Assembly: GCF_014636495.1 (NCBI RefSeq)
Contig: NZ_BMEM01000001.1
Coordinates: forward strand, 878,136 to 942,135
Source of the DNA: Ornithinimicrobium tianjinense
GTDB lineage: Bacteria > Actinomycetota > Actinomycetes > Actinomycetales > Dermatophilaceae
DNA: 64,000 nucleotides
Direction of reading: 5' to 3'
A program made the translations under genes and the position numbers. Below are positions 1 to 64,000 of the stretch, piece after piece; positions within the stretch are counted from its first letter, which is position 1, and each line of letters opens with the position of its first letter. The notes beneath the pieces were generated by a model that was not told the origin of the DNA, did no database searches, and saw nothing but the letters and a program-made list of their open reading frames with translations.

Positions 1-411
1 GTCGAGGCGGGCGGCGATGGTGCGCCAGTGCTCCTCGGTGTCCTTGGCCATGATGTCGAAGACGTCCCGCACCGCCTGCGGCGCGGACGCGATGACGTTG
101 AGGTCGACGGGGGCGCGGCCCTCGAGGACGAGGTCGAGCTGCTCGACCTCGAGGCCGAGGCGCTCGCGCAGCGCGGCAGCGGTCACCTTGTCGACGTCGT
201 CGACGGCCTCGGTGCGGGCCAGCTCCTCGAGCGTGGCGGCGGCCTGGTCACGGTGGGCGCGCAGCCCCTCGATCGACAGGTCGTCCAGCTTGTCGTCCTG
301 GCCGGGGACGCCGAGGTAGGTCGCCTCCAGCGGGCTGAGCGCCACCATGGCGTCCAGGTGGGCCTCGGCGAGGCGGTCGATGTCGGTCTGCGGGCGGCTC
401 TGCTCGGTCAC
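1..411 (-). CDS. DUF885 family protein, N-terminal part (cut by window edge)
   Basis: Only the first 137 codons are inside the window; the rest lies to the left. The stretch around residue 105 (DLNVIASAPQAVRDVFDIM) is typical of the DUF885 family, which are large, probably soluble proteins with putative zinc-peptidase character, so the function is only a family guess. The residues seen are acidic and helical with no signal peptide. The GTG start at 411 is chosen because a TAGGTT box ends 6 bases upstream, the leaderless arrangement common in this window. It diverges from the MOSC gene. Confidence 0.75.
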   Translation of the reverse strand, partial: MTEQSRPQTDIDRLAEAHLDAMVALSPLEATYLGVPGQDDKLDDLSIEGLRAHRDQAAATLEELARTEAVDDVDKVTAAALRERLGLEVEQLDLVLEGRAPVDLNVIASAPQAVRDVFDIMAKDTEEHWRTIAARLD

Positions 412-417
412 CGTGGC

Positions 418-423
418 AACCTA
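418..423 (-). promoter_or_regulatory. -10 box TAGGTT of a leaderless promoter for the DUF885 gene
   Basis: Read on the minus strand, TAGGTT is followed by 6 bases and then the GTG at 411, so transcription should begin at or next to the start codon. No Shine-Dalgarno sequence is present. Inferred from spacing only. Confidence 0.55.
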
Positions 424-507
424 CCCCGCGGTCGCGTCGAGGTCGAACGGGTATGGCGCTCCCGCGCCCGTCGCCGGGGAGCGCAGGGCCGCAGCGTCGC
501 GGCTCTG

Positions 508-513
508 TAGGGT
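508..513 (+). promoter_or_regulatory. -10 box TAGGGT of a leaderless promoter for the MOSC gene
   Basis: TAGGGT sits 6 bases upstream of the GTG at 520; there is no Shine-Dalgarno sequence in between. Confidence 0.55.
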
Positions 514-519
514 GGGTCG

Positions 520-1179
520 GTGACCCCGCACGTCCGCTCCGTGAACCTCGCCCGGCCCAAGCCGGAACCGGGCGGCAAGGGCTATCGGACCGGGATCGAC
601 AAGCGGCCCGTGGGGTCGATCGAGGTGTTCGAGCCGGGACCGAGGTATGGCGACGGGCCGGGGGTCGTGGGCGACCATGTCGGGGACGTCGACCACCACG
701 GAGGGGCGCACAAGGCGGTCTACGCCTTCGCGCGGGAGGAGCTCGACCGGTGGGAGGCCGAGCTGCAGCGCGGCCTGCCTGACGGCGGCTTCGGGGAGAA
801 CCTCACGACCGAGGGCATCGACCTCGAGGCGTTGCTGATCAACCAGCGGCTGCGGGTGGGGGAGGAGGTCGTGCTGGAGGTCTCGGTGCCACGCACTCCC
901 TGCGCGACGTTCGCGGGGCACATGGGTGAGAAGGGCTGGGTCCGAAGATTTGCCGAGCGAGGCCGGTGCGGGGTCTATCTCCGTGTGGCGGTGCCCGGCA
1001 CGGTGCACTCCGGGGACACCCTGGAGCTCCTCGAACCGCCCGCTCACGACGTGGACATGCTGACCGCCTTTGCGGCGGCGATGGGTGACGACGAGGCAGC
1101 CAGGCGGGTCGTCGACGCCCGCTGCCTGCCGACGATGTACCACGAGCGGCTGGTCCGCCGGCTCACCGCCCGGCCCTGA
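520..1179 (+). CDS. MOSC domain-containing protein (YiiM-like)
   Basis: 219 residues. The order of conserved pieces (RPVGSIEV near the N-terminus, GDHVGDVDHHGG around residue 50, GGFGENLTTEGI near residue 90, then PRTPCATFAGHM with a conserved cysteine near residue 128) is that of the MOSC/YiiM family. MOSC proteins bind the molybdenum cofactor or pass sulfur through the conserved Cys; YiiM-type members reduce N-hydroxylated substrates. The C-terminal 50 residues form the helical extension usual for YiiM-like members. The GTG start fits the leaderless promoter at 508. Cytosolic; no operon partner is visible, the next gene is convergent. Confidence 0.85.
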   Translation: MTPHVRSVNLARPKPEPGGKGYRTGIDKRPVGSIEVFEPGPRYGDGPGVVGDHVGDVDHHGGAHKAVYAFAREELDRWEAELQRGLPDGGFGENLTTEGIDLEALLINQRLRVGEEVVLEVSVPRTPCATFAGHMGEKGWVRRFAERGRCGVYLRVAVPGTVHSGDTLELLEPPAHDVDMLTAFAAAMGDDEAARRVVDARCLPTMYHERLVRRLTARP

Positions 1180-1222
1180 GCGGAGGGGGCGCGAGGGGCA
1201 GGCGGGGCAGAAGCGTCGCGCA

Positions 1223-1295
1223 CCGTCCCGTGAGAGACCGTCACGTGGAAGTCGGAGACGGTCCCGAGAATCGCGTGACGATCTTCACGGGACGG
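1223..1295. terminator. Nested inverted repeat between convergent genes
   Basis: Outer arms CCGTCCCGTGA (1223-1233) and TCACGGGACGG (1285-1295) pair perfectly over 11 bp, and inner arms CGTCACG (1239-1245) and CGTGACG (1274-1280) pair over 7 bp. It lies in the 163-bp gap between the MOSC gene (+) and accE (-). A bidirectional terminator is the simplest reading, but the roughly 73-base structure is larger than the others in the window. Confidence 0.45.
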
Positions 1296-1342
1296 GCTCT
1301 GGCCTGCCCGCGACCGGTGCGGAGCGCGCTCCCGGTCGGGTG

Positions 1343-1600
1343 TCAGCGGGGCAGCGCGGAGGCTCGCCAGCCGCCGGGCCCGACGGCCGGGCGGGGGCGG
1401 GCGAAGCGCGAGCGGGCGGTCCACAGGGTGCGCCGTGAGCCAGCCGAGCCGTCGCCCGCGCTGCCGGCGCTCCCGCCCGAGGCGGCGGTGAGCACCACGG
1501 TCAGGGCCGCGAGCTGCTCGGGGGTCGGGTTGCCGCGCTCGATCCGGATCACCGGCGGCTCCGGCTGCGCCACGTCGCCCGTGGTCTCCTCGGTGCTCAC
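1343..1600 (-). CDS. accE: Acyl-CoA carboxylase epsilon subunit
   Basis: 85 residues. The segment [18 protein letters not shown] (residues 15-32) is the hallmark of the small actinobacterial epsilon subunit, which binds and stimulates the carboxyltransferase beta subunit. The C-terminal half is Arg/Gly/Ala-rich and poorly conserved, as usual. The GTG start overlaps the stop of the beta-subunit gene by 4 bases (GTGA), implying translational coupling and equal expression. The biotin-carrying alpha subunit is not in this window. Confidence 0.9.
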
Positions 1601-3228
1601 AGCGGGATGTTCCCGTGCTTGCGGGGAGCCCGGTTGGAGCGCTTGGACCGCAGGTGGCGCAGCGCGCGGGCGACCTCGACGCGGGTGTGCGACGGCTCGA
1701 TGACGGCGTCGACGTAGCCGCGCTCGGCGGCGATGTAGGGGTTGGCCAGGGTGTTCTCGTACTCCTGGATGCGGCGCGCGCGCTCGGCCTCCACATCACC
1801 GCCCTCCGCGGCGACGGCCGCGAGCTCGCGGCGGTAGAGGATGTTGGCCGCACCCTGGGCGCCCATCACCGCGATCTGCGCCGTGGGCCAGGCGAGGTTG
1901 ATGTCGGCCCCGAGGTGCTTGGAGCCCATGACGTCGTAGGCGCCGCCGTAGGCCTTGCGGGTGATGATCGTCACGAGCGGCACGGTGGCCTCGGCGTAGG
2001 CGTAGAGCAGCTTGGCCCCGCGCCGGATGATGCCGCCGAACTCCTGGTCGGTGCCCGGCAGGAAGCCCGGGACGTCCACGAAGGTCAGGATCGGGATGTT
2101 GAACGCGTCGCAGGTCCGCACGAAGCGCGCGGCCTTCTCCGAGGCGTCGATGTCGAGCGTGCCCGCGAGCTGCATCGGCTGGTTGGCGACGATGCCCACC
2201 GAGCGCCCCTCGACGCGGCCGTAGCCGACGACGATGTTGGGCGCGAACAGCGGCTGGACCTCCAGGAAGTCACCGTCGTCCAGCACGGCGCGGACCGCCT
2301 CGGTGATGTCGTAGGGCACGTTGGCCGAGTCGGGGATGAGGGTGTTGAGCGCCTCGTCGTCGGCGGTGACCTCCTCGTCCGGCTCCACGTCGTAGGCGGG
2401 CGGGTCCTCGAGGTTGTTCTGCGGCAGGTAGCTCAGCAGCTCCTTGACGTACTCGATCGCGTCGTCCTCGTCGCTGCCCATGTAGTGCGCCACGCCCGAG
2501 GTGGTGTTGTGCGTCCGCGCGCCACCGAGCTCCTCGAAGGTGACGTCCTCCCCGGTCACGGTCTTGATGACGTCGGGGCCCGTGATGAACATGTGCGACG
2601 TCTGGTCGACCATCACGACGAAGTCGGTGATCGCGGGGGAGTAGACGGCCCCGCCCGCGCACGGGCCCATGACCAGCGAGATCTGCGGGATCACGCCGGA
2701 GGCGTGCACGTTGCGCTTGAAGATCTCGGCGTAGAGCCCGAGCGCGACCACGCCCTCCTGGATCCGGGCGCCGCCGGAGTCGTTGATCCCGACGACCGGG
2801 CAGCCGATCTTCATCGCCAGGTCCATGACCTTGACGATCTTCTCGCCGAAGACCTCGCCGAGCGACCCGCCGAACACCGTGAAGTCCTGGGCGAAGACCG
2901 CCACCGGCCGCCCGTCGACCGTGCCGTAGCCGGTGACGACGCCGTCACCGTAGGGCCGGTTGCGCTCCTGCCCGAACGCGGTGGAACGGTGCCGCGCGAG
3001 CGCGTCCAGCTCGGTGAACGACCCCTCGTCCAGGAGCGCCTCGATGCGCTCGCGCGCGGTCTTCTTGCCCTTGGCGTGCTGCTTCTCGACAGCCTTCGCC
3101 GACCCGGCGTGGACGGCCTCGTCGATGCGGGCCCGGTGGTCGGCCAGACGGCCCGCGGTGGTCTGCAGGTCGGGCCCCGCCGCAGTCGGCGCAGCGGTCA
3201 CCTCATCGGCGTTGACGGTGTCGGTCAT
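1597..3228 (-). CDS. pccB: Acyl-CoA (propionyl-CoA) carboxylase beta subunit
   Basis: 543 residues, full length for the AccD5/PccB family. It transfers carboxyl from biotin carried by the alpha subunit to propionyl- or acetyl-CoA, giving methylmalonyl- or malonyl-CoA for lipid synthesis. The N-domain shows [27 protein letters not shown] and [16 protein letters not shown]; the C-domain shows [21 protein letters not shown] and [19 protein letters not shown], the glycine-rich oxyanion-hole segments. ATG at 3228 is preceded, 7 bases away, by a TAAGTT box, so the mRNA is probably leaderless. Coupled to accE downstream and divergent from biotin ligase, which modifies the partner subunit. Substrate chain length cannot be told from sequence. 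Confidence 0.95.
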
Positions 3229-3235
3229 GGGGGAC

Positions 3236-3241
3236 AACTTA
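3236..3241 (-). promoter_or_regulatory. -10 box TAAGTT for pccB, overlapping the birA -10 box
   Basis: On the minus strand TAAGTT lies 7 bases upstream of the pccB ATG. It shares positions 3240-3241 (TA) with the forward box of birA, so the two leaderless promoters are fused back to back in a 24-bp intergenic gap. Confidence 0.55.
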
Positions 3242-3245
3242 GCCT
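3240..3245 (+). promoter_or_regulatory. -10 box TAGCCT for birA
   Basis: TAGCCT ends 7 bases before the birA ATG at 3253, with no Shine-Dalgarno. It overlaps the opposing pccB box by two bases. Confidence 0.6.
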
Positions 3246-3252
3246 TGTCGGC

Positions 3253-4044
3253 ATGAATTCGTTGCGCTGGGCCTCGCCCGAGCACCACGAGTCCGTGGGC
3301 TCGACCAACGTCGAGGCGCTGGCCGGTCCGCGCCCCGGGCGCGTGGTCGTGGCCGACCACCAGTCCGCGGGCCAGGGCCGCCTCGGACGCACCTGGGAGT
3401 CCCCTCCCCGCACCGGTATGGCGATCAGCGCGGTGGTCCCCGCCCTCCCCTCCGCGACGCTCGGCTGGCTGCCCCTCGCGGCCGGTCTCGCGCTCGCGTT
3501 GGCGCTCGAGGAGAGCCGCTGGCCGGTGAGCGCCAGCCTGAAGTGGCCCAACGACGTCCTCGTCCCGCTGCGCGACGGGGGCTCGGCGGTGCTGGAGGCC
3601 GACGGAGTGCGCTGGGGGAAGGTGGCCGGCGTCCTGTGCCAGGTGGCGACGAACGGGTCGATCGTCGTCGGCACGGGCGTCAACGTCGACCACACCCCCG
3701 ACCAGCTCCCGGTCCCCACCGCCACCTCCTGGCGGCTCGCCCGGGCGCAGGGCACCCCGGCCCCCCTGCCGGCGGGCGCGCGGGAGGAGCTGCTCACGGC
3801 ATACCTCTCCCACCTCGCCGACGCCCACGGCCGGCTGGCCGAGGGCGAGGTGGCGGCGGTCCGCGGCGCCTATCTGCAGCGCTGCCTGACCCTCGGACGG
3901 CCGGTGCGCCTGCACCTGCCGACGGGCGGCACCCTCGAGGGCACGGCGGTGGACCTCGACGCCGACGGCGCTCTCGTGCTCGAGGACGCACGCGGGCGGA
4001 CCGTCCACCGCGCCGGTGACGTGGAGCACGTCCGGCACCAGTAG
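3253..4044 (+). CDS. birA: Biotin--[acetyl-CoA-carboxylase] ligase
   Basis: 263 residues. It makes biotinyl-AMP and attaches biotin to the carboxylase alpha subunit. GQGRLGRTW (residues 40-48) is the biotinyl-AMP-binding loop and KWPNDV (97-102) carries the catalytic Lys; GKVAGVL and GTGVNV follow, and the C-terminal SH3-like domain ends at GDVEHV. There is no N-terminal winged helix, so this is a monofunctional ligase, not a bio-operon repressor. The frame is open far upstream on this strand, but that is antisense to pccB; ATG 3253 is supported by the -10 box at 3240. Pairs functionally with pccB-accE next door. Confidence 0.93.
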
Positions 4045-4047
4045 CCT
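4042..4047 (+). promoter_or_regulatory. -10 box TAGCCT for the enoyl-CoA hydratase gene, containing the birA stop codon
   Basis: TAGCCT starts with the TAG stop codon of birA and ends 8 bases before the ATG at 4056. The next gene thus has its own leaderless promoter built on the previous stop. Confidence 0.55.
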
Positions 4048-4055
4048 GGCTCGTC

Positions 4056-4850
4056 ATGGACGCACCGACGATGCTGCAGCTCACCTGCCACGGCGACGCC
4101 GGCCACGTGGTGGAGGTCGCCCTCGACCGGCCCTCGGCGATGAACGCCATCAGCACCGCCTTCGCCGAGGAGATCACCGCCACCACCGCGCGGCTCGCGG
4201 CCGACCCCTCGGTCCGCGCCGTCGTCATCACGAGCACGCACGAGCGCGCCTTCTGCGTGGGCGCCGACCTCAAGGAGCGCAACGGCTTCACCGACGCGCA
4301 GATGATGGACCACCGGCTCGTGTCCAAGCTGGCCTACCGCGGCGTGCTCGACCTGCCCGTTCCCGCGGTCGCCGCGGTGGAGGGCTTCGCCCTCGGAGGA
4401 GGTATGGAGATCGCGCTCAGCTGCGACCTGATCGTCGCGGGGGAGGGGGCCACGGTGGCCCTGCCCGAGGTGGGCGTCGGCGTGATCCCCGGTGGTGGCG
4501 GCACCCAGCTGCTCACCCGGCGGGTCGGGTGGTCGCGGGCGGCGTCGATGATCTTCACCGCCCGCCGCCTGACGGCGGCCGAGGGCGGTGCGCTGGGGGT
4601 GCTCGACGAGGTGGTGCCCGCCGGGACGGCACGCGACCGCGCGCTGGAGATCGCCGCGCAGATCGCCGCGAACTCGCCGGTCGCCGTCCGCAACGCCAAG
4701 AAGGCGATGCGGCTGGGCATGGGCGCCGACCTCGCGGCCGGCCTGGAGATCGAGGACGGCTGCTGGCGGGCGACCGCCTTCAGCGGTGACCGCAAGGAGG
4801 GCGTGGCCGCGTTCGCGGAGAAGCGCACCCCGGAGTGGCCGGGCCACTGA
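4056..4850 (+). CDS. Enoyl-CoA hydratase/isomerase family protein
   Basis: 264 residues, standard crotonase length. It would hydrate trans-2-enoyl-CoA in fatty-acid or amino-acid breakdown. The fold signatures are present: FCVGADLKERN (oxyanion hole, about residues 66-76), ALGGGMEIALSCDL (first catalytic Glu region) and LPEVGVGVIPGGGGTQ (second catalytic Glu), so both acid residues appear to be retained. Downstream the two-component genes follow at 13 bases, so read-through is possible. Which acyl-CoA it uses is unknown. Confidence 0.9.
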   Translation: MDAPTMLQLTCHGDAGHVVEVALDRPSAMNAISTAFAEEITATTARLAADPSVRAVVITSTHERAFCVGADLKERNGFTDAQMMDHRLVSKLAYRGVLDLPVPAVAAVEGFALGGGMEIALSCDLIVAGEGATVALPEVGVGVIPGGGGTQLLTRRVGWSRAASMIFTARRLTAAEGGALGVLDEVVPAGTARDRALEIAAQIAANSPVAVRNAKKAMRLGMGADLAAGLEIEDGCWRATAFSGDRKEGVAAFAEKRTPEWPGH

Positions 4851-4863
4851 GAGGACGACCGAG

Positions 4864-5556
4864 ATGACCAAGGTCCTGCTCGCCGAGGACGACGCGGCGA
4901 TCTCCGAGCCGCTCGCGCGCGCCCTGCGCAGGGAGGGCTACGAGGTCCTCCTCGCCGCCGACGGGCGCGCGGCGCTGGCCGAGGCGACGCGCCAACCGGC
5001 TCCCGACCTCCTCATCCTCGACCTGGGCCTGCCGCTCCTCGACGGTCTCGACGTCTGCCGGGCGCTGCGGGAGGCCGGCGTGCTCGTGCCGGTGCTCATG
5101 CTCACCGCCCGCACCGACGAGATCGACACGGTGGTCGGGCTGGACGCCGGCGCCGACGACTACGTCGCCAAGCCGTTCCGGCTGGGGGAGCTGCTGGCGC
5201 GCGTCCGGGCCCTGCTGCGGCGCGGTCCGGAGCCGTCGCGGTCCGCCTCCGGCGCCCAGGGTGGCGCGCTCCAGATGGACGTGCGTGCGCGCCGGGTCTT
5301 CCTGCACGACAAGGAGATCCGCCTGACCACCAAGGAGTTCGAGCTGCTGCGCGTGCTGATGCGTGAGGAGGGACGGGTCGTCTCGCGCGAGGTGCTGATG
5401 CGCGAGGTGTGGGACAGCTGGTTCGGGTCGACCAAGACCCTGGACATGCACGTCTCGGTCCTGCGCCGCAAGATCGGCGACGACGCGACGGACCCGAGCC
5501 ACATCGTCACGGTCCGCGGGGTGGGCTTCCGCTTCCAGAACGCTCCCCAGGGCTGA
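4864..5556 (+). CDS. OmpR/PhoB-family response regulator
   Basis: 230 residues. Receiver domain residues 1-115 with acidic pocket E8/D9/D10, phospho-acceptor D53 (LLILDLGLP) and the TAR...KPF switch residues; winged-helix DNA-binding domain about 133-228 with the usual RRKIG and TVRGVGFRF ends. It acts as the output of the kinase that follows 3 bases after its stop. The ATG is preceded by GAGAGGACGACCGAG, a modest ribosome site. The signal and the regulon are not evident from neighbours. Confidence 0.92.
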   Translation: MTKVLLAEDDAAISEPLARALRREGYEVLLAADGRAALAEATRQPAPDLLILDLGLPLLDGLDVCRALREAGVLVPVLMLTARTDEIDTVVGLDAGADDYVAKPFRLGELLARVRALLRRGPEPSRSASGAQGGALQMDVRARRVFLHDKEIRLTTKEFELLRVLMREEGRVVSREVLMREVWDSWFGSTKTLDMHVSVLRRKIGDDATDPSHIVTVRGVGFRFQNAPQG

Positions 5557-5559
5557 GCC

Positions 5560-6624
5560 GTGCGGGCCGTCTTCCGCGAGCTCGCGCTCCGGGTGGCGCT
5601 CGTGGGTCTCGGCACGGCGCTGGTCGTGGCGGGCGTCGTGGCGTGGCTGCTGGCCCAGGCCCGCAGGGCGACCTGGCTGGCCGACGGGGGCCACCTGCCC
5701 GTGTGGCTGGCGGCACTGGCGGCGGCGGTCGGCGCCGCGGTGGTGGTGCTCGCGACGCTGGGTATGGCGCGCTCGATGGCTGATCGGGCGGCCGAGACGG
5801 TGGCCGCGCCGCTGCGCCGCCTCGCCCACCGCACCGACGAGATGGCCTCGGGCGGCTTCGCCCTGGACCCGCAGACCCGGCCCGGGCGGCTGGTGGATCC
5901 GGAGCCCTGGCAGGGCGGCCTGCGCGAGATCGACGCGGTGGCGCGCGAGGTCGACCGGCACCACGGCACCTTCGCCCGGATGCTGGTCTCGGAGCGGTCG
6001 TTCGCGGCCGACGCCTCGCACCAGCTGCGGACGCCCCTGGCCGCGCTGCTGCTGCGCCTGGAGGAGGTGGCCCAGGCCGACGACGTGGCCGTGGCCCGCA
6101 CCGAGGCGGAGATCGCGATCGGCCAGGTCGAGCGGCTCACCGGCGTCGTCGACGAGCTGCTGCGCCGCACCCGGGCCGGTCACGCCAGCGGCGGGGGCCT
6201 GACGGCGGTCGACGTGGTGCTCGCCGGCCTGGACGAGGAGTGGGGGCCGGCCTTCGCCGAGGCGGGACGCAGCGTCGGGCTCACCTGCGAGCGCGGCGTC
6301 ATCGTCGAGAGCAGCCCGTCCGTGGTCTCGCAGGTGCTCAACGCCCTCCTGGAGAACGCCCTCGTCCACGGCGGCGGCGCGGTGCGGCTGCACGTGGGCC
6401 GCTCCGGCCCCTCCGCGGTGTTCTCCGTGGCCGACGAGGGGTCGGGCATCGCGGAGGAGATGGCGAGGGCGGTCTTCGAGCGTGCCGTGACGACGGGGGC
6501 CGGCACCGGGCTGGGACTGGCCGTGGCCCGTGAATCGGCCGAGTCCGTGGGCGGTCGGCTGGAGCTGACCAGCACGACGCCCACGGTCTTCTCGCTCTAC
6601 CTGCCGCTGGCCGACACACCCTGA
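5560..6624 (+). CDS. Sensor histidine kinase
   Basis: 354 residues, GTG start. Two membrane helices (about residues 9-31 and 46-70) enclose a very short outer loop, so it probably senses the membrane or a partner protein rather than a soluble ligand. A HAMP-like linker leads to the dimerisation box ADASHQLRTPLAALLL with phospho-acceptor H154; the ATPase domain has an N-box (NALLENALVHGG), DEGSGI and GTGLGLAVARES. Forms a pair with the response regulator just upstream. The 3' end overlaps the convergent GtrA gene by 28 bases, so the two transcripts are partly antisense. Confidence 0.92.
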   Translation: MRAVFRELALRVALVGLGTALVVAGVVAWLLAQARRATWLADGGHLPVWLAALAAAVGAAVVVLATLGMARSMADRAAETVAAPLRRLAHRTDEMASGGFALDPQTRPGRLVDPEPWQGGLREIDAVAREVDRHHGTFARMLVSERSFAADASHQLRTPLAALLLRLEEVAQADDVAVARTEAEIAIGQVERLTGVVDELLRRTRAGHASGGGLTAVDVVLAGLDEEWGPAFAEAGRSVGLTCERGVIVESSPSVVSQVLNALLENALVHGGGAVRLHVGRSGPSAVFSVADEGSGIAEEMARAVFERAVTTGAGTGLGLAVARESAESVGGRLELTSTTPTVFSLYLPLADTP

Positions 6625-7163
6625 GGTGCGGCGGGGCCCGCGTCCCCCTCGCCGACGGCGCGGTCCGTGACCTCCAGCTCCTCGGCCTCCAGCTCCCCCC
6701 GGAAGACGAAGGAGCGGTAGGCCCAGAAGCGGAACAGCGTCCCCAGCACCAGGCCCACGCCGTTGCCCGACACGTTGTCGGCCAGCTGGCTGTCCAGGCC
6801 CAGCACGTAGCGCGAGAAGGCGAGGCACGCGAGCGCGATGGCCAGACCCAGCACGTTGAAGACGACGAACAGCGCGAACTCGTGGGCAACGGCCTGGCTG
6901 CGGCGGTGCCGGAAGGTCCACAGCCGGTTGCCCAGCCACGAGAACACCGTGGCCACGGCCGTCGCGATGACCTTCGCCGTCAGGGGGTGGGCGTGCAGCA
7001 CCCCCTGCTCGCCGCCGGGCAGGCCGAAGGCGAGCAGGTTGTAGATGGCGGCGTCCACGACGAACGCCAGGGCCCCGATGGTGCCGAACTTCGCCACCTC
7101 GCGCGCCAGGATGTCGTACGCGTTCCGCAACCGGGTGAGCAGGGAGGGGCGGTCGGGGGTCAC
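6597..7163 (-). CDS. GtrA family membrane protein
   Basis: 188 residues with four hydrophobic segments in the GtrA pattern, beginning EVAKFGTIGALAFVVDAAIYNLL and including FSWLGNRLWTFR near residue 80 and GTLFRFWAYRSFVFRG near 150. GtrA proteins are thought to help flip or transfer polyprenyl-phosphate-linked sugars for cell-wall polysaccharides. The C-terminal tail is acidic then Ala/Gly-rich and cytosolic. GTG at 7163 is 6 bases from a TAGACT box. In M. tuberculosis a GtrA homologue also sits beside purK, so the position is ancestral (recalled, not computed). Confidence 0.9.
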   Translation of the reverse strand: MTPDRPSLLTRLRNAYDILAREVAKFGTIGALAFVVDAAIYNLLAFGLPGGEQGVLHAHPLTAKVIATAVATVFSWLGNRLWTFRHRRSQAVAHEFALFVVFNVLGLAIALACLAFSRYVLGLDSQLADNVSGNGVGLVLGTLFRFWAYRSFVFRGELEAEELEVTDRAVGEGDAGPAAPQGVSASGR

Positions 7164-7169
7164 CGGAGG

Positions 7170-7175
7170 AGTCTA
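7170..7175 (-). promoter_or_regulatory. -10 box TAGACT for the GtrA gene
   Basis: Minus-strand TAGACT, 6 bases before the GTG at 7163; leaderless layout. Confidence 0.5.
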
Positions 7176-7190
7176 CGGGCCGGGGCTGGG

Positions 7191-7196
7191 TAGGGT
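7191..7196 (+). promoter_or_regulatory. -10 box TAGGGT for purK-purE
   Basis: TAGGGT ends 6 bases before the purK GTG at 7203. It diverges from the GtrA promoter within a 39-bp gap. Confidence 0.55.
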
Positions 7197-7202
7197 CTGT
7201 GC

Positions 7203-8453
7203 GTGACATCTGCGCCCCAGCCCCCCACGCACCACCACCGTCCCCGCCGTGCCGAGGGCGGATTCCCCGTCGTCGGCATCGTCGGCGGCGGCCAGCTCGC
7301 CCGGATGTGCCAGCCTCCGGCCGTGGCCCTGTCGCTGACCGTCTCGGTGCTCGCCGAGTCGGAGTCGGCGAGCGCGGCCCTCGTGGTCCCGCACAGCCCG
7401 GTCGGCCACCACACCGACCTGGACGCGCTGCGGGCCTGGGCGCAGCACTGCGACGTCGTGACCTTCGACCACGAGCACGTGCCGCAGGAGGTGCTGGCGG
7501 CGCTCGCGGCGGACGGGGTCGAGCTGCACCCCAGCCCTGACGCCCTCGTCTACGCCCAGGACAAGCTCGCCATGCGCGAGCGGCTCACCGCGCTCGGCCT
7601 GCCCTGCCCGCGGTGGACCCGCGCCCGCACCGCCGAGGAGGTGGAGGCGTTCGCCGCCGAGGTCGGCTGGCCGTTGGTCGTCAAGGCCCCGCGCGGCGGC
7701 TACGACGGCAAGGGGGTCCAGGTATGCCGTGAGCCGGCCGAGGTGGAGCCGTGGCTCTCGGGCGTGGGCGAGGGTGGCCTGGCCGACGGGCTGCTCCTCG
7801 AGGAGGCCGTCGACTTCACCCGCGAGCTGTCGATCATGGTCGGCCGCAGCCCCTCCGGGCAGGCGGCGGCGTGGCCGGTGGTGGAGACCGTCCAGGAGGG
7901 CGGGATCAACACCGAGGTGCTGGCCCCCGCGCCCGGCCTCGACCCCGACCTGGCGACCTCGCTCACCGAGGGGGCGCTGCGGATCGCCGGCGAGCTCGGG
8001 GTGACGGGCGTGATGGCCGTCGAGGTCTTCGAGGTGACCCGGGTGGGCCCCGACGGGGGGACGCGCGCGGCATACCTCGTCAACGAGCTGGCCATGCGCC
8101 CGCACAACAGCGGGCACTGGACCATCGACGGCTCGGTGACCAGCCAGTTCGAGCAGCACCTGCGCGCTGTGCTCGACCTGCCGCTGGGCGACCCGTCGGC
8201 CCGCGATGCCTGGACCGCGTCGGCGAACGTGCTGGGCGGCGACTACGCCGAGCTGTACGGCACCTACAAGCACCTGATGGCCCGGGACCCTGGCCTGAAG
8301 ATCCACCTCTACGGCAAGGGCGTGCGCCCGGGCCGCAAGCTCGGCCACGTCACCGTCTACGGAGGGCGCAGCGGCGACCTGCATTCCCTGGAGGCGCTGC
8401 GCGAGCGCGCGCGGCACGCCGCCGACTACCTGCAAGGAGTGGTGACCGAATGA
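7203..8453 (+). CDS. purK: 5-(carboxyamino)imidazole ribonucleotide synthase
   Basis: 416 residues. ATP-grasp enzyme converting AIR plus bicarbonate to N5-CAIR in purine synthesis. [12 protein letters not shown] (about residues 24-35) is the N-terminal nucleotide-binding start, DKLAMRERL marks the second domain, and [16 protein letters not shown] near residue 160 is the grasp loop; [17 protein letters not shown] near 300 holds the metal and substrate contacts. The first 20 residues (His/Pro-rich) are not conserved. The stop overlaps the purE start by 4 bases (ATGA), so the two consecutive steps are translationally coupled. Confidence 0.96.
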
Positions 8454-8977
8454 GCGAGCACGCAGCGACCCAGCCCCTCGTCGGCCTGGTGATGGGCTCC
8501 GACAGCGACTGGCCGGTGATGGAGCTCGCGGCCCAGGCGCTGGAGGAGTTCGGCGTCCCCTACGAGGCGGACGTCGTCTCGGCGCACCGGATGCCGACCG
8601 AGATGATCGCCTACGGGCAGGGAGCGGCCGACCGCGGCCTGCGGGTGATCATCGCCGGCGCGGGCGGCGCGGCCCACCTGCCGGGCATGCTCGCGTCGGT
8701 GACCGTGCTGCCGGTGATCGGCGTCCCCGTGCCGCTCAAGCACCTCGACGGCATGGACAGCCTGCTCTCGATCGTGCAGATGCCCGCCGGCATCCCCGTC
8801 GCGACGGTGTCCGTCGCCGGCGCCCGCAACGCGGGGCTGCTGGCGGTGCGGATGCTGGCGGCGGGCGAGGGCGAGCTGGCTGCGCGGCTGCGGGGCGAGC
8901 TGGCGACCTTCGCCACGGACCTGCGCGACCAGGCCCACGCCAAGGGCGCTCGGCTGCGCGAGCGGCGCCAGGGCTGA
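8450..8977 (+). CDS. purE: N5-carboxyaminoimidazole ribonucleotide mutase
   Basis: 175 residues. It moves the carboxyl group of N5-CAIR to give CAIR, the step after PurK. The class I PurE motifs are clear: GSDSDWPVM (residues 16-24), SAHRMP with the catalytic His near 47, [11 protein letters not shown] near 75 and [22 protein letters not shown] near 98. The C-terminus extends about 15 residues beyond E. coli PurE, as in other actinobacteria. ATG chosen from the ATGA overlap with purK. Confidence 0.96.
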
Positions 8978-9016
8978 CCGACGCCCCTCCGGCGGGTCGG
9001 CCGGTCCGTCGGGCAC

Positions 9017-9022
9017 TACTGT
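9017..9022 (+). promoter_or_regulatory. -10 box TACTGT for the F420-dependent oxidoreductase gene
   Basis: TACTGT lies 7 bases before the ATG at 9030 but only one base before an upstream in-frame GTG at 9024, which favours 9030 as the true start. Confidence 0.55.
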
Positions 9023-9029
9023 CGTGCCC

Positions 9030-10055
9030 ATGCGCTTCGGAATGTTCGTGCCCCAGGGCTGGCGGTTGGACCTCGTCGGCATCGCGCCCGAGAAGCACTG
9101 GGGCGTCATGCTCGACCTCGCCCAGCGCCTCGACGCCGAGGAGGCCTGGGAGTCGCTGTGGGTCTACGACCACTTCCACACCAGCCCCGGCCCCACGGAC
9201 GAGGCCACCCACGAGGCGTGGACGCTCATGGCGGCCTTCGCGGCCACGACGGGCCGGGTCCGGCTGGGCCAGATGTGCACGTGCATCAGCTACCGCGAGC
9301 CGACCTACCTCGCCAAGGTGGCGGCGACCGTCGACGTGATCTCCGGCGGCCGGGTCGAGATGGGCATCGGCGCCGGGTGGTACGAGCACGAGTGGCGCGC
9401 CTACGGCTACGGCTTCCCGACTGCGGGGGAGCGGCTGGCCCGGCTCCGCGAGGGGGTCGACATCTTCCGGCAGATGTGGACCACCGGCAGCGCCACCCTG
9501 GAGGGCGAGCACTACCGGGTCGACGGCGCCCTGTGCCACCCCCGGCCACTGCAGGGCACGGCGTTCCCGGGGAGCGAGCGCAACGGCATACCGGTCTGGG
9601 TCGCCGGCGGCGGCGAGCGCAAGACGCTGCGGATCGCGGCGGAGTATGCCGACTGCACCAACTTCGACGGCACGCCGGACGTCTTCTCGCACAAGTCGCA
9701 GGTGCTGGCCGGGCATTGCGCGGACCTGGGACGCGACCCCGCCTCGATCACCCGGTCCGCCAACTACAACGTGGTCATCGGTCGGGACGAGGCGGAGGTG
9801 GAGGACCGGCTGGCCCTCGTCAAGGACCTCCATGTCCGGGGCGGCATCGCCGAGGAGCGTGCGGAGGCCGCCGTGCGCAACCTCCGCACCCAGCCTGCCG
9901 TCGGGACGCCCGAGCAGATCGTGGATATGCTCAGGGACATGGAGGGGCGCGGTATGACGTACGCGATCACCTATTTCGCCGAGGCGGCCTACGACACGTC
10001 CGGCATCGAGCTGTTCGAGGACGAGGTCATGCCGGAGCTCGCCGGCCAGGGCTGA
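9030..10055 (+). CDS. LLM-class F420-dependent oxidoreductase (TIGR03560-like)
   Basis: 341 residues. TIM-barrel luciferase-like monooxygenase fold; the opening MRFGMFVPQGW, ESLWVYDHFHT, RVRLGQMCTC and GGRVEMGIGAGWYEHEW follow the F420-binding subgroup. It would transfer hydride with reduced coenzyme F420 to an unknown substrate. Consistent with this the cell carries cofD and cofE about 17 kb away in the same window. No operon partner; a strong hairpin follows. Start moved from GTG 9024 to ATG 9030 because of the -10 box spacing. Confidence 0.88.
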   Translation: MRFGMFVPQGWRLDLVGIAPEKHWGVMLDLAQRLDAEEAWESLWVYDHFHTSPGPTDEATHEAWTLMAAFAATTGRVRLGQMCTCISYREPTYLAKVAATVDVISGGRVEMGIGAGWYEHEWRAYGYGFPTAGERLARLREGVDIFRQMWTTGSATLEGEHYRVDGALCHPRPLQGTAFPGSERNGIPVWVAGGGERKTLRIAAEYADCTNFDGTPDVFSHKSQVLAGHCADLGRDPASITRSANYNVVIGRDEAEVEDRLALVKDLHVRGGIAEERAEAAVRNLRTQPAVGTPEQIVDMLRDMEGRGMTYAITYFAEAAYDTSGIELFEDEVMPELAGQG

Positions 10056-10070
10056 GCCTGCCGCGTGGCT

Positions 10071-10101
10071 GGGCCCCGCGCCTCCCTGCGGCGCGGGGCC
10101 C
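10071..10101. terminator. GC-rich hairpin between convergent genes
   Basis: Perfect 12-bp stem GGGCCCCGCGCC / GGCGCGGGGCCC with a 7-base loop, between the oxidoreductase (+) and the secreted-protein gene (-). No T-tract, as usual in this GC range; probably serves both directions. Confidence 0.7.
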
Positions 10102-10120
10102 GTCACGGGACCGGTCGGGG

Positions 10121-10630
10121 TCAGGGCGCGAGGTAGTCGCAGAGCGGCTGGAGGGACTCCGGCCCGTTCGTGGGGACCACCACGATGTCCTCGCCGCCGT
10201 CCGCCGGCCAGATGTTGAGCCCGAAGCCCGAGGCCAGCACGACCGTGCCGGCGCCGGGAATGCGGCGGTTGACGATGCCGCGGATGTAGACGGTCGTCGA
10301 GCCGTCGTCGTTGAACACCGCGGTCTCCGGGCCCATGGTGATGCCGTCCACGCTCTTGCCGTTGGCGGAGGTGGTGCTGCGGAACTTGAACTGGCGGAAC
10401 TCGCGGACCGGGTTGCCCTCGTCGTCGGTCCAGGTGGTGACCATGAACTCGCCCCAGACATGGACCTCGACGGGGAAGCCGCACGCCTCCGTGAAGAGGG
10501 GGTGCGCCGGGTTCGTGAACTCCAGCGGCTCGATGACGCGGTCGGGCGCGTCGGCGGTGGCCGGGGCGGCCGTGGCCAGGGTGGCGGCGGTGACGAGTGC
10601 GGCGGCCAGGGACCGACGGGTGCGCTTCAT
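10121..10630 (-). CDS. Small secreted protein of unknown function
   Basis: 169 residues. A Sec signal peptide is clear: MKRTRR, a hydrophobic Ala/Thr run, and ATADAP as the likely cleavage site near residue 27. The mature part has only two cysteines (in TEACGFPVEVHVWG and PLCDYLAP), placed to form one disulfide, and a beta-rich pattern. I do not recognise a functional family. ATG has a good ribosome site (AAGGAGC, 9 bases upstream). It lies 121 bases downstream of the large SARP-type regulator on the same strand, so the two may share a transcript or the regulator may control it. Confidence 0.8.
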   Translation of the reverse strand: MKRTRRSLAAALVTAATLATAAPATADAPDRVIEPLEFTNPAHPLFTEACGFPVEVHVWGEFMVTTWTDDEGNPVREFRQFKFRSTTSANGKSVDGITMGPETAVFNDDGSTTVYIRGIVNRRIPGAGTVVLASGFGLNIWPADGGEDIVVVPTNGPESLQPLCDYLAP

Positions 10631-10751
10631 GCGGATCAGCTCCTTCTGGTGCGGCTCGGGACCCTCCCTCGCCTGGGTCGAGCCTGGCGCGGTCCGGTCG
10701 CGGGGCGGTCGCGGACCGGTCGCGCGACCGTCGGTGCAGGTCAGGGCACGC

Positions 10752-13700
10752 TCAGCAGGTGGGCCGCACCGGCTCACCGGGCAGGATGAGCGCGGACTCC
10801 TCCGGCGTGAGGTCGGTGTTGGCCACCCGGCACGCCGCCTCGACCCACGCGGCCGGGTCGGTGCCGATGGCCGCGTCCGGACCGAGCTCGCCGTAGATCC
10901 GCAGCTGCCTCTCGTCGAAGGCCAGGAACCCCCAGCCGAGGCCGTCCACCACGGGCTTGCCGTAGGGGCGCCAGGTGGTGGCGTCGAGGAGGGTGACGTC
11001 GCCGTCGCTGCCCATCACCGCGATCGTCGAACCATCGGGGGACCGCTGGAGGTCCACCACGTAGCCGGCGGTCACCAGGCGGTCAGGGGCGACTCGGCGC
11101 AGGGTGCCGGCGTCGAGGAAGTGCAGCCGGCCGGAGAGCGAGCCGACCACCAGGGTCTGTCCGTCGGCGCTGTAGAGCGCACGGGACAGGGCCATCGTGC
11201 CGGGCAGGTCGAGCGACGCCGACGCGGCACCGTCCTCGCCGGACAGCACGACCACCGACGTCCCACGGAGCACCGCCATCCGGCTGTCGTCGTCAGCAGC
11301 GGCCGCGAGCGTGCCGACGGGGCTGGGCTCGCCCGGTCGGTCCGGGTCCTGGTGGCTCCACAGCTCCTGGCCGCTCGAGACCTCGTAGAGCGCCCACCCA
11401 CCGCTGCCGTTGACGAGGACGCGCGTGCCGTCCGCCGTGAGCGCCAGACCGACCGGCGCCCACGGGGTGGCGATCGTCCGCTCCACCTCACCCGACTCGA
11501 CGTCCCAGACAGCGACGCGACCCCGGTCGGTGACCGGAGCGAAGTCCTCGAGGTCGTGCCACTCCTCGATGGTGGCGAGCGCCCGTCGCCCGTCGGGGGT
11601 GATGGCCAGGGCAGGCCCGACCTGACAGAAGCAGTCGTAGGGCTGCAGCTCGCCGTGGAGGTCCTGGCCGGTGGCCAGGTTCACGAACCGGGCGCCGTTG
11701 GGCGCGTCGTCGTGCGGGACCCGCACGACGGCCCGAGCCGCCCGCGGCGCTGCCGCACCCAGCTCGAGCTGCAGCTCCGTCTTCTCCCGGCGCAGCAGCC
11801 CCCGGGAGCGCGAGAGGTCGAGGGCGACCGTCGTGCCGTCGCGCCCCGCGGTCCAGAGGAGGTCACGGTCGGTGCCCGCCAGGACGGTGCCGAGCACAGC
11901 GCCGTTGTGCACGGGCCAGCTCGTGATCAGGTCGAAGGTCGTCGGGTCGCGCAGCTCAACCCGTTCGTCGACGGCCACGGCGAGGCTGTCACCGTCGGGA
12001 GCGAGCTGCGCAGAGCGGACGAATCCGGAGATGGTGCCGGTGCCACCCTGCGGCTCCCAGGAGCGGGGGTCGCGCAGGTGCACGATGGACACCTCCCCGC
12101 CCTCGGTGACAGGGTTCGTGCTCGTCACGACCTGGCTCCCGTCGGGGCTGACCCCCACCACCATCCCGGGCAGGTCGCTCCGGACCCGACCTGTGTCGAG
12201 GTCGAGCGTCGACGAGGTTCGGCCCTCCTCCATCTCTGCCACCAGGACCCCACCGGGAAGGGTCCAGTGCCAGCCGCTGCGGCCCTCCCAGGCCGTCCGG
12301 GACAGCACCTCACCCGAGTCCGGGTCGACGACGAACGCGGAGGACCGCGTGGTGAGCACCGGCCGGCCCTCGTGCAGACCCGCGGAGCGGTCCACGAAGA
12401 CCTCCTCCCCGGGGTGGGCCTCGTGCAGGTCGGCGACGGTCACCTGGGCCCGGAGCTGCCCGGTCCCGGCGTCGAGCACCTGCAGCACCGCCTGGTCCGG
12501 AGGGGCGTCGGGCCCGGCGAGCAGCGGGACCGCGACCCAGTCGGACCCGGGGGCGGAGACGGGGCGGCCCCACTGCCCACCGGTGGGGGAGGCGGTCTGC
12601 CAGCGCAGCGTCCCGTCCTCGGCGTCGAGCGCGTACACCTGGTCGATGTTGTCCGAGAGCACCACCACGCGGCCGTCCAGAGCGGTGCCCACCTCGAGGA
12701 AGCGGTCCTCGATGCGGTAGCGGGTCACCACGTCCGGCTGGCGCGTGAGCAGCGTGAGGAGGGCGCCGTAGGTCTCGGGACTCTGCTCGCGGCGCACCGC
12801 CTCGACGGCCTCCAGGAGGGCGACGGCGGGCCGGTCCTCGTTGAGGGCCACCGCGGCCAGCCGTCGGGCGTCCGCCGACACCGCCGAGTCCCGGGCCCGG
12901 ACGGCTGAGGCCTCGGCCTCCCCACGGGCGCGCACGGTCAGGACGCCCGCCACGAGCGCCGCGACGAGCAGCAGGACCGTGGCCATCAGCGCCCACCGCA
13001 GCCGCCGGTTCTGCCGGGCCGTGGCCGCCGCCCGGGCCCGGGCCTCGTCCTCCCTGGCCCGCACGCGCGCGAGGCCGGCGTCCAGGAAGTCCCGCTCCAC
13101 CGGGGTGACCTCGTCCGGGCGCGCCGCCGCCAGGTCGACCGCGGCGGACAGCCTGACGCCGCCCCACAGCGCGCTGTCGTCGCGCCCCTCCGCCTGCCAC
13201 TCTGCAGCGGCCGCTGCGAGCCTGCGCAGCACGTCGTGCCCGGCGGTGTCCTCGCTCAACCAGTCACGCAGGCGCGGCCACTCCCGGAAGAGCGACTCGT
13301 GCGCCACCTCGACGTGGGCGTCCGACACGGTCACGAGGCGCGCGTCGGCCAGCGCCTCCAGGACGCGGCGGGTGCCGGGCAGAGACAGCGCCTCGACCTC
13401 GGTCAGCGGCACCCGGCGCCGCACCACGCCCTGCCCCTCCCCGCGGCCGGCCAGCCGCAGCAGGAGCACACGGGCGGTGTGCCGGTCCTCGGAGGCCAGC
13501 CCACGCCATACCTGCTCGGCGAGCGTGCTGATCGCCCCGGTGATCCCGCCGGCCCGGACGTAGCCGGAGTAACTGAGGCGCCCACCGTCGCGGTCCTGCC
13601 AGAGCTGGGTGAGCGCGACGGACAGGAGCGGGAGCGACCCGGGCTCGTCCCCGGCGGCCTCGACGATCGTCTGCGCCAGGCCGTCCTCCAGGACCAGGCC

Positions 13701-15746
13701 GGCCCGCGCCGCAGGACGGGTGACGGCGCGCTCGATCTCGGCGGGAGAGGGAGAGCCGACCAGCACCGTGCCGTCGGAGAGCAGACGGGCGAGGGCGGGG
13801 TGCTGGGCCACCGCGGAGACGAAGTCCGCCCGGAGCGCGACGACCACCGTCGTCGAGGTGGTGCCCGACGTCGCGAGGTCGACGAGGGTGTCCAGGAACG
13901 CGACTCGCTCACCCGGGTCGTCGCAGGCGGTCCAGACCTCTTCGAGCTGGTCCACCGCCAGGAGGGTGCGCGGAGCGCCGTCCTCGTCCCGGACGAGGTG
14001 CGCGAGGAGCTCACCGAGGTCGGACGTGGGTGAGCCCAGGGCGACGCGCGCGAGCTCGCGCAGGGGGTGGCGGCCAGGCCGCATGAGGACCCGGCGCCAG
14101 CCGGCGGAGCCGGGCAGGACGTCGCTGGCGACGGAGGCCAGGACCCCGGCCCTCAGAGCCGAGGACTTGCCGCTTCCCGAGGCGCCCACGAGCGCCAGGA
14201 GACGGGTGCTCGTCAGCCGTGCGAGCACCTCCGCGACCAGGTGCTCGCGTCCCGAGAACCACTCGGCGTCCTCTACGTCGTAGGCGACCAGCCCGCGCCA
14301 CGGGCACCTGTCGTCCGTGTCACCGGTGGCGCGGACGGGCTGCTGTCCCAGCGTCTGGATGCTGTCCGCCACCTCGGCCCGGGCCCGGCTGAGGGCCGCG
14401 CTCGAGCGGCCGGCCGTGTCCACGGCCACGACGAGCTGCCTCGAGGCCAGCGCTCGGGCCAGCCGGGCGGCCTCGTCGTGGACCCGTCCCGGCCACGCCG
14501 GACCGCCGGCGAGGATCTCCTCGGCGACCTCCTCCACGGCTGACGGCGGGACGTAGTCGGCGACGATCTCGCGCACCTGCTCCGGTCCGAGCGGGGACAG
14601 GTCCACCACGGGGACGCCGGGGGGCGGCACCGATCCGGGGCCGGTGAGGAGCAGCAGCATCCCTCGGGAGGTCGCAGGCTCGGGGGACGCGCCGTCCACG
14701 ACCCGCAGCCACCGGCCGGAGCCCGGCGCCGACGCCTCCCCACCCAGCAGCACCACGGCCCCGTCCCGGTCAGCCTCCTCGGCCAGCGCCGCGGCCAGGC
14801 GGGTGGCCCCCGCACCGGCGGGGCCGCGCACGAGGACCGTCACCGCGGCCCCGGCGAGGGACCGGGCCCAGGCGTCGCGCAGCACCTGGAGCTCCTCCCC
14901 GCGCCCGACCATGCGGCCGTGCGCGCGGAGCGGCTCGGGCACCCCGTGCCGCCGGTCCGCCAGGTCCAGGCCCGGGTCCTGGGCGAGGATCCGGGCCTGC
15001 ATCTCCCGCAGGCCGGCCCCCGGGTCGACCCCGAGCTCCTCGGCCAGGTGCGCGCGTGCACGGTCGTAGGTCTCCAGCGCCTGCGCCTGGCGGCCGCCCC
15101 GGTAGTGCGCAAGCATGAGCAGCTCCCACAGCCGCTCCCGCAGCGGGTGCTCCTGCGTGAGCCGCTCGAGCTCGGGCACCGCCGCGGCCGACCGGTCGAG
15201 CGCCAGGAGCGCCTCGGCCCGCACCTCGAGCAGGCCCTGCCGGAGCTCGCCGAGCCGGCGTGCCTCGGCCCGACCGAAGTCCGTGTCCTCCTGACCGGCG
15301 TAGGGCTGGCCGCGCCACAGGGCCAGCGCGTCCCGGGCCGCGTCGAGCGCGGCCTGGGGACGTCCCTCCGCCAGGGCCTGCCGCGCCAGCTCGGCCAGCG
15401 AGGTGAACCGGTCGGCGTCGACGGCCGCGCGGTCCACGGCGAGCAGGTAGCCCCGTCCGCTCGTGAGGATGAGTCGCGGTGTGCCGTCGCGGTCCGGCTC
15501 GAGGGCGTTGCGGAGCCGGAGCACGTAGTTCTGCAGGGTCTTCGCGGCGCTCGGCGGCGGGTCGTCCTCCCACAGCGACTCGATGAGGTCCGTCGCGGGG
15601 ACCACCTGGCCGGCGTAGGCCACGAGATGAGCGAGAACGGTGGACTCCTTGGCCCCCCGGATGTCGACGCGCACCCCGTCGCGATGCACCTCGAGCGGTC
15701 CGAGGACCCCGATCTCCATGGCGGAACGATAGTGCGGGGCAGGCAT
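10752..15746 (-). CDS. SARP-type transcriptional regulator with degenerate P-loop, nSTAND-like NTPase, one TM helix and beta-propeller
   Basis: 1,664 residues. Order of parts: winged-helix DNA-binding domain (about 10-100, starting MEIGVLGPLEV), BTAD domain (about 107-260), a P-loop-like segment VRGPAGAGATRLAAAL (about 303-318) that lacks the Walker lysine, then CPWRGLVAYDVEDAEWFSGRE and an intact Walker A (LVGASGSGKSSALRAG, about 515-530) of the nSTAND1 type, with LLAVDQLEEVW as Walker B. A single hydrophobic helix (914-937) follows, flanked by Arg-rich residues inside. The remaining 700 residues hold repeated SPDG/TPDG/TADG turns of a WD40/PQQ-like propeller. ATG 15746 is preferred over the conserved-looking ATG at 15719 because AAGGA lies 8 bases upstream. 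SARP proteins activate nearby genes; the membrane segment would place the propeller outside the cell (inference). Confidence 0.88.
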   Translation of the reverse strand: MPAPHYRSAMEIGVLGPLEVHRDGVRVDIRGAKESTVLAHLVAYAGQVVPATDLIESLWEDDPPPSAAKTLQNYVLRLRNALEPDRDGTPRLILTSGRGYLLAVDRAAVDADRFTSLAELARQALAEGRPQAALDAARDALALWRGQPYAGQEDTDFGRAEARRLGELRQGLLEVRAEALLALDRSAAAVPELERLTQEHPLRERLWELLMLAHYRGGRQAQALETYDRARAHLAEELGVDPGAGLREMQARILAQDPGLDLADRRHGVPEPLRAHGRMVGRGEELQVLRDAWARSLAGAAVTVLVRGPAGAGATRLAAALAEEADRDGAVVLLGGEASAPGSGRWLRVVDGASPEPATSRGMLLLLTGPGSVPPPGVPVVDLSPLGPEQVREIVADYVPPSAVEEVAEEILAGGPAWPGRVHDEAARLARALASRQLVVAVDTAGRSSAALSRARAEVADSIQTLGQQPVRATGDTDDRCPWRGLVAYDVEDAEWFSGREHLVAEVLARLTSTRLLALVGASGSGKSSALRAGVLASVASDVLPGSAGWRRVLMRPGRHPLRELARVALGSPTSDLGELLAHLVRDEDGAPRTLLAVDQLEEVWTACDDPGERVAFLDTLVDLATSGTTSTTVVVALRADFVSAVAQHPALARLLSDGTVLVGSPSPAEIERAVTRPAARAGLVLEDGLAQTIVEAAGDEPGSLPLLSVALTQLWQDRDGGRLSYSGYVRAGGITGAISTLAEQVWRGLASEDRHTARVLLLRLAGRGEGQGVVRRRVPLTEVEALSLPGTRRVLEALADARLVTVSDAHVEVAHESLFREWPRLRDWLSEDTAGHDVLRRLAAAAAEWQAEGRDDSALWGGVRLSAAVDLAAARPDEVTPVERDFLDAGLARVRAREDEARARAAATARQNRRLRWALMATVLLLVAALVAGVLTVRARGEAEASAVRARDSAVSADARRLAAVALNEDRPAVALLEAVEAVRREQSPETYGALLTLLTRQPDVVTRYRIEDRFLEVGTALDGRVVVLSDNIDQVYALDAEDGTLRWQTASPTGGQWGRPVSAPGSDWVAVPLLAGPDAPPDQAVLQVLDAGTGQLRAQVTVADLHEAHPGEEVFVDRSAGLHEGRPVLTTRSSAFVVDPDSGEVLSRTAWEGRSGWHWTLPGGVLVAEMEEGRTSSTLDLDTGRVRSDLPGMVVGVSPDGSQVVTSTNPVTEGGEVSIVHLRDPRSWEPQGGTGTISGFVRSAQLAPDGDSLAVAVDERVELRDPTTFDLITSWPVHNGAVLGTVLAGTDRDLLWTAGRDGTTVALDLSRSRGLLRREKTELQLELGAAAPRAARAVVRVPHDDAPNGARFVNLATGQDLHGELQPYDCFCQVGPALAITPDGRRALATIEEWHDLEDFAPVTDRGRVAVWDVESGEVERTIATPWAPVGLALTADGTRVLVNGSGGWALYEVSSGQELWSHQDPDRPGEPSPVGTLAAAADDDSRMAVLRGTSVVVLSGEDGAASASLDLPGTMALSRALYSADGQTLVVGSLSGRLHFLDAGTLRRVAPDRLVTAGYVVDLQRSPDGSTIAVMGSDGDVTLLDATTWRPYGKPVVDGLGWGFLAFDERQLRIYGELGPDAAIGTDPAAWVEAACRVANTDLTPEESALILPGEPVRPTC

Positions 15747-15883
15747 GGCGGGGTCCTTTCCGGGCAGGTATGCGCAGGCTCGCCCCGCCCGGTCGCGCGC
15801 CGGTCCCGCGTCGGTCGCGCCCCGTCCCCGGACCCCTGGTCCCGTCCTTGACGCCAGCGTCAGGGACGGGTGTGACGCACCGG

Positions 15884-15889
15884 TAGGCT
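15884..15889 (+). promoter_or_regulatory. -10 box TAGGCT for the acyl-CoA dehydrogenase gene
   Basis: TAGGCT ends 6 bases before the ATG at 15896; leaderless layout. The 149-bp gap to the divergent SARP gene holds no other recognised site apart from a GGTATGCGC motif near 15769. Confidence 0.55.
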
Positions 15890-15895
15890 CCCGCC

Positions 15896-17056
15896 ATGAG
15901 CGACTTCGACCTGTTCCGGATCAACGAGGATCACGAGGCCCTCCGGGAGGCCGTCCGCGAGGTGGCCGAGGCCCAGATCGCGCCCCATGCCGCCGCCGTG
16001 GACGAGGAGGCGCGCTTCCCGGTCGAGGCCCTCAAGGCGCTCACCGCGACCGACTTCCACGCCCCGCACATCGCGGAGGAGTACGACGGCGTCGGCGCCG
16101 ACGCCCTGGCCACCTGCATCGTCATCGAGGAGGTGGCCCGCGTCTGCGCGAGCTCCTCGCTCATCCCGGCCGTCAACAAGCTCGGCACGATGCCGCTGAT
16201 CCTGGCCGCCAGCGACGAGATCAAGCAGAAGTACCTGCCGCCGGTCGCCCGCGGCGAGGCGATGTTCTCCTACGGGCTGTCCGAGGCCGGGGCCGGCTCG
16301 GACACCGCGGGCATGACCTGCAAGGCGGTCGAGCAGCCCGACGGGTCGTTCGTCCTCAACGGCCAGAAGTCCTGGATCACCAACGCCGGCGAGTCCGAGT
16401 ACTACACCGTCATGGCCGTCACCGACCCCGAGGGCGAGCGTGGCCGCAACGTCAGCGCGTTCGTCGTCGAGAAGTCCGACGAGGGCTTCACCTTCGGCGC
16501 CCTGGAGAAGAAGCTCGGCATCAAGGGCTCCCCGACCCGCGAGCTGCACTTCGACAACTGCCGCATCCCCGGGGACCGCATGGTCGGCGGCCGCGGCGAG
16601 GGCCTGAAGATCGCCCTGCGCACCCTCGACCACACCCGCGTGACCATCGGTGCCCAGGCCGTCGGCATCGCCCAGGGCGCCCTCGACGCGGCGCTGGCCT
16701 ACGTCAAGGAGCGCCAGCAGTTCGGCAAGAAGATCGCCGAGTTCCAGGGCGTGCAGTTCATGCTCGCCGACATGGGGATGAAGCTCGAGGCCGCGCGCCA
16801 GATGGTGTATGTCGCTGCCGCCAAGTCGGAGCGCGGCGACGCCGACCTGCCCTTCTTCGGGGCGGCCGCCAAGTGCTTCGCCTCCGACGTGGCCATGGAG
16901 GTCACCACGGACGCCGTCCAGCTCTTCGGCGGCTACGGCTACACCAAGGACTTCCCGGTCGAGCGGATGATGCGCGACGCCAAGATCACCCAGATCTACG
17001 AGGGCACCAACCAGGTCCAGCGCATCGTCATGGCGCGCCAGCTCCTCAGGGGCTGA
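15896..17056 (+). CDS. Acyl-CoA dehydrogenase (FadE25-like)
   Basis: 386 residues, standard length. FAD enzyme oxidising acyl-CoA to trans-2-enoyl-CoA. Conserved pieces: YGLSEAGAGSDTAGM (FAD/substrate contacts, about residues 123-137), WITNAG, RQQFGKKIAEFQ, and QIYEGTNQVQR whose E369 is the catalytic base position of short/medium-chain enzymes. The purK/purE neighbourhood matches fadE25 of M. tuberculosis as I recall it. It could work with the enoyl-CoA hydratase at 4056 and the CoA-transferase at 24 kb, but nothing shows co-regulation. Confidence 0.94.
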   Translation: MSDFDLFRINEDHEALREAVREVAEAQIAPHAAAVDEEARFPVEALKALTATDFHAPHIAEEYDGVGADALATCIVIEEVARVCASSSLIPAVNKLGTMPLILAASDEIKQKYLPPVARGEAMFSYGLSEAGAGSDTAGMTCKAVEQPDGSFVLNGQKSWITNAGESEYYTVMAVTDPEGERGRNVSAFVVEKSDEGFTFGALEKKLGIKGSPTRELHFDNCRIPGDRMVGGRGEGLKIALRTLDHTRVTIGAQAVGIAQGALDAALAYVKERQQFGKKIAEFQGVQFMLADMGMKLEAARQMVYVAAAKSERGDADLPFFGAAAKCFASDVAMEVTTDAVQLFGGYGYTKDFPVERMMRDAKITQIYEGTNQVQRIVMARQLLRG

Positions 17057-17106
17057 CCCGCCGCAATCCCCTCGCGCGGACGGAGCCGGGGGAGCATGCT
17101 CGGGAC

Positions 17107-17919
17107 ATGAGCACCCACGAGGACCGCGTCGCACAGTTCCACCGCCTCCACGAGAGTGGCTGCTTCGTCATGCCGAACCCGTGGGACGTCGGCAGCGCCC
17201 GCGCCCTCGCCGGCCTGGGCTTCCCGGCCCTGGCGACCACGAGCGCCGGCTTCGCCTGGACGCTCGGGCGAGCCGACACGCGGGCCGGGCTGGAGCCGAT
17301 GCTGGTTCACCTGAGGGAGATCGCGGCAGCCGTCGAGGTGCCCGTCAACGCGGACTTTGAGGACGGCTTCGCGGTGGAGCCGGACGAGGTCGCCGAGAAC
17401 GTGCGCCGCGCCGCCGAGACGGGCGTCGCGGGCCTGTCCGTCGAGGACTCCTCCCGCGACGGCGGCGAGCCGCTGCTCGACCGGGAGCTGTCCGTCGACC
17501 GCGTCGCCGCGGCGCGGGAGGCCATCGACCGCAGCGGCACCGGCGTCCTGCTGACCGCCCGCTCGGAGGGGTTCGTCGTGGGCCGGCCCGATCTCGCCGA
17601 GACCGTGCGCAGGCTGAGGGCGTACGCCGACGCGGGAGCCGACTGCCTGTACGCACCACGGCTGAGCACCGTCGAGGAGGTCCGCGCCGTGGTGGAGGCC
17701 GTCGCCCCGAAGCCGGTCAACCTCCTGGTCAACGGCCCCTTCATCACGGTCGCGGAGGCCGCCGCACTGGGGGTGCGGCGCATCAGCGTCGGCGGCACCC
17801 TGGCCCGCGCCGCCTGGCGCGGGTGGCTGGGGGTCGCCCGGGAGATCGCCGACGAAGGCACCTTCACCGGCTTCCACGACCTGCCCGACGTCGACGCGCT
17901 GCACCGGGTGGAGCGGTGA
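17107..17919 (+). CDS. Isocitrate lyase/phosphoenolpyruvate mutase family protein
   Basis: 270 residues. The family start (FVMPNPWDVGSARALAGLGF, residues 22-41), the ATTSAGFAW segment, DFEDGF near residue 82 with metal ligands, GLSVEDS near 115 and LTARSEGF near 160 identify a PEP-mutase/ICL superfamily barrel. The KKCGH motif of true isocitrate lyase is absent, so 2-methylisocitrate-lyase-like or phosphonate/oxaloacetate lyase activity is more likely; the exact reaction is open. Its stop overlaps the next gene's GTG (GTGA), suggesting coupled expression with the serine hydrolase. Confidence 0.85.
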   Translation: MSTHEDRVAQFHRLHESGCFVMPNPWDVGSARALAGLGFPALATTSAGFAWTLGRADTRAGLEPMLVHLREIAAAVEVPVNADFEDGFAVEPDEVAENVRRAAETGVAGLSVEDSSRDGGEPLLDRELSVDRVAAAREAIDRSGTGVLLTARSEGFVVGRPDLAETVRRLRAYADAGADCLYAPRLSTVEEVRAVVEAVAPKPVNLLVNGPFITVAEAAALGVRRISVGGTLARAAWRGWLGVAREIADEGTFTGFHDLPDVDALHRVER

Positions 17920-18980
17920 GCGAGCCCCGCTGGCAGGCCCTCGCCGAGCAGGCCACCCGTCTCGAGCGGGACGAGGGCTTCTCCGGCATCCTCCGGGTCG
18001 CCCGCGGCGAGGAGGTGCTGCACGAGTCGTGCCACGGCCTCGCGAACCGGGCCGACGGCATACCCGTCCATCCCGGGACGCGGTTCGCGACCGCCTCGCT
18101 CAGCAAGATGTTCACCGCCGTGGCCGTGCTCGACGCCGCCGGGCGGGGTGAGGTGGGCCTGACCGACCGGGTCGTCGACGTGCTCCCGCCCCACCGCCGT
18201 CCGGTCACGCTCCGCGAGGATGTCACCGTCGAGCACCTGCTCCTGCACACCTCGGGCATCGCGGACTACGCCGAGGAGGACGAGGACCTGCCGGGCTACG
18301 TCGCGGACTACGGGTCGATCTGGGCCGACCTGCCCGTCTACCGGGTCCGCGACGGCCTCGACGTGCTGCCCCTCTTCGCCGACCTCCCGCCGGTGTGCCC
18401 GCCAGGCACGGCCTACCACTACAGCAACGCCGGCTACGTCCTGCTGGGGATCGTGCTCACCGAGGTCTGCGGCCTGCCGTTCGCCGAGGCGGTCACCAGC
18501 CGCGTGCTCCGACCGGCGGGCATGACGGGCAGCGGCTACCTCGCGATGAACGAGGTGCACCCGGACGTCGCGACGGGCTACCTGCCGCCCCTGCTGCCCG
18601 GGGGCCCGGCCCGCACCAACATCTACTCCGTCCCGGCCCTCGGGATCGGGGACGGAGGAGCGTTCGTCACCGCGGGGGACGTCGCCCGGTTCTTCGCCGC
18701 GCTCGCCCAGGCATGGGTATGGCGCGGGGTCACCCCCGAGCTCGCGCTCACCCCTCGCGCGCCCGGGTGGCCCGGGTTCGGCACGAGCTACGTCGTGGTG
18801 GTGCGCGACGACGGCGTGGTCGGCAAGGCGGGCGGAGATCCCGGGGTGGCGACGATCGGACGCTTCCGGCCCTCCGACGGCACCACCGCGGTGCTGCTCG
18901 CCAACGTGGGCTGGGAGGACGTGCCCGGGCTGGGCGACCTCGTGGACGCGATGGACGCGGCGGCCTTCGCGGCCGGGTGA
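17916..18980 (+). CDS. Serine hydrolase, beta-lactamase/penicillin-binding-protein-like (class C fold)
   Basis: 354 residues with no signal peptide, so probably cytosolic. SLSK (about residue 62) is the SxxK nucleophile motif, YSN in YHYSNAGY (about 168-170) is the second catalytic motif, and HTSG near 110 is typical of the family; a clear KTG-type third motif is not obvious, KAGG near 307 being the best match. Such proteins hydrolyse esters, amides or D-amino-acid peptides; the substrate is unknown. Translationally coupled to the PEP-mutase-like gene. Convergent with the kinase gene, 14 bases away. Confidence 0.85.
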   Translation: MSEPRWQALAEQATRLERDEGFSGILRVARGEEVLHESCHGLANRADGIPVHPGTRFATASLSKMFTAVAVLDAAGRGEVGLTDRVVDVLPPHRRPVTLREDVTVEHLLLHTSGIADYAEEDEDLPGYVADYGSIWADLPVYRVRDGLDVLPLFADLPPVCPPGTAYHYSNAGYVLLGIVLTEVCGLPFAEAVTSRVLRPAGMTGSGYLAMNEVHPDVATGYLPPLLPGGPARTNIYSVPALGIGDGGAFVTAGDVARFFAALAQAWVWRGVTPELALTPRAPGWPGFGTSYVVVVRDDGVVGKAGGDPGVATIGRFRPSDGTTAVLLANVGWEDVPGLGDLVDAMDAAAFAAG

Positions 18981-18994
18981 CCGCTCGCCCGCGC

Positions 18995-20731
18995 TCAGTC
19001 GTCCTTCTTGCCCTTGGCCTTGTCGTTGCTGTTGCCGTTGCTGTTGTCGTTGCTGTTGTCGTTGCTGTTGTCGTTGCCGTTGCCGTTGCCGGTGCCGTTG
19101 CCCTGGGCGTCGTCCGCCCCGGTGCCAGCGTCGTCGTCATCGTCCCCCTCGGTCGTGATCACCGGGTCGCTCGTCGCACGGCTCACGATGAGCGGGTCGC
19201 CGCCGACCTCGGTGCGGGCGACGACGAGGTCCTCGCGCTGCTCGTAGACCGTCTCGCCGTAGAAGTAGCGCACGGTGATCCCGACGGTGGCCGTGCCGTC
19301 GGCGGCCGGCTGGGCCTGGACGTCCTCCCACTCCACGCGGGTCAGCCCGTCGGCGATGCCCGGGTCGACCGCAGCGTCCGGACCGAGGTAGGCGCGCGCG
19401 GGCTCCAGCCCCTGGAGCAGCGTCTCGTAGAAGGTCCGGGCCACCTGGCCTGCCTCCTCCGCCGTGACGGGTGTCGCCGTCACCTTGGTGCTCGTGGCTG
19501 CGGGGTCGTCCGGGGGGCCGTCGCTGGTGCGGCCCTCGGCGATCGTCCAGACCAGCCAGCCGAGGGCGGCGATCAGCAGGAGGGCGATCAGCCAGACGAC
19601 GACGGTGCCGACGCGGGGACCCGGGCGTGGGGCTGCGGACCGTCGTGAGACGGCCGCCGAAGCGGGGGCGGCGGCCGACCGTGCCGGGTCAGCGACCCGT
19701 GCGTGGCGGGTGTCGCCGACCGGGACCTGCCGGGTCGCGTCGACGGGTCGGTGCTGCTGCGTCGCGCCCACCGACCAGCCGGCCGAGCCCGCAGCCGCTG
19801 CGCCGGCGGCTGCGGCACCGGCGCCTGCGGCACCGGCGCTGTCACGCCATACCTCGGTCTGGGCGGTGCTGCCCGTCTGCGCGATCTCGCGCAGGGCGGC
19901 GGCCGCTCTCTCGGCGGTCCAGCGCTGCGCCGGGTCGCCGTGCAGCATGCCCGCGAGCACGGGCGTGAGCGGACCCGCGCGACGCGGCTCGGCCGGCGTC
20001 TCGCGCACGATCGTGTGCAGCTGGGCGACCGCGTTGGGGGCGTCCGGGAAGGGCCGTCGGCCCTCGACCGCCGTGTAGAGCGTGGCGCCGAGCGCCCAGA
20101 CGTCGGAGGCTGCCGTGGGCTCGTGGCCGGCGGCGATCTCGGGGGAGAAGTAGGCGGCGGTGCCGCTCACCATCCCGGTCCGGGTGAGCTGGTGGTCCTC
20201 CTCGGCCCTCGCGATGCCGAAGTCGGTGAGCTTGGCGTGCTGGCCGCTCTCGTCGGTGAGCAGCACGTTCGCCGGCTTGACGTCCCGGTGCAGCACGCCG
20301 GCGCCGTGGGCCGCCGCCAGGGCGGTGGCGACCTGGCTGCCGATGCGCGCGACCTGCTCGGGCGGCAGCGCCGTGCCGCCCTCGATGAGCTGGGCGAGGG
20401 AGGGACCGGCGACATACTCCATGACGATCCACGGCGCACCCTCGTGCTCGAACGCGTCATACACGCGGACGACATGGTCGTGCGCCAGGGCGGCGCTCGT
20501 CCGCGCCTCGCGCATCCCGCGCGTGAGCAGGATCTCCGTGTCGGCCTCGCCGGCGACCTTCTTCAGGGCCACCTGCCGACCGAGGTTCTCGTCGCGCGCG
20601 AGCCAGACGATCCCGCCGCCGCCGCGCCCGAGGGTGCGGAGGATGCGGTAGCGGCCGGCGACCAGCGTGGGGTCCTCCGACAGGGGAGCAGCCGTCGTGG
20701 TCTCTGGGTCCTGCTGGGGTTCGTCAGCCAC
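18995..20731 (-). CDS. Membrane Ser/Thr protein kinase (PknB-like, without PASTA domains)
   Basis: 578 residues. Kinase domain about 20-280: Gly-loop LGRGGGGIVW, invariant Lys in VALKKV, catalytic HRDVKPANVLL, DFGIA, and activation loop TRTGMVSGTAAYFSPE. Then an Ala/Gly-rich linker, one membrane helix (about 374-397) and an outer region of about 180 residues with no PASTA repeats, ending in an Asn/Gly/Asp tail encoded by 12-bp repeats. The first GTG in frame (20740) lies inside a GGAGG sequence; GTG at 20731 sits 8 bases after it and is the better start. Probable cell-envelope signal kinase; substrates unknown, though the adjacent LCP protein is a plausible one (inference). Confidence 0.92.
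   Translation of the reverse strand: MADEPQQDPETTTAAPLSEDPTLVAGRYRILRTLGRGGGGIVWLARDENLGRQVALKKVAGEADTEILLTRGMREARTSAALAHDHVVRVYDAFEHEGAPWIVMEYVAGPSLAQLIEGGTALPPEQVARIGSQVATALAAAHGAGVLHRDVKPANVLLTDESGQHAKLTDFGIARAEEDHQLTRTGMVSGTAAYFSPEIAAGHEPTAASDVWALGATLYTAVEGRRPFPDAPNAVAQLHTIVRETPAEPRRAGPLTPVLAGMLHGDPAQRWTAERAAAALREIAQTGSTAQTEVWRDSAGAAGAGAAAAGAAAAGSAGWSVGATQQHRPVDATRQVPVGDTRHARVADPARSAAAPASAAVSRRSAAPRPGPRVGTVVVWLIALLLIAALGWLVWTIAEGRTSDGPPDDPAATSTKVTATPVTAEEAGQVARTFYETLLQGLEPARAYLGPDAAVDPGIADGLTRVEWEDVQAQPAADGTATVGITVRYFYGETVYEQREDLVVARTEVGGDPLIVSRATSDPVITTEGDDDDDAGTGADDAQGNGTGNGNGNDNSNDNSNDNSNGNSNDKAKGKKDD
19019..19100. repeat. 12-bp tandem repeat in the kinase tail
   Basis: Three exact copies of GTTGCTGTTGTC plus diverged copies on either side. 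Being 12 bp long, copy-number change keeps the frame and only changes the length of the Asn-Asp-Ser tail of the extracytoplasmic end. Confidence 0.85.
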
Positions 20732-20763
20732 GTCCGTCACCTCCGTGCGGTTGTCCTGGACAG

Positions 20764-20772
20764 GGTATGCCG
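20764..20772 (+). other. Intergenic copy of the recurrent nonamer GGTATGCCG
   Basis: One of only two perfect copies found outside genes (the other is at 35709). It lies between the kinase start and the LCP gene end. See the finding on this motif. Confidence 0.8.
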
Positions 20773-20809
20773 ACCCTAGCCGCCGACGTGGCGACCGGTC
20801 GGTCGTGGG

Positions 20810-22018
20810 TCAGGGCTGGACCGTGACCGGGGCGCCGTTGCGCAGGGCCTCGAAGAGCGCGGCCGCGCCGGCCTCGTCCCAGAGCACCGCGCTGCCCACG
20901 TTGGTGGGGTAGTTGAGGTTGGCGTAGGGCACGGTCGTGGAGACCCCGTTGCCGTTGGCGATCGAGCGCATGGCCAGGGCCATCCGGGCCGCCTCCACGG
21001 GGGAAGTGTCCTCGCCGACGGAGAGCGCCGAGCCGGTCGCCGTGCCCACCTGGTGCAGCCTGACGGGGTTGAGGACCGTGGCGGGGCTGGCCATCTTGGC
21101 CACGAGCGCCGCGAGGAACTCGCGCTGGCGCTCGACCCGGCCGATGTCGCCCCGCGGGTCGGCGTAGCGCATGCGCACGTAGCCGAGCGCGTCCGGGCCC
21201 GAGAGGTCCTGGCAGCCGGCGGCGAGGTCGATGTGCGCCTTCTCGTCGACGACGGCCTCGTCGAGGCACAGGCGGACGCCGCCCACCTCGTTGACCACCC
21301 CGACGAAGCCGCCGAAACCGATCTCGAGGTAGCCGCTGATCCGCAGCCCGGTGGCCTGCTCGACAGTGTCCACGAGGCGCTCCGGGCCTCCGAGGGAGAA
21401 GGCGGCGTTGAGCTTGTCGAACCCGTGGTCACGGATCTCCAGGTAGGAGTCGCGCGGCAGGCTGACCAGGGTGGGGTCGCCGACGGTCGGCACGTGCAGC
21501 AGCATCACGGTGTCGGCGCGCGAGCCCTCGGCGCTGCCGGTGCCGAACTCCGAGCGTTCCTCCTGGGTCAGCTGCTCGCGGCTGTCGGTGCCCACGAGGA
21601 GGTAGTTCTCCCCGGCGCCCCCCGAGGGCCGGTCCGCGACGTCCGGCTCGCTGTCGACCTTGCTGACGCTGCCCCAGATGAGCGCCACGACCACGGCCAT
21701 GGCGACGACATAGGCCACCAGCGCCAGCAGCAGCAGGGCCAGCATGCGGCGCACTCTGTAGCGGCGGCGGCGCCGCGGGGGTCGCGGCGGCGGCGTCGCG
21801 GCCCGCCGGGGTCGTGCCTCCCGCTCGTCGTAGCGCTCGTCGTAGCGCTCGTCGTAGCGCTCGTCGTACCGGCCCTGGTACCGGTCCTGCCGGTAGCTCT
21901 CGCGAGGGATGTACTGCGTCTCCTGGGAGCGGTCCCGCACCCGCCAGTCCGCGGAGCCGTCAGGGCGGGGGGTCCGGGGAACGGGTCGGGTCCAGTCGTC
22001 CTCAGGATGGTTCGGCAC
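20810..22018 (-). CDS. LytR-CpsA-Psr (LCP) family cell-wall glycopolymer transferase
   Basis: 402 residues. N-terminal cytosolic part rich in Arg/Pro with four RYDE repeats (about residues 50-66), one membrane helix (about 92-114) after an Arg-rich stop, then the LCP domain: SRADTVMLLHVP, LVSLPRDSYLEI near 185, LNAAFSLGG and DPRGDIGRVERQREFLAAL near 290 with the arginines that hold polyprenyl phosphate. LCP enzymes attach polysaccharide to peptidoglycan. The reading frame is open far upstream but that part is antisense to the glycosyltransferase; GTG 22018 is supported by TAAGGT 8 bases upstream. Confidence 0.92.
   Translation of the reverse strand: MPNHPEDDWTRPVPRTPRPDGSADWRVRDRSQETQYIPRESYRQDRYQGRYDERYDERYDERYDEREARPRRAATPPPRPPRRRRRYRVRRMLALLLLALVAYVVAMAVVVALIWGSVSKVDSEPDVADRPSGGAGENYLLVGTDSREQLTQEERSEFGTGSAEGSRADTVMLLHVPTVGDPTLVSLPRDSYLEIRDHGFDKLNAAFSLGGPERLVDTVEQATGLRISGYLEIGFGGFVGVVNEVGGVRLCLDEAVVDEKAHIDLAAGCQDLSGPDALGYVRMRYADPRGDIGRVERQREFLAALVAKMASPATVLNPVRLHQVGTATGSALSVGEDTSPVEAARMALAMRSIANGNGVSTTVPYANLNYPTNVGSAVLWDEAGAAALFEALRNGAPVTVQP
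21824..21870. repeat. 12-bp tandem repeat coding RYDE units in the LCP protein
   Basis: Nearly four copies of CTCGTCGTAGCG. Read on the minus strand it gives RYDE repeats in the cytosolic N-terminus; unit length is a multiple of three so slippage would not shift the frame. Confidence 0.88.
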
Positions 22019-22026
22019 GACGTCCC

Positions 22027-22032
22027 ACCTTA
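22027..22032 (-). promoter_or_regulatory. -10 box TAAGGT for the LCP gene
   Basis: Minus-strand TAAGGT, 8 bases before the GTG at 22018. Confidence 0.5.
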
Positions 22033-22096
22033 GGGCAGTGACCTGGCAGTCGGCTGGACCCCGCGTGCCCACGGTGGTTCGGCTCCTTCCCTTGGG

Positions 22097-22102
22097 TAGC
22101 CT
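22097..22102 (+). promoter_or_regulatory. -10 box TAGCCT for the glycosyltransferase gene
   Basis: TAGCCT ends 6 bases before the GTG at 22109; leaderless layout. Confidence 0.55.
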
Positions 22103-22108
22103 CACCGG

Positions 22109-23125
22109 GTGAGCACCCTGCCGACCAGGCCTGCCTACCCGCCCGTCTCGGTCATCATGCCGATCCTCAACGAGGAGACCCACCTGGCCGAGGCCGTCCG
22201 CTCGGTGCTCGCCCAGGACTACCCAGGCCCGATGGAGGTCGTCGTCGCCGTCGGTCCCAGCACGGACCGGACGCACGAGGTCGCCGACGCGCTCGCGGCC
22301 GACGACCCTCGCGTGGTCGTCGTCGACAACCCCAGCGGGCGCACGCCCGACGGGCTCAACGCGGCCATCGACGCCAGCCGTCACGACATCGTGGTCCGGA
22401 TGGACGGGCACGGGGCGTTGTCGGACGGTTACGTGCAGCGGGCGGTCGACCTGCTGGAGGAGACCGGCGCCGCCAACGTCGGCGGACTCATGCTCGCCGA
22501 GGGTCTGGGCGACCTGCAGCAGGCGGTCGCGCTCGCGATGCGCTCCCCGCTCGGGATCGGCGCGGCGCGCTTCCACGTCGGGGGCGAGGCCGGCCCCGCC
22601 GAGACCGTCTACCTCGGTGTCTTCCGCCGCGACTGGCTGCGGCGCGTCGGGGGCTACGACCCGCACTTCGCCCGCGCCCAGGACTGGGAGCTCAACCACC
22701 GCATCCGGGAGGCCGGCGGCGTGGTGTGGTTCGACCCCGGGCTCACCGTGACCTACCGCCCCCGGGCCACGTGGCGCGCGCTGGCCCGGCAGTTCTACCG
22801 CACGGGCCAGTGGCGCCGTCAGGTGATGCGCCTGCACCCCGAGACGGTGAGCGTGCGCTACCTCGCCCCGCCCGTCGCCACGGCGCTCGTGGCCGGTGGC
22901 GCGCTCGGCGGGCTGTTCTGGCGGCCCCTCTGGGTCGTGCCTGCGGGGTATGCCGCCGCGGTCACCCTCGGCGGGTGGTGGATCGCCCGTGGCGAGCGAC
23001 CGGGGGTGGCGGCGCGGATGCCCGGGGTGCTCGCCACCATGCACCTGACCTGGGGTGCGGGTTTCCTGCGCGGCACCGGCGGCCCCGCGCCCGAGGGCAT
23101 CGGCCAGGACGTGCCGCTGGGGTGA
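22109..23125 (+). CDS. Family 2 glycosyltransferase
   Basis: 338 residues. GT-A fold: VSVIMPILNEETHLAEAV (residues 13-30), the acid pair in VRMDGHG near residue 95 in place of a DxD, and AQDWELNHRIREAGG near 195. One or two hydrophobic segments near 255-295 suggest membrane association. This is the exopolysaccharide/succinoglycan-type GT2 subgroup. Its place back to back with an LCP transferase points to cell-wall polysaccharide synthesis (inference); the sugar and acceptor are unknown. Confidence 0.88.
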   Translation: MSTLPTRPAYPPVSVIMPILNEETHLAEAVRSVLAQDYPGPMEVVVAVGPSTDRTHEVADALAADDPRVVVVDNPSGRTPDGLNAAIDASRHDIVVRMDGHGALSDGYVQRAVDLLEETGAANVGGLMLAEGLGDLQQAVALAMRSPLGIGAARFHVGGEAGPAETVYLGVFRRDWLRRVGGYDPHFARAQDWELNHRIREAGGVVWFDPGLTVTYRPRATWRALARQFYRTGQWRRQVMRLHPETVSVRYLAPPVATALVAGGALGGLFWRPLWVVPAGYAAAVTLGGWWIARGERPGVAARMPGVLATMHLTWGAGFLRGTGGPAPEGIGQDVPLG

Positions 23126-23152
23126 CCGCCGCCCGGTGCGAAGATGACGCCC

Positions 23153-23566
23153 GTGACCTCGTGGCTGCCTGACTGGGACGACATACCGCCGCCGCTCCTG
23201 CAGTTCTGGACGGAGCGGCACCTGTGCACGCTGACGACGCTGCGCGCCGACGGACGGCCGCACGTGACCCCTGTCGGGGTGGCCCTGGACCGGGAGAGCC
23301 GGTGCGCCTGGGTCATCACGTCCGGCACCTCGCTCAAGGCGGTCCACGCGTCCGTCGACCCGCGGGTCGCGGCCTGCCAGGTGGACGGGCGCCGGTGGTC
23401 CACCCTCGAGGGACGGGCCGAGGTCAGGTCCGACCCGGCGGCGGTCAGGCGGGCGGAAGAGAGCTACGCCCGGCGCTACCGCGTCCCGCGCCCGAACCCC
23501 GCGCGGGTCGCCCTGCGGATCGAGGTCGAACGCTTCGTGGTGTCCACCGGTCTGCTGACGCCGTAG
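23153..23566 (+). CDS. PPOX-class (pyridoxamine 5'-phosphate oxidase-like) F420/flavin-binding protein
   Basis: 137 residues from GTG 23153; an in-frame ATG at 23144 would add three residues, but the pattern of the upstream bases (AAGATG, then 6 bases) favours 23153. Split-barrel flavin-binding fold: FWTERHLCTLTTLRADGRPHVTPVGV is the typical first hairpin, and VDGRRWSTLEGRAEV the central strands. Many actinobacterial members bind F420 and reduce small molecules or serve as F420-dependent biliverdin-type reductases. The strong hairpin right after the stop ends the transcript. Confidence 0.8.
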   Translation: MTSWLPDWDDIPPPLLQFWTERHLCTLTTLRADGRPHVTPVGVALDRESRCAWVITSGTSLKAVHASVDPRVAACQVDGRRWSTLEGRAEVRSDPAAVRRAEESYARRYRVPRPNPARVALRIEVERFVVSTGLLTP

Positions 23567-23587
23567 CGGCACGGCCCCGGACGCGGT

Positions 23588-23619
23588 TCAGGCTGCTCCC
23601 GGCATCGGGAGCAGCCTGA
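23588..23619. terminator. Bidirectional hairpin terminator
   Basis: Perfect 13-bp stem TCAGGCTGCTCCC / GGGAGCAGCCTGA with a 6-base loop, between the PPOX gene (+) and scoB (-). Confidence 0.8.
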
Positions 23620-23648
23620 CGTGGTGGCCTGCGCGGCGTGCGAGGGGG

Positions 23649-24323
23649 TCAGCCCTCGACGGGGGAGACCGGCTCGGGCGTCGGCTCGTCGACCGCCACC
23701 GTGAGGGGGGCGCCGGTCTTTTCGACGACCTCCTCGACGGTGACGCCCGGGGCGACCTCGCGGAGCACGAGTCCCTCGGGGGTGACGTCGATGACGGCCA
23801 GGTCGGTGATGATGCGCTGGACCACCTTCAGGCCGGTGATCGGCAGGTCGCACTCCTCGACGATCTTGTAGCTGCCGTCCTTGGCGACGTGGTCCATGAG
23901 GACGACGACCTTCTTGGCGCCCATGACCAGGTCCATCGCGCCGCCCATGCCCTTGACCATCTTGCCCGGGATCATCCAGTTGGCGATGTCGCCGGCCTGG
24001 GAGACCTGCATCGCGCCGAGGATCGCGGCGTCCACCTTGCCGCCGCGGATCATCCCGAAGCTGGTGGCGGAGTCGAAGAAGCTGGCGCCGGGACGCGTGG
24101 TCACGGTCTCCTTGCCGGCGTTGATGAGGTCGGCCTCCTCCTCCCCGTCGTAGGGGTAGGGGCCCACGCCGAGGATGCCGTTCTCGGACTGCAGGACCAG
24201 CTCGACGTCGTCGGGCACGTAGTTGGGGACGAGCGTCGGCATACCGATGCCGAGGTTGACGTAGTCGCCGTCCTTGAGCTCCGCGGCGGCGCGGGCCGCC
24301 ATCTCCTCACGGGTCAGCGCCAT
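23649..24323 (-). CDS. scoB: 3-oxoacid CoA-transferase subunit B
   Basis: 224 residues. Beta subunit carrying the catalytic glutamate E47 in [10 protein letters not shown], which forms the Glu-CoA thioester; [11 protein letters not shown] and [15 protein letters not shown] are the other family signatures. With ScoA it transfers CoA from succinyl-CoA to acetoacetate (or an adipate analogue). The C-terminal 15 residues are Pro/Glu-rich. ATG lies one base after the scoA stop, so the subunits are made together. Confidence 0.93.
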
Positions 24324-24324
24324 C

Positions 24325-25125
24325 TCAGGCCTCCTCGGTCGTGCCGGCCGCGGGGCGGGGGCCGCGGGTGGTGTGCTTCTCGATGTCCTTGGCCGCGGCC
24401 TGCTCGGGGGTGAGCGCCAGCACGCGCTTGACGTAGATGCCGGGCAGGTGGATGTCGTCGGGGTCCAGCTCACCCGGCTCGACGAGCTCCTCGACCTCCG
24501 CGACGGCGACCTCGGAGGCCATCGCGCAGAGCGGGTTGAAGTTGCGGGCCGACTTGTTGAAGACGAGGTTGCCGTGGCGGTCGCCCTTGGCCGCCCGGAC
24601 CAGGCCGAAGTCGGCGAAGATCGAGTCCTCGAGGACGTAGTCCCGGGTGACGCCGCGCACGGTGTAGGAGCGCTTCTCCTTGGCCGGCGACTCCTTGATC
24701 ACGTTCCCCTCGGAGTCGTAGAGCCACGGCATACCGCCCTCGGAGACCTGGGAACCGACGCCGGTCGGGGTCCAGAACGCGGGGATGCCGGCGCCCGCGG
24801 CGCGCATCTTCTCGGCCAGCGTGCCCTGCGGGGTGAGCTCGACCTCGAGCTCGCCGGAGAGGTACTGACGCGCGAACTCGCGGTTCTCGCCGACGTAGGA
24901 GGCGATGACGCGGCGGATCCGGCGCTCGCCCAGCAGCAGTCCCAGGCCCGCGCCGTCGACGCCGCAGTTGTTGGACACGACCTGCAGGTCCTTCGTGCCG
25001 CGGGCGAGGAGCTCCTGGATGAGGACGGTGGGGATGCCGGAGAGCCCGAACCCGCCCACCGTGATGGTCATGCCGTCCTGGATGCCGTCGACGGCCTCCG
25101 CGGCGGTGGTCACAACTTTGTCCAT
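24325..25125 (-). CDS. scoA: 3-oxoacid CoA-transferase subunit A
   Basis: 266 residues. Alpha subunit: [20 protein letters not shown] (CoA-binding start, residues 21-40), [17 protein letters not shown], and [21 protein letters not shown] near 190. Partner of scoB. Works in ketone-body or aromatic-acid catabolism, both plausible in a cell that also encodes acyl-CoA dehydrogenase and hydratase. The ATG is 6 bases from a TACCCT box, so the operon mRNA is probably leaderless. Confidence 0.93.
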
Positions 25126-25131
25126 GCCCGG

Positions 25132-25137
25132 AGGGTA
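25132..25137 (-). promoter_or_regulatory. -10 box TACCCT for scoA-scoB
   Basis: Minus-strand TACCCT, 6 bases before the ATG at 25125. Confidence 0.5.
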
Positions 25138-25206
25138 CCGGGCACCGTCGCCGCGGCGACGGGCGGCCGGGCACCGCCCTCCACCCCGGCACGGCGCGGC
25201 CCGACG

Positions 25207-25950
25207 CTAGCTCTCGACGCGGGGCGGGGCCTGACCGGGGGCCCGGAAGGTCACGCCCTCGGCGGAGACGCGGCCGTCGTCGGGCCCAGGGACGTCGCCG
25301 CGGACCAGCACGGCGGACCCTTCGGCGGCCAGGACCTGCAGGACCTGCCGGACCAGCAGTCCCCGGTCGGTGGTGGTGAGCAGCGCGCGGGCGCCGTGGG
25401 GCACCGGCTCAAGACCGTCCAGCAGCTCACCGTAGCTCAGGCGCTGACCGTCGTGGACCAGGGCGATGTCGTCGACGTCCACCTCGTCCCACGCGGTGAA
25501 CTCGTCGGCGTAGCTGGACAGCTCGGCCGCCTCGTCCATCACGCCGCTGCGCAGCTCCCGGCCGAAGTCGCGGGTCAGCGCGGGGAGCGCGACCGCGACG
25601 ACCTCGTCGCTGTCCTCGGCCAGCTCGCTGTCGGGGTCGGTGGTCACGAGCACGTCGGCACCCTCGAAGGGGTCGAGCGTGAGGGTGGCGCCCACGGACC
25701 AGACGGCGAGCGCCCAGTAGGCGAGCCGCCAGTGAGGGCTGGGCAGGTCGACGAGCACGACGGAGCCCGGGACGACGTCGAGGCCCTCCTGGAGGGCGTT
25801 GGCGGCCTTGGACACCCAGGTGCGCAGCACCCGGCGCGAGATCTCGATGCGCTCTCCGCGGCCCTCGGGCGTGTCGTCGTAGAAGGTGACCGCGGGCCGG
25901 GTCCCGTCGGCGGCGACGGCGTCGGCGAGCAGCTGGCTGGGGAACGGCAC
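25207..25950 (-). CDS. TIGR03089 family protein (truncated acyl-CoA synthetase-like)
   Basis: 247 residues. Resembles the N-terminal half of AMP-forming acyl-CoA synthetases (RPAVTFYDDTPEGRGERIEIS and LPSPHWRLAYWALAVWSVGATLTL), but the AMP-binding P-loop and the C-terminal domain are missing, as in all TIGR03089 members that I recall. Catalysis is therefore doubtful; the family has no assigned role. In M. tuberculosis it likewise lies near the LCP protein. GTG is 6 bases from a TAGCGT box. Same strand as scoA but with its own promoter. Confidence 0.85.
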   Translation of the reverse strand: MPFPSQLLADAVAADGTRPAVTFYDDTPEGRGERIEISRRVLRTWVSKAANALQEGLDVVPGSVVLVDLPSPHWRLAYWALAVWSVGATLTLDPFEGADVLVTTDPDSELAEDSDEVVAVALPALTRDFGRELRSGVMDEAAELSSYADEFTAWDEVDVDDIALVHDGQRLSYGELLDGLEPVPHGARALLTTTDRGLLVRQVLQVLAAEGSAVLVRGDVPGPDDGRVSAEGVTFRAPGQAPPRVES

Positions 25951-25956
25951 GGGTCC

Positions 25957-25962
25957 ACGCTA
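25957..25962 (-). promoter_or_regulatory. -10 box TAGCGT for the TIGR03089 gene
   Basis: Minus-strand TAGCGT, 6 bases before the GTG at 25950. Confidence 0.5.
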
Positions 25963-26028
25963 ACGGGTGAGGTCCCGCCTCGGTGACCCCCTTGCGCGGA
26001 GGTGGCTCGACGGTGCACAGTTGCCGCC

Positions 26029-26970
26029 GTGACAGCCGAGACCCTGAGAGCGGCGCACGCGTGTCGTGCGTGGCGGCCGGGGTATGCCGTGGACGTGGCC
26101 GCGACCTGGGGCGTGTTCCGGCGGGGCGCGGGCGATCCGTCCTTCAAGGTGGCGGGAGGGGCCCTGTGGCGGGCCGTCGAGACGCCGGTCGGTCCGGCGA
26201 CGTTGCGCACGGTCACCCGCCCGGGGGAGGGCTGCGTGCTCGGTGAGGCCTGGGGTGCCGGCGCAGACTGGGTGCTGGAGCACCTCCCGTCCATGCTCGG
26301 TGCCGACGACGTCGCCGCGGACGACTTCGAGAGTCTCCACCCCGTCGTCGCGGAGAGCCGCCGCAGGCACCCGGGGTGGCGGGTGCCGCGCACCGGGCTG
26401 GTCATGGAGTCGCTCGTCCCCGCGATCGTCGAGCAGAAGGTCACCGGCCAGGAGGCCTTCGGCGGGTGGCGCCGGATCGTGCGTCGTTTCGGCGAGCCCG
26501 CCCCCGGGCCGGGCCAGGTCCTGGGTCTGCAGCTGCACCCGACGCCGGCGGTGCTGGGCCAGATCCCGTCCTGGGAGTGGCTGCGCGCGGGCGTCAGCCC
26601 CCAGCGCTCGGACACGGTGGTGCGGGTCGCTGCCCTGGCCCGCCGGCTGGAGGAGCTGCCGGCCATGAGCCACGCGGCCGCGCGCAAGCGGCTGGTCAGC
26701 ATCCCCGGCGTCGGCGTCTGGACGGCGGCGGAGACGGCGCACCGCGCGCTCGGCGACCCCGACGCGGTGAGCTTCGGCGACTACCACGTGGCGGCCGACA
26801 TGGGCTGGGCCCTCACCGGCCACCCAGTCGGCGACGAGGGGCTCGTCGAGCTGCTGCGCCCCTGGGCCGGGCAGCGCTACCGCGTGCAGCGCTACCTCGA
26901 GCTGGGGGGGGCCGGACGGCCCCGCCGCGGACCGCGGATGGCGCCCCGGCGCCACCTGCCCGTCGCCTGA
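26029..26970 (+). CDS. DNA-3-methyladenine glycosylase family protein (AlkA-like, HhH-GPD)
   Basis: 313 residues. Base-excision repair enzyme removing alkylated purines. The helix-hairpin-helix LVSIPGVGVWTAAETAH (about residues 223-239) and the following Pro/Asp loop with GDYH supply the DNA grip and the likely catalytic Asp; VPAIVEQKVTGQEAFGGWRR near 138 is the usual first helix of the glycosylase domain. The last 30 residues are Arg/Pro-rich. An upstream in-frame GTG at 26002 exists, but ACAGTT followed by 6-7 bases favours 26029. Alone on its strand between two minus-strand genes. Confidence 0.85.
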   Translation: MTAETLRAAHACRAWRPGYAVDVAATWGVFRRGAGDPSFKVAGGALWRAVETPVGPATLRTVTRPGEGCVLGEAWGAGADWVLEHLPSMLGADDVAADDFESLHPVVAESRRRHPGWRVPRTGLVMESLVPAIVEQKVTGQEAFGGWRRIVRRFGEPAPGPGQVLGLQLHPTPAVLGQIPSWEWLRAGVSPQRSDTVVRVAALARRLEELPAMSHAAARKRLVSIPGVGVWTAAETAHRALGDPDAVSFGDYHVAADMGWALTGHPVGDEGLVELLRPWAGQRYRVQRYLELGGAGRPRRGPRMAPRRHLPVA

Positions 26971-26971
26971 G

Positions 26972-28012
26972 CTAACCGCCGGACGACGAGCCGTCCGGCT
27001 CGACCGTGACGCTCGACGTCTGGCCCTCTCCAGCCAGGGCCACCTCCAGACGGGCCGCCACGCGGCCCGCGAGGACGGGGTCCGCCGCGGACACGGCATA
27101 CCCGGACGACACGGTGCCCGCCACCCGGGCGCCCGGGTGACCGAGCAGGGCCAGGCGCACCGCGCGCTCCCCGCGGTCGCGGGGCTCCTCGGGGCCGACC
27201 GACGGGATCCCGACGGACTCGGCCTCCTCCGTGCCCGGAGCGGCACCGAGCGCGGCCCGGACCGCCTCGACGTGGCCCAGCGCGAACCAGTCGCCCGGCC
27301 CGGTGCGCACCAGGCTGCGCGCGTCCTCGGTGGTCCCCGGGTCGACGACCTCGGGCAGTCCCCGGACGAGCGCGGCGGGCACACCGTCCACTTTCCCCTT
27401 GACCAGGTCGGCCGCCGCGGCGATCTCGTCGGCGAGGGCGCGGGCCGTCACCGCGAGCGGCCGCCCGTCGGCGTCCGTGCCGGCCCGCAGGTCGTCGAGC
27501 ACCCGGAGTGCGTGGGAACCCAGCGCGAGGTCGGTCTGGCCCGAGCGCCACGGGCGGCCGGCGGTGTCGCTCACCAGGACCGCGAAGGTCACGTCCGGCG
27601 CCCGGTCGGCGAGCGCGGCGTGCAGGTCGGCCGCGGCCGCGTCGGGGTCGGCGGGCAGCACCAGGACGCCGGCGTCCGGGCCGGTGTTGGACGCGTCGAG
27701 GCCGGCGGCCGCCATCACCGGTCCGGCCTGCGCCTCGACGATCCGCGTGGTGCCGGAGCCGGTGCGTCGCTCGGCCACGACCCGACGGGAGTGCCGCAGC
27801 ACCAGCGCCTCCCGGGCCGCACCGTCGACCGGCTCGCGCAGGCCTAGCGCCTTGGACAGCACCTTGCTGGACACCACGAGGACGTCGCCGTCCCGCAGCC
27901 CGCCGACGGGCCGGAGCGCCGTCAGGAGCAGAGCCGCGAGGTCGTCGCCCGCGCGCACCTCCGGCACGCCGCGCAGCGGCACCAGCTCGACCACGCCGTC
28001 AGGACGGCTCAT
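26972..28012 (-). CDS. cofE: Coenzyme F420-0:L-glutamate ligase, without the nitroreductase domain of FbiB
   Basis: 346 residues. Adds gamma-linked glutamates to F420-0. The ligase domain (about 1-255) shows VVELVPLRGVPEVRAGDD, DGDVLVVSSKVLSKALG, VLVSDTAGRPWRSGQTDLALG and DLVKGKVDGVP. Mycobacterial FbiB carries a C-terminal FMN domain of about 200 residues that reduces dehydro-F420-0; here only about 80 residues of unclear fold follow (about 265-346), so that reduction must be done elsewhere. ATG overlaps the cofD stop by 4 bases. Confidence 0.92.
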   Translation of the reverse strand: MSRPDGVVELVPLRGVPEVRAGDDLAALLLTALRPVGGLRDGDVLVVSSKVLSKALGLREPVDGAAREALVLRHSRRVVAERRTGSGTTRIVEAQAGPVMAAAGLDASNTGPDAGVLVLPADPDAAAADLHAALADRAPDVTFAVLVSDTAGRPWRSGQTDLALGSHALRVLDDLRAGTDADGRPLAVTARALADEIAAAADLVKGKVDGVPAALVRGLPEVVDPGTTEDARSLVRTGPGDWFALGHVEAVRAALGAAPGTEEAESVGIPSVGPEEPRDRGERAVRLALLGHPGARVAGTVSSGYAVSAADPVLAGRVAARLEVALAGEGQTSSVTVEPDGSSSGG

Positions 28013-28980
28013 CGCAGCTCTGCAGCGAGGTCGAGCCCCGCCCGGGCGATCCGGGCCGCACCGGCCTCGTCGCGCATGAGGAGGTCCAGGGAGCGCACCC
28101 GGACCCGGGCGGGGTAGGACGAGCCGGCGTCGGCCTCGTCCACGAGCCAGCCGTCGAGCAGGTCCTCGTAGAGCCCGGCGACCCCGGCCGCCGAGGCCTC
28201 GACCCCGAGAGGTGCCAGGCAGGCGTCGGCGTGGCCGCGCACGGGCCGTCCGGCGATGAGCGGGCTGACCCCGACCACCGGCGCCCGGGTGCCGCGGAGC
28301 GCGTCACGCACGCCGGGGACGCCCAGGATGATGCCGATGGAGACCACCGGGTTGCTCGGCGGCAGGAGGACCACGTCGGCCTCCCGGATCGCCTCCAGCA
28401 CACCGGGAGCCGGTGCCGCCTGGGCGAGCCCGGCGACGGTGAACCGGAGGGCCGGCAGCGCGGCGCCGTGGCGGACCCACCACTCCTGGAAGTGGATCGC
28501 GCGCTCCCCGCCCGCCTCGTCGTCCACCACCACGTGGGTCTCGATCGGGGCGTCGGTGACCGGCAGCAGCCGCACGCCGCGGTCGGGCAGGCCCCACCGC
28601 TGCGCAAGCCGCTCCGTCGCCTCGCTGAGACTGGCCCCGCGGCCCAGCCAGAGACTGCGCGCGACGTGGGTGCCGAAGTCCTTGTCGCCCAGACTGAACC
28701 ACTGCGGGGGGACGCCCAGGGCAGTCAGCTCCGCCATGACGTGGTGCGACTCGTCGGCGCGTCCCCAGCCCTGGGCCTCGTCGACGCCCCCTCCCAGGGT
28801 GTAGAGCAGGGAGTCGAGGTCGGGGCACACGCGCAGCCCGAAGAGCGTGATGTCGTCGCCGGTGTTGCCGACGACGGTCACGGTCGAGCCCTCGTGGTCG
28901 GGGTCGTCGGCGAGCGCGCGGAGCAGGCCTCGGACGAAGCGGGCGCCACCGACGCCGCCGGACAGTGCGGTGATCTGCAT
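28009..28980 (-). CDS. cofD: 2-phospho-L-lactate (phosphoenolpyruvyl) transferase, F420 biosynthesis
   Basis: 323 residues. Joins the phospholactyl or phosphoenolpyruvyl group to the deazaflavin Fo. MQITALSGGVGGARFVRGL (residues 1-19), VVGNTGDDITLFGLRVCPDLD, WFSLGDKDFGTHV and VLLPPSNPVVSIGIILGVPGV are the CofD/FbiA signatures. Coupled to cofE downstream. A CACAAT sequence 7 bases before the ATG may be a weak leaderless -10. The F420 made here would serve the oxidoreductase at 9 kb and perhaps the PPOX protein at 23 kb. Confidence 0.95.
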   Translation of the reverse strand: MQITALSGGVGGARFVRGLLRALADDPDHEGSTVTVVGNTGDDITLFGLRVCPDLDSLLYTLGGGVDEAQGWGRADESHHVMAELTALGVPPQWFSLGDKDFGTHVARSLWLGRGASLSEATERLAQRWGLPDRGVRLLPVTDAPIETHVVVDDEAGGERAIHFQEWWVRHGAALPALRFTVAGLAQAAPAPGVLEAIREADVVLLPPSNPVVSIGIILGVPGVRDALRGTRAPVVGVSPLIAGRPVRGHADACLAPLGVEASAAGVAGLYEDLLDGWLVDEADAGSSYPARVRVRSLDLLMRDEAGAARIARAGLDLAAELR

Positions 28981-29023
28981 GGGTCACATTGTGGGAGGTC
29001 GGAGACCAATAGCAGATCCCGGG

Positions 29024-29052
29024 TTGACGTATGGGGATGACACGCGTGTAAT
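29024..29052 (+). promoter_or_regulatory. Canonical -35/-10 promoter for whiB
   Basis: TTGACG (29024-29029), a 17-base spacer and TGTAAT (29047-29052). It is the best two-box promoter in the window and gives a leader of about 80 bases before whiB, unlike the leaderless promoters elsewhere. Confidence 0.65.
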
Positions 29053-29136
29053 TCAGGTGTCGCACTTTTCCGGTCCGGAGGCAGACCGTGGTCGGTGGAG
29101 GCGACGGACGTGTAGGCGCGAGGTCGAGGAGGAGCC

Positions 29137-29406
29137 ATGCACGAGCTGGAACTGCTGTCGCTGCTCAGTGGCGCAGACGGCGTCGAGGAGTCGTCCTGGC
29201 AGGAGCGCGCGCTGTGCGCGCAGACGGATCCCGAGGCGTTCTTCCCGGAGAAGGGCGGGTCGACGCGCGAGGCCAAGAAGGTCTGCGTGGGGTGCGAGGT
29301 GCGGGCTGAGTGCCTGGAGTACGCCCTCGCCAACGACGAGCGCTTCGGCATCTGGGGCGGGCTGTCCGAACGCGAGCGCCGCAGGCTCAAGAAGAGCGCC
29401 GTCTGA
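29137..29406 (+). CDS. whiB: WhiB-family iron-sulfur transcription factor (WhiB2-like)
   Basis: 89 residues. The four cluster-binding cysteines are C27, C50, C53 and C59 (KKVCVGCEVRAECLEYAL), followed by the GIWGGL turn and a basic tail RERRRLKKSA that contacts DNA. WhiB2/WhmD-type proteins act with the primary sigma factor in septation and cell division. The ribosome site GAGGAGGAGCC precedes the ATG. Position next to cofD matches whiB2-fbiA of M. tuberculosis (recalled), supporting the WhiB2 assignment. Confidence 0.95.
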   Translation: MHELELLSLLSGADGVEESSWQERALCAQTDPEAFFPEKGGSTREAKKVCVGCEVRAECLEYALANDERFGIWGGLSERERRRLKKSAV

Positions 29407-29409
29407 CCT

Positions 29410-32400
29410 GTGGTGTCGGCAGGCCGGGAGCCCGTGACCACACGCGCCGCGGGTGCGGCCTCCGTGGCGCAGCCCCCCGTCCCCCCGACCCGCGCCAGGG
29501 TCGAGGACGTGACGGTCATCGTCCTGACCCATCCCGACGGGCATCCGCTCGACGATCTCCTCGACGACCTGGCCGCCCAGTCGCTGCGCCCGCAGCGGGT
29601 GCTCGTCGCGGGGCTGGACCCGCAGGGGGGAGAGGCCGCGCAGGTGGCCCGCCACGCGCTGCGCACCCGGCACCGCGTCCCGGTGATCCTGCGACCGGCG
29701 CTCGCGCCCACCGGTGAGGAGGCCGCCCGTGGGGAGGCCTCCCCGGGGCGGGTGCTCGAGGACGCGCGGTCGGCGCTGCCGGTGCACCCGGGCCACTGGT
29801 TGTGGGTCCTCCACGACGACAGTCGCCCCGAGCCGGGCGCCCTGGCGGCGCTGGCGGGGGCCGTGCGGCGGGCCAGCAGGGTGGCCGTCGTGGGCCCCAA
29901 GCTCGTGCGGCTCGACGACCCGAGGATGCTCGTGGGCGTCGGTCTCCACCTGACGGCCGGTGGACGGCCGGTCGATCCCCGCGCCGGGGACGGCGCGCTC
30001 GTGGACCAGGGGCAGCTGGACCAGCGGCAGGACGTCCTCGGCGTGCCCCTCACCGGGGCCCTCCTGCGCAGCGACGTCCTCGACGAGGTCGGCGGCGTGG
30101 ACCGCGCCTTCGGCGACGACGGTGTGGACGGGCTTGACGTGTCGTGGCGCAGTCACCTCGCGGGCCACCGGGTGGTCGTCGCGACCGACGCCGTCGTGCG
30201 TCAGGGCGACAGCGGGCTCGGTGTCCGGGACCCCCGTCTCACCAGGGTGCGCCAGCGCCAGGTGGCCCTCGCGCGCGGCTCGGTCCTGGGAAGCCTGGGC
30301 CGACGCCTCGGCATCGTCGTCACGAGCGTGCTCGCGGCCCTGGTGCTGCTGCTCGTCAAACGCCCCCACGAGGCCGCGGACGAGCTCGCCGACCTCCGTG
30401 CCGCGCTCTCGCCGGCGCGGGGCTGGGGAGCCCGCTGGCGGTTCCGCCGCCGCCGCTCGGTGCGGCCGAGCGACCTGCGGGGCCTGTTCGTCCCTGCGGC
30501 AGCCGGGTGGCGCACCACGCTCGACGTGCTGGCCGACGCGCTGGACCCCCGGGCGAGACGGGGCGACGAGCGGGTCGCGCGTGGGCCCTCAGGGGCTGAG
30601 TCGGGGCCCGTGTCGGAGGAGTTCGCCGAGCTCGGCCCGGGAGGTGACCGGCGCCCCCGCTGGAGCTGGCCCCTCGCCGTGGCGCTCGCCCTGGCCACGT
30701 CCCTCACGCTCTGGCAGTGGCAGCGGCCCGGTCTTGTGGGGGCTCTCTCGCCCCGTTCCTCGGGCGTCGCGGGCGGCGAGCTCGGCCCGGCGACCACCGA
30801 CGCCGCCGGCCTGTGGAGCTCGGCGCTCGACGGGTGGCGCGGCGGCGGGCTGGGGCACTCCGACCTGGCCGAGCCGTGGCTGCTGCCCGCCGCCCTGGTC
30901 TCCCGGATCGTCGAGCTCGCCCCCGGCGCGGCCGGGTCGGCCACCGCCGGGGTCGGTGTCGCGTGGCTGCTGGCACTCGCGCTCCCGCTGAGCGTCGTGA
31001 CCGCATACCTCGCCCTGCGCAGGGTCACCCGGCGCCCGGCGCTGCGTGCGGCGCTCGCGCTCGGCTGGGCCGGCCTCGGTCCGCTCCCGGTCGCGGTGGG
31101 TGAGGGCCGGGTCGGTCCCGTCGTGGTGCACGTGCTCGCGCCCCTTCTCGTCGCCGGGTATGCCGTGGCCGCCTCCCGGTCGGGCGGGGCCCGTCGCACC
31201 GCGGCGACCTTCGCCACGGTGCTGGCCGTCGTCCTCGCCGCCCAGTGGGTGCCGCTCGTCCTGGTCCCCTCGACGCTCGCGGCCGTCCTGCTCGTGGTCG
31301 TGGGCCCGGCCGCGGTGCGGCGTCGGGGTGCCGTGCTCGCCGTGCTGCCCTGGCTGCTCCTCTTGCCCTGGCTGCCCGCGCTCTGGTCCGACCCTGTCAG
31401 GCTCCTCGGCGGCGCGGGCGCCACGGTGGCCGCGGAGGGCGCTTCTGACGCCCCCGCGTGGCAGCTCCTCCTGCTGCGACCCGGCGCAGAGGTCGACCCG
31501 GCCACGTGGGGCGCGCTGCCGCTCTGGTGCGCGGTGACCCTGTGGACCGCCGCGCTGGGCGCGCTCCTCCTCGGCGGGTCCTCGCGGCGACGGGCCGTCG
31601 CGCTCGTGTCCGGGGCCCTGCTCGCGCTGACGCTCGCGCTCGCGGCCCCGCGCCTCGTCCTCGGGGCACTGCCGCAGGGGTATGCCGACGCCGGCGCCGG
31701 CGTCTCCGCATGGTCGGGCACCCCGCTGTCCCTGAGCTCGGCGGCCCTGCTGCTGGCCGCCGGGCTGCTCCTCGACCGTGTGCTCGACAAGGACGCCGCC
31801 CCAGCCAGGCGCCTCGGGCGCCTGCGCCGTCCCGCTGCGGCCGCCCTGGTGGCCATCGTGCTGGGCGCCGGCGGGGTCGCCCTGCTGCACACCACGCTCC
31901 TGACCGGGGTCGGCACCCTGCAGCGCGCCATCGACCCGCTCCCGGCGGTGGCCGCCGAGCAGGCCCGTGGCCCCGCCGCCCAGCGGACGCTCATCCTGCA
32001 GCCGGCCACGACCACCGGGAGCGGCACGCTGGCGCTCGACGTGGACCTTCTGGGGGCCGAGCCCGAGCCGGCCCGCATCCTGCGCGACCGGGCACGTGAC
32101 CTGGCGGTCGCGGTCCCGGGCTCACCCCAGGTCGTCGACGCCGTGGCGGCGCTGGCCGGGCAGGGCACGCCCGAGGAGGCGGCCGCCCGGCTGCGTGGGC
32201 TGGGGGCCGCCTACGTCCTGCTGAGGTCGGACGACAGTCACCCGGTCGCCTCGCTCGTCGACGGGCTGCCGGGCCTGACGCGGGTCAGCAGCCCCCCTGA
32301 GCAGGTCCTCTGGCGGGTGGCCCAGCCGCAGGTCGCCAGGGTCGCGGCGGTCGGCCCCGACGGACAGGCGCTGCACCGCCTGCCCGTGGTCGGCGCCCAC

Positions 32401-32685
32401 GCCGCCGCGCGCGGCACGCTCGAGAGCCTCCCGGAGGGCGCACGGCTCGTCGTCGCCGAGGGGGACGGCTGGGCGCGCCACGCAGCGGTGGAGGTCGACG
32501 GCGAGCGGGTCGACGTCGCGGGTGACGGCACCGTCGCGCTGCCGGCCGGCACGCACGAGGTCGAGGTGGACGTGAGAGCCGGACTCGCCCCCTGGCACCT
32601 CGTGGCCCTCGTGCTCGCGGCGGTCACCGCCTTCCTGGCGCTGCCGTTCGGGCGCCCCGAGACCGAGGTGGAGGAGCAGGCGTGA
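29410..32685 (+). CDS. Large multi-membrane-spanning family 2 glycosyltransferase
   Basis: 1,091 residues. N-terminal GT2 domain (about 30-300): VTVIVLTHPDGHPLDDLLDDL, WVLHDDSRPEPGAL with a DD metal motif, and a DVSWR-type C-motif. Then about 12 hydrophobic segments spread over 300-850, and an outer soluble part before a last membrane helix near 1070. Such giant GTs with membrane cores are thought to export or extend a cell-surface polymer, using polyprenyl-phosphate sugars. The first codons are uncertain; GTG 29410 is three bases after whiB, and GTG 29434 is an alternative. Coupled to the DUF5719 gene. Confidence 0.87.
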   Translation: MVSAGREPVTTRAAGAASVAQPPVPPTRARVEDVTVIVLTHPDGHPLDDLLDDLAAQSLRPQRVLVAGLDPQGGEAAQVARHALRTRHRVPVILRPALAPTGEEAARGEASPGRVLEDARSALPVHPGHWLWVLHDDSRPEPGALAALAGAVRRASRVAVVGPKLVRLDDPRMLVGVGLHLTAGGRPVDPRAGDGALVDQGQLDQRQDVLGVPLTGALLRSDVLDEVGGVDRAFGDDGVDGLDVSWRSHLAGHRVVVATDAVVRQGDSGLGVRDPRLTRVRQRQVALARGSVLGSLGRRLGIVVTSVLAALVLLLVKRPHEAADELADLRAALSPARGWGARWRFRRRRSVRPSDLRGLFVPAAAGWRTTLDVLADALDPRARRGDERVARGPSGAESGPVSEEFAELGPGGDRRPRWSWPLAVALALATSLTLWQWQRPGLVGALSPRSSGVAGGELGPATTDAAGLWSSALDGWRGGGLGHSDLAEPWLLPAALVSRIVELAPGAAGSATAGVGVAWLLALALPLSVVTAYLALRRVTRRPALRAALALGWAGLGPLPVAVGEGRVGPVVVHVLAPLLVAGYAVAASRSGGARRTAATFATVLAVVLAAQWVPLVLVPSTLAAVLLVVVGPAAVRRRGAVLAVLPWLLLLPWLPALWSDPVRLLGGAGATVAAEGASDAPAWQLLLLRPGAEVDPATWGALPLWCAVTLWTAALGALLLGGSSRRRAVALVSGALLALTLALAAPRLVLGALPQGYADAGAGVSAWSGTPLSLSSAALLLAAGLLLDRVLDKDAAPARRLGRLRRPAAAALVAIVLGAGGVALLHTTLLTGVGTLQRAIDPLPAVAAEQARGPAAQRTLILQPATTTGSGTLALDVDLLGAEPEPARILRDRARDLAVAVPGSPQVVDAVAALAGQGTPEEAAARLRGLGAAYVLLRSDDSHPVASLVDGLPGLTRVSSPPEQVLWRVAQPQVARVAAVGPDGQALHRLPVVGAHAAARGTLESLPEGARLVVAEGDGWARHAAVEVDGERVDVAGDGTVALPAGTHEVEVDVRAGLAPWHLVALVLAAVTAFLALPFGRPETEVEEQA

Positions 32686-34463
32686 TGACGAGGCGGACGG
32701 CTGAGGAGCGGCCGGACGGACCCGTGCCGCGACACGACGGGGCGGCCGTGCCCCAGCCCGCGGGCGGCCCTGACCGGGCAGCCCCCCGTCTGCGGGCACG
32801 ACGATGGGTGGCGCCGGCGGTCGCCTCGTCGGTCACCGCCGCCCTGGTGCTGGCCTTCAGCGCGTGGGACGGACAGCTCGTGCTCGACGCTCCCGCCGGC
32901 CAGGCACCGGACACCGCCGTCGCCACGGCGTCGGGCTCCGCGCTGGTCGGGGCGGCCGCGCTGGGCTGTCCCGGTCCCGAGCTGCTGGGCGTGGACGGGG
33001 ACGAGCAGCGCGAGCAGCAGGTGACGGTCACCGCGGCCGCGGCCCCACGGCGGGTCGTCAGGGCTGCCGAGTCCCCTTCCGACGCTGCCGGTGCCGACAT
33101 CGAGGCCAAGGCCGAGCTCTCGGCGACCGGCGGGGCCGGCGACGCTCCCGTCGACCTGGTCGGCGGTGCCGGGTCCCTCACTTTGGACACCGCCGCGGGT
33201 GCCCTCGTGCTGGCGAGCGGACCCGCCGCCCCAGGGCTGGTGGCGGGCCAGCTCGGCCAGTCCACCGCAGCGGGCACTCGTGGCCTGAGCCTGACGGCCT
33301 GCTCGGCCCCCGCGGAGACCTTGTGGCTCGTCGGCGGTGGTGCTTCCCCCGGCCGCACCGAGCACCTCGTCCTGACCAACCCGGGCGACGACGCCGTCAC
33401 CGTCGACGTCGCGGTGTGGGGGGCCGAGGGTCCCGCAGCCCGGACCGGCACCGACGAGATCGTCGTCCCTGCACGGGGACGCACCGTGCACCTGCTCGAC
33501 GCCCTCGCCCCCTCCGTGGAGTCGCCGGTGCTCCGGGTGCGTTCTCGGGGCGGACCCGTGACGGCCTACCTCGGCGAGGACTACCGGGAGCGGACGGTGG
33601 ACCTCGGCGCCGAGGTGGTCACGGCCTCCGCACCACCCTCCACCGACCTGGTCGTCCCCTCCGTGGACGCCGACGGCCCGGAGCGGCTCCCCGGCAGGAC
33701 CATGACCCTGCGCCTGGCCGCGCCGGGGGACGCTGCGGCCGTCGTGGACGTCACCGCCCTCACCGAGCGCGGCGCGGTCACCCTGCCGGGGGCCGTGACG
33801 CGCGTCCCGGCGGGCCGCACCGTCGACGTCGCACTGGGCGACCTGCCCGAGGGGGTGCTGGGGCTGCGGCTGCGCTCCGACGTCCCGGTCACGGCCGGGG
33901 CCCGGCTGGAGGTCCCGCCGACCGGCGACGAGCCGCTGCCACCGGACGAGGCCGGCGCCAGCGAGGAGCCGGAGGACGGTGACTCCCCGGGATCGCGGGG
34001 GGACGACACGTCCTCGACGTCCGGTGCCGACGGCGGGGCGAGCGCCGACCCCGACGGCCCGCCGATCCTCCGTCCCGCGGGAGAGACGGCGTGGGTCGCG
34101 GCGACGACGCCGAGCCTCACCCCCCTAGGGATGGCCGTCCCCGCCACGGACGGTGTCCCTGGCGCCCGGGCCGGGCTGGTGGTCACCGTCGTCGACGCCG
34201 CCGACGTCGTCGTCCACACGCTCGCGGCCGACGGCACCGTGCGCCAGGAGGAGCTGGGGCGGGTGCCCAACGACACCAGCCGAGCCGTGGACCTCCGGGC
34301 CGACACCCGCGCGGTCTGGGTCAGTGTGACGGGAGGGGTGGGCGTCGTGGCGTCGGTCCTCCTCAGCGGCGCCGACCGGCGTGGCCCCTATCTCGCGGCC
34401 AGCACCGTGCCTGGCACCCCGTGGTCGCGGCCGGTGGCCGACGTCACCGTGCTGGGTCCCTGA
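32682..34463 (+). CDS. DUF5719 family membrane-anchored protein
   Basis: 593 residues. A short Arg-rich cytosolic head, one membrane helix (about 42-62), then about 530 outer residues made of repeated beta-sandwich-like segments (HLVLTNPGDDAVTVDVAVWG, TMTLRLAAPGDAAAVVDVTAL). A low-complexity acidic Ser/Asp/Gly stretch (about 425-465) separates the repeats. Only two or three cysteines. Start GTG 32682 overlaps the previous stop; the next codon is ATG. The fixed pairing with the giant glycosyltransferase suggests a shared surface-polymer task; no activity is known. Confidence 0.85.
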   Translation: MMTRRTAEERPDGPVPRHDGAAVPQPAGGPDRAAPRLRARRWVAPAVASSVTAALVLAFSAWDGQLVLDAPAGQAPDTAVATASGSALVGAAALGCPGPELLGVDGDEQREQQVTVTAAAAPRRVVRAAESPSDAAGADIEAKAELSATGGAGDAPVDLVGGAGSLTLDTAAGALVLASGPAAPGLVAGQLGQSTAAGTRGLSLTACSAPAETLWLVGGGASPGRTEHLVLTNPGDDAVTVDVAVWGAEGPAARTGTDEIVVPARGRTVHLLDALAPSVESPVLRVRSRGGPVTAYLGEDYRERTVDLGAEVVTASAPPSTDLVVPSVDADGPERLPGRTMTLRLAAPGDAAAVVDVTALTERGAVTLPGAVTRVPAGRTVDVALGDLPEGVLGLRLRSDVPVTAGARLEVPPTGDEPLPPDEAGASEEPEDGDSPGSRGDDTSSTSGADGGASADPDGPPILRPAGETAWVAATTPSLTPLGMAVPATDGVPGARAGLVVTVVDAADVVVHTLAADGTVRQEELGRVPNDTSRAVDLRADTRAVWVSVTGGVGVVASVLLSGADRRGPYLAASTVPGTPWSRPVADVTVLGP

Positions 34464-34482
34464 GCCCGCGGTCGCACGCGCC

Positions 34483-35691
34483 TCACCCGGCGTAGATGCG
34501 CAGGTCGGTCGCGACGCGGTCGGCCAGGCGCAGCAGGGTCGCGAGGTCCGGGTCGCGGGCGATGACGACCCCGTCGGAGATGAGCGTGGCCCGCCAGTCC
34601 CGGCGCGGTGCGCCGACCGGCAGCAGGTCGACCACGCAGAGCTGGTCACGGTGGTCGGCCTGGAGCTCCTCCAGCCCCTCGACCCGGCTGATGCGGCCGT
34701 TGCCCTGAGCGCGCTTGTAGACGATGGCGCTGTTGAACCGGTGGGCGGGCACGTGGGAGACCGTCCCTGCGGTCGCCTCTGCCCACAGGCGGTAGAGGTC
34801 GTCGTCGGCGGCGTAGTTCATCGCGTCGACGGTCCGGGCCCCCGGAGGCCGCGCCCCGATCTCGCCGAAGACCACCTCCCCGTCGTGCTTGCGGTACCAC
34901 TCCATGTGCGAGAAGCCGTCCCGGAAGCCGAGCACGTCCAGGACAGCCCGGCCCATCTCCAGCCCGGCCTGCACCTCCGGCCCGTGCTCGCGCAGCACGA
35001 CGGTCATCGGGCTGATCCACTCGTTGCTGCGGCCCAGCAGCGGCCGCGGCCGGTAGTGGCAGACGTTCTCGAAGAGCACCCGGCCCCCGGCGCACACCGT
35101 GTCGTAGGTGAACTCCTCACCGTCGACGAACTCCTCGACGCTCACGGTGGCGACGTGCCGCAGGCGCGGGAGCACGGTGGCCAGCTCCTGCGCCGACCCC
35201 ACGCGGTAGGTGTCGGCCGACCCCGCGCCGTCCAGCGGCTTGATGATGAGCGGGTAGCCGATACGCTCCGCCGCCGCCCGGACCCCGGCGGCGTCGGAGG
35301 CGGTCGTGTGCCGCGGGGTGCGGATGCCGGCCTCGTCGAGGACCTGCTTCATCAGCTCCTTGTCGCGGAAGGTGCGCGCCTGCTGCACGGTCATCCCCTC
35401 GATCCCGAGGTGCTCGCGGATCTGCGCAGCGAGGACGACATACGGCTCCCAGAGGCACTCGACGCGGTCCAGCCGCAGGTGCCGGGCGATCCGGTCGACC
35501 GCCGCGAGCACGGCGTCCCGGTCGGCGAGCTGCACCTGTTCGTAGTGGGCCAGCGCGTCGCGAGCCTCCGGCGGCAGCGATCCCGCGCCCTGGTCACCCA
35601 GGCCCACGACCGTGGTGCCCGTGCGGGCCAGGGCCCGCGTGAAGTAGGCCTGCTCCTGGGGGAAACCGGGGGAGAGCATGAGGACGTTCAC
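34483..35691 (-). CDS. ATP-grasp domain-containing protein
   Basis: 402 residues. N-terminal Rossmann-like part (MNVLMLSPGFPQEQAYFTRAL), KELMKQVLDEAGI and PLIIKPLDGAGSADTYRV (about residues 145-162) as the grasp subdomain, then EWYRKHDGEVVFGEIGARPPGA near 265 as the metal-binding part. This is a carboxylate-amine ligase fold of the kind found in peptide or amino-acid ligases and biotin-carboxylase-like proteins; the substrate is not predictable. GTG start with AGAGGAAGG upstream. It lies 30 bases downstream of the metallopeptidase-like gene and is likely co-transcribed with it. Confidence 0.85.
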   Translation of the reverse strand: MNVLMLSPGFPQEQAYFTRALARTGTTVVGLGDQGAGSLPPEARDALAHYEQVQLADRDAVLAAVDRIARHLRLDRVECLWEPYVVLAAQIREHLGIEGMTVQQARTFRDKELMKQVLDEAGIRTPRHTTASDAAGVRAAAERIGYPLIIKPLDGAGSADTYRVGSAQELATVLPRLRHVATVSVEEFVDGEEFTYDTVCAGGRVLFENVCHYRPRPLLGRSNEWISPMTVVLREHGPEVQAGLEMGRAVLDVLGFRDGFSHMEWYRKHDGEVVFGEIGARPPGARTVDAMNYAADDDLYRLWAEATAGTVSHVPAHRFNSAIVYKRAQGNGRISRVEGLEELQADHRDQLCVVDLLPVGAPRRDWRATLISDGVVIARDPDLATLLRLADRVATDLRIYAG

Positions 35692-35708
35692 GGGTCGGCC
35701 TTCCTCTG

Positions 35709-35717
35709 GGTATGCCG
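35709..35717 (+). other. Intergenic copy of the recurrent nonamer GGTATGCCG
   Basis: Perfect copy in the 30-base gap between two minus-strand genes. See the finding on this motif. Confidence 0.8.
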
Positions 35718-35721
35718 TGGG

Positions 35722-36108
35722 TCAGGTCAGGTCGTCGGGGTCGCGACCGAGCATGCGGGCCACCTGCTCGGCCATCACCTCGTAGACGATCGCCGCGAGA
35801 TCGGTCTCGTCGACCGCCCGCTGGGTGATCGGGCGCCGGTAGACGACCAGCCGGGCGGGGAGCGTGCGCTCGGCGGGGAAGAGCCGGCCGAGCGCGATGC
35901 CGTGCTCCCAGGGCGCAGGGTCGGACGGCGGCACCTCCTCGACCGCCAGCTCCAGGCCGAGCTCGTGGCCCAGCTTGCGCTCGAGCTCCTCGGCGGCATC
36001 GAGGACCATCTCGTCGAAGGCGGCACTGCGGGTGCGCGTCGCCGGGAGCGGCGGCCAGGCCAGCGGGCCGCGCATCCCGCGCCCTCTCCGGTCCCGTCGA
36101 GTGCTCAC
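35722..36108 (-). CDS. Metallopeptidase-family (zincin-like, DUF1025) protein lacking the HExxH motif
   Basis: 128 residues. The shape (FDEMVLDAAEELERKLG, then VEEVPPSDP, LVVYRRPITQRA, ending in a helix with VARMLGRDPDDL) matches the small zincin-like family found beside DUF3499 in actinobacteria. In the canonical family the last helix reads HExxHHxG; here it reads VYEVMAEQVARMLG, so the zinc-binding histidines are missing and protease activity is unlikely. GTG is 7 bases from TAGGGT. Same family position as Rv3259 (recalled). Confidence 0.75.
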   Translation of the reverse strand: MSTRRDRRGRGMRGPLAWPPLPATRTRSAAFDEMVLDAAEELERKLGHELGLELAVEEVPPSDPAPWEHGIALGRLFPAERTLPARLVVYRRPITQRAVDETDLAAIVYEVMAEQVARMLGRDPDDLT

Positions 36109-36115
36109 CCCAGGG

Positions 36116-36121
36116 ACCCTA
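36116..36121 (-). promoter_or_regulatory. -10 box TAGGGT for the metallopeptidase-like gene
   Basis: Minus-strand TAGGGT, 7 bases before the GTG at 36108. Confidence 0.5.
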
Positions 36122-36201
36122 GTGCGTCGGGGCGGTCCGTGGCGCGACGCGTCCAGGGGACGTCCTCGGGGTGGTGCCGCTGGTTTGTCGGCGCGGGAGC
36201 C

Positions 36202-36207
36202 TAGAGT
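36202..36207 (+). promoter_or_regulatory. -10 box TAGAGT for the DUF3499 gene
   Basis: TAGAGT, 8 bases before the GTG at 36216. Confidence 0.5.
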
Positions 36208-36215
36208 GTCGTCCC

Positions 36216-36596
36216 GTGACCGTCACCCGTCAGTGCTCCAAGACCGCGTGCTCGCGCCCCGCGACGTCCACGCTGACGTACGTCTACGCCGAGCAGACCG
36301 CGGTGCTCGGTCCGCTGGCCACCTACGCCGAGCCGCACTCCTACGACCTCTGCGAGGACCACGCGACCAAGCTGACCGCGCCGCGCGGCTGGGACGTCGT
36401 GCGGCTCGAGCTGCCCGAGGGCCAGCCCCGGCCCCCGGCCGACGACCTCGCCGCCCTGGCCGACGCCGTCCGGGAGCACCGGGGTCACAGCTCGGTGGTC
36501 CACGTGGAGGCCGGCCTGCGCGACGGTGATCCGCCCATCGCCACGGTCACCGAGATCGCCCGACGGGGCCACCTGCGCGTCCTTCGGGACCGCTGA
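36216..36596 (+). CDS. DUF3499 family protein
   Basis: 126 residues. Opens TVTRQCSKTACSRPA with a CxxxxC pair, and DLCEDHA near residue 47 gives a third Cys with His, suggesting a small zinc-ribbon. The rest is a mixed helical region. The family is restricted to actinobacteria, is usually upstream of phosphomannomutase, and has no proven role. Start set at GTG 36216 because the longer open frame upstream lacks conservation and the -10 box spacing fits. Confidence 0.85.
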   Translation: MTVTRQCSKTACSRPATSTLTYVYAEQTAVLGPLATYAEPHSYDLCEDHATKLTAPRGWDVVRLELPEGQPRPPADDLAALADAVREHRGHSSVVHVEAGLRDGDPPIATVTEIARRGHLRVLRDR

Positions 36597-36639
36597 TCCG
36601 GCGCCGCTCCCGGCCGACGCCCGGGCTGCAGCGGCTCGG

Positions 36640-36645
36640 TAGTGT
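36640..36645 (+). promoter_or_regulatory. -10 box TAGTGT for manB
   Basis: TAGTGT, 8 bases before the GTG at 36654; the box overlaps an upstream in-frame GTG (36642), arguing against that codon as start. Confidence 0.5.
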
Positions 36646-36653
36646 TGTCTGAC

Positions 36654-38078
36654 GTGACAGCCGTAAGACTCGCCGACGTCGTGAAGGCCTACGACGTGCG
36701 CGGACTGGTCCCCGAACAGCTCAGCCCGCAGGTCGCGACGACTCTGGGCACCGCCTTCGCCCAGGTCGTCGTCCTGCCCGAGGGCGAGCGGGGCGTGGTG
36801 ATCGGCCACGACATGCGCGACTCGTCACCGGAGCTCGCGCGGGCCTTCGCCGCCGGGGTGGTGGCCCAGGGGGTCGACGTCACCATGGTGGGACTCTGCT
36901 CCACCGACGGGCTCTACCACGCCAGCGGCTCCCTGGGCCTGGCCGGCGCGATGTTCACCGCCAGCCACAACCCGGCGCGCTACAACGGGATCAAGCTGTG
37001 CCGCAGCGCGGCCCGGCCGGTCGGCCAGGACTCAGGGCTCACCGAGATCCGGGACCTGGCCCAGTGGCTGCTCGACCGGGGCGACCACCATCCGCCGATG
37101 CGCGCGGCCGTGCCGGGCACGATCACCGAGACGGACCTGCTCGACGACTACGCGGCATACCTGCGCTCCTTGGTGGACCTGCGCGGCGGGCGTCCGCTGA
37201 CCGTCGTGGTCGACGCCGGCAACGGGATGGCGGGCCTGACCGTCCCTGCGGTGCTGCAGCGCGGGGACCTGCCCCTGACCGTGGTGCCGCTCTACTTCGA
37301 GCTGGACGGCACCTTCCCGCACCACGAGGCCAACCCGCTCGAGCCGGAGAACCTGCGCGACCTGCAGGCCGCCGTGCTCGCGCACGGGGCCGACCTCGGT
37401 CTCGCCTTCGACGGCGATGCCGACCGGTGCGTCGTCGTCGACGAGCGGGGCGAGCCGGTGAGCCCGAGCGCCGTCACCGCGCTCGTGGCCGAGCGCGAGA
37501 TCCGCAAGGAGGTCGCGAGCGGCCGGCCCGCCGCGGAGGTGACCGTCGTGCACAACCTCATCACCTCGCGCGCCGTCGGGGAGACCGTGGACGCCCTCGG
37601 CGCCCGGGCGGTCCGGACCCGGGTCGGGCACAGCTTCGTCAAGGCGCAGATGGCCGAGCACGAGGCCGTCTTCGGCGGTGAGCACTCGGCCCACTACTAC
37701 TTCCGCGAGTTCTGGTATGCCGACACCGGTATGCTCGCCGCCCTGCACGTCCTCGCCGCGCTGGGGGAGCAGGACGCGCCGATGTCGAGCCTGGTCGAGC
37801 GGTTCGACCGCTACAGCGCCTCCGGCGAGATCAACTCCACGGTGGCCGACGTCGCGGCCGCGACGGAGCGGGTGCGTGCGTGGGCGCAGGACCGCGGCGC
37901 CGTCGCGGACACCCTGGACGGCCTCACCATGAGCCGGGAGGATGACCCCGTGTGGTGGTTCTCGCTGCGCCCGAGCAACACCGAGCCGCTGCTGAGACTC
38001 AACGTCGAGGCCGCGGACCGCACCACGATGGAACAGGTCCGGGACGACGTCCTGGGCCTCGTACGGCAGGAGCCCTGA
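36654..38078 (+). CDS. manB: Phosphomannomutase/phosphoglucomutase
   Basis: 474 residues. Interconverts hexose 6- and 1-phosphates for GDP-mannose and wall sugars. Active-site phosphoserine S104 in TASHNPARYNGIK, metal loop DGDADRCVVV near 255, sugar loop GGEHSAHYYFRE near 342, and phosphate-binding RPSNTEPLLRLNVE near 443 are all intact. Heads a run with the Trm112-like and SIS-domain genes, the order seen around manB in other actinobacteria. Confidence 0.95.
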   Translation: MTAVRLADVVKAYDVRGLVPEQLSPQVATTLGTAFAQVVVLPEGERGVVIGHDMRDSSPELARAFAAGVVAQGVDVTMVGLCSTDGLYHASGSLGLAGAMFTASHNPARYNGIKLCRSAARPVGQDSGLTEIRDLAQWLLDRGDHHPPMRAAVPGTITETDLLDDYAAYLRSLVDLRGGRPLTVVVDAGNGMAGLTVPAVLQRGDLPLTVVPLYFELDGTFPHHEANPLEPENLRDLQAAVLAHGADLGLAFDGDADRCVVVDERGEPVSPSAVTALVAEREIRKEVASGRPAAEVTVVHNLITSRAVGETVDALGARAVRTRVGHSFVKAQMAEHEAVFGGEHSAHYYFREFWYADTGMLAALHVLAALGEQDAPMSSLVERFDRYSASGEINSTVADVAAATERVRAWAQDRGAVADTLDGLTMSREDDPVWWFSLRPSNTEPLLRLNVEAADRTTMEQVRDDVLGLVRQEP

Positions 38079-38079
38079 C

Positions 38080-38289
38080 ATGTCACAGCCGCAGTACGAG
38101 CCCTGGGTCCGCGAGATCCTGCGCTGCCCCGTGGGGCTGCACGAGCTGGTCGACGTCGTCGACGACGAGGGCCGGCCCGCGCTGCAGTGCGCGGTGGACT
38201 GCGGCGCCCCCGGCCGTCGGCTCCGCTTCCCCGTCTCCGACGGGATCCCGGTGCTGCTGGCCGACGACGCGGTCGTCGTCACCGTCTGA
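38080..38289 (+). CDS. Trm112-like small zinc-binding protein
   Basis: 69 residues. Four cysteines: one in EILRCPVG near residue 15, and QCAVDC near 40, of which some form the zinc site; SDGIPVLLADDAV at the end is the Trm112/YcaR signature. Trm112 proteins stabilise partner methyltransferases or other enzymes; the partner here is unknown. Starts one base after the manB stop, so it is in the same transcript. Confidence 0.85.
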   Translation: MSQPQYEPWVREILRCPVGLHELVDVVDDEGRPALQCAVDCGAPGRRLRFPVSDGIPVLLADDAVVVTV

Positions 38290-38301
38290 GCAGGACCGGC
38301 G

Positions 38302-39603
38302 ATGGCCCCCTACATCGACGAGGCGCTCCTGGACGACCCGGAGGAGCTGAGCCGCAAGGACTCCCGGGCCACCCTGCGGGCGCTGGCCTCGGCGGGTGCC
38401 CAGGTGCGCGAGGCGCTCACCCTGGCCGCGGAGGCGGGGATCGACCGGCTCGCCGAGCACGACCGCCCGCGGTCGGTGCTCGTCGCGGCCACCGGTGGCT
38501 CCTCGATCGTCGCCGACATCCTGGAGCTGCTCGCCGAGCCCGGCTCGCCCGTGCCGGTCCAGGCACGACGCAACCTGCCGCTGCCGGGATGGGTGGGCCC
38601 GCTCGACCTCGTCGTGGCGGTCTCGCTGTCCGGGAGGGCGCCCGGGCCGCTCGCCGTGGCCGCCGAGGCCGCTCGTCGGGGGGCCTCGCTGCTCACCGTC
38701 GGCGCAGACGGCTCCCCGCTCGCAGAGGTGTGCCACCGCGCCCGCGGCATCCACGTCGGGACCGGACAGGCGACCCGGACCAGCTCGCGCACCGCGCTGT
38801 GGACACTGCTGACGCCCGTCCTCGTCGGGGCGGACCGGCTGGGCCTGCTCGACGCGCCGCTGCCGGTGCTGCAGCAGGTCGCCGACCGCCTCGACGAGCG
38901 CGCCGAGGAGATGCGACCGGCCTCGGAGGGCTTCGTCAACCCCGCCAAGCTGCTGGCCGTCCAGCTGGCCGAGACCGTCCCCGTCATCCTCGGCGACGGA
39001 CCGCTCGGCGGGGTCGCGGCCGCCCGGGCCAGCGCCATGCTCGCGCGGACGGCCCGGGTGCCGGCACCCTTCGGCGAGCTCCCCGACGCGGCCAGCGGCA
39101 TCGTGGCCTGCTTCGACGGCCCGTATGCCGGTCTCGCCCGGTCCCGACCCGGCACCTACGACGAGGGGCGCATCCGGCTGGGCGACATCGACACGAGCGG
39201 GTGGGAGCCGCACCACTTCGCCGAGCCCGAGGGTGAGCTGATGGAGCGACGGCGGGGGCCGGCGGCCGAGTCCGGGACGGGTGGTCGCGACATCTTCGCC
39301 GATCCCTTCCTCGACGGCCCTGCCGCGCCCCGGCTCGGGCTGCTCATGCTGCGCGACGCCCCGGTGACCCCGCCGACCCCGGCGTCCGTGGAGGCCGAGA
39401 CGCTCACCGACGCCGTCCTGACGACGGCCCGCGAGGCGGGCGTGACGGTGATGGAGGTCCGGGCGGGCCCGGGGGAGCACGTCGTGCGGCTCGCCGACCA
39501 CCTGGCCGTCGTCGACTTCACGGCGACCTACCTGGCGATCGGCCTCGGGCTGGACCCGTCGGTGAGCCCCCACGTGGCGGACCTGCGCGACCGGACCCGT
39601 TGA
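38302..39603 (+). CDS. SIS domain protein, bifunctional phosphoglucose/phosphomannose isomerase-like
   Basis: 433 residues. Two SIS sugar-phosphate-binding domains: SVLVAATGGSSIVADILEL (about 55-73) and a second around 225-370 with PVILGDGPLGGVAAARASAML. Matches the PGI/PMI-like protein downstream of manB in actinobacteria (Rv3256c-like, recalled). A true ManA (zinc isomerase) does not follow. Whether it isomerises mannose or glucose phosphate is not resolvable; the catalytic Glu/His set was not traced. Same transcript as manB. Confidence 0.85.
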   Translation: MAPYIDEALLDDPEELSRKDSRATLRALASAGAQVREALTLAAEAGIDRLAEHDRPRSVLVAATGGSSIVADILELLAEPGSPVPVQARRNLPLPGWVGPLDLVVAVSLSGRAPGPLAVAAEAARRGASLLTVGADGSPLAEVCHRARGIHVGTGQATRTSSRTALWTLLTPVLVGADRLGLLDAPLPVLQQVADRLDERAEEMRPASEGFVNPAKLLAVQLAETVPVILGDGPLGGVAAARASAMLARTARVPAPFGELPDAASGIVACFDGPYAGLARSRPGTYDEGRIRLGDIDTSGWEPHHFAEPEGELMERRRGPAAESGTGGRDIFADPFLDGPAAPRLGLLMLRDAPVTPPTPASVEAETLTDAVLTTAREAGVTVMEVRAGPGEHVVRLADHLAVVDFTATYLAIGLGLDPSVSPHVADLRDRTR

Positions 39604-39665
39604 CCCGACCCGTTGACCCGACCCGTCGACGTGGCCGCGGTCGCAGCCGTGCCACACTCGGGCGC

Positions 39666-40574
39666 GTGACAGACAAGGACGTCCCACGGCATACCCGGTC
39701 CGTGCGCGAGATCGAGGCAGGGATCGAGCGCGACCTGGCCCGCAACCTCTCCTACGGTGACTACCTCGACCTGCACACGGTCCTGGACGCGCAGCACCCG
39801 CGGGCCGTGCCGCCGCGCCACGACGAGCTGCTCTTCATCATCCAGCACCAGACCTCCGAGCTGTGGCTCAAGCTCATGCTCCACGAGCTGACCTCGGCCC
39901 GGCAGCTGCTGGCGACCGACGACGTGCAGCCGGCGCTCAAGCGCATCGCCAGGGTCAAGCACATCCAGCACACGCTCACCGAGCAGTGGTCGGTGCTGGC
40001 GACCCTCACCCCGAGCGAGTACGCCCAGTTCCGCCACTTCCTGGCGACCGGCTCCGGCTTCCAGTCCTGGCAGTACCGCGCGGTGGAGTTCTCCCTGGGC
40101 AACAAGAACCCCGAGATGCTCAGGGTCTTCGCGCACGACGCCGCCGTCCACGCCGAGCTGGACCGGCTGCTGCACGAGCCCAGCCTCTACGACGAGGTGC
40201 TGCGCCTGCTGGCCCGTCGCGGCCACCCGGTCCCGCAGGAGGTGCTCGACCGCGACGTGACCCAGCCCTACGAGAGCCACGAGGGCGTCGTCGACGTCTT
40301 CGCCGCCATCTACGCCGACCCGGCGCGGCACTGGCCCGAGTACCACCTCGCCGAGGACCTCGTGGACGTGGAGGACAACTTCCAGGTATGGCGCTTCCGT
40401 CACCTCAAGACCGTCGAGCGGATCATCGGCTCCAAGCGCGGGACCGGCGGGAGCTCCGGCGTGCCCTTCCTGCGGCGTGCGCTCGACCTCACCTTCTTCC
40501 CCGAGCTCTACGACGTCCGGTCCCGGATCCAGGACGTCACTCCCGACGGCTACCACGGAGGTGACGGCTCGTGA
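39666..40574 (+). CDS. kynA: Tryptophan 2,3-dioxygenase
   Basis: 302 residues. Heme enzyme opening the indole ring to N-formylkynurenine. FIIQHQTSELWLKLMLHEL (about residues 57-75) holds the distal His, FQSWQYRAVEF the substrate loop, and H246 in WRFRHLKTVERIIG is the heme ligand, followed by KRGTGGSSG. GTG 39666 is chosen as start; a weak CACACT box lies 7 bases upstream. Coupled to kynU by a 4-base overlap; kynurenine formamidase is not in the window. Confidence 0.94.
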   Translation: MTDKDVPRHTRSVREIEAGIERDLARNLSYGDYLDLHTVLDAQHPRAVPPRHDELLFIIQHQTSELWLKLMLHELTSARQLLATDDVQPALKRIARVKHIQHTLTEQWSVLATLTPSEYAQFRHFLATGSGFQSWQYRAVEFSLGNKNPEMLRVFAHDAAVHAELDRLLHEPSLYDEVLRLLARRGHPVPQEVLDRDVTQPYESHEGVVDVFAAIYADPARHWPEYHLAEDLVDVEDNFQVWRFRHLKTVERIIGSKRGTGGSSGVPFLRRALDLTFFPELYDVRSRIQDVTPDGYHGGDGS

Positions 40575-41830
40575 CCGAGCTCACCGCAGGGACGACCCCC
40601 ACGCGGGCGGACGCGCTCGCCCTGGACGCGGCCGACCCGCTCGGCGCGTACACCTCGCGTTTCGAGCCCGCCGAGGGGTTGGTCGCCTACTTCGACGGCA
40701 ACTCGCTGGGCCGGCCGGTCGCGGGCACAGCCGAGGCGGTGGCCGAGCTCGTGCGGGGCGCCTGGGGGACCCTCCTCATCCGCAGCTGGGACGAGAGCTG
40801 GCTGCCCTGGCCCGAGCAGCTCGGCGACCTCGTGGGCCGGGCGGCCCTCGGCGCGGCGCCGGGGCAGACCGTGGTCGCCGACTCCACGACCGTGCTGCTC
40901 TACAAGGTGCTGCGCGCCCTCGTCGACCACCAGGTCGCGCTGGACCCCGGTCGGACGGAGATCGTTCTCGACCGGGACAACTTCCCGACCGACCGCTACG
41001 TCGCCGAGGGCGTGGCCGCCGAGCGGGGGATGACGCTGCGCTGGATCGAGGTCGACACCGCCGCTGGGGTGACCCCGGACCAGGTCGGCGACGTCGTCGG
41101 TCCGGCCACGGCGGTGGTCCTGCTGTCCCACGTCGCCTACCGCTCCGGCTGGGTGGCCGACGCGGAGCAGATCACCCGCGTGGCCCACGACTCCGGGGCG
41201 CTGGTGCTGTGGGACACCTGCCACTCGGCAGGGTCGGTGCCGGTGCGCGCCGACGACTGGGGCTGGGACGCGGCGGTGGGCTGCGACTACAAGTACCTCA
41301 ACGGCGGTCCCGGCGCCCCCGCCCACGCCTACCTCGCGGCGCGGCTCCACGACATCCCCACGCTGCGGCAGCCGGTGCAGGGCTGGATGGGACGCCGCGA
41401 CTCCTTCCTCATGGAGCAGGGCTACTCCCCGGCCCCGGGTGTGCGCAGCCTGGTCAGCGGCACCCCGCCGGTGACCGGCATGGTGCCCTTGTGGCTGTCG
41501 CTGCAGATGCTCGAGGAGGCCGGCATCGAGGCCGTGCGCGCCAAGTCGCTGCTCCTCACCGACCTCACCCTCGCCGTGGTCGACGCCTGGCCCGACGAGC
41601 TCGGCGTCGTGGTCGCCAGCCCGCGCGACCACGAGCGGCGCGGTGGCCACGTCACCCTCCGCCACCCGGACTTCGAGGTGGTCAACCGGCGGCTGTGGGA
41701 GCGCGGGGTGATCCCCGACTTCCGCGCCCCCGACGGCCTGCGGGTCGGCCTGGCGCCGTTGTCCACCACCTTCGTCGAGGTCTGGGACGGCCTGGCCGCG
41801 GTGCGCGAGGAGCTCGAGGCGGCGCGCTGA
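40571..41830 (+). CDS. kynU: Kynureninase
   Basis: 419 residues. PLP enzyme splitting kynurenine to anthranilate and alanine. The PLP lysine is K241 in CDYKYLNGGPG; DSTTVLLYKVLRAL, LSHVAYRSG, WDTCHSAGSVPV and a C-terminal RVGLAPLSTTF follow the family. With kynA it forms a two-gene tryptophan breakdown unit. GTG start overlaps the kynA stop (GTGA). In the equivalent mycobacterial segment I do not recall these genes, so they look like an insertion between the SIS gene and ahcY. Confidence 0.94.
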   Translation: MTELTAGTTPTRADALALDAADPLGAYTSRFEPAEGLVAYFDGNSLGRPVAGTAEAVAELVRGAWGTLLIRSWDESWLPWPEQLGDLVGRAALGAAPGQTVVADSTTVLLYKVLRALVDHQVALDPGRTEIVLDRDNFPTDRYVAEGVAAERGMTLRWIEVDTAAGVTPDQVGDVVGPATAVVLLSHVAYRSGWVADAEQITRVAHDSGALVLWDTCHSAGSVPVRADDWGWDAAVGCDYKYLNGGPGAPAHAYLAARLHDIPTLRQPVQGWMGRRDSFLMEQGYSPAPGVRSLVSGTPPVTGMVPLWLSLQMLEEAGIEAVRAKSLLLTDLTLAVVDAWPDELGVVVASPRDHERRGGHVTLRHPDFEVVNRRLWERGVIPDFRAPDGLRVGLAPLSTTFVEVWDGLAAVREELEAAR

Positions 41831-41855
41831 GGCGTCCGACGTGCAGACTGGGGCC

Positions 41856-42938
41856 GTGACGACGACCCGGCCCTGGGTGCTGCACGTGGACCTCGACCAG
41901 TTCATCGCGGCGGTCGAGGTCCTGCGCCGCCCGGAGCTCGCCGGGCGGCAGGTGGTGGTGGGGGGTCGGGGCGACCCCACCGAGCGGGGCGTCGTGGCGA
42001 CGGCGTCCTACGAGGCACGCGAGCTCGGCGTCGGCTCGGGCATGCCCCTGCGCACCGCTGCGCGCAAGGCCCCCGACGCGGTCTTCCTGCCGCACGACCG
42101 CGAGGCCTACGAGGCCGCGTCCGCGGAGGTGATGGCGGTGCTCCGGGGGCTGCGCCACCCCGGTGCGCGCGTGCAGGTGCTGGGCTGGGACGAGGCCTTC
42201 GTCGGCGCGACGACCGAGGACCCGGAGGCCCTCGCGCGCGAGATCCAGGGTGAGGTGCTGCGGCATACCGACCTGCGCTGCACGGTGGGGATCGGCGACT
42301 CGACCGTGCGGGCCAAGAACGCCACCGTGTTCGGCAAGCCCGGAGGGACCTTCCGGCTGACCCGCGAGAACTGGCTGACCGTCATGGGCCCTCGCCCCAC
42401 GCGGGACCTGTGGGGCGTGGGCCCGCGCGTCTCGGCGCGGCTCGCGGCGCACGACATCCTCACCGTCGACCAGCTTGCGCACGCGGACCGGGAGGTCCTC
42501 GTGCAGGAGTTCGGCCCGCGCATGGGGCCGTGGTACCTCCAGCTCGGTCGCGGCGAAGGAGCGAGCGAGGTGGACGACACGCCGTGGGTGGCCCGCGGTC
42601 ACAGCCGCGAGCAGACCTTCCAGCGCGACCTGGAGGAGCCGGAGCAGGTGCGGGCGGCGGTGCAGGAGCTGGTCGCGGCGGTGCTCGACGACGTCGCCGC
42701 GGAGGGACGGCCGGTGGTGCGGGTCACGCTCAAGGTCCGCTACGCGCCCTTCCTGACCCGCAGCTACGGCCGCACGATCCCCGCCACCGACGACCGGGCC
42801 ACGGTGACGGCGGTGGCCCTGACCCTCGCCGGGCGGGTGGACCCCGACCGTCGGGTGCGGCTGGTGGGCGTCCACCTGGAGATGACGATGCCCGACGGTG
42901 CGCGCGAGGGGACCACGCCGACGCGATCGGCCTGGTAG
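41856..42938 (+). CDS. dinB: Y-family DNA polymerase (DinB/Pol IV-like, atypical)
   Basis: 360 residues. LHVDLDQFIAAVEV (first catalytic Asp) and LGWDEAFVG near residue 106 replace the usual SIDEAYLD; both the Asp and Glu remain, so catalysis is possible. VGIGDSTVRAKNATVFGKPGG and LWGVGP (thumb hairpin) are typical. It aligns with an actinobacterial DinB subgroup with altered active-site context. No recognisable beta-clamp peptide at the C-terminus. GTG 41856 (CAGACT 6 bases upstream) is preferred over GTG 41841. Translesion synthesis is expected. Confidence 0.85.
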   Translation: MTTTRPWVLHVDLDQFIAAVEVLRRPELAGRQVVVGGRGDPTERGVVATASYEARELGVGSGMPLRTAARKAPDAVFLPHDREAYEAASAEVMAVLRGLRHPGARVQVLGWDEAFVGATTEDPEALAREIQGEVLRHTDLRCTVGIGDSTVRAKNATVFGKPGGTFRLTRENWLTVMGPRPTRDLWGVGPRVSARLAAHDILTVDQLAHADREVLVQEFGPRMGPWYLQLGRGEGASEVDDTPWVARGHSREQTFQRDLEEPEQVRAAVQELVAAVLDDVAAEGRPVVRVTLKVRYAPFLTRSYGRTIPATDDRATVTAVALTLAGRVDPDRRVRLVGVHLEMTMPDGAREGTTPTRSAW

Positions 42939-42946
42939 GCCCCGAC

Positions 42947-42952
42947 TAGCCT
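42947..42952 (+). promoter_or_regulatory. -10 box TAGCCT for mtr
   Basis: TAGCCT, 6 bases before the GTG at 42959. Confidence 0.55.
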
Positions 42953-42958
42953 GACGGG

Positions 42959-44464
42959 GTGACGGACAGCACGCACTACGACCTGATCATCCTCGGCTCC
43001 GGCTCGGGCAACTCCCTGGTCACCAGCGAGATGGAGTCGCGACGCACGGCGGTCGTGGACCGTGGCGTCGGGAGCGAGGGTGCCTTCGGCGGCACCTGCC
43101 TCAACGTCGGCTGCATCCCGACCAAGATGTTCGTGTATGCCGCGGAGGTCGCCTCGACGGTCCGCGACGCCGCCCGCTTCGGCGTCGACGCCACCCTGGA
43201 CGGGGTGCGGTGGCGCGATATCCGCGACCGGGTGTTCGGCCGCATCGACCCGATCAGCGAGGGCGGGCGCGACTACCGCCGCGACGCGGACCACACCGAC
43301 CTCTACCTCGGGCACGGGCGGTTCGTCGGTGACCGCGAGGTGGAGGTCGTCATCACCCGGCCCGGCGGGCGGCACGAGGTCGGGACCCGCCACCGGATCA
43401 CGGCGGACCAGGTGGTCGTCGCGACCGGGGCGCGGCCGCGGGTCCCGCAGGTGGTCCTGGACGCGGGGGTGCCCTTCCACACCTCCGACAGCGTGATGCG
43501 CATCGACGAGCTGCCGGCCAGCATGGTCGTCGTGGGGGGAGGTGTCGTCGCGGCGGAGTTCGCCCATGTCTTCTCCTCCCTCGGCGTGCGGGTGTCGGTC
43601 GTGACGCGCTCGAGCCGGATGCTCCGGGGCGTCGACGAGGAGATCTCGCAGGCGTTCACCGACCTCGCCCGGCAGGCGTGGCACCTGCACACCGACGCCC
43701 GCCCCACGGCGGTGCGCGCCGGCGGCGAGGGCGTCGAGCTGGACCTGGCGGACGGCGCGACGGTCACCGGAGAGCTCCTGCTGGTGGCCACCGGTCGCAC
43801 CCCCAACAGTGACGACCTCGGGCTGGAGCGCACCGCGGTCCGCACCCACGACGACGGCCGGGTCGCCGTCGACGAGCACGGCCGCACCGACGCGGCGGGC
43901 GTCTGGGCGCTCGGCGACGTCAGCTCGACCTACCAGCTCAAGCACGTCGCCAACCACGAGGCGCGCGTCGTGGCCCACAACCTGGTGCACCCCCAGGACC
44001 TGCGCACCGTCGACCACCGCTACGTGCCGGCCGCCGTCTTCACCCATCCCCAGGTGGCCACGGTCGGGCTGAGCGAGGCGGGGGCGCGCGAGGCGGGGTA
44101 TGACGTGACCGTCAAGGTCCAGCGCTACGGCGACATCGCGTACGGCTGGGCGATGGAGGACACCACCGGCCTGTTCAAGCTGGTCGGCGACCGCCGCACC
44201 GGCCGCCTGCTCGGTGCCCACGCGATGGGTCCGCACGCCTCCAGCCTCATCCAGCCGGTCATCCAGGCCCTGAGCCTGGCCGGCCCGGAGGGCGGACCGA
44301 CCGCGGAGCAGCTGGCGCGGGGGCAGTACTGGATCCACCCGGCGCTCTCGGAGGTCCTAGAGAACGCCCTGCTCGGCCTGGACGTCCAGCCCTTCCACGA
44401 CGCGACCGCGGAGTACGACCCGGCCGGCGAGCACGAGGGGGGCACACCGCTGGACGTAGCATGA
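42959..44464 (+). CDS. mtr: Mycothione reductase
   Basis: 501 residues. NADPH flavoenzyme that keeps mycothiol reduced. Redox pair C47/C52 in [17 protein letters not shown] start [17 protein letters not shown]-binding [16 protein letters not shown] near 185, and the C-terminal [13 protein letters not shown] holding the catalytic His. Closest to the mycothiol-specific branch of glutathione-reductase-like enzymes. The ATGA overlap with a possible ahcY start suggests partial coupling. Confidence 0.95.
44457..44462 (+). promoter_or_regulatory. -10 box TAGCAT for ahcY
   Basis: TAGCAT lies 7 bases before the ATG at 44470 and within the end of mtr. This favours 44470 over 44461 as start. Weaker than the other boxes because the sequence is also coding. 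Confidence 0.4.
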
Positions 44465-44469
44465 GCAGC

Positions 44470-45948
44470 ATGTCCGACGCCATGACGACGACCCTCGACC
44501 ACAAGGTCGCCGACCTGTCCCTCGCCGAGCGGGGCCGCCACCAGATCCGGCTGGCCGAGCACGAGATGCCCGGTCTCATGGCGCTGCGCGAGCGGTTCGG
44601 CGACCAGCGGCCGCTCGAAGGGGCCCGGATCGCCGGCTCCCTGCACATGACGGTGCAGACGGCCGTGCTCATCGAGACGCTGGTGGCGCTGGGCGCTCAG
44701 GTGCGCTGGGCCTCGTGCAACATCTTCTCCACCCAGGACGAGGCCGCGGCGGCCGTGGTCGTCGGCCCGGACGGCACCCCCGACGACCCCCGCGGCGTTC
44801 CGGTCTTCGCCTGGAAGGGCGAGAGCCTGGAGGACTACTGGTGGTGCACCACGCAGATCATGCTGTGGCCGGGGGAGGGCCCGAACATGATCCTCGACGA
44901 CGGCGGTGACGCGACGCTCCTCGTGCTCAAGGGGCGCGAGTGGGAGCGACAGGGCGCGGTGCCGAGCCCGGAGCCGGAGGACTCGGACGAGTGGAAGGTG
45001 ATCCTTCAGACCGTGCGTGCCGGGCTGTCCGAGCACCCGACCCGCTGGACCGACGTCGCGGCGGGCATCCGCGGCGTGACCGAGGAGACCACGACCGGGG
45101 TGCACCGGCTGTACCAGCTGCACGAGGCCGGGCAGCTGCTCTTCCCGGCGATCAACGTCAACGACTCGGTGACCAAGAGCAAGTTCGACAACACCTACGG
45201 ATGCCGGCACAGCCTCGTCGACGGGATCAACCGCGCCACGGACGTGCTCATCGGCGGCAAGGTGGCCGTGGTGTGCGGCTACGGCGACGTCGGCAAGGGC
45301 TGCGCGGAGGCCCTGCGCGGGCAGGGCGCGCGCGTCATCGTCACCGAGATCGACCCGATCTGCGCGCTGCAGGCCGCGATGGACGGCTACCAGGTCGCGC
45401 GCCTCGAGGACGTCATCTCCCAGGCCGACTTCGTCGTCACGGCCACCGGCTGCAAGGACGTGGTCACGGCCGAGCACATGCGGCGCCTGAAGGACAAGGC
45501 GGTCCTGGGCAACATCGGTCACTTCGACAACGAGATCGACATGGCCGGCCTGGCCCGCGTGCCCGGGGCCCGACGCACCGAGATCAAGCCGCAGGTGCAC
45601 GAGTGGACGCTGCCGGCCGAGAGCGTGGACGGGCAGGAGCGCGGGGAGCGGTCCTTCATCGTCCTGTCGGAGGGGCGGCTGCTCAACCTGGGCAACGCGA
45701 CCGGCCACCCCAGCTTCGTCATGTCGACCAGCTTCACCAACCAGGTGCTGGCCCAGATCGAGATCTTCACCCGGCCGCAGGACTACCCGGTCGGGGTGCA
45801 CACGCTGCCCAAGGCCCTGGACGAGGAGGTGGCGCGCCTGCACCTGGAGTCGGTCGCCGCGCACCTGACCGAGCTCACCAAGGAGCAGGCCGCCTATCTC
45901 GGGATCGACGTCGCCGGGCCCTACAAGCCGGACCACTACCGCTACTAG
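44470..45948 (+). CDS. ahcY: Adenosylhomocysteinase
   Basis: 492 residues. Splits S-adenosylhomocysteine to adenosine and homocysteine. [28 protein letters not shown] (catalytic Lys/Asp near residue 230), NAD site [20 protein letters not shown], and the C-terminal KPDHYRY that contacts the neighbour's NAD are intact. It carries the insert of about 40 residues usual in bacterial/plant enzymes. ATG 44461, which overlaps mtr, is an alternative. Followed 22 bases later by mtrA, an ancient arrangement. Confidence 0.95.
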
Positions 45949-45970
45949 ACGCACCGACAGGAGGCAGCCG

Positions 45971-46648
45971 GTGACCGCCAGCATCCTCGTCGTCGACGAC
46001 GACCAGGCCCTCGCCGAGATGCTCGGCATCATCCTCCGCAAGGAGGGTTACGTCGTCGCGACCTGCGGCGACGGCGGCCGGGCCCTGCCCACCTTCCGCG
46101 AGCTGCGGCCCGACCTGGTGCTGCTCGACGTCATGCTTCCCACCGTCGACGGCATCGAGGTCTGCCGCCAGCTGCGGCAGGAGTCCGGCGTGCCGATCGT
46201 CATGCTGACCGCGCGCACCGACACCCGGGACGTGGTGGGCGGCCTGGAGGCAGGGGCGGACGACTACGTCGTCAAGCCGTTCAAGCCCCAGGAGCTGCTG
46301 GCCCGGGTGCGGGCCCGGCTGCGCCGTCTCGACACCGAGGACGACGGTCGGCTGCAGGTCGGCGACATCACCATCGACGTCGCCGGGCACGAGGTCACCC
46401 GCGGCGGCGAGCCGATCTCGCTGACCCCGCTGGAGTTCGACCTGCTGGTCGCGCTCGCCAGCAAGCCCAGCCAGGTCTTCGACCGTGAGTCTCTCCTGGA
46501 GCAGGTCTGGGGCTACCGGCACGCCGGCGACACGAGGCTGGTCAACGTCCACGTGCAGCGCCTCCGCTCCAAGATCGAGAAGGACCCCGAGAACCCCCAG
46601 ATCGTGGTGACCGTCCGTGGTGTCGGTTACAAGGCCGGCCATCCCTGA
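45971..46648 (+). CDS. mtrA: MtrA response regulator
   Basis: 225 residues. Receiver with D9/D10/D11 pocket and D53 phospho-acceptor, winged-helix domain about 130-223 ending TVRGVGYKAG. Essential actinobacterial regulator coupling cell division, wall turnover and replication timing. AGGAGG 5 bases upstream of the GTG is one of the few strong Shine-Dalgarno sites in the window. Heads the mtrA-mtrB-lpqB operon. Confidence 0.96.
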   Translation: MTASILVVDDDQALAEMLGIILRKEGYVVATCGDGGRALPTFRELRPDLVLLDVMLPTVDGIEVCRQLRQESGVPIVMLTARTDTRDVVGGLEAGADDYVVKPFKPQELLARVRARLRRLDTEDDGRLQVGDITIDVAGHEVTRGGEPISLTPLEFDLLVALASKPSQVFDRESLLEQVWGYRHAGDTRLVNVHVQRLRSKIEKDPENPQIVVTVRGVGYKAGHP

Positions 46649-48395
46649 GCGCCTCGGCGGCGAGCCGGCGGCGCACGCTCCGGACCAGCTCAACGCGACG
46701 GCGGGGCGTCCGGACCTGGCCCGGACGCGGCCGGAGGTCACGCGGGGTGGACCGCCGACGCTGCGCGCCGGACGCCTGGCCACGGCCTTCCTCGACTGGT
46801 GGCACAGCTCCATGCGGGTGCGCGTCATCACGATCACGCTGGTCCTGGGCCTCGCCTTCGGTCTGCTGCTGGGCTCCCTGCTCTACCAGCAGATCGCCAA
46901 CGGTCTGGTCGCCCAGGCGGTCGACAGCGCGCAGCGTGACGCCGCGCAGCAGGTGGCGCTCGCCCAGGAGGCCATCGACTCGATCGACCGTCGTGACGAC
47001 GCCGCCCTGACGGTGGCCGCCCACGACCTGGTCCTGTCCATGGCCGGCACCAACGCCGAGCTCGGACGTCAGGTGGTGCTCTCCCCGGCGCTCGACAACG
47101 AGCGCGGCGGCATCGTTCCCGCCATCGCGGTCGGCGTGAGCGACGACGCCGTCCCCGCCGGGCTGCGGGAAGCCCTGGCCGCCGGACCCGAGGACCAGCA
47201 GGTGGTCGTGGTGCCGGTCCGCATGGTCGACCGCGAGGAGCCGGTGACCTCGGTCGTCGTCGGCTCGAGGATGAGCCTGCTGCGCGCGGGCGCCTACGAC
47301 CTGGTGCTCGTCTACCCCATGGTGCGCGAGCAGGAGACCCTGGACCTGGTGCGTGGGCTGTTCGTCGCGGCAGGCATGGGGCTGGGGATCCTGGTGGGCG
47401 GGCTGGGGTGGCTCGCGACGCGGCTGGTCACGCGGCCGCTGGAGCGGGCGGCCGTGGTCTCCCGGCAGCTGGCCGCGGGCCACCTGGACGAGCGGCTCCC
47501 GGTGCAGGGCAGCGACGAGCTGGCCCAGCTCGCCACCTCGTTCAACACGATGGCGGACTCCATCCAGCTGCGGATCCGGGAGCTGCGCTCGCTCTCGCAG
47601 CTGCAGCAGCGCTTCGTCTCCGACGTCTCCCACGAGCTGCGCACGCCGTTGACGACGATCCGGATGGCGGGGGAGGTGCTCCATGCCGGGCGCGACGACT
47701 TCCCCGAGCCCATGGCGCGCTCCGCCGAGCTGCTGCAGCAGGAGCTGGACCGCTTCGAGGAGCTGCTGACCGAGCTGCTGGAGATCAGTCGTTTCGACTC
47801 CGGCGCGGTCACCCTCGAGCGGCACCGCGAGGACATGGTCCGCGTGGTGCGGTCCGCCGTGGACGGGGTGCAGGCCCTGGCCCGCTCGCTGGGCACCGAC
47901 GTCGTCGTGCGGCTGCCCGACGGCGACCCGCTGCCGACGGCCATGGACGGGCGCCGGGTCGCGCGCGTCCTGCGCAACCTGCTCGCCAACGCCGTCGAGC
48001 ACGGGGAGCACCGTCCGGTGACGGTGACCGTGGCGGCGACCGCCGAGGCTGTCTCGGTGTGCGTCCGCGACCGCGGCATCGGCATGGACGAGGCCCAGCA
48101 GGAGCGGGTCTTCGACCGGTTCTGGCGGGCCGACCCCTCCCGCCAGCGCACCACGGGGGGCACCGGGCTGGGGCTGGCGATCGCCGTCGAGGATGCGCGC
48201 GTGCACGGTGGCTGGCTGCAGGTCAGCAGTGCGCCGGGGGAGGGCAGCTGCTTCCGGCTGGTGCTGCCTCGCAACGAGGCCTACGTGATCGCCGAGGCCC
48301 CGCCCTGGCGCGACCCGTCCAGCGGTGCGCCCCTGCCCGACGACGAGGTCCCGCCGCTGGTCCTCGCGCTCGCCAACCGGAAGGAGACGTCGTGA
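46617..48395 (+). CDS. mtrB: MtrB sensor histidine kinase
   Basis: 592 residues. N-terminal disordered part, membrane helices about 66-93 and 244-265 enclosing an outer sensor loop of about 150 residues, HAMP, then VSDVSHELRTPLTTI with H339, NLLANAVEHG (N-box), RDRGIGMD and TGGTGLGLAIAVEDA. The start overlaps mtrA by 32 bases; GTG 46617 or 46620 are both possible. Partner of MtrA, with activity modulated by the LpqB lipoprotein. Confidence 0.95.
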   Translation: MVSVTRPAIPERLGGEPAAHAPDQLNATAGRPDLARTRPEVTRGGPPTLRAGRLATAFLDWWHSSMRVRVITITLVLGLAFGLLLGSLLYQQIANGLVAQAVDSAQRDAAQQVALAQEAIDSIDRRDDAALTVAAHDLVLSMAGTNAELGRQVVLSPALDNERGGIVPAIAVGVSDDAVPAGLREALAAGPEDQQVVVVPVRMVDREEPVTSVVVGSRMSLLRAGAYDLVLVYPMVREQETLDLVRGLFVAAGMGLGILVGGLGWLATRLVTRPLERAAVVSRQLAAGHLDERLPVQGSDELAQLATSFNTMADSIQLRIRELRSLSQLQQRFVSDVSHELRTPLTTIRMAGEVLHAGRDDFPEPMARSAELLQQELDRFEELLTELLEISRFDSGAVTLERHREDMVRVVRSAVDGVQALARSLGTDVVVRLPDGDPLPTAMDGRRVARVLRNLLANAVEHGEHRPVTVTVAATAEAVSVCVRDRGIGMDEAQQERVFDRFWRADPSRQRTTGGTGLGLAIAVEDARVHGGWLQVSSAPGEGSCFRLVLPRNEAYVIAEAPPWRDPSSGAPLPDDEVPPLVLALANRKETS

Positions 48396-50149
48396 AGGGC
48401 TCCGGCGCGCTGTGCGCCTCTGCTGCGGTCGCCGTCCTGCTGGCCGGCTGCTCCAGCACGCTGCCCACCGACCCGGTCCCGCGCGCCGGACTGCCCGTGG
48501 AGGTCCAGCCGCGTGAGGACGTCACCCGCGTGCTGCCGGCCCCGCGCGCCAACGCGAGCGCGGTCGACATCGTCCGGGGCTTCCTGCGCACCAACGTCGG
48601 CTTTGCCGAGGACGACGACGTGGCCCGCGAGTACCTCACCCCGGCCCTCGCGAGCGAGTGGGTCCCCACGAGCAGCGTGCTCGTCCTCGAGGGCAACCCG
48701 GTGGTCACCCCGGCGGACTCGGGCAGGGTCCAGGTGTCCGCCCCGATCAGCGCCCAGATCGACGCGTTCGGCCGGCTGGTCGAGCTCCCTAGCGGCACCA
48801 CCGTGACCGAGACCTTCGAGCTGAGCCCGGTCGACGGCCAGTGGCGCATCTCCGGCTTCCCGGAGGGGTTCGGGCTGTGGCTGTCCCGCACCGACCTCGA
48901 CCAGGCCTTCCGGCCGAGGAAGATCGTCTACCTCAACCGCGAGCTCGGCGTCTTCGTCCCGGACGTCCGGTGGCTGGCCGAGGGGGAGGGGCTGCCGACC
49001 TCGCTGGCCCGCGCCCAGCTGGTGGACGTGCCGCCCTACCTGGAGGGAGCGGTCGACACCGGGGCCGCAGGCGAGGGACGGCTCACCGTCGCGGCCGTGC
49101 CGGTGGACGCCGAGACCCGGGTGGCGACCGTCAACCTGCAGGGGGCCGGCCTCAGCGAGGACCCGGTGCGTGTCCGTGAGCTGCGGGCCCAGCTCTCCAA
49201 GGCGCTGCTGGGGGTCGACGGCATCCAGGGGGTCGACCTGCGGCTGGCCGGGCGCAGCGTCGACGACTCCGGTCCGGTCACCACGCAGAGCGATCTCGGC
49301 TTCCGCGACGTCGAGCCTCGCGCGGACCGCGCGCTCCTGCGGGTCCAGGACACCTTCGTGGTGGTCGACCCCCACGTCTACGACCTCCGTGACGTCCAGG
49401 CCACGTCGGCCGTGGAGCTGCCGACCCTCGGCCCGTCGTGGACCGGGGTCGCCGCGTCCGCAGACCTGCAGTCCCTGGCGGCGGTCTCCGTGGACGGCAC
49501 CAAGCTGTGGCGCTGGCGGTCCGGGCGCGAGGACGTCAACCCGGGGATCGGCGACGAGCTGGTGCCGCCCAGCTTCGACCCCCACGGGCTGCTCTGGGTC
49601 GCGGGTGCCGCGCGCGGCGGCGGCGCGCCGCGCGTGTGGTACGTCGACGCCGACGATGTCGGTGCGGTCGCCCGCCCCCTCGACGTGCCGGACCTGAGGG
49701 ACGACGACCGCATCCGGTCCTTCCGGGTCTCCCAGGACGGCACCCGGGCGCTCATGGTCGTCACCGACGCGGACGGGGCGGCTGGTCGCCTTCTGCTCGC
49801 GGGGATCGTCCGTGACGCGGACGGGAGCCCGACGGGGATCGACGCGCCGATCGAGGTGGCGCCCACGCTCACGGGCGTCGTCTCGGCCCGGTGGGCCACG
49901 ACCACCGAACTGATCGTGACGGCCCGACGCGAAGGTGAGGAGATGCTCGGCGGCTACCGGGTCCCGCTCGGCGGGTGGGTCCGCCCGCTCGGTGTCCAGG
50001 AGGGGCTGAGCGAGGTCCTCGCCGTGCCGGACGGTGACACCTACACCCCGATCGCCCGCACCGCGGACGGCCGCTTCCACACCACCGAGGGCACGACCGG
50101 CTGGTACGACGCCCGCAACGGCGACGAGCTGGTCATCCCCGGCGCCTGA
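48392..50149 (+). CDS. lpqB: LpqB lipoprotein
   Basis: 585 residues. Lipobox LLAGC with C20 as the lipid anchor. Two parts follow: a domain with GerMN-like pattern (about 40-300) and a beta-propeller (about 320-585, with repeated VSVDGTKLWRW- and RVSQDGTRALMV-type blades). LpqB sits outside the membrane and tunes MtrB. AAGGAG lies 5-6 bases before the GTG, and GTGA overlap with mtrB couples translation. A hairpin follows the stop. Confidence 0.95.
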   Translation: MKGSGALCASAAVAVLLAGCSSTLPTDPVPRAGLPVEVQPREDVTRVLPAPRANASAVDIVRGFLRTNVGFAEDDDVAREYLTPALASEWVPTSSVLVLEGNPVVTPADSGRVQVSAPISAQIDAFGRLVELPSGTTVTETFELSPVDGQWRISGFPEGFGLWLSRTDLDQAFRPRKIVYLNRELGVFVPDVRWLAEGEGLPTSLARAQLVDVPPYLEGAVDTGAAGEGRLTVAAVPVDAETRVATVNLQGAGLSEDPVRVRELRAQLSKALLGVDGIQGVDLRLAGRSVDDSGPVTTQSDLGFRDVEPRADRALLRVQDTFVVVDPHVYDLRDVQATSAVELPTLGPSWTGVAASADLQSLAAVSVDGTKLWRWRSGREDVNPGIGDELVPPSFDPHGLLWVAGAARGGGAPRVWYVDADDVGAVARPLDVPDLRDDDRIRSFRVSQDGTRALMVVTDADGAAGRLLLAGIVRDADGSPTGIDAPIEVAPTLTGVVSARWATTTELIVTARREGEEMLGGYRVPLGGWVRPLGVQEGLSEVLAVPDGDTYTPIARTADGRFHTTEGTTGWYDARNGDELVIPGA

Positions 50150-50163
50150 GGGCCCCTGTGGAC

Positions 50164-50187
50164 AAGGACCGTCCCGCGACGGTCCTT
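50164..50187. terminator. Hairpin after lpqB, just before comF
   Basis: Perfect 10-bp stem AAGGACCGTC / GACGGTCCTT with loop CCGC. It ends 16 bases before the comF ATG, so it may end the mtrAB-lpqB transcript or attenuate read-through into comF. Confidence 0.65.
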
Positions 50188-50203
50188 CGGCGACGCTGGA
50201 GGT

Positions 50204-50971
50204 ATGACGTGGCGCCCCGGGGAGGACCTGCTCGCCCTCCTCGACCTGGCGGCGCCCGCCGCGTGCGGAGGATGCTCGCGGGCCGGCACCCGGTGGTGCT
50301 CGGACTGCGCGGCGTCGCTGCGCGACGGAGCGGCCGGAGCCGGCCCCTGGTCGCCCACGCCCCGGCCGGCCGGTCTGCCGCCGACCTGGTCCGGAGCGGC
50401 CTACGCGGGCGCGGTCCGGGCGGGGGTCGTCGCCTGGAAGGACGGCGGCCGCGCCGACCTCACCGCGGTCCTGGCCCCGGTGCTGCGCGCCGTGCTCGCG
50501 GCCGCCCTCGACGGGTCGGTCCACCACGCCGAGGCGCTCGCGGCCGGTGACGCCGTGCTGCTGCTTCCCGCACCCTCCGGACGGGCGGGCACCCGCGCCC
50601 GCGGGGAGCACCGCGTCGCCGCCCTGACCAGGGCGGCGGTGCGCGGCATACCCCGCAGCGAGGGACCGCGGCCCCTGGAGGTGCTGGACGCGCTGTGTCT
50701 GGTCAGGCGGGTGCAGGACCAGGCAGGGCTGGACGCCCGGGCCCGTGCCGCCAACCTCGCCGGCGCGGTCAGGGTCCGGCCCGTCCTCGCGGGGCGGATC
50801 GTCGGGAGGCCGTGCATCGTGGTCGACGACGTGGTGACCACGGGCGCGACCCTCGCCGAGTGCGCCCGCGCGCTGCGCGAGTGCGGTGCGGGGCCGGTCG
50901 CGGCAGCCACGCTGGCGGCCACCCGTCGGCGTCCGCGAGCCGGTCTACCGGAAGCGGCGCGGGCGGACTAG
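50204..50971 (+). CDS. comF: ComF-family phosphoribosyltransferase-like protein
   Basis: 255 residues. N-terminal zinc knuckle AACGGCSRAGTRWCSDC (about residues 18-34) and C-terminal PRTase loop IVVDDVVTTGATLAEC (about 206-221). Members help DNA uptake or are housekeeping PRTase-like proteins; no competence genes are near. The ATG is immediately preceded by GGAGGT, closer than usual for a ribosome site. It lies between lpqB and hpf as in other actinobacteria. Confidence 0.9.
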   Translation: MTWRPGEDLLALLDLAAPAACGGCSRAGTRWCSDCAASLRDGAAGAGPWSPTPRPAGLPPTWSGAAYAGAVRAGVVAWKDGGRADLTAVLAPVLRAVLAAALDGSVHHAEALAAGDAVLLLPAPSGRAGTRARGEHRVAALTRAAVRGIPRSEGPRPLEVLDALCLVRRVQDQAGLDARARAANLAGAVRVRPVLAGRIVGRPCIVVDDVVTTGATLAECARALRECGAGPVAAATLAATRRRPRAGLPEAARAD

Positions 50972-50974
50972 TGT
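50969..50974 (+). promoter_or_regulatory. -10 box TAGTGT upstream of hpf
   Basis: TAGTGT spans the comF stop and is followed after 6 bases by an ATG at 50981, the leaderless spacing, giving hpf a leader of about 100 bases that opens with a short ORF. Confidence 0.55.
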
Positions 50975-50980
50975 GAGTTC

Positions 50981-51013
50981 ATGGAGCCCCTCATGCGCAC
51001 GGATCGGGGGTGA
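50981..51013 (+). CDS. Ten-codon leaderless upstream ORF before hpf
   Basis: ATG at 50981 placed 6 bases after the -10 box and running 10 codons (MEPLMRTDRG) to a TGA at 51011. It has no Shine-Dalgarno, so it would be read only as a leaderless start. It ends 69 bases before the hpf ATG. Could be a regulatory uORF; equally could be chance. No similar peptide is known to me. Confidence 0.35.
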   Translation: MEPLMRTDRG

Positions 51014-51082
51014 GGCCGGACGAGCAAGGCGCCAGGACAGACGCCGTGAAACCCCTCACCACCCCTTCCCATGGAGGACTAC

Positions 51083-51769
51083 ATGGAACTCATCGTGACC
51101 GGTCGCAAGAAGGACGTCTCGGACCGATTCCGCCGTCATCTGGAGGAGAAGCTCAGCAAGATCCCGCAGCTGGCTCCCCGGGTGCGCCGCACCGAGGTCG
51201 TCCTGACGCACGAGGCCAACCCCCGTCAGGCCAAGGAGTCCGAGCGCTGCGAGATCACCTGCTACGTGCAGCGGACCGTGGTGCGCGCCGAGGCCGCCGC
51301 GGACGAGGAGTACGCCGCGCTCGACCTGGCCATGACCAAGCTGACCGAACGGCTGCGCCGGCTGCACGACAAGCGCCGCGTGAGCCACACGGGCAAGCAC
51401 CGTCCCGCCTCCGTCGCGGAGGCCACGTTCGGACTCCCGACCGAGCCCCTCGCCGCGGGCGAGGAGCCGGTCCAGCCGCCGGCGCCGAGCAGCGAGGAGG
51501 CGCTGGACGCCGCCCTCGACACCCGCGGCAACAGCCCGATCGAGATCCGCGAGAAGACGCACCCCTCCAGCCCGATGACCGTGGGCCAGGCCCTCTCGCG
51601 CATGGAGCTGGTCGGCCACGACTTCTTCCTCTTCCACGACGTCGACACCGACCGCCCGAGCGTGGTCTACCGGCGGCGTGGCTGGTCCTACGGCGTGGTC
51701 CGGCTGGACCTCGACGCCGAGGACGCCTATGAGGTCCACGAGTCCGACGAGGAGGCCTACGCGTCGTAG
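51083..51769 (+). CDS. hpf: Ribosome hibernation promoting factor, long form
   Basis: 228 residues. N-terminal HPF/RaiA domain (MELIVTGRKKDVSDRFRRHL, then TEVVLTHEANPRQAKESERCEI) binds the 30S decoding site; the linker runs to about 165, and the C-terminal dimerisation domain has PMTVGQALSRMELVGHDFFL and RRRGWSYGVVRL. Long HPF makes 100S ribosome dimers in stationary phase. ATG 51083 with GGAGG 5 bases upstream is preferred over the in-frame ATG 51071. A strong hairpin follows. Confidence 0.94.
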   Translation: MELIVTGRKKDVSDRFRRHLEEKLSKIPQLAPRVRRTEVVLTHEANPRQAKESERCEITCYVQRTVVRAEAAADEEYAALDLAMTKLTERLRRLHDKRRVSHTGKHRPASVAEATFGLPTEPLAAGEEPVQPPAPSSEEALDAALDTRGNSPIEIREKTHPSSPMTVGQALSRMELVGHDFFLFHDVDTDRPSVVYRRRGWSYGVVRLDLDAEDAYEVHESDEEAYAS

Positions 51770-51784
51770 TCCTGCACCCCGGCC

Positions 51785-51817
51785 GCGGGCCCGTCACCGA
51801 GCAGGTGGCGGGCCCGC
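51785..51817 (+). terminator. Hairpin after hpf
   Basis: 14-bp stem GCGGGCCCGTCACC / GGTGGCGGGCCCGC (one G-T wobble) with a 5-base loop, 15 bases after the hpf stop. Confidence 0.75.
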
Positions 51818-51880
51818 CGCCGTGACGGGTGCGGCCGGGCCGGGCGCCCCTGTCGGTGAGCTCTGCCAGGATGTCGCGGC

Positions 51881-53098
51881 ATGACCGTCCTGCGGACCCT
51901 CACCCTCGACCAGGCCCGGCGGACCGCCCTCGCGGCGCAGGGTTTCGCTGACCGTCGGCCCGCGCCGGGTGGGGCCACGATGCGGCACGTCGCCCGGGTG
52001 GTCGACCGGGTGCAGGTCGTCCAGGTCGACAGCGTCAACGTGCTCACGCGCAGCCAGTACCTCCCGTTCTTCTCCCGGCTGGGTCCCTACGGCACCGACC
52101 TGCTCGACCGGGCCCGCGACGGGGCCGGGCCGCGGGCGCGCACCGGTCGCCGCCTGGTCGAGTACTGGGCGCACGAGGCCTCCCTGGTGCCGCCGTCCGT
52201 GTGGCCGCTGCTCACCTTCCGGATGGACGCGGCGCGCGAGCGCGCCTGGAGCCGTGGCGTCACCGTCGAGCACGCCGAGCTGCTTGATGCCGTGCGCAGG
52301 GTCGTGGCGGAGCACGGACCGCTGACCAACCGCGAGGTGGAGGCGCACCTGCCCCACGGAGCGGAGCGCGGGCGGGAGAACTGGGGGTGGAACTGGTCGG
52401 CGGTCAAGAGCTGCCTCGAGTACCTCTTCTGGGCGGGGGAGATCACCTCGGCCGGGCGGACGACCTCCTTCGAGCGCAGGTATGCCGTGCCCGAGGCGGT
52501 CCTTCCGCCGGAGGTGGTCGCCGCACGGAACGCGGCCAGAGGCGCAGACCCGCAGGCGGCCGTCACCGAGCTCCTCCGACTGGCGCTCGTCGCCCACGGT
52601 CTGGGCACCCAGCGGTGCCTGGCCGACTACTTCCGCGTCCGGGGACCGCGGGTCGCGGCGGGGCTGGCCGAGCTCGAACGCCGCGGGCTGGCCGAGAGGG
52701 TGCGGGTGGCCGGGTGGGACCGCCCCCTGTGGCGCGACCCCGGGGCCCGCAGCCCCCGGCACGTGCCCGGTGCCGCACTGCTCAGCCCGTTCGACTCGCT
52801 CGTCTGGCAGCGGGAGCGGACCGAGGCGCTGTGGGGGATGCGCTACCGGCTCGAGATCTACGTGCCGGCCCCGCAGCGCGTGCACGGCTACTACGTCCTG
52901 CCCTTCCTCCTCGACGAGCGGCTCGTGGCGCGGGTGGATCTCAAGTCCGACCGGGCAGCGGGCGTGCTCAGGGCGCTGTCGGTGCACTGGGAGCCCGGCG
53001 CAGACGTGGCCCGCGGCGCCCCGGCCCTGCAGACCGAGCTGGAGTCGATGGCCGGCTGGCTCGGGCTCGGTCGCGTCGACCTCGCCCCGCCACGCTGA
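51881..53098 (+). CDS. Winged-helix DNA glycosylase, AlkZ/YcaQ-like (HTH_42)
   Basis: 405 residues. AlkZ-type proteins unhook interstrand crosslinks and alkylated bases. VQVVQVDSVNVL (about residues 45-56) carries the QxD catalytic motif, WAHEASLVP and WNWSAVKSCLEYLFWAGEI are typical, and the C-terminal third holds HVPGAALLSPFDSLVWQRERT. ATG follows AGGATG at leaderless-like distance. Convergent with the GNAT gene, 3 bases apart. Confidence 0.85.
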   Translation: MTVLRTLTLDQARRTALAAQGFADRRPAPGGATMRHVARVVDRVQVVQVDSVNVLTRSQYLPFFSRLGPYGTDLLDRARDGAGPRARTGRRLVEYWAHEASLVPPSVWPLLTFRMDAARERAWSRGVTVEHAELLDAVRRVVAEHGPLTNREVEAHLPHGAERGRENWGWNWSAVKSCLEYLFWAGEITSAGRTTSFERRYAVPEAVLPPEVVAARNAARGADPQAAVTELLRLALVAHGLGTQRCLADYFRVRGPRVAAGLAELERRGLAERVRVAGWDRPLWRDPGARSPRHVPGAALLSPFDSLVWQRERTEALWGMRYRLEIYVPAPQRVHGYYVLPFLLDERLVARVDLKSDRAAGVLRALSVHWEPGADVARGAPALQTELESMAGWLGLGRVDLAPPR

Positions 53099-53101
53099 CG
53101 G

Positions 53102-54262
53102 TCAGAGCGGGGTGATCTCCCCGGCGAGCAGGTCGAAGCGCACCATGTCCTCCACGGTGCCGTCGCCCAGCCGCTCCGCGCGGCGGTCACGGCCCGTCTG
53201 GGTCATCCCGACGGCAAGGGCCACCTTGCGGCTCGGTGCGTTGCTCTCCGCGGCGCGGAGCAGGAGTCGGTCCAGACCGAGCCCGCCCGCGGTCAGCGAC
53301 GTCAGGGCGTAGCGGCAGGCGCTCTGCACCGCGACGGTCAGCAGCCCCCGTCCCCGGACCTGCGGGTGCGCCAGGTAGCCGACCTCCGCCTGGCCCGGCT
53401 GCGTGCCCAGCCCGAAGAGCGCCACCGACCCGACGCAGACGTCGGCGCCGGTCTCGGTGACGCACCAGGCCAGCTCGGTGCCGCGCGCGGCGCTGTCCCG
53501 GACGCGGTCGACGTAGGCCATCGCCTCGCCGATGCCGTAGGGCCGCGGAAGCGCGGGCAGGTATCTCTGGGACACCGGGTCCTGGCAGGCTTCGACGATC
53601 CGGCCCGCGTCCGTGTGGCGCCAGGGCCGCAGCACCACGCCGCCGGCCTCGAGGGTCGGCACCACGAGCCAGGGGTATGCCGGGGTCCGCGCCTCGTCGT
53701 GGCGCAGGCTGGCCACCCAGCCGTCCCTGGGTCGCCGCTCCTGGCCGTGGCCGGGCAGCAGGCCGCGCACGGTCAGGGGCGCGCTGAACCCGAGCCGCCA
53801 GGCGACGCGGCGCGAGGCCCAGTTGCCCACCTCCGCCCGCCAGCGGGCGGTGTCGACGTCGTCCTGGGTGAAGGCGTGCTCCAGGGCCAGGTCGAGGGCG
53901 CGCACGGCGACGCGGTTGTCCCGGAAGGCGGGGTGGACGGCATACCCGACCTCGGCCGCGCCGTGCCCGTCGGGGCGGTACTCGACCGTCCCGGCCGCGC
54001 GCCATACCCCCTCACGCAGCACCTCGACGACCCACTGCCGGGGGGAGTAGGGCAGACGCTCGGACCATCGCTCGGCCGCCACGGCCGTCCAGCTCCGCGC
54101 CTGCGTGGGCGCGCCGGTGGGGGAGGCGTCCCCCCAGCGCAGGCACTCCTCGTCCCGCCCCAGCTCCACGAGCATCTGCTCGTGCGCCGGTGCCGGGGCG
54201 ACCAGCCTGAGATCACCCGACACGAGCCGGGGAGCGGCCGTCGGTGCGGCGTGCGCGGACAT
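53102..54262 (-). CDS. Double-domain GNAT acetyltransferase
   Basis: 386 residues with two GNAT folds in tandem: first about 15-165 (GTVEYRPDGHGAAEVGYAVHPAFRDN, residues 95-120), second about 200-385 (GSVALFGLGTQPGQAEVGYL then HPQVRGRGLLTVAVQSACRYAL, with the RGRGL acetyl-CoA loop). The first copy has a weaker CoA loop (FRDNRVAVRAL), so only the second may be active. Substrate unknown; RimJ/RimL-type. The start is ATG 54262, although the frame stays open antisense to secA; a TAGGCT box overlapping the secA box lies 7 bases upstream. Confidence 0.88.
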   Translation of the reverse strand: MSAHAAPTAAPRLVSGDLRLVAPAPAHEQMLVELGRDEECLRWGDASPTGAPTQARSWTAVAAERWSERLPYSPRQWVVEVLREGVWRAAGTVEYRPDGHGAAEVGYAVHPAFRDNRVAVRALDLALEHAFTQDDVDTARWRAEVGNWASRRVAWRLGFSAPLTVRGLLPGHGQERRPRDGWVASLRHDEARTPAYPWLVVPTLEAGGVVLRPWRHTDAGRIVEACQDPVSQRYLPALPRPYGIGEAMAYVDRVRDSAARGTELAWCVTETGADVCVGSVALFGLGTQPGQAEVGYLAHPQVRGRGLLTVAVQSACRYALTSLTAGGLGLDRLLLRAAESNAPSRKVALAVGMTQTGRDRRAERLGDGTVEDMVRFDLLAGEITPL

Positions 54263-54268
54263 GGCGGT

Positions 54269-54274
54269 TAGCCT
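54269..54274 (+). promoter_or_regulatory. -10 box TAGCCT for secA, overlapping the GNAT -10 box
   Basis: TAGCCT ends 6 bases before the secA GTG at 54281. Five of its six bases are shared with the reverse box at 54270-54275. Confidence 0.65.
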
Positions 54275-54275
54275 A
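54270..54275 (-). promoter_or_regulatory. -10 box TAGGCT for the GNAT gene
   Basis: Minus-strand TAGGCT, 7 bases before the ATG at 54262. The two start codons are only 18 bases apart. Confidence 0.6.
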
Positions 54276-54280
54276 GACGC

Positions 54281-56971
<2,691 letters not shown>

Positions 56972-56982
56972 GACGTGCCAGA

Positions 56983-57018
56983 GCCTCGGGGCCGCCCGGC
57001 CGTGGGCGGCCCCGAGGC
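56983..57018. terminator. Strong bidirectional hairpin after secA
   Basis: Perfect 15-bp stem GCCTCGGGGCCGCCC / GGGCGGCCCCGAGGC with a 6-base loop between secA (+) and the Rv3235-like gene (-), whose stop codon begins two bases later. Confidence 0.85.
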
Positions 57019-57019
57019 G

Positions 57020-57541
57020 CTAGCCGAGCTCCCAGGCCGTGATGAGCCACCGACCGTCGGTGCCGCACATGCGCAACGCCAGGGCCCGGACGCGGCCGTC
57101 CGCCCAGACGACGGCGGACACCTCGCAGACCCCTTCGGCAGGCAGACAGGTGAGGATGGTCTTCACCACGGGCGGTCGGTGCGCGCGCCTGCCCCTGCGT
57201 CTGGCCAGCTGACCCCGGCGTCGGATCCGCTCCTTGATCTCAGGTGTGACCCAGCGGCCGAGCTGGTCGGCGGGTCGGGTCCCGTCGGAGGCCTCGAGCA
57301 CGACCTGGATCATGCCGCGCGCCCACGCGCCAGGCTCCGGGAGCTGGACCGTCGGCGTGGCCTGCGGGCCGAAGAAGCTGTCGTCCCCGGCCCCCCTGAA
57401 GTCGACCGCCAGGCTGCCCTGGACGTAGCGCTGCGCGGGCGTCCGCGCCGTGGTCTCGCCCCAGTCAGGCCCAGCGCTCTCCGGTTCGCAGCGGGGCGCG
57501 GGCAGGAGCCGGAGCACCTCCGGAGCGGCGGCGGCGCTCAC
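57020..57541 (-). CDS. Rv3235 family protein
   Basis: 173 residues. RPADQLGRWVTPEIKERI (about residues 85-102) and the C-terminal VRALALRMCGTDGRWLITAWELG match the actinobacterial Rv3235 family, a small cytosolic protein of unknown role found next to secA. The middle is Arg-rich (RRRGQLARRRGRRAH). GTG start overlaps the LysM-gene stop by 4 bases (GTGA), so the pair is translationally coupled. Confidence 0.85.
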   Translation of the reverse strand: MSAAAAPEVLRLLPAPRCEPESAGPDWGETTARTPAQRYVQGSLAVDFRGAGDDSFFGPQATPTVQLPEPGAWARGMIQVVLEASDGTRPADQLGRWVTPEIKERIRRRGQLARRRGRRAHRPPVVKTILTCLPAEGVCEVSAVVWADGRVRALALRMCGTDGRWLITAWELG

Positions 57542-58392
57542 CGGTGCGCCTCCGGAGCCGGCGCCACGAGCTGCTGACCCGGCCGGAGCAGGTGCGGGTC
57601 GTCGCCGATGACGTCGCGGTTGGCGGCATACCAGAGCGGCCACTGCTCGGCGACGTCCTGGTCGGTGGCCTGCTGCCCGAGGTGACGCGCGGTGATGTCC
57701 CAGAGGGTGTCTCCGCGGTGCACCACGACATGGTCGAGGGGCTCCTCTCCGTGCGTGGTCGCGCTGACCAGACCCACGTCGGAGGACGGCCTCGGTGCCG
57801 TCGGCACGGGTGTGGGCGTCCAACCTGGCCGGGGCAGGGTGCTCCCGATGCCCTCAGCGGCGTCGGAGGTCGCTTCGGCCGTGGTCCCGGCGGCAGTCGC
57901 TGTGACCTCGGTCGCCGTGATGTCCATCGCGTCGACCTCGGTCGCCGTGGTTTCCGTCGCCTCGACCTCGATCGCGACGACGGTCTCCGTGGCACCCGCG
58001 ACGACGGGCGCCGCCAGGAGGGCGCCGACCGTGAGCAGGCCGGTCGCGACCTGGCGCACCACCGGCGACGGACCTCGTCGGGTGGTCCTCCCCGTGGTCG
58101 GTGCGGCGACGACCGAGTCACCTCCGAGCAGAGCCTGGTCGGTCAGCAGGCACAGCACGGCCCTGGTCAGCAGCACCGCGACCCAGCCGCTGGAGATCGC
58201 AGCGGCCCCCGTGGTGAGGAAGCCCAGGCCGTCGGCGACCTGGGCCACCTGCCAGCCCGGCCACTGTCCGATCGCCCACCTCGTCAGCACCACGGCGAGG
58301 GCTCCAGCGCCCAGCGAGCCCACGCCGCCCAGCACCAGGGCGGCGCGCGCCCCGCTGCGGGACCGGCGCGCGTCCATGTCGTCCTCCGTCAT
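57538..58392 (-). CDS. Membrane-anchored LysM domain protein
   Basis: 284 residues. Three hydrophobic segments near the N-terminus (about 15-40, 50-75, 108-130), then a Thr/Glu/Ala-rich linker (135-180) and one LysM domain near the C-terminus (VVHRGDTLWDITARHLG, residues 222-238, ending LRPGQQLV). It probably binds peptidoglycan from the membrane. ATG 58392 has GGAGG five bases upstream; an upstream in-frame ATG at 58410 is less likely. Coupled to the Rv3235-like gene. Confidence 0.85.
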   Translation of the reverse strand: MTEDDMDARRSRSGARAALVLGGVGSLGAGALAVVLTRWAIGQWPGWQVAQVADGLGFLTTGAAAISSGWVAVLLTRAVLCLLTDQALLGGDSVVAAPTTGRTTRRGPSPVVRQVATGLLTVGALLAAPVVAGATETVVAIEVEATETTATEVDAMDITATEVTATAAGTTAEATSDAAEGIGSTLPRPGWTPTPVPTAPRPSSDVGLVSATTHGEEPLDHVVVHRGDTLWDITARHLGQQATDQDVAEQWPLWYAANRDVIGDDPHLLRPGQQLVAPAPEAHR

Positions 58393-58405
58393 CGCCCCTC
58401 CACGG

Positions 58406-58442
58406 ATCATATGTGTTCGTTTGCGTGCGTTTGCGTCACTCT
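58406..58442 (-). promoter_or_regulatory. Promoter region with direct repeats upstream of the LysM gene
   Basis: Less GC-rich than its surroundings. Minus-strand TATGAT (58406-58411) and TAGAGT (58437-58442) are both possible -10 boxes. Between them the plus strand holds GTTTGCGT twice (about 58419-58436), an operator-like direct repeat. Which box is used is not clear. Confidence 0.35.
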
Positions 58443-58520
58443 ACGAGTGATTGCCGCGCGACGGCAAGGCCCTGTGGACAGCTGGGTGACGGGGATCCTG
58501 GGGCTGGCACGATGGGCCGC

Positions 58521-59084
58521 ATGCGGTGGCACCGGCTCTTCGACGACCTGGAGGCTCAGCTCGCCCGTCAGGCCAGGCAGGAGCTCGAGGCCGAGATCGT
58601 CGAGCACACCCGGGCGGAGCGGGGGCAGGTGACCCTGACCGACCGGCTCACCGCCGGGCTCGGGAGTGCGGCGCGCCTGAAGGTGTGGGGTCTTGGCTGG
58701 CTCGACGTGCGGGTCGTCGACGTGGGGGACGGCTGGCTCCTGTGCGAGGGCGAGGGAGGTGTCGTGGGGCGGGCCCGTGAGCTGCTCGTCCCGTCCGCCG
58801 CGGTGCTCGGCGTGGAGGGGGCGGCGGAGGCCGCGGACACGCGGCGGTCGGTCGCGAGCCGCAGGTTCGGGCTGACCCACGCCCTTCGGGCGATCAGCCG
58901 GGACCGTGCCCCGGTGAGGGCGCACGACCGGGCCGGGGACCACCTCACGGGAACCATCGACCGCGTGCTCGCCGACCACCTGGACCTGAGCCGGCACGCC
59001 GACGACGAGGCACGCCGCGCCGTGGCGGTGCGCGGTGTGGTCAGCCTTCCCTACGCCGCACTGGCTGCGGTGCGCCGCCTCTGA
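58521..59084 (+). CDS. Protein of unknown function in the secA-bldC interval
   Basis: 187 residues; I do not recognise a family. Mostly soluble, helical N-terminus (MRWHRLFDDLEAQLARQARQ), a central beta-rich part (WLDVRVVDVGDGWLLCEGEG) that could be a small barrel, and a helical C-terminus with a short VSLPYAALAAV end. One cysteine. CACGAT lies 7 bases before the ATG, consistent with a weak leaderless promoter, and rules against the longer frame that starts at 58413. Divergent from LysM, convergent with bldC. Confidence 0.75.
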   Translation: MRWHRLFDDLEAQLARQARQELEAEIVEHTRAERGQVTLTDRLTAGLGSAARLKVWGLGWLDVRVVDVGDGWLLCEGEGGVVGRARELLVPSAAVLGVEGAAEAADTRRSVASRRFGLTHALRAISRDRAPVRAHDRAGDHLTGTIDRVLADHLDLSRHADDEARRAVAVRGVVSLPYAALAAVRRL

Positions 59085-59113
59085 GCCGCCGCGGACGGTC
59101 AGAGGCCCTCCCC

Positions 59114-59335
59114 TCAGTCGAGGTCGGTCGCGCCCTGTCGGATGCTCTCGCGCGTCTGCGCGTACATGCGCTGGATGTAGGCCTCCAGCTCGCTGTCCTC
59201 CACGCGCCACACGCCGCGGCCCCCCAGCTTGACGCCGAGCAGGTCACCGGAGCGCACGAGCGCCTTGACCTGGGACAGGGAGACGTTCAGGACCTCCGCC
59301 ACGTCGGTGAGCGTGAGGAAACGGGGAGTGGCCAC
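59114..59335 (-). CDS. bldC: BldC-family MerR-like DNA-binding protein
   Basis: 73 residues. FLTLTDVAEVLNVSLSQVKALV is the winged-helix recognition part and LGGRGVWRVEDSELEAYI the wing; no ligand domain, so it binds DNA cooperatively in tandem as BldC does. BldC controls development in Streptomyces; here it may regulate the adjacent LysM or SAF genes (inference). GTG start has AAAGGAG 8-9 bases upstream. The C-terminal 15 residues are variable. Confidence 0.9.
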   Translation of the reverse strand: MATPRFLTLTDVAEVLNVSLSQVKALVRSGDLLGVKLGGRGVWRVEDSELEAYIQRMYAQTRESIRQGATDLD

Positions 59336-59366
59336 CGACGGCTCCTTTCACAGGGGGATTACCAAG

Positions 59367-59372
59367 ATTTTA
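59367..59372 (-). promoter_or_regulatory. -10 box TAAAAT for bldC
   Basis: Minus-strand TAAAAT (5 of 6 to consensus) about 32 bases upstream of the bldC GTG in an unusually AT-rich stretch; no clear -35. Confidence 0.45.
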
Positions 59373-59482
59373 CGCAATCCTGGCCCACTCTTGACCTGCC
59401 TGTGGACAAGATGGGGTGCCGGCCGGCGGCGCGGTAGCGTGTGCGCGGGCGGGACAGATCACGCGGCAAGGGGAGAACACAC

Positions 59483-60196
59483 ATGGGGACGTCGACGCTG
59501 ACGACGCGAGCGGTGCCCGCTCGCGCCACGACCGCGGAAGGGACGCGTCGGGCTCGGCGGCTCGAGGCGCCGAGCTGGCGCGACCTGCGGCTCGTCGTCG
59601 GCGCACTGCTGGTGCTGCTCTCGGTCGCCGGCGGGACCCGCCTCGTCGCCTCCCTCGACGACACCACCCCGGTCTATGCAGCGGCCCGAGACCTCCTCCC
59701 GGGACAGCCCGTCCGTGAGGGGGATCTGGTGCCGGTCGACGTCCGCCTCGGCGACACCGCGGTCAGCTATGTCGACGGCACCTCACCCGTCCAGCCGGGC
59801 ACCCATCTGGTGCGCCCCGTCGCCGCGGGTGAGCTGGTGCCGGCCGCTGCGCTCGGCACCGCCCGTCAGGCCCTCGACAAGACGGTCAGCGTGCCCGTGG
59901 ACGCTGTCGCGGCGCGGTCGCTCGTCCAGGGCTCCGTCGTCGACGTCTGGGTGAGTCGCCGCGACGACGAGGGGGTGGGCGAGAGCTACGAGGACCCCGA
60001 GCTCCTGCTGGAGGGAGCCGTCCTCGACCAGGTCCCGGCCGAGAACGGCGGTCTCGGCGCCGGGCTGGGCCGCACGGCCGTGCAGGTGGTCGTCCCGGCC
60101 GACCGGGTGGGGGACCTCATCGCCGCGGTCGACCAGGAGGCCAGGGTCACGCTGGTGCCCGCACCCCGAGCCGTGCCGACGGAGGGCCGCAGGTGA
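59483..60196 (+). CDS. SAF domain-containing (CpaB/RcpC-like) membrane protein
   Basis: 237 residues. Arg/Thr-rich cytosolic head, one membrane helix (about 38-56), then a SAF domain (VYAAARDLLPGQPVREGDLVPVDVRLGD, residues 62-89; HLVRPVAAGELVPAAAL) and a C-terminal part. It resembles CpaB/RcpC, the periplasmic-side component of Tad/Flp pilus machines. AAGGGGAG precedes the ATG by about 7-8 bases. Coupled (GTGA overlap) to the ATPase gene. No pilin, CpaF/TadA or TadB/C gene is present in the window. Confidence 0.82.
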   Translation: MGTSTLTTRAVPARATTAEGTRRARRLEAPSWRDLRLVVGALLVLLSVAGGTRLVASLDDTTPVYAAARDLLPGQPVREGDLVPVDVRLGDTAVSYVDGTSPVQPGTHLVRPVAAGELVPAAALGTARQALDKTVSVPVDAVAARSLVQGSVVDVWVSRRDDEGVGESYEDPELLLEGAVLDQVPAENGGLGAGLGRTAVQVVVPADRVGDLIAAVDQEARVTLVPAPRAVPTEGRR

Positions 60197-61635
60197 GGCT
60201 CCCTGCGCTGACCGCGGTGGCCCCGCGCTGGGAGGTGGACCTCGTCGCGGCGCTGGCCCCGTCGGACCACGTGCACGTGGTCCGCCGCTGCGCGGACGTC
60301 GCAGAGCTGCTCGGCGTGGCGGCGGCGGGTCTGGGACGCGTCGCCTTCGTCTCCTCGGACCTGCGCGGCGTGGATCGGTCGGTGCTCGACGCGCTCACCC
60401 TGCGCGGGGTGATGGTGGTCGGTGTCCACCCGCCTGACGACGACGCTGCGGCGCGCACGCTGACCCGCTGGGGCTGCCCCGTGGTGGTGCCGGCGGACAC
60501 CTCGTCGCCGCAGCTGGACGATGCTCTGGAGGAGCTGCTCCGTGGGGCGGACGCCCGCGAGCGGTCGGCGTCTGCCGGGGTCGGCGCCGTCCAGGAGGAG
60601 GGGCGGTCAGGACGCGGGCCGGGTGTCCCCGGCGCACCGGCCAAGGACCGGCCCGCCGGCCTCGACCCCGACGGCCTCGACGAGGAGCTGGAGCAGCTGC
60701 TGGACGAGGCGGGCGGAGGCGCCCGGGGTCAGGGGCTCGGCCCGGACGCCTCGCTGGACGATCAGGGCGGCGGCCGGGAAGGGGAGGTCGTGGTGGTCTG
60801 GGGCCCGACCGGCAGCCCCGGCCGCACCACGGTCGCGGTCAACCTGGCCGTGGAGCTCGCCGACCCGCTCGGTCCGGTCGTGCTCGTCGACGCGGACACC
60901 TACGGGGCGAGCGTCGCGCAGCATCTCGCGGTGCTGGACGAGGTCCCCGGGGTGGCAGCGGCTGTGCGCGCCGCGGACCAGGGCACCCTGGACCGCGTGA
61001 GCCTGGCACGCCTTGCCCCGGAGCTGAGGCCCGGCCTGCGGGTGCTCACCGGTCTCCCACGCGCGGACCGCTGGCCCGAGCTGCGGGACGTGGCGCTCGC
61101 GGATGTCCTCCAGGCCTGCCGGTCGCTGGCCCGGTGGACGGTGGTCGACGTCGCCGCCTACCTCGAGCAGGACGAGGAGCTCTCCTTCGACACGCTCGCC
61201 CCTCGTCGCAACGGGGCCACCCTCACGGCGCTGGAGGCTGCGGACCACCTGGTCGTCGTCGGCTCCGCCGACCCGGTGGGGCTGCAGCGCCTCGTCCGTG
61301 GCCTCGACCTCCTCCGCGAGCAGGCGGTGGACCCGACGCTCATCGTCGTCAACAGGGTCCGGTCCGGGGCCGTCGGCCCTGAGCCCGGGCGGCGCATCAC
61401 CGAGGCCCTCCGTCGCTTCGCCGGGGTCGAGCCAGCCGTGCTGGTCCCTGACGACGTCGACGCGATGGATGCGGCGATGCTCCAGGGGCGGGCCCTGGCG
61501 GAGGTCCGACCGCGGAGCACGGCGCGGACCGCCCTGGTCGACCTCGCGAACCAGCTCTCCGGTCGTCCGGCTCAGGGGTCGGGTCACGGCCGTCGGCACT
61601 GGCCGCGACGCCACCGACGCGCCGCCCGGACCTGA
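60193..61635 (+). CDS. ParA/MinD-like ATPase (CpaE/Ssd-like)
   Basis: 480 residues. N-terminal response-regulator-like half (about 1-120) without an obvious phospho-acceptor, an acidic linker (140-190), then a deviant Walker A GPTGSPGRTTVAVNLA (about 205-220) where Arg replaces the signature Lys, VVLVDADTYGASVAQHL, and a switch-like WTVVDVAAYLE. Arg in the P-loop is common in actinobacterial CpaE-like proteins, so activity is uncertain. The pair with SAF suggests a pilus or septum-placement role. The C-terminus is Arg/His-rich. Confidence 0.82.
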   Translation: MRLPALTAVAPRWEVDLVAALAPSDHVHVVRRCADVAELLGVAAAGLGRVAFVSSDLRGVDRSVLDALTLRGVMVVGVHPPDDDAAARTLTRWGCPVVVPADTSSPQLDDALEELLRGADARERSASAGVGAVQEEGRSGRGPGVPGAPAKDRPAGLDPDGLDEELEQLLDEAGGGARGQGLGPDASLDDQGGGREGEVVVVWGPTGSPGRTTVAVNLAVELADPLGPVVLVDADTYGASVAQHLAVLDEVPGVAAAVRAADQGTLDRVSLARLAPELRPGLRVLTGLPRADRWPELRDVALADVLQACRSLARWTVVDVAAYLEQDEELSFDTLAPRRNGATLTALEAADHLVVVGSADPVGLQRLVRGLDLLREQAVDPTLIVVNRVRSGAVGPEPGRRITEALRRFAGVEPAVLVPDDVDAMDAAMLQGRALAEVRPRSTARTALVDLANQLSGRPAQGSGHGRRHWPRRHRRAART

Positions 61636-61709
61636 GCGTGCCGCGGGCGACATCTGGGACGATGGGCTCGGGCGCGCCAGGTGCCCGTCCTTGCACAGGA
61701 GGCCTGTTG

Positions 61710-62147
61710 ATGACCACCGTCCGCTGCTACGTGCCGATGACCCCTGACCGCCTCCGGACGCTCCTTGAGGAGCGGCGTGTCGCCGGGCCGCTGTCGGCGA
61801 CCACGGTGACGGCCTCGGTGCGCGCGGCGGACCCGGCCGGCGAGGTCGAGGAGTGGGAGCACGCGGCGCTGCAGGCCGCGGCGCAGGATCAGCTCGAGGC
61901 CGGTCTGCCGGTCGTGGTGGCCGCCGTGGATCTCACCGAGGACCACGTGAGCGCCGACGACGGAGCATCACCCGCCGTGACCGTCGGTGACGTGGACCTC
62001 CCGCGCGTGGCCGCTCTGCTTCTGGGCGACGACGTCGTCACCGGGGACCGGACCGACCGCCCCTCGCCCGGTGAGGAGGTGGAGCTCTCCTGGTACGACA
62101 CCACCGAGCTGGCCCACGTCGTGGAGCTGACCAGCCGAATCGGGTGA
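61710..62147 (+). CDS. DUF6912 family protein
   Basis: 145 residues. MTTVRCYVPMTPDRLRTLLE and the C-terminal ELSWYDTTELAHVVEL match the small actinobacterial family I know as DUF6912; its role is unknown. Acidic, cytosolic, no cysteine after the first ten residues. ATG has AGGAGG 7-8 bases upstream, an unusually strong ribosome site. Confidence 0.75.
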   Translation: MTTVRCYVPMTPDRLRTLLEERRVAGPLSATTVTASVRAADPAGEVEEWEHAALQAAAQDQLEAGLPVVVAAVDLTEDHVSADDGASPAVTVGDVDLPRVAALLLGDDVVTGDRTDRPSPGEEVELSWYDTTELAHVVELTSRIG

Positions 62148-62163
62148 TCGGCGGTCGGCGGCA

Positions 62164-62169
62164 TACTCT
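62164..62169 (+). promoter_or_regulatory. -10 box TACTCT for pruA
   Basis: TACTCT lies 35 bases before the ATG at 62205, giving a short leader with GGACGGAGAACC as ribosome site, unlike the leaderless genes. Confidence 0.45.
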
Positions 62170-62204
62170 GGATGGTCGAACCCCACAGTCACGGACGGAG
62201 AACC

Positions 62205-63833
62205 ATGGACGCCATCGTCGACGTGCCCACGCCGCTCAACGAGCCGGTGCACGGCTACGCCCCCGGCAGCCCTGAGCGGGCCGAGCTCGAGTCGGCCCTC
62301 GCCGAGATGGCAGCCACCGCGGTGGACCTGCCGCACATCATCGGCGGGGAGGAGGTCACCGGGGCGGGCGCGGAGATCCAGGTCGTGCAGCCGCACGCCC
62401 ACGGCGAGGTGCTGGGCACCCTGCGGGACGGGACCCGGCAGGACGCCGAGGCGGCCATCGCCGCCGCCCTGGCGGCGGGGGAGAGCTGGCGCGCCCTGCC
62501 GTTCGAGGAGCGGGCGGCGGTCCTGCTGAAGGCGGCGGACCTGCTCTCGGGGCCCTGGCGCGCGCGCATGAACGCCGCGACGATGCTGGGCCAGAGCAAG
62601 ACGGCCCAGCAGGCGGAGATCGACTCCGCCTGCGAGCTCGCGGACTTCTGGCGCTTCAACGTGCACTACGCCCGACAGCTGCTGGCCGAGCAGCCCATCC
62701 GCAACGCCCCGGGCACCTGGAACCGCATCGACCAGCGTCCGCTGGAGGGGTTCGTCTACGCGGTCACCCCGTTCAACTTCACCGCGATCGGGGGCAACCT
62801 GCCCACCGCCCCCGCGCTCATGGGCAACACGGTGCTGTGGAAGCCCGCACCGACCCAGCAGCGCGCCGCGAGCCTGACCATGGAGCTGCTCCACGCGGCC
62901 GGGATGCCGGCCGGGGTGCTCAACATGGTGACCGGGACGGGCCCGGCCATCAGCGAGGCGGTGCTCGACCACCGCGACCTCGCCGGCATCCACTTCACCG
63001 GCTCGACCGCGGTGTTCAACATGCTCTGGCGAGAGATCGGCGCCAACCTCTCCCGCTACCGCTCCTACCCGCGGGTCGTGGGGGAGACCGGCGGCAAGGA
63101 CTTCGTCGTCGCCCACCCGAGCGCGGACCTGGACGTCCTGCGCACCGCCCTGGTCCGTGGCGCGTTCGAGTACCAGGGCCAGAAGTGCTCCGCGGCCTCG
63201 CGCGCGTACATCCCGGCGTCGCTGTGGAAGCAGCTGCGCGAGCCGCTCGTCGGGGAGACCGAGTCGCTCACCGTCGGTGACGTGCGCGACCTGTCCAACT
63301 TCATGGGCGCCGTCATCGACGAGCGCGCGTTCGCCAAGCACAAGAAGGTCATCGACGCGGCCCACGACGACCCCAAGGTCGAGATCGTGGCGGGCGGGAC
63401 GTACGACGACTCGGTCGGCTACTTCGTCCGTCCCACGGTCGCGGTCGTGGAGGACCCGTCCCACGAGATGGTGACGACCGAGTACTTCGGCCCGATCCTG
63501 ACCGTCCACGTCTACCAGGACGGCGACTGGTCCTCGATGCTCGACCAGATGGAGTCGGTCGCCCCCTACGCCCTGACCGGTGCGGTCATCGCCCAGGACC
63601 GCCACGCCGTCGTGGAGGCCACGGCCAAGCTGCGCTTCGCCGCTGGCAACTTCTACGTCAACGACAAGCCGACCGGCGCCGTCGTCGGGCAGCAGCCCTT
63701 CGGCGGTGCCCGCTCCTCCGGCACCAACGACAAGGCCGGCTCGGCGGCGAACCTGCAGCGTTGGGTCAACACGCGGGTCATCAAGGAGACGTTCGTCCCC
63801 CCGACGGACTACCGCTACCCCCACATGGGCTGA
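62205..63833 (+). CDS. pruA: L-glutamate gamma-semialdehyde dehydrogenase
   Basis: 542 residues. Oxidises pyrroline-5-carboxylate/glutamate semialdehyde to glutamate in proline breakdown. Catalytic C328 in EYQGQKCSAASRAYIP, general base Glu in VVGETGGKDF near residue 295, FNFTAIGGNLPTAPALMGNTVLWKPA the NAD site, GGARSSGTNDKAGS near the C-terminus. The length matches the mitochondrial-type enzyme. An in-frame ATG at 62172 is possible but lacks a ribosome site. Proline dehydrogenase is not in the window. Confidence 0.95.
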   Translation: MDAIVDVPTPLNEPVHGYAPGSPERAELESALAEMAATAVDLPHIIGGEEVTGAGAEIQVVQPHAHGEVLGTLRDGTRQDAEAAIAAALAAGESWRALPFEERAAVLLKAADLLSGPWRARMNAATMLGQSKTAQQAEIDSACELADFWRFNVHYARQLLAEQPIRNAPGTWNRIDQRPLEGFVYAVTPFNFTAIGGNLPTAPALMGNTVLWKPAPTQQRAASLTMELLHAAGMPAGVLNMVTGTGPAISEAVLDHRDLAGIHFTGSTAVFNMLWREIGANLSRYRSYPRVVGETGGKDFVVAHPSADLDVLRTALVRGAFEYQGQKCSAASRAYIPASLWKQLREPLVGETESLTVGDVRDLSNFMGAVIDERAFAKHKKVIDAAHDDPKVEIVAGGTYDDSVGYFVRPTVAVVEDPSHEMVTTEYFGPILTVHVYQDGDWSSMLDQMESVAPYALTGAVIAQDRHAVVEATAKLRFAAGNFYVNDKPTGAVVGQQPFGGARSSGTNDKAGSAANLQRWVNTRVIKETFVPPTDYRYPHMG

Positions 63834-63859
63834 GCGAGCACCCGCGGCGCTGCCGCGGC

Positions 63860-63895
63860 CGAGGCGGGGGCATCCGTGCGGATGCCCCCGCCTCG
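63860..63895. terminator. Strong hairpin after pruA
   Basis: Perfect 16-bp stem CGAGGCGGGGGCATCC / GGATGCCCCCGCCTCG with loop GTGC. It separates pruA (+) from the next gene (-). Confidence 0.85.
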
Positions 63896-63915
63896 CTGCG
63901 TGTCGCGGTCGCGGG

Positions 63916-64000
63916 TCAGCGGGTCGAGAGCCACTCCCGAGCGACCTGCGCCTCCAGCTGGACGACCTCGCGGATCTGAGGAGCCACCGCCTCCTCGATC
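63916..64000 (-). CDS. C-terminal end of an unidentified protein (cut by window edge)
   Basis: Last 27 codons before a TGA at 63916-63918; the minus strand reads through in one frame and ends QVAREWLSTR after an amphipathic helix. Too short to identify. Confidence 0.5.
   Translation of the reverse strand, partial: IEEAVAPQIREVVQLEAQVAREWLSTR

Follow-up and report, generated by a model that had tools for sequence, protein, structure and literature searches.

The motif in the window and in the genome

The window, by which we mean the whole 64,000-nucleotide stretch of Ornithinimicrobium tianjinense DNA that was analysed, contains ten copies of the nonamer GGTATGCCG on the plus strand and thirteen in the form of its complement CGGCATACC, with no more recovered by exhaustive search. 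All 23 positions listed in an earlier, preliminary description of this DNA proved exact, and none had been overlooked. The nonamer ranks fourth by frequency among the 9-mers of the window when both strands are counted. The description had rightly singled out an over-represented word, but its true core is slightly different, namely GTATGNCG, mostly found as GTATGCCG, with a preference for C at N, for G ahead of the core and for T or C behind it. The sites are as follows:

3797..3805, minus strand, GGTATGCCG site, exact match
7721..7729, plus strand, GGTATGCCG site, exact match
8068..8076, minus strand, GGTATGCCG site, exact match
9584..9592, minus strand, GGTATGCCG site, exact match
9644..9651, plus strand, GTATGCCG site without leading G, outside the nonamer set, exact match
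18056..18064, minus strand, GGTATGCCG site, exact match
20764..20772, plus strand, GGTATGCCG site, exact match
22947..22955, plus strand, GGTATGCCG site, exact match
24237..24245, minus strand, GGTATGCCG site, exact match
24727..24735, minus strand, GGTATGCCG site, exact match
26081..26089, plus strand, GGTATGCCG site, exact match
27094..27102, minus strand, GGTATGCCG site, exact match
31157..31165, plus strand, GGTATGCCG site, exact match
31679..31687, plus strand, GGTATGCCG site, exact match
35709..35717, plus strand, GGTATGCCG site, exact match
37153..37161, minus strand, GGTATGCCG site, exact match
37714..37722, plus strand, GGTATGCCG site, exact match
39123..39130, plus strand, GTATGCCG site without leading G, exact match
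39687..39695, minus strand, GGTATGCCG site, exact match
42261..42269, minus strand, GGTATGCCG site, exact match
43135..43142, plus strand, GTATGCCG site without leading G, exact match
50644..50652, minus strand, GGTATGCCG site, exact match
52479..52487, plus strand, GGTATGCCG site, exact match
53674..53682, plus strand, GGTATGCCG site, exact match
53938..53946, minus strand, GGTATGCCG site, exact match
57624..57632, minus strand, GGTATGCCG site, exact match
62159..62166, minus strand, GTATGCCG site without leading G

A further 17 GTATGNCG sites, with a base other than C at N, bring the window total to 44, out of 49 occurrences of GTATG. In 759 kb of the window's genome the corresponding figure is 606 of 718, a density of 0.8 per kb, and the whole genome holds 1258 copies of GGTATGCCG (625 forward and 633 reverse), the word read backward occurring 4 + 1 times. 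GTATGNCG is not palindromic, differing from its own reverse complement, and is sharply defined, near misses being rare at most positions. As is characteristic of uptake sequences, it is a non-palindromic word in the range of 8-12 bp, with copy numbers from the hundreds to the thousands that far exceed those expected. Its flanks are unconserved beyond one or two bases, which rules out repeats or mobile elements as its source.

Selection on the DNA word

Inside genes, 127 copies of GGTATGCCG were seen, where 50 within-gene shuffles of synonymous codons averaged 7.9 and never exceeded 15. The sample comprised 313 ORFs (366 kb) from the window and 400 kb of the same chromosome, corresponding to about 14% of the genome, with ORFs called heuristically by our own GC3 rule rather than by a gene finder. 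Since shuffling leaves some 8 copies on average, the DNA word itself is favoured, and codon or peptide usage is ruled out as the cause. The preliminary description had likewise placed selection on DNA and not on protein, and had proposed a codon shuffle close to the one performed here, which the observation passes on this 14% of the genome.

Called ORFs enclose 17 of the 23 sites in the window and 112 of the 156 in the 400 kb. These in-gene sites occupy all three phases and both orientations, as had been described, with 64 of 129 on the gene's own strand and hence no gene-strand bias. At 80-85% identity, conservation is higher for the sites than for words of matched composition (122 of 192 versus 38%), and at 90-95% identity hardly higher than for the controls (48 of 70 versus 65%).

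Orientation, spacing and inverted pairs

The two orientations are equally represented in the 400 kb (79:77), and no 20-kb stretch stands out (chi-square 11.1 on 20 degrees of freedom). Absence of an FtsK- or Chi-type polar orientation, which had been suspected from the window, is thereby confirmed, and KOPS-like, FtsK-orienting and other polar signals are rejected. Counts per 10 kb have a mean of 3.9 and a variance of 4.1, so there is no large-scale clustering. Equal orientations, lack of polarity and the location of many sites in genes are all features of uptake sequences.

The spacing had been called irregular, which holds for all sites pooled (coefficient of variation of the gaps 1.03) but not for sites on the same strand, which are more evenly placed (0.74-0.83). 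Within about 1.5 kb of one another, copies on the same strand are fewer than expected, at 0.58 and 0.64 of the expected number in two genera, and none of the 590 and 92 control words was equally extreme; opposite-strand copies show no mutual avoidance. The signal is apparently read strand-wise. Tail-to-tail pairs less than 60 bp apart, predicted to form hairpins, as some close inverted pairs of uptake sequences do, number 5 in genome G000 (2.8 expected) and 11 in G133 (2.4 expected); small loci from other genomes, taken together, displayed no pair excess below 130 bp.

Distribution in the family

Among 163 genomes of one actinobacterial family that are at least 90% complete, 92 carry 400-4700 copies of GTATGCCG, 11 are intermediate, and 60 are near background, while nothing comparable was found in 233 genomes of other families. 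Presence and absence interleave on a tree of tadA, with at least 6 changes, and the word therefore looks old in the family and repeatedly lost. Near-total loss between congeners has occurred repeatedly (G022, G065 and G140). The core GTATG.CG is constant, and N is strict or relaxed by genus in the genomes compared: C occupies this position in 274 of 283 sites in G133 versus 391 of 606 in G000, and it is also relaxed in G062, G064 and G086.

Competence machinery

The window's genome encodes comEA and comEC side by side, a tad-1 locus with TadA, B and C, a Flp-like protein, TadE and TadF, and a second Tad locus (tad-3) with a Flp-like pilin. In Micrococcus luteus, such comEA-comEC and tad loci are needed for transformation (PMC4322843, in part). 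Genomes that carry the motif possess competence machinery, as expected for an uptake sequence, although most motif-poor ones possess it too. ComEC is present in 180 of 186 family genomes, a near-universality that rules it out as the decider of motif presence. The tad-1 pilins were found in all 19 motif-rich loci examined and also in most motif-poor genomes; they are not sufficient as sole determinant. Absence of the tad-1 minor pilin TadE is commoner among motif-poor genomes (11 of 60) than among motif-rich ones (2 of 92; Fisher p 0.0007, a value that ignores phylogeny). TadE is kept in 49 of the 60 motif-poor genomes, most of which also keep comEC; the machinery alone is therefore no predictor of the motif. 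In G140, the sole motif-poor member of the three species searched in genus g58, tad-1 is split, with TadE located about 39 kb from TadA. Motif-rich exceptions are G129 and G130, without pilin, and G064 and G198, with tadA interrupted (about 30 genomes were examined for interruption); if the word is an uptake sequence, these defects would have to be recent losses.

Residue by residue, the tad-1 pilins do not distinguish motif-rich from motif-poor genomes, and 14 comEC neighbourhoods (11 motif-rich, 3 motif-poor) reveal no gene specific to the motif-rich class, so that neither comparison points to a reader of the word. A search of the window's genome for ComP_DUS (PF16732) gave no match and is uninformative, since control genomes gave none either. 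In G000 the top T2SSE match spans positions 4-286 of 370, as is usual for TadA, while full-length, PilB-like matches are seen in G035 and in other families.

A putative DNA uptake sequence

We consider GTATGNCG to be, most probably, a DNA uptake sequence, that is, a family-wide label of self-DNA read during natural transformation. The preliminary description had listed a nucleoid protein, modification or mismatch-repair bias, and nuclease protection as options; an uptake sequence, which appears to fit the anatomy of the motif best, was not among them. Duplex DNA would first meet the Tad/Flp competence pilus, encoded by the tad-1 and tad-3 loci, or a protein attached to that pilus, a reader would recognise GTATGNCG in one orientation, ComEA/ComEC would pass one strand, and recombination would then spread the site. 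The word may accumulate by molecular drive, as fragments carrying it would be taken up and recombined back more often, and also because DNA from kin would be worth importing. Given that the exclusion over about 1.5 kb holds between copies on the same strand and not between those on opposite strands, the two orientations may serve different strands of the imported DNA, or different directions of entry, and each may act over some 1-1.5 kb.

To our knowledge, self-DNA uptake labels have so far been documented in only two unrelated bacterial families. The system described here may, as we tentatively propose, be a third independent case of self-DNA labelling, ancestral to the family and often lost, read strand-wise via the Tad pilus and ComEC, and with each strand bearing its own even labels every 2-3 kb or so. 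It would be the first case beyond the Proteobacteria, and the first in a bacterium with a single membrane. Like the DUS of the Neisseriaceae, GTATGNCG is a short non-palindromic word occurring family-wide near once per kb, and its variation round an invariant core may correspond to the dialects that the DUS shows at the genus or clade level (PMC3630211, in part). It differs in that the words are unrelated, the carrier is a monoderm actinobacterium with apparently Tad-type and not type IVa pili, the word has repeatedly been lost outright, and sites exclude each other strand-wise. With the USS of the Pasteurellaceae it shares a similar density, a 1:1 orientation without chromosome-wide bias and many sites in genes (PMC1939737 and PMC7811141, both in part), and, with that of H. 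influenzae, inverted pairs that form hairpins (PMC7811141, in part); the USS word itself is different, being the 9-bp AAGTGCGGT or ACAAGCGGT (PMC12616744, in part). Uptake of a fragment by H. influenzae does not depend on which way its USS points (PMC1939737, in part), and strand-wise spacing is therefore no known property of uptake sequences. Transformation in Micrococcus luteus through Flp/Tad pili is similar in having comEA-comEC and two tad loci, of which one encodes minor pilins resembling TadE/TadF (PMC4322843, in part). PMC4322843 uses neither "uptake sequence" nor "sequence specific" as a term, and "uptake sequence" is likewise absent from PMC8467076.

Since dozens of actinobacterial genera keep or lose the word, a third case among them would allow comparative tests of why the labels exist, whether for mate recognition or through molecular drive. 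If the word is an uptake label, it would indicate which members of a large, poorly transformable group are naturally competent and where the species limits of that competence lie, and provide a short tag that could render these bacteria transformable for geneticists. The strand-wise spacing, obtained from sequence alone, is a quantitative clue to how labels are read, for which Neisseria and Haemophilus genomes can be searched likewise.

Three other explanations were weighed. Known Chi sites are polar. A Chi-like recombination hotspot, regulating a helicase-nuclease (RecBCD or AdnAB) in one orientation and abundant for protection or repair of self-DNA, would account for a short, dense, non-palindromic word read on one strand, and a travelling enzyme reading one strand would fit the strand-wise exclusion over about 1.5 kb; RecC is, moreover, present in G000. 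We nevertheless regard this as unlikely, because the word lacks strand polarity in every 20-kb stretch of the 400 kb, and because a site serving a housekeeping nuclease would hardly be expected to vanish almost completely, time and again, between congeners. Chi acting through RecBCD is rejected by the distribution of RecC, of which the word is independent: of 25 genomes in each class, 13 motif-rich and 15 motif-poor ones have RecC, so that 12 motif-rich ones lack it.

Still less likely is a target of modification or of a self-marking defence that destroys unmarked DNA, or a HIP1-like word favoured by repair bias. Such a target would be consistent with the sharp definition of the word and with fewer sites in foreign elements (none versus about 10 in G064, 5 versus about 16 in G000). 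The word is, however, not palindromic, whereas cyanobacterial HIP1 is; it is present in one and absent from another of closely related species, and both variants leave the avoidance confined to the same strand unexplained. A binding site for a nucleoid or chromosome-segregation protein would agree with sites genome-wide, genic and intergenic alike, but is very improbable in view of the lack of polarity and of large-scale clustering, the repeated loss in the family and the strand-wise spacing.

Local site density

With the 9-mer, the surroundings of the tad-3 locus looked like a motif desert, which vanished when sites were recounted with GTATGNCG. In G064, a foreign element of 13.2 kb contains no sites, with about 10 expected (15 sites were counted in 20 kb elsewhere), and a 20-kb stretch of G000 that carries an integrase and a restriction enzyme contains 5 sites where about 16 are expected.

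Occurrence and form of the word

All 23 positions listed for the nonamer in the window (positions 878,136-942,135 of contig 1) are exact, and the whole 3.31 Mb genome of Ornithinimicrobium tianjinense contains 1258 copies versus 5 of the reversed word. The preliminary description held that selection acts on a DNA word and not on protein, which was borne out: copies within genes were approximately 16-fold above a synonymous shuffle that preserves the protein (127 observed versus a mean of 7.9 and a maximum of 15 in 50 shuffles). The motif is real, but the nonamer is the commonest version of a slightly looser 8-base core, GTATGNCG, since counts of GTATG contexts show that this core accounts for 44 of 49 GTATG in the window and 606 of 718 in 759 kb of the genome, and its form with C at the sixth base, GTATGCCG, lies far above an order-2 Markov model of the same 759 kb (391 found versus 12 expected; GTATG itself, 718 versus 246). 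A consensus of 179 sites gives GGTATGCCG with T or C as the next base.

One-base variants of the core are, at most positions, no more frequent than expected. Within this genome a single position, the sixth base, varies freely (A 71, C 391, G 88, T 56), and the seventh shows a slight surplus of A. In G133, a genome of another genus, the sixth base is nearly invariant (C in 274 of 283); in 20-kb samples of further genomes it is also relaxed in G062, G064 and G086, and mainly C in G155, G190, G166, G141, G096, G105, G133 and G198. This variation resembles dialects around a core. Two more words are over-represented in the first 400 kb of contig 1 plus the window and look like dispersed repeats: AACGCCTGTCCG, with 21 copies, and ACTCACGTGAGT, a palindrome counted 8 times over both strands.

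Distribution within the family

Copies of GTATGCCG were counted in 186 genomes of the family, representing 53 genera. The 163 genomes that were at least 90% complete comprised 92 motif-rich (at least 400 copies), 11 intermediate (150-370 copies) and 60 motif-poor genomes. Among 138 genomes from other families of the order, no more than 167 copies were found, with the reversed control equally high there, the highest ratio to control being three times (G045, 88 versus 29); among 97 genomes of the phylum outside the family, a sample sharing two genomes with the former, the maximum was 386 copies, in 7.5 Mb and 2.2 times the control.

Lone motif-poor species occur within three genera: G022 (50 copies) among 31 species of g1, G140 (19 copies, versus 1062 and 3681) among three of g58, and G065 (37 copies in a genome 89% complete) among five of g30. 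On a single-gene, midpoint-rooted tree without outgroup of 27 TadA proteins from the tad-1 pilus locus, picked to contrast motif-rich and motif-poor genomes, the motif label changes 8 times, at least 6 of them by well supported branches, a number not below that for shuffled labels. Both sides of the root include motif-rich genomes. We infer from these sequences that the motif would be ancestral and was then lost repeatedly; that one word arose several times is less probable.

Sites were compared with composition-matched 8-mers in 13 congeners (up to 40 kb aligned each, the pairs being non-independent). They were retained in 122 of 192 cases at 80-85% identity (controls 38%) and in 37 of 53 at 85-90% (controls 53%), and barely above controls at 90-95% (48 of 70 versus 65%) and at 70-80%. 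Sites are thus both maintained and turned over.

Competence machinery

ComEC is present in 180 of the 186 family genomes, and in O. tianjinense its gene adjoins comEA (HHH_3 and SLBB domains). This genome also carries three pilus loci:

tad-1 locus: TadA, TadB, TadC, a Flp-like small protein and two TadE-like minor pilins
Second Tad locus: TadZ, TadA, a Flp-like pilin and a TadE-like pilin; common to motif-rich and motif-poor genomes
Third locus: a Flp pilin

In Micrococcus luteus, transformation is reported to require comEA/comEC and both tad clusters, except tadB (PMC4322843). The four small tad-1 genes were found in 19 of 19 motif-rich loci versus 7 of the 10 motif-poor loci examined. A profile search gave a single tad-1 TadE match in 165 of 186 genomes. 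Genomes lacking TadE numbered 11 among the 60 motif-poor, 1 among the 11 intermediate and 2 among the 92 motif-rich (Fisher p 0.0007, kinship ignored), a correlation that supports a link with competence. In motif-poor G140 and G206 the operon is split, TadE lying ~39 kb and ~13 kb from TadA. G129 and G130 (genus g55) have ~2540 copies of GTATGCCG each yet lack a tad-1 TadE match, and are candidates for a very recent loss of competence. Most motif-poor genomes keep tad-1 loci; those with tad loci either take up DNA free of any label or use another gene as reader, and no residue separated the classes when the four pilins were aligned from 19 motif-rich and 7 motif-poor genomes.

Strand-wise spacing of the sites

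Orientation is even wherever examined (79:77; chi-square per 20 kb 11.1 on 20 df). Neighbouring GTATGNCG sites, however, are inverted in 394 cases versus 199 in the same orientation in O. tianjinense, and in 184 versus 98 in G133; the TadA tree places the two genera on opposite sides. This surplus arises because same-strand pairs closer than 1.5 kb are depleted, to 0.58 of expectation in O. tianjinense (220 versus 376.6; p ~1e-18) and 0.64 in G133 (96 versus 149.9; p ~2e-6), both assuming a uniform Poisson background, and opposite-strand pairs are not (1.12 and 1.14); past 1.5 kb the same-strand ratio climbs to 1.0. None of the control 8-mers of like frequency (590 and 92, respectively) had a same-strand or same-to-opposite ratio that low. 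When short stretches from other motif-rich genomes are pooled, with the same genes partly repeated, inverted neighbours dominate at 130-600 bp (71 versus 16) and not below 130 bp (12 versus 8). Head-to-head and tail-to-tail pairs differ only below ~150 bp, a range in which the tail-to-tail kind is in surplus and forms GC-rich hairpins. Some tail-to-tail pairs in 400 kb of G133 (contig C1, from 1,000,001; L241-L260) continue as perfect GC-rich stems reaching 18 bp, by their sequence probable terminators.

Since exclusion is confined to the same strand, a second site in the same orientation within ~1.5 kb is redundant and one in the opposite orientation is not. The number of sites per kb, their even orientation and location in genes, the pairs that form hairpins, the dialect-like variants, the spread across the family with losses and the Tad/Com machinery all fit a DNA uptake sequence, the self-DNA label of natural transformation. 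Uptake sequences are published for two families (PMC12616744). In Haemophilus influenzae uptake is described in PMC1939737 as indifferent to site orientation, whereas here same-strand sites exclude each other; strand-wise exclusion exceeds the known properties of the two published uptake systems. The main rival, a Chi-like site acting with AdnAB, would predict a comparable strand rule. We prefer an uptake label that would be read in one orientation, on the entering strand. Among the matches listed by literature searches on uptake sequences in Actinobacteria, Micrococcales or Intrasporangiaceae, or on the nonamer, there was no report of this word, in a collection that lacks most subscription journals and preprints; the 15 listed of 55 papers with the nonamer's letters all bore unrelated titles.

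Foreign DNA and other observations

Foreign DNA is site-poor in three cases, as any self label would predict. The tad-1 tadA of two motif-rich genomes is interrupted. In G064 (L187) the insert spans 13.2 kb, includes transposase-like genes and lacks GTATGNCG, which occurs 15 times in 20 kb elsewhere in that genome; in G198 (L188) it spans 8.6 kb, includes a serine-recombinase-like gene and has a single site, compared with 7 in 20 kb elsewhere. These gene names are our reading of the sequence. A 20-kb stretch of O. tianjinense that encodes a phage integrase as well as a type ISP restriction enzyme has 5 sites versus ~16 expected. The element itself (L192:9192-17691; contig 2, ~49-58 kb) is of lower GC, and its restriction enzyme has 1714 aa. 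The tadA inserts, together with the split operons of G140 and G206, point to competence genes as landing sites for mobile elements and are reminiscent of the prophages in comK.

An MtrB 73% identical to that of the window (next best ~46%) is encoded in a record (L049) with the title Acidobacteria bacterium isolate ATN4, whose source is probably a relative of this actinobacterium under a wrong label. On the minus strand, window positions 10752-15746 encode a protein of 1664 aa with an AfsR/SARP-like region at its N-terminus, a length that we take to be unusual for such regulators.
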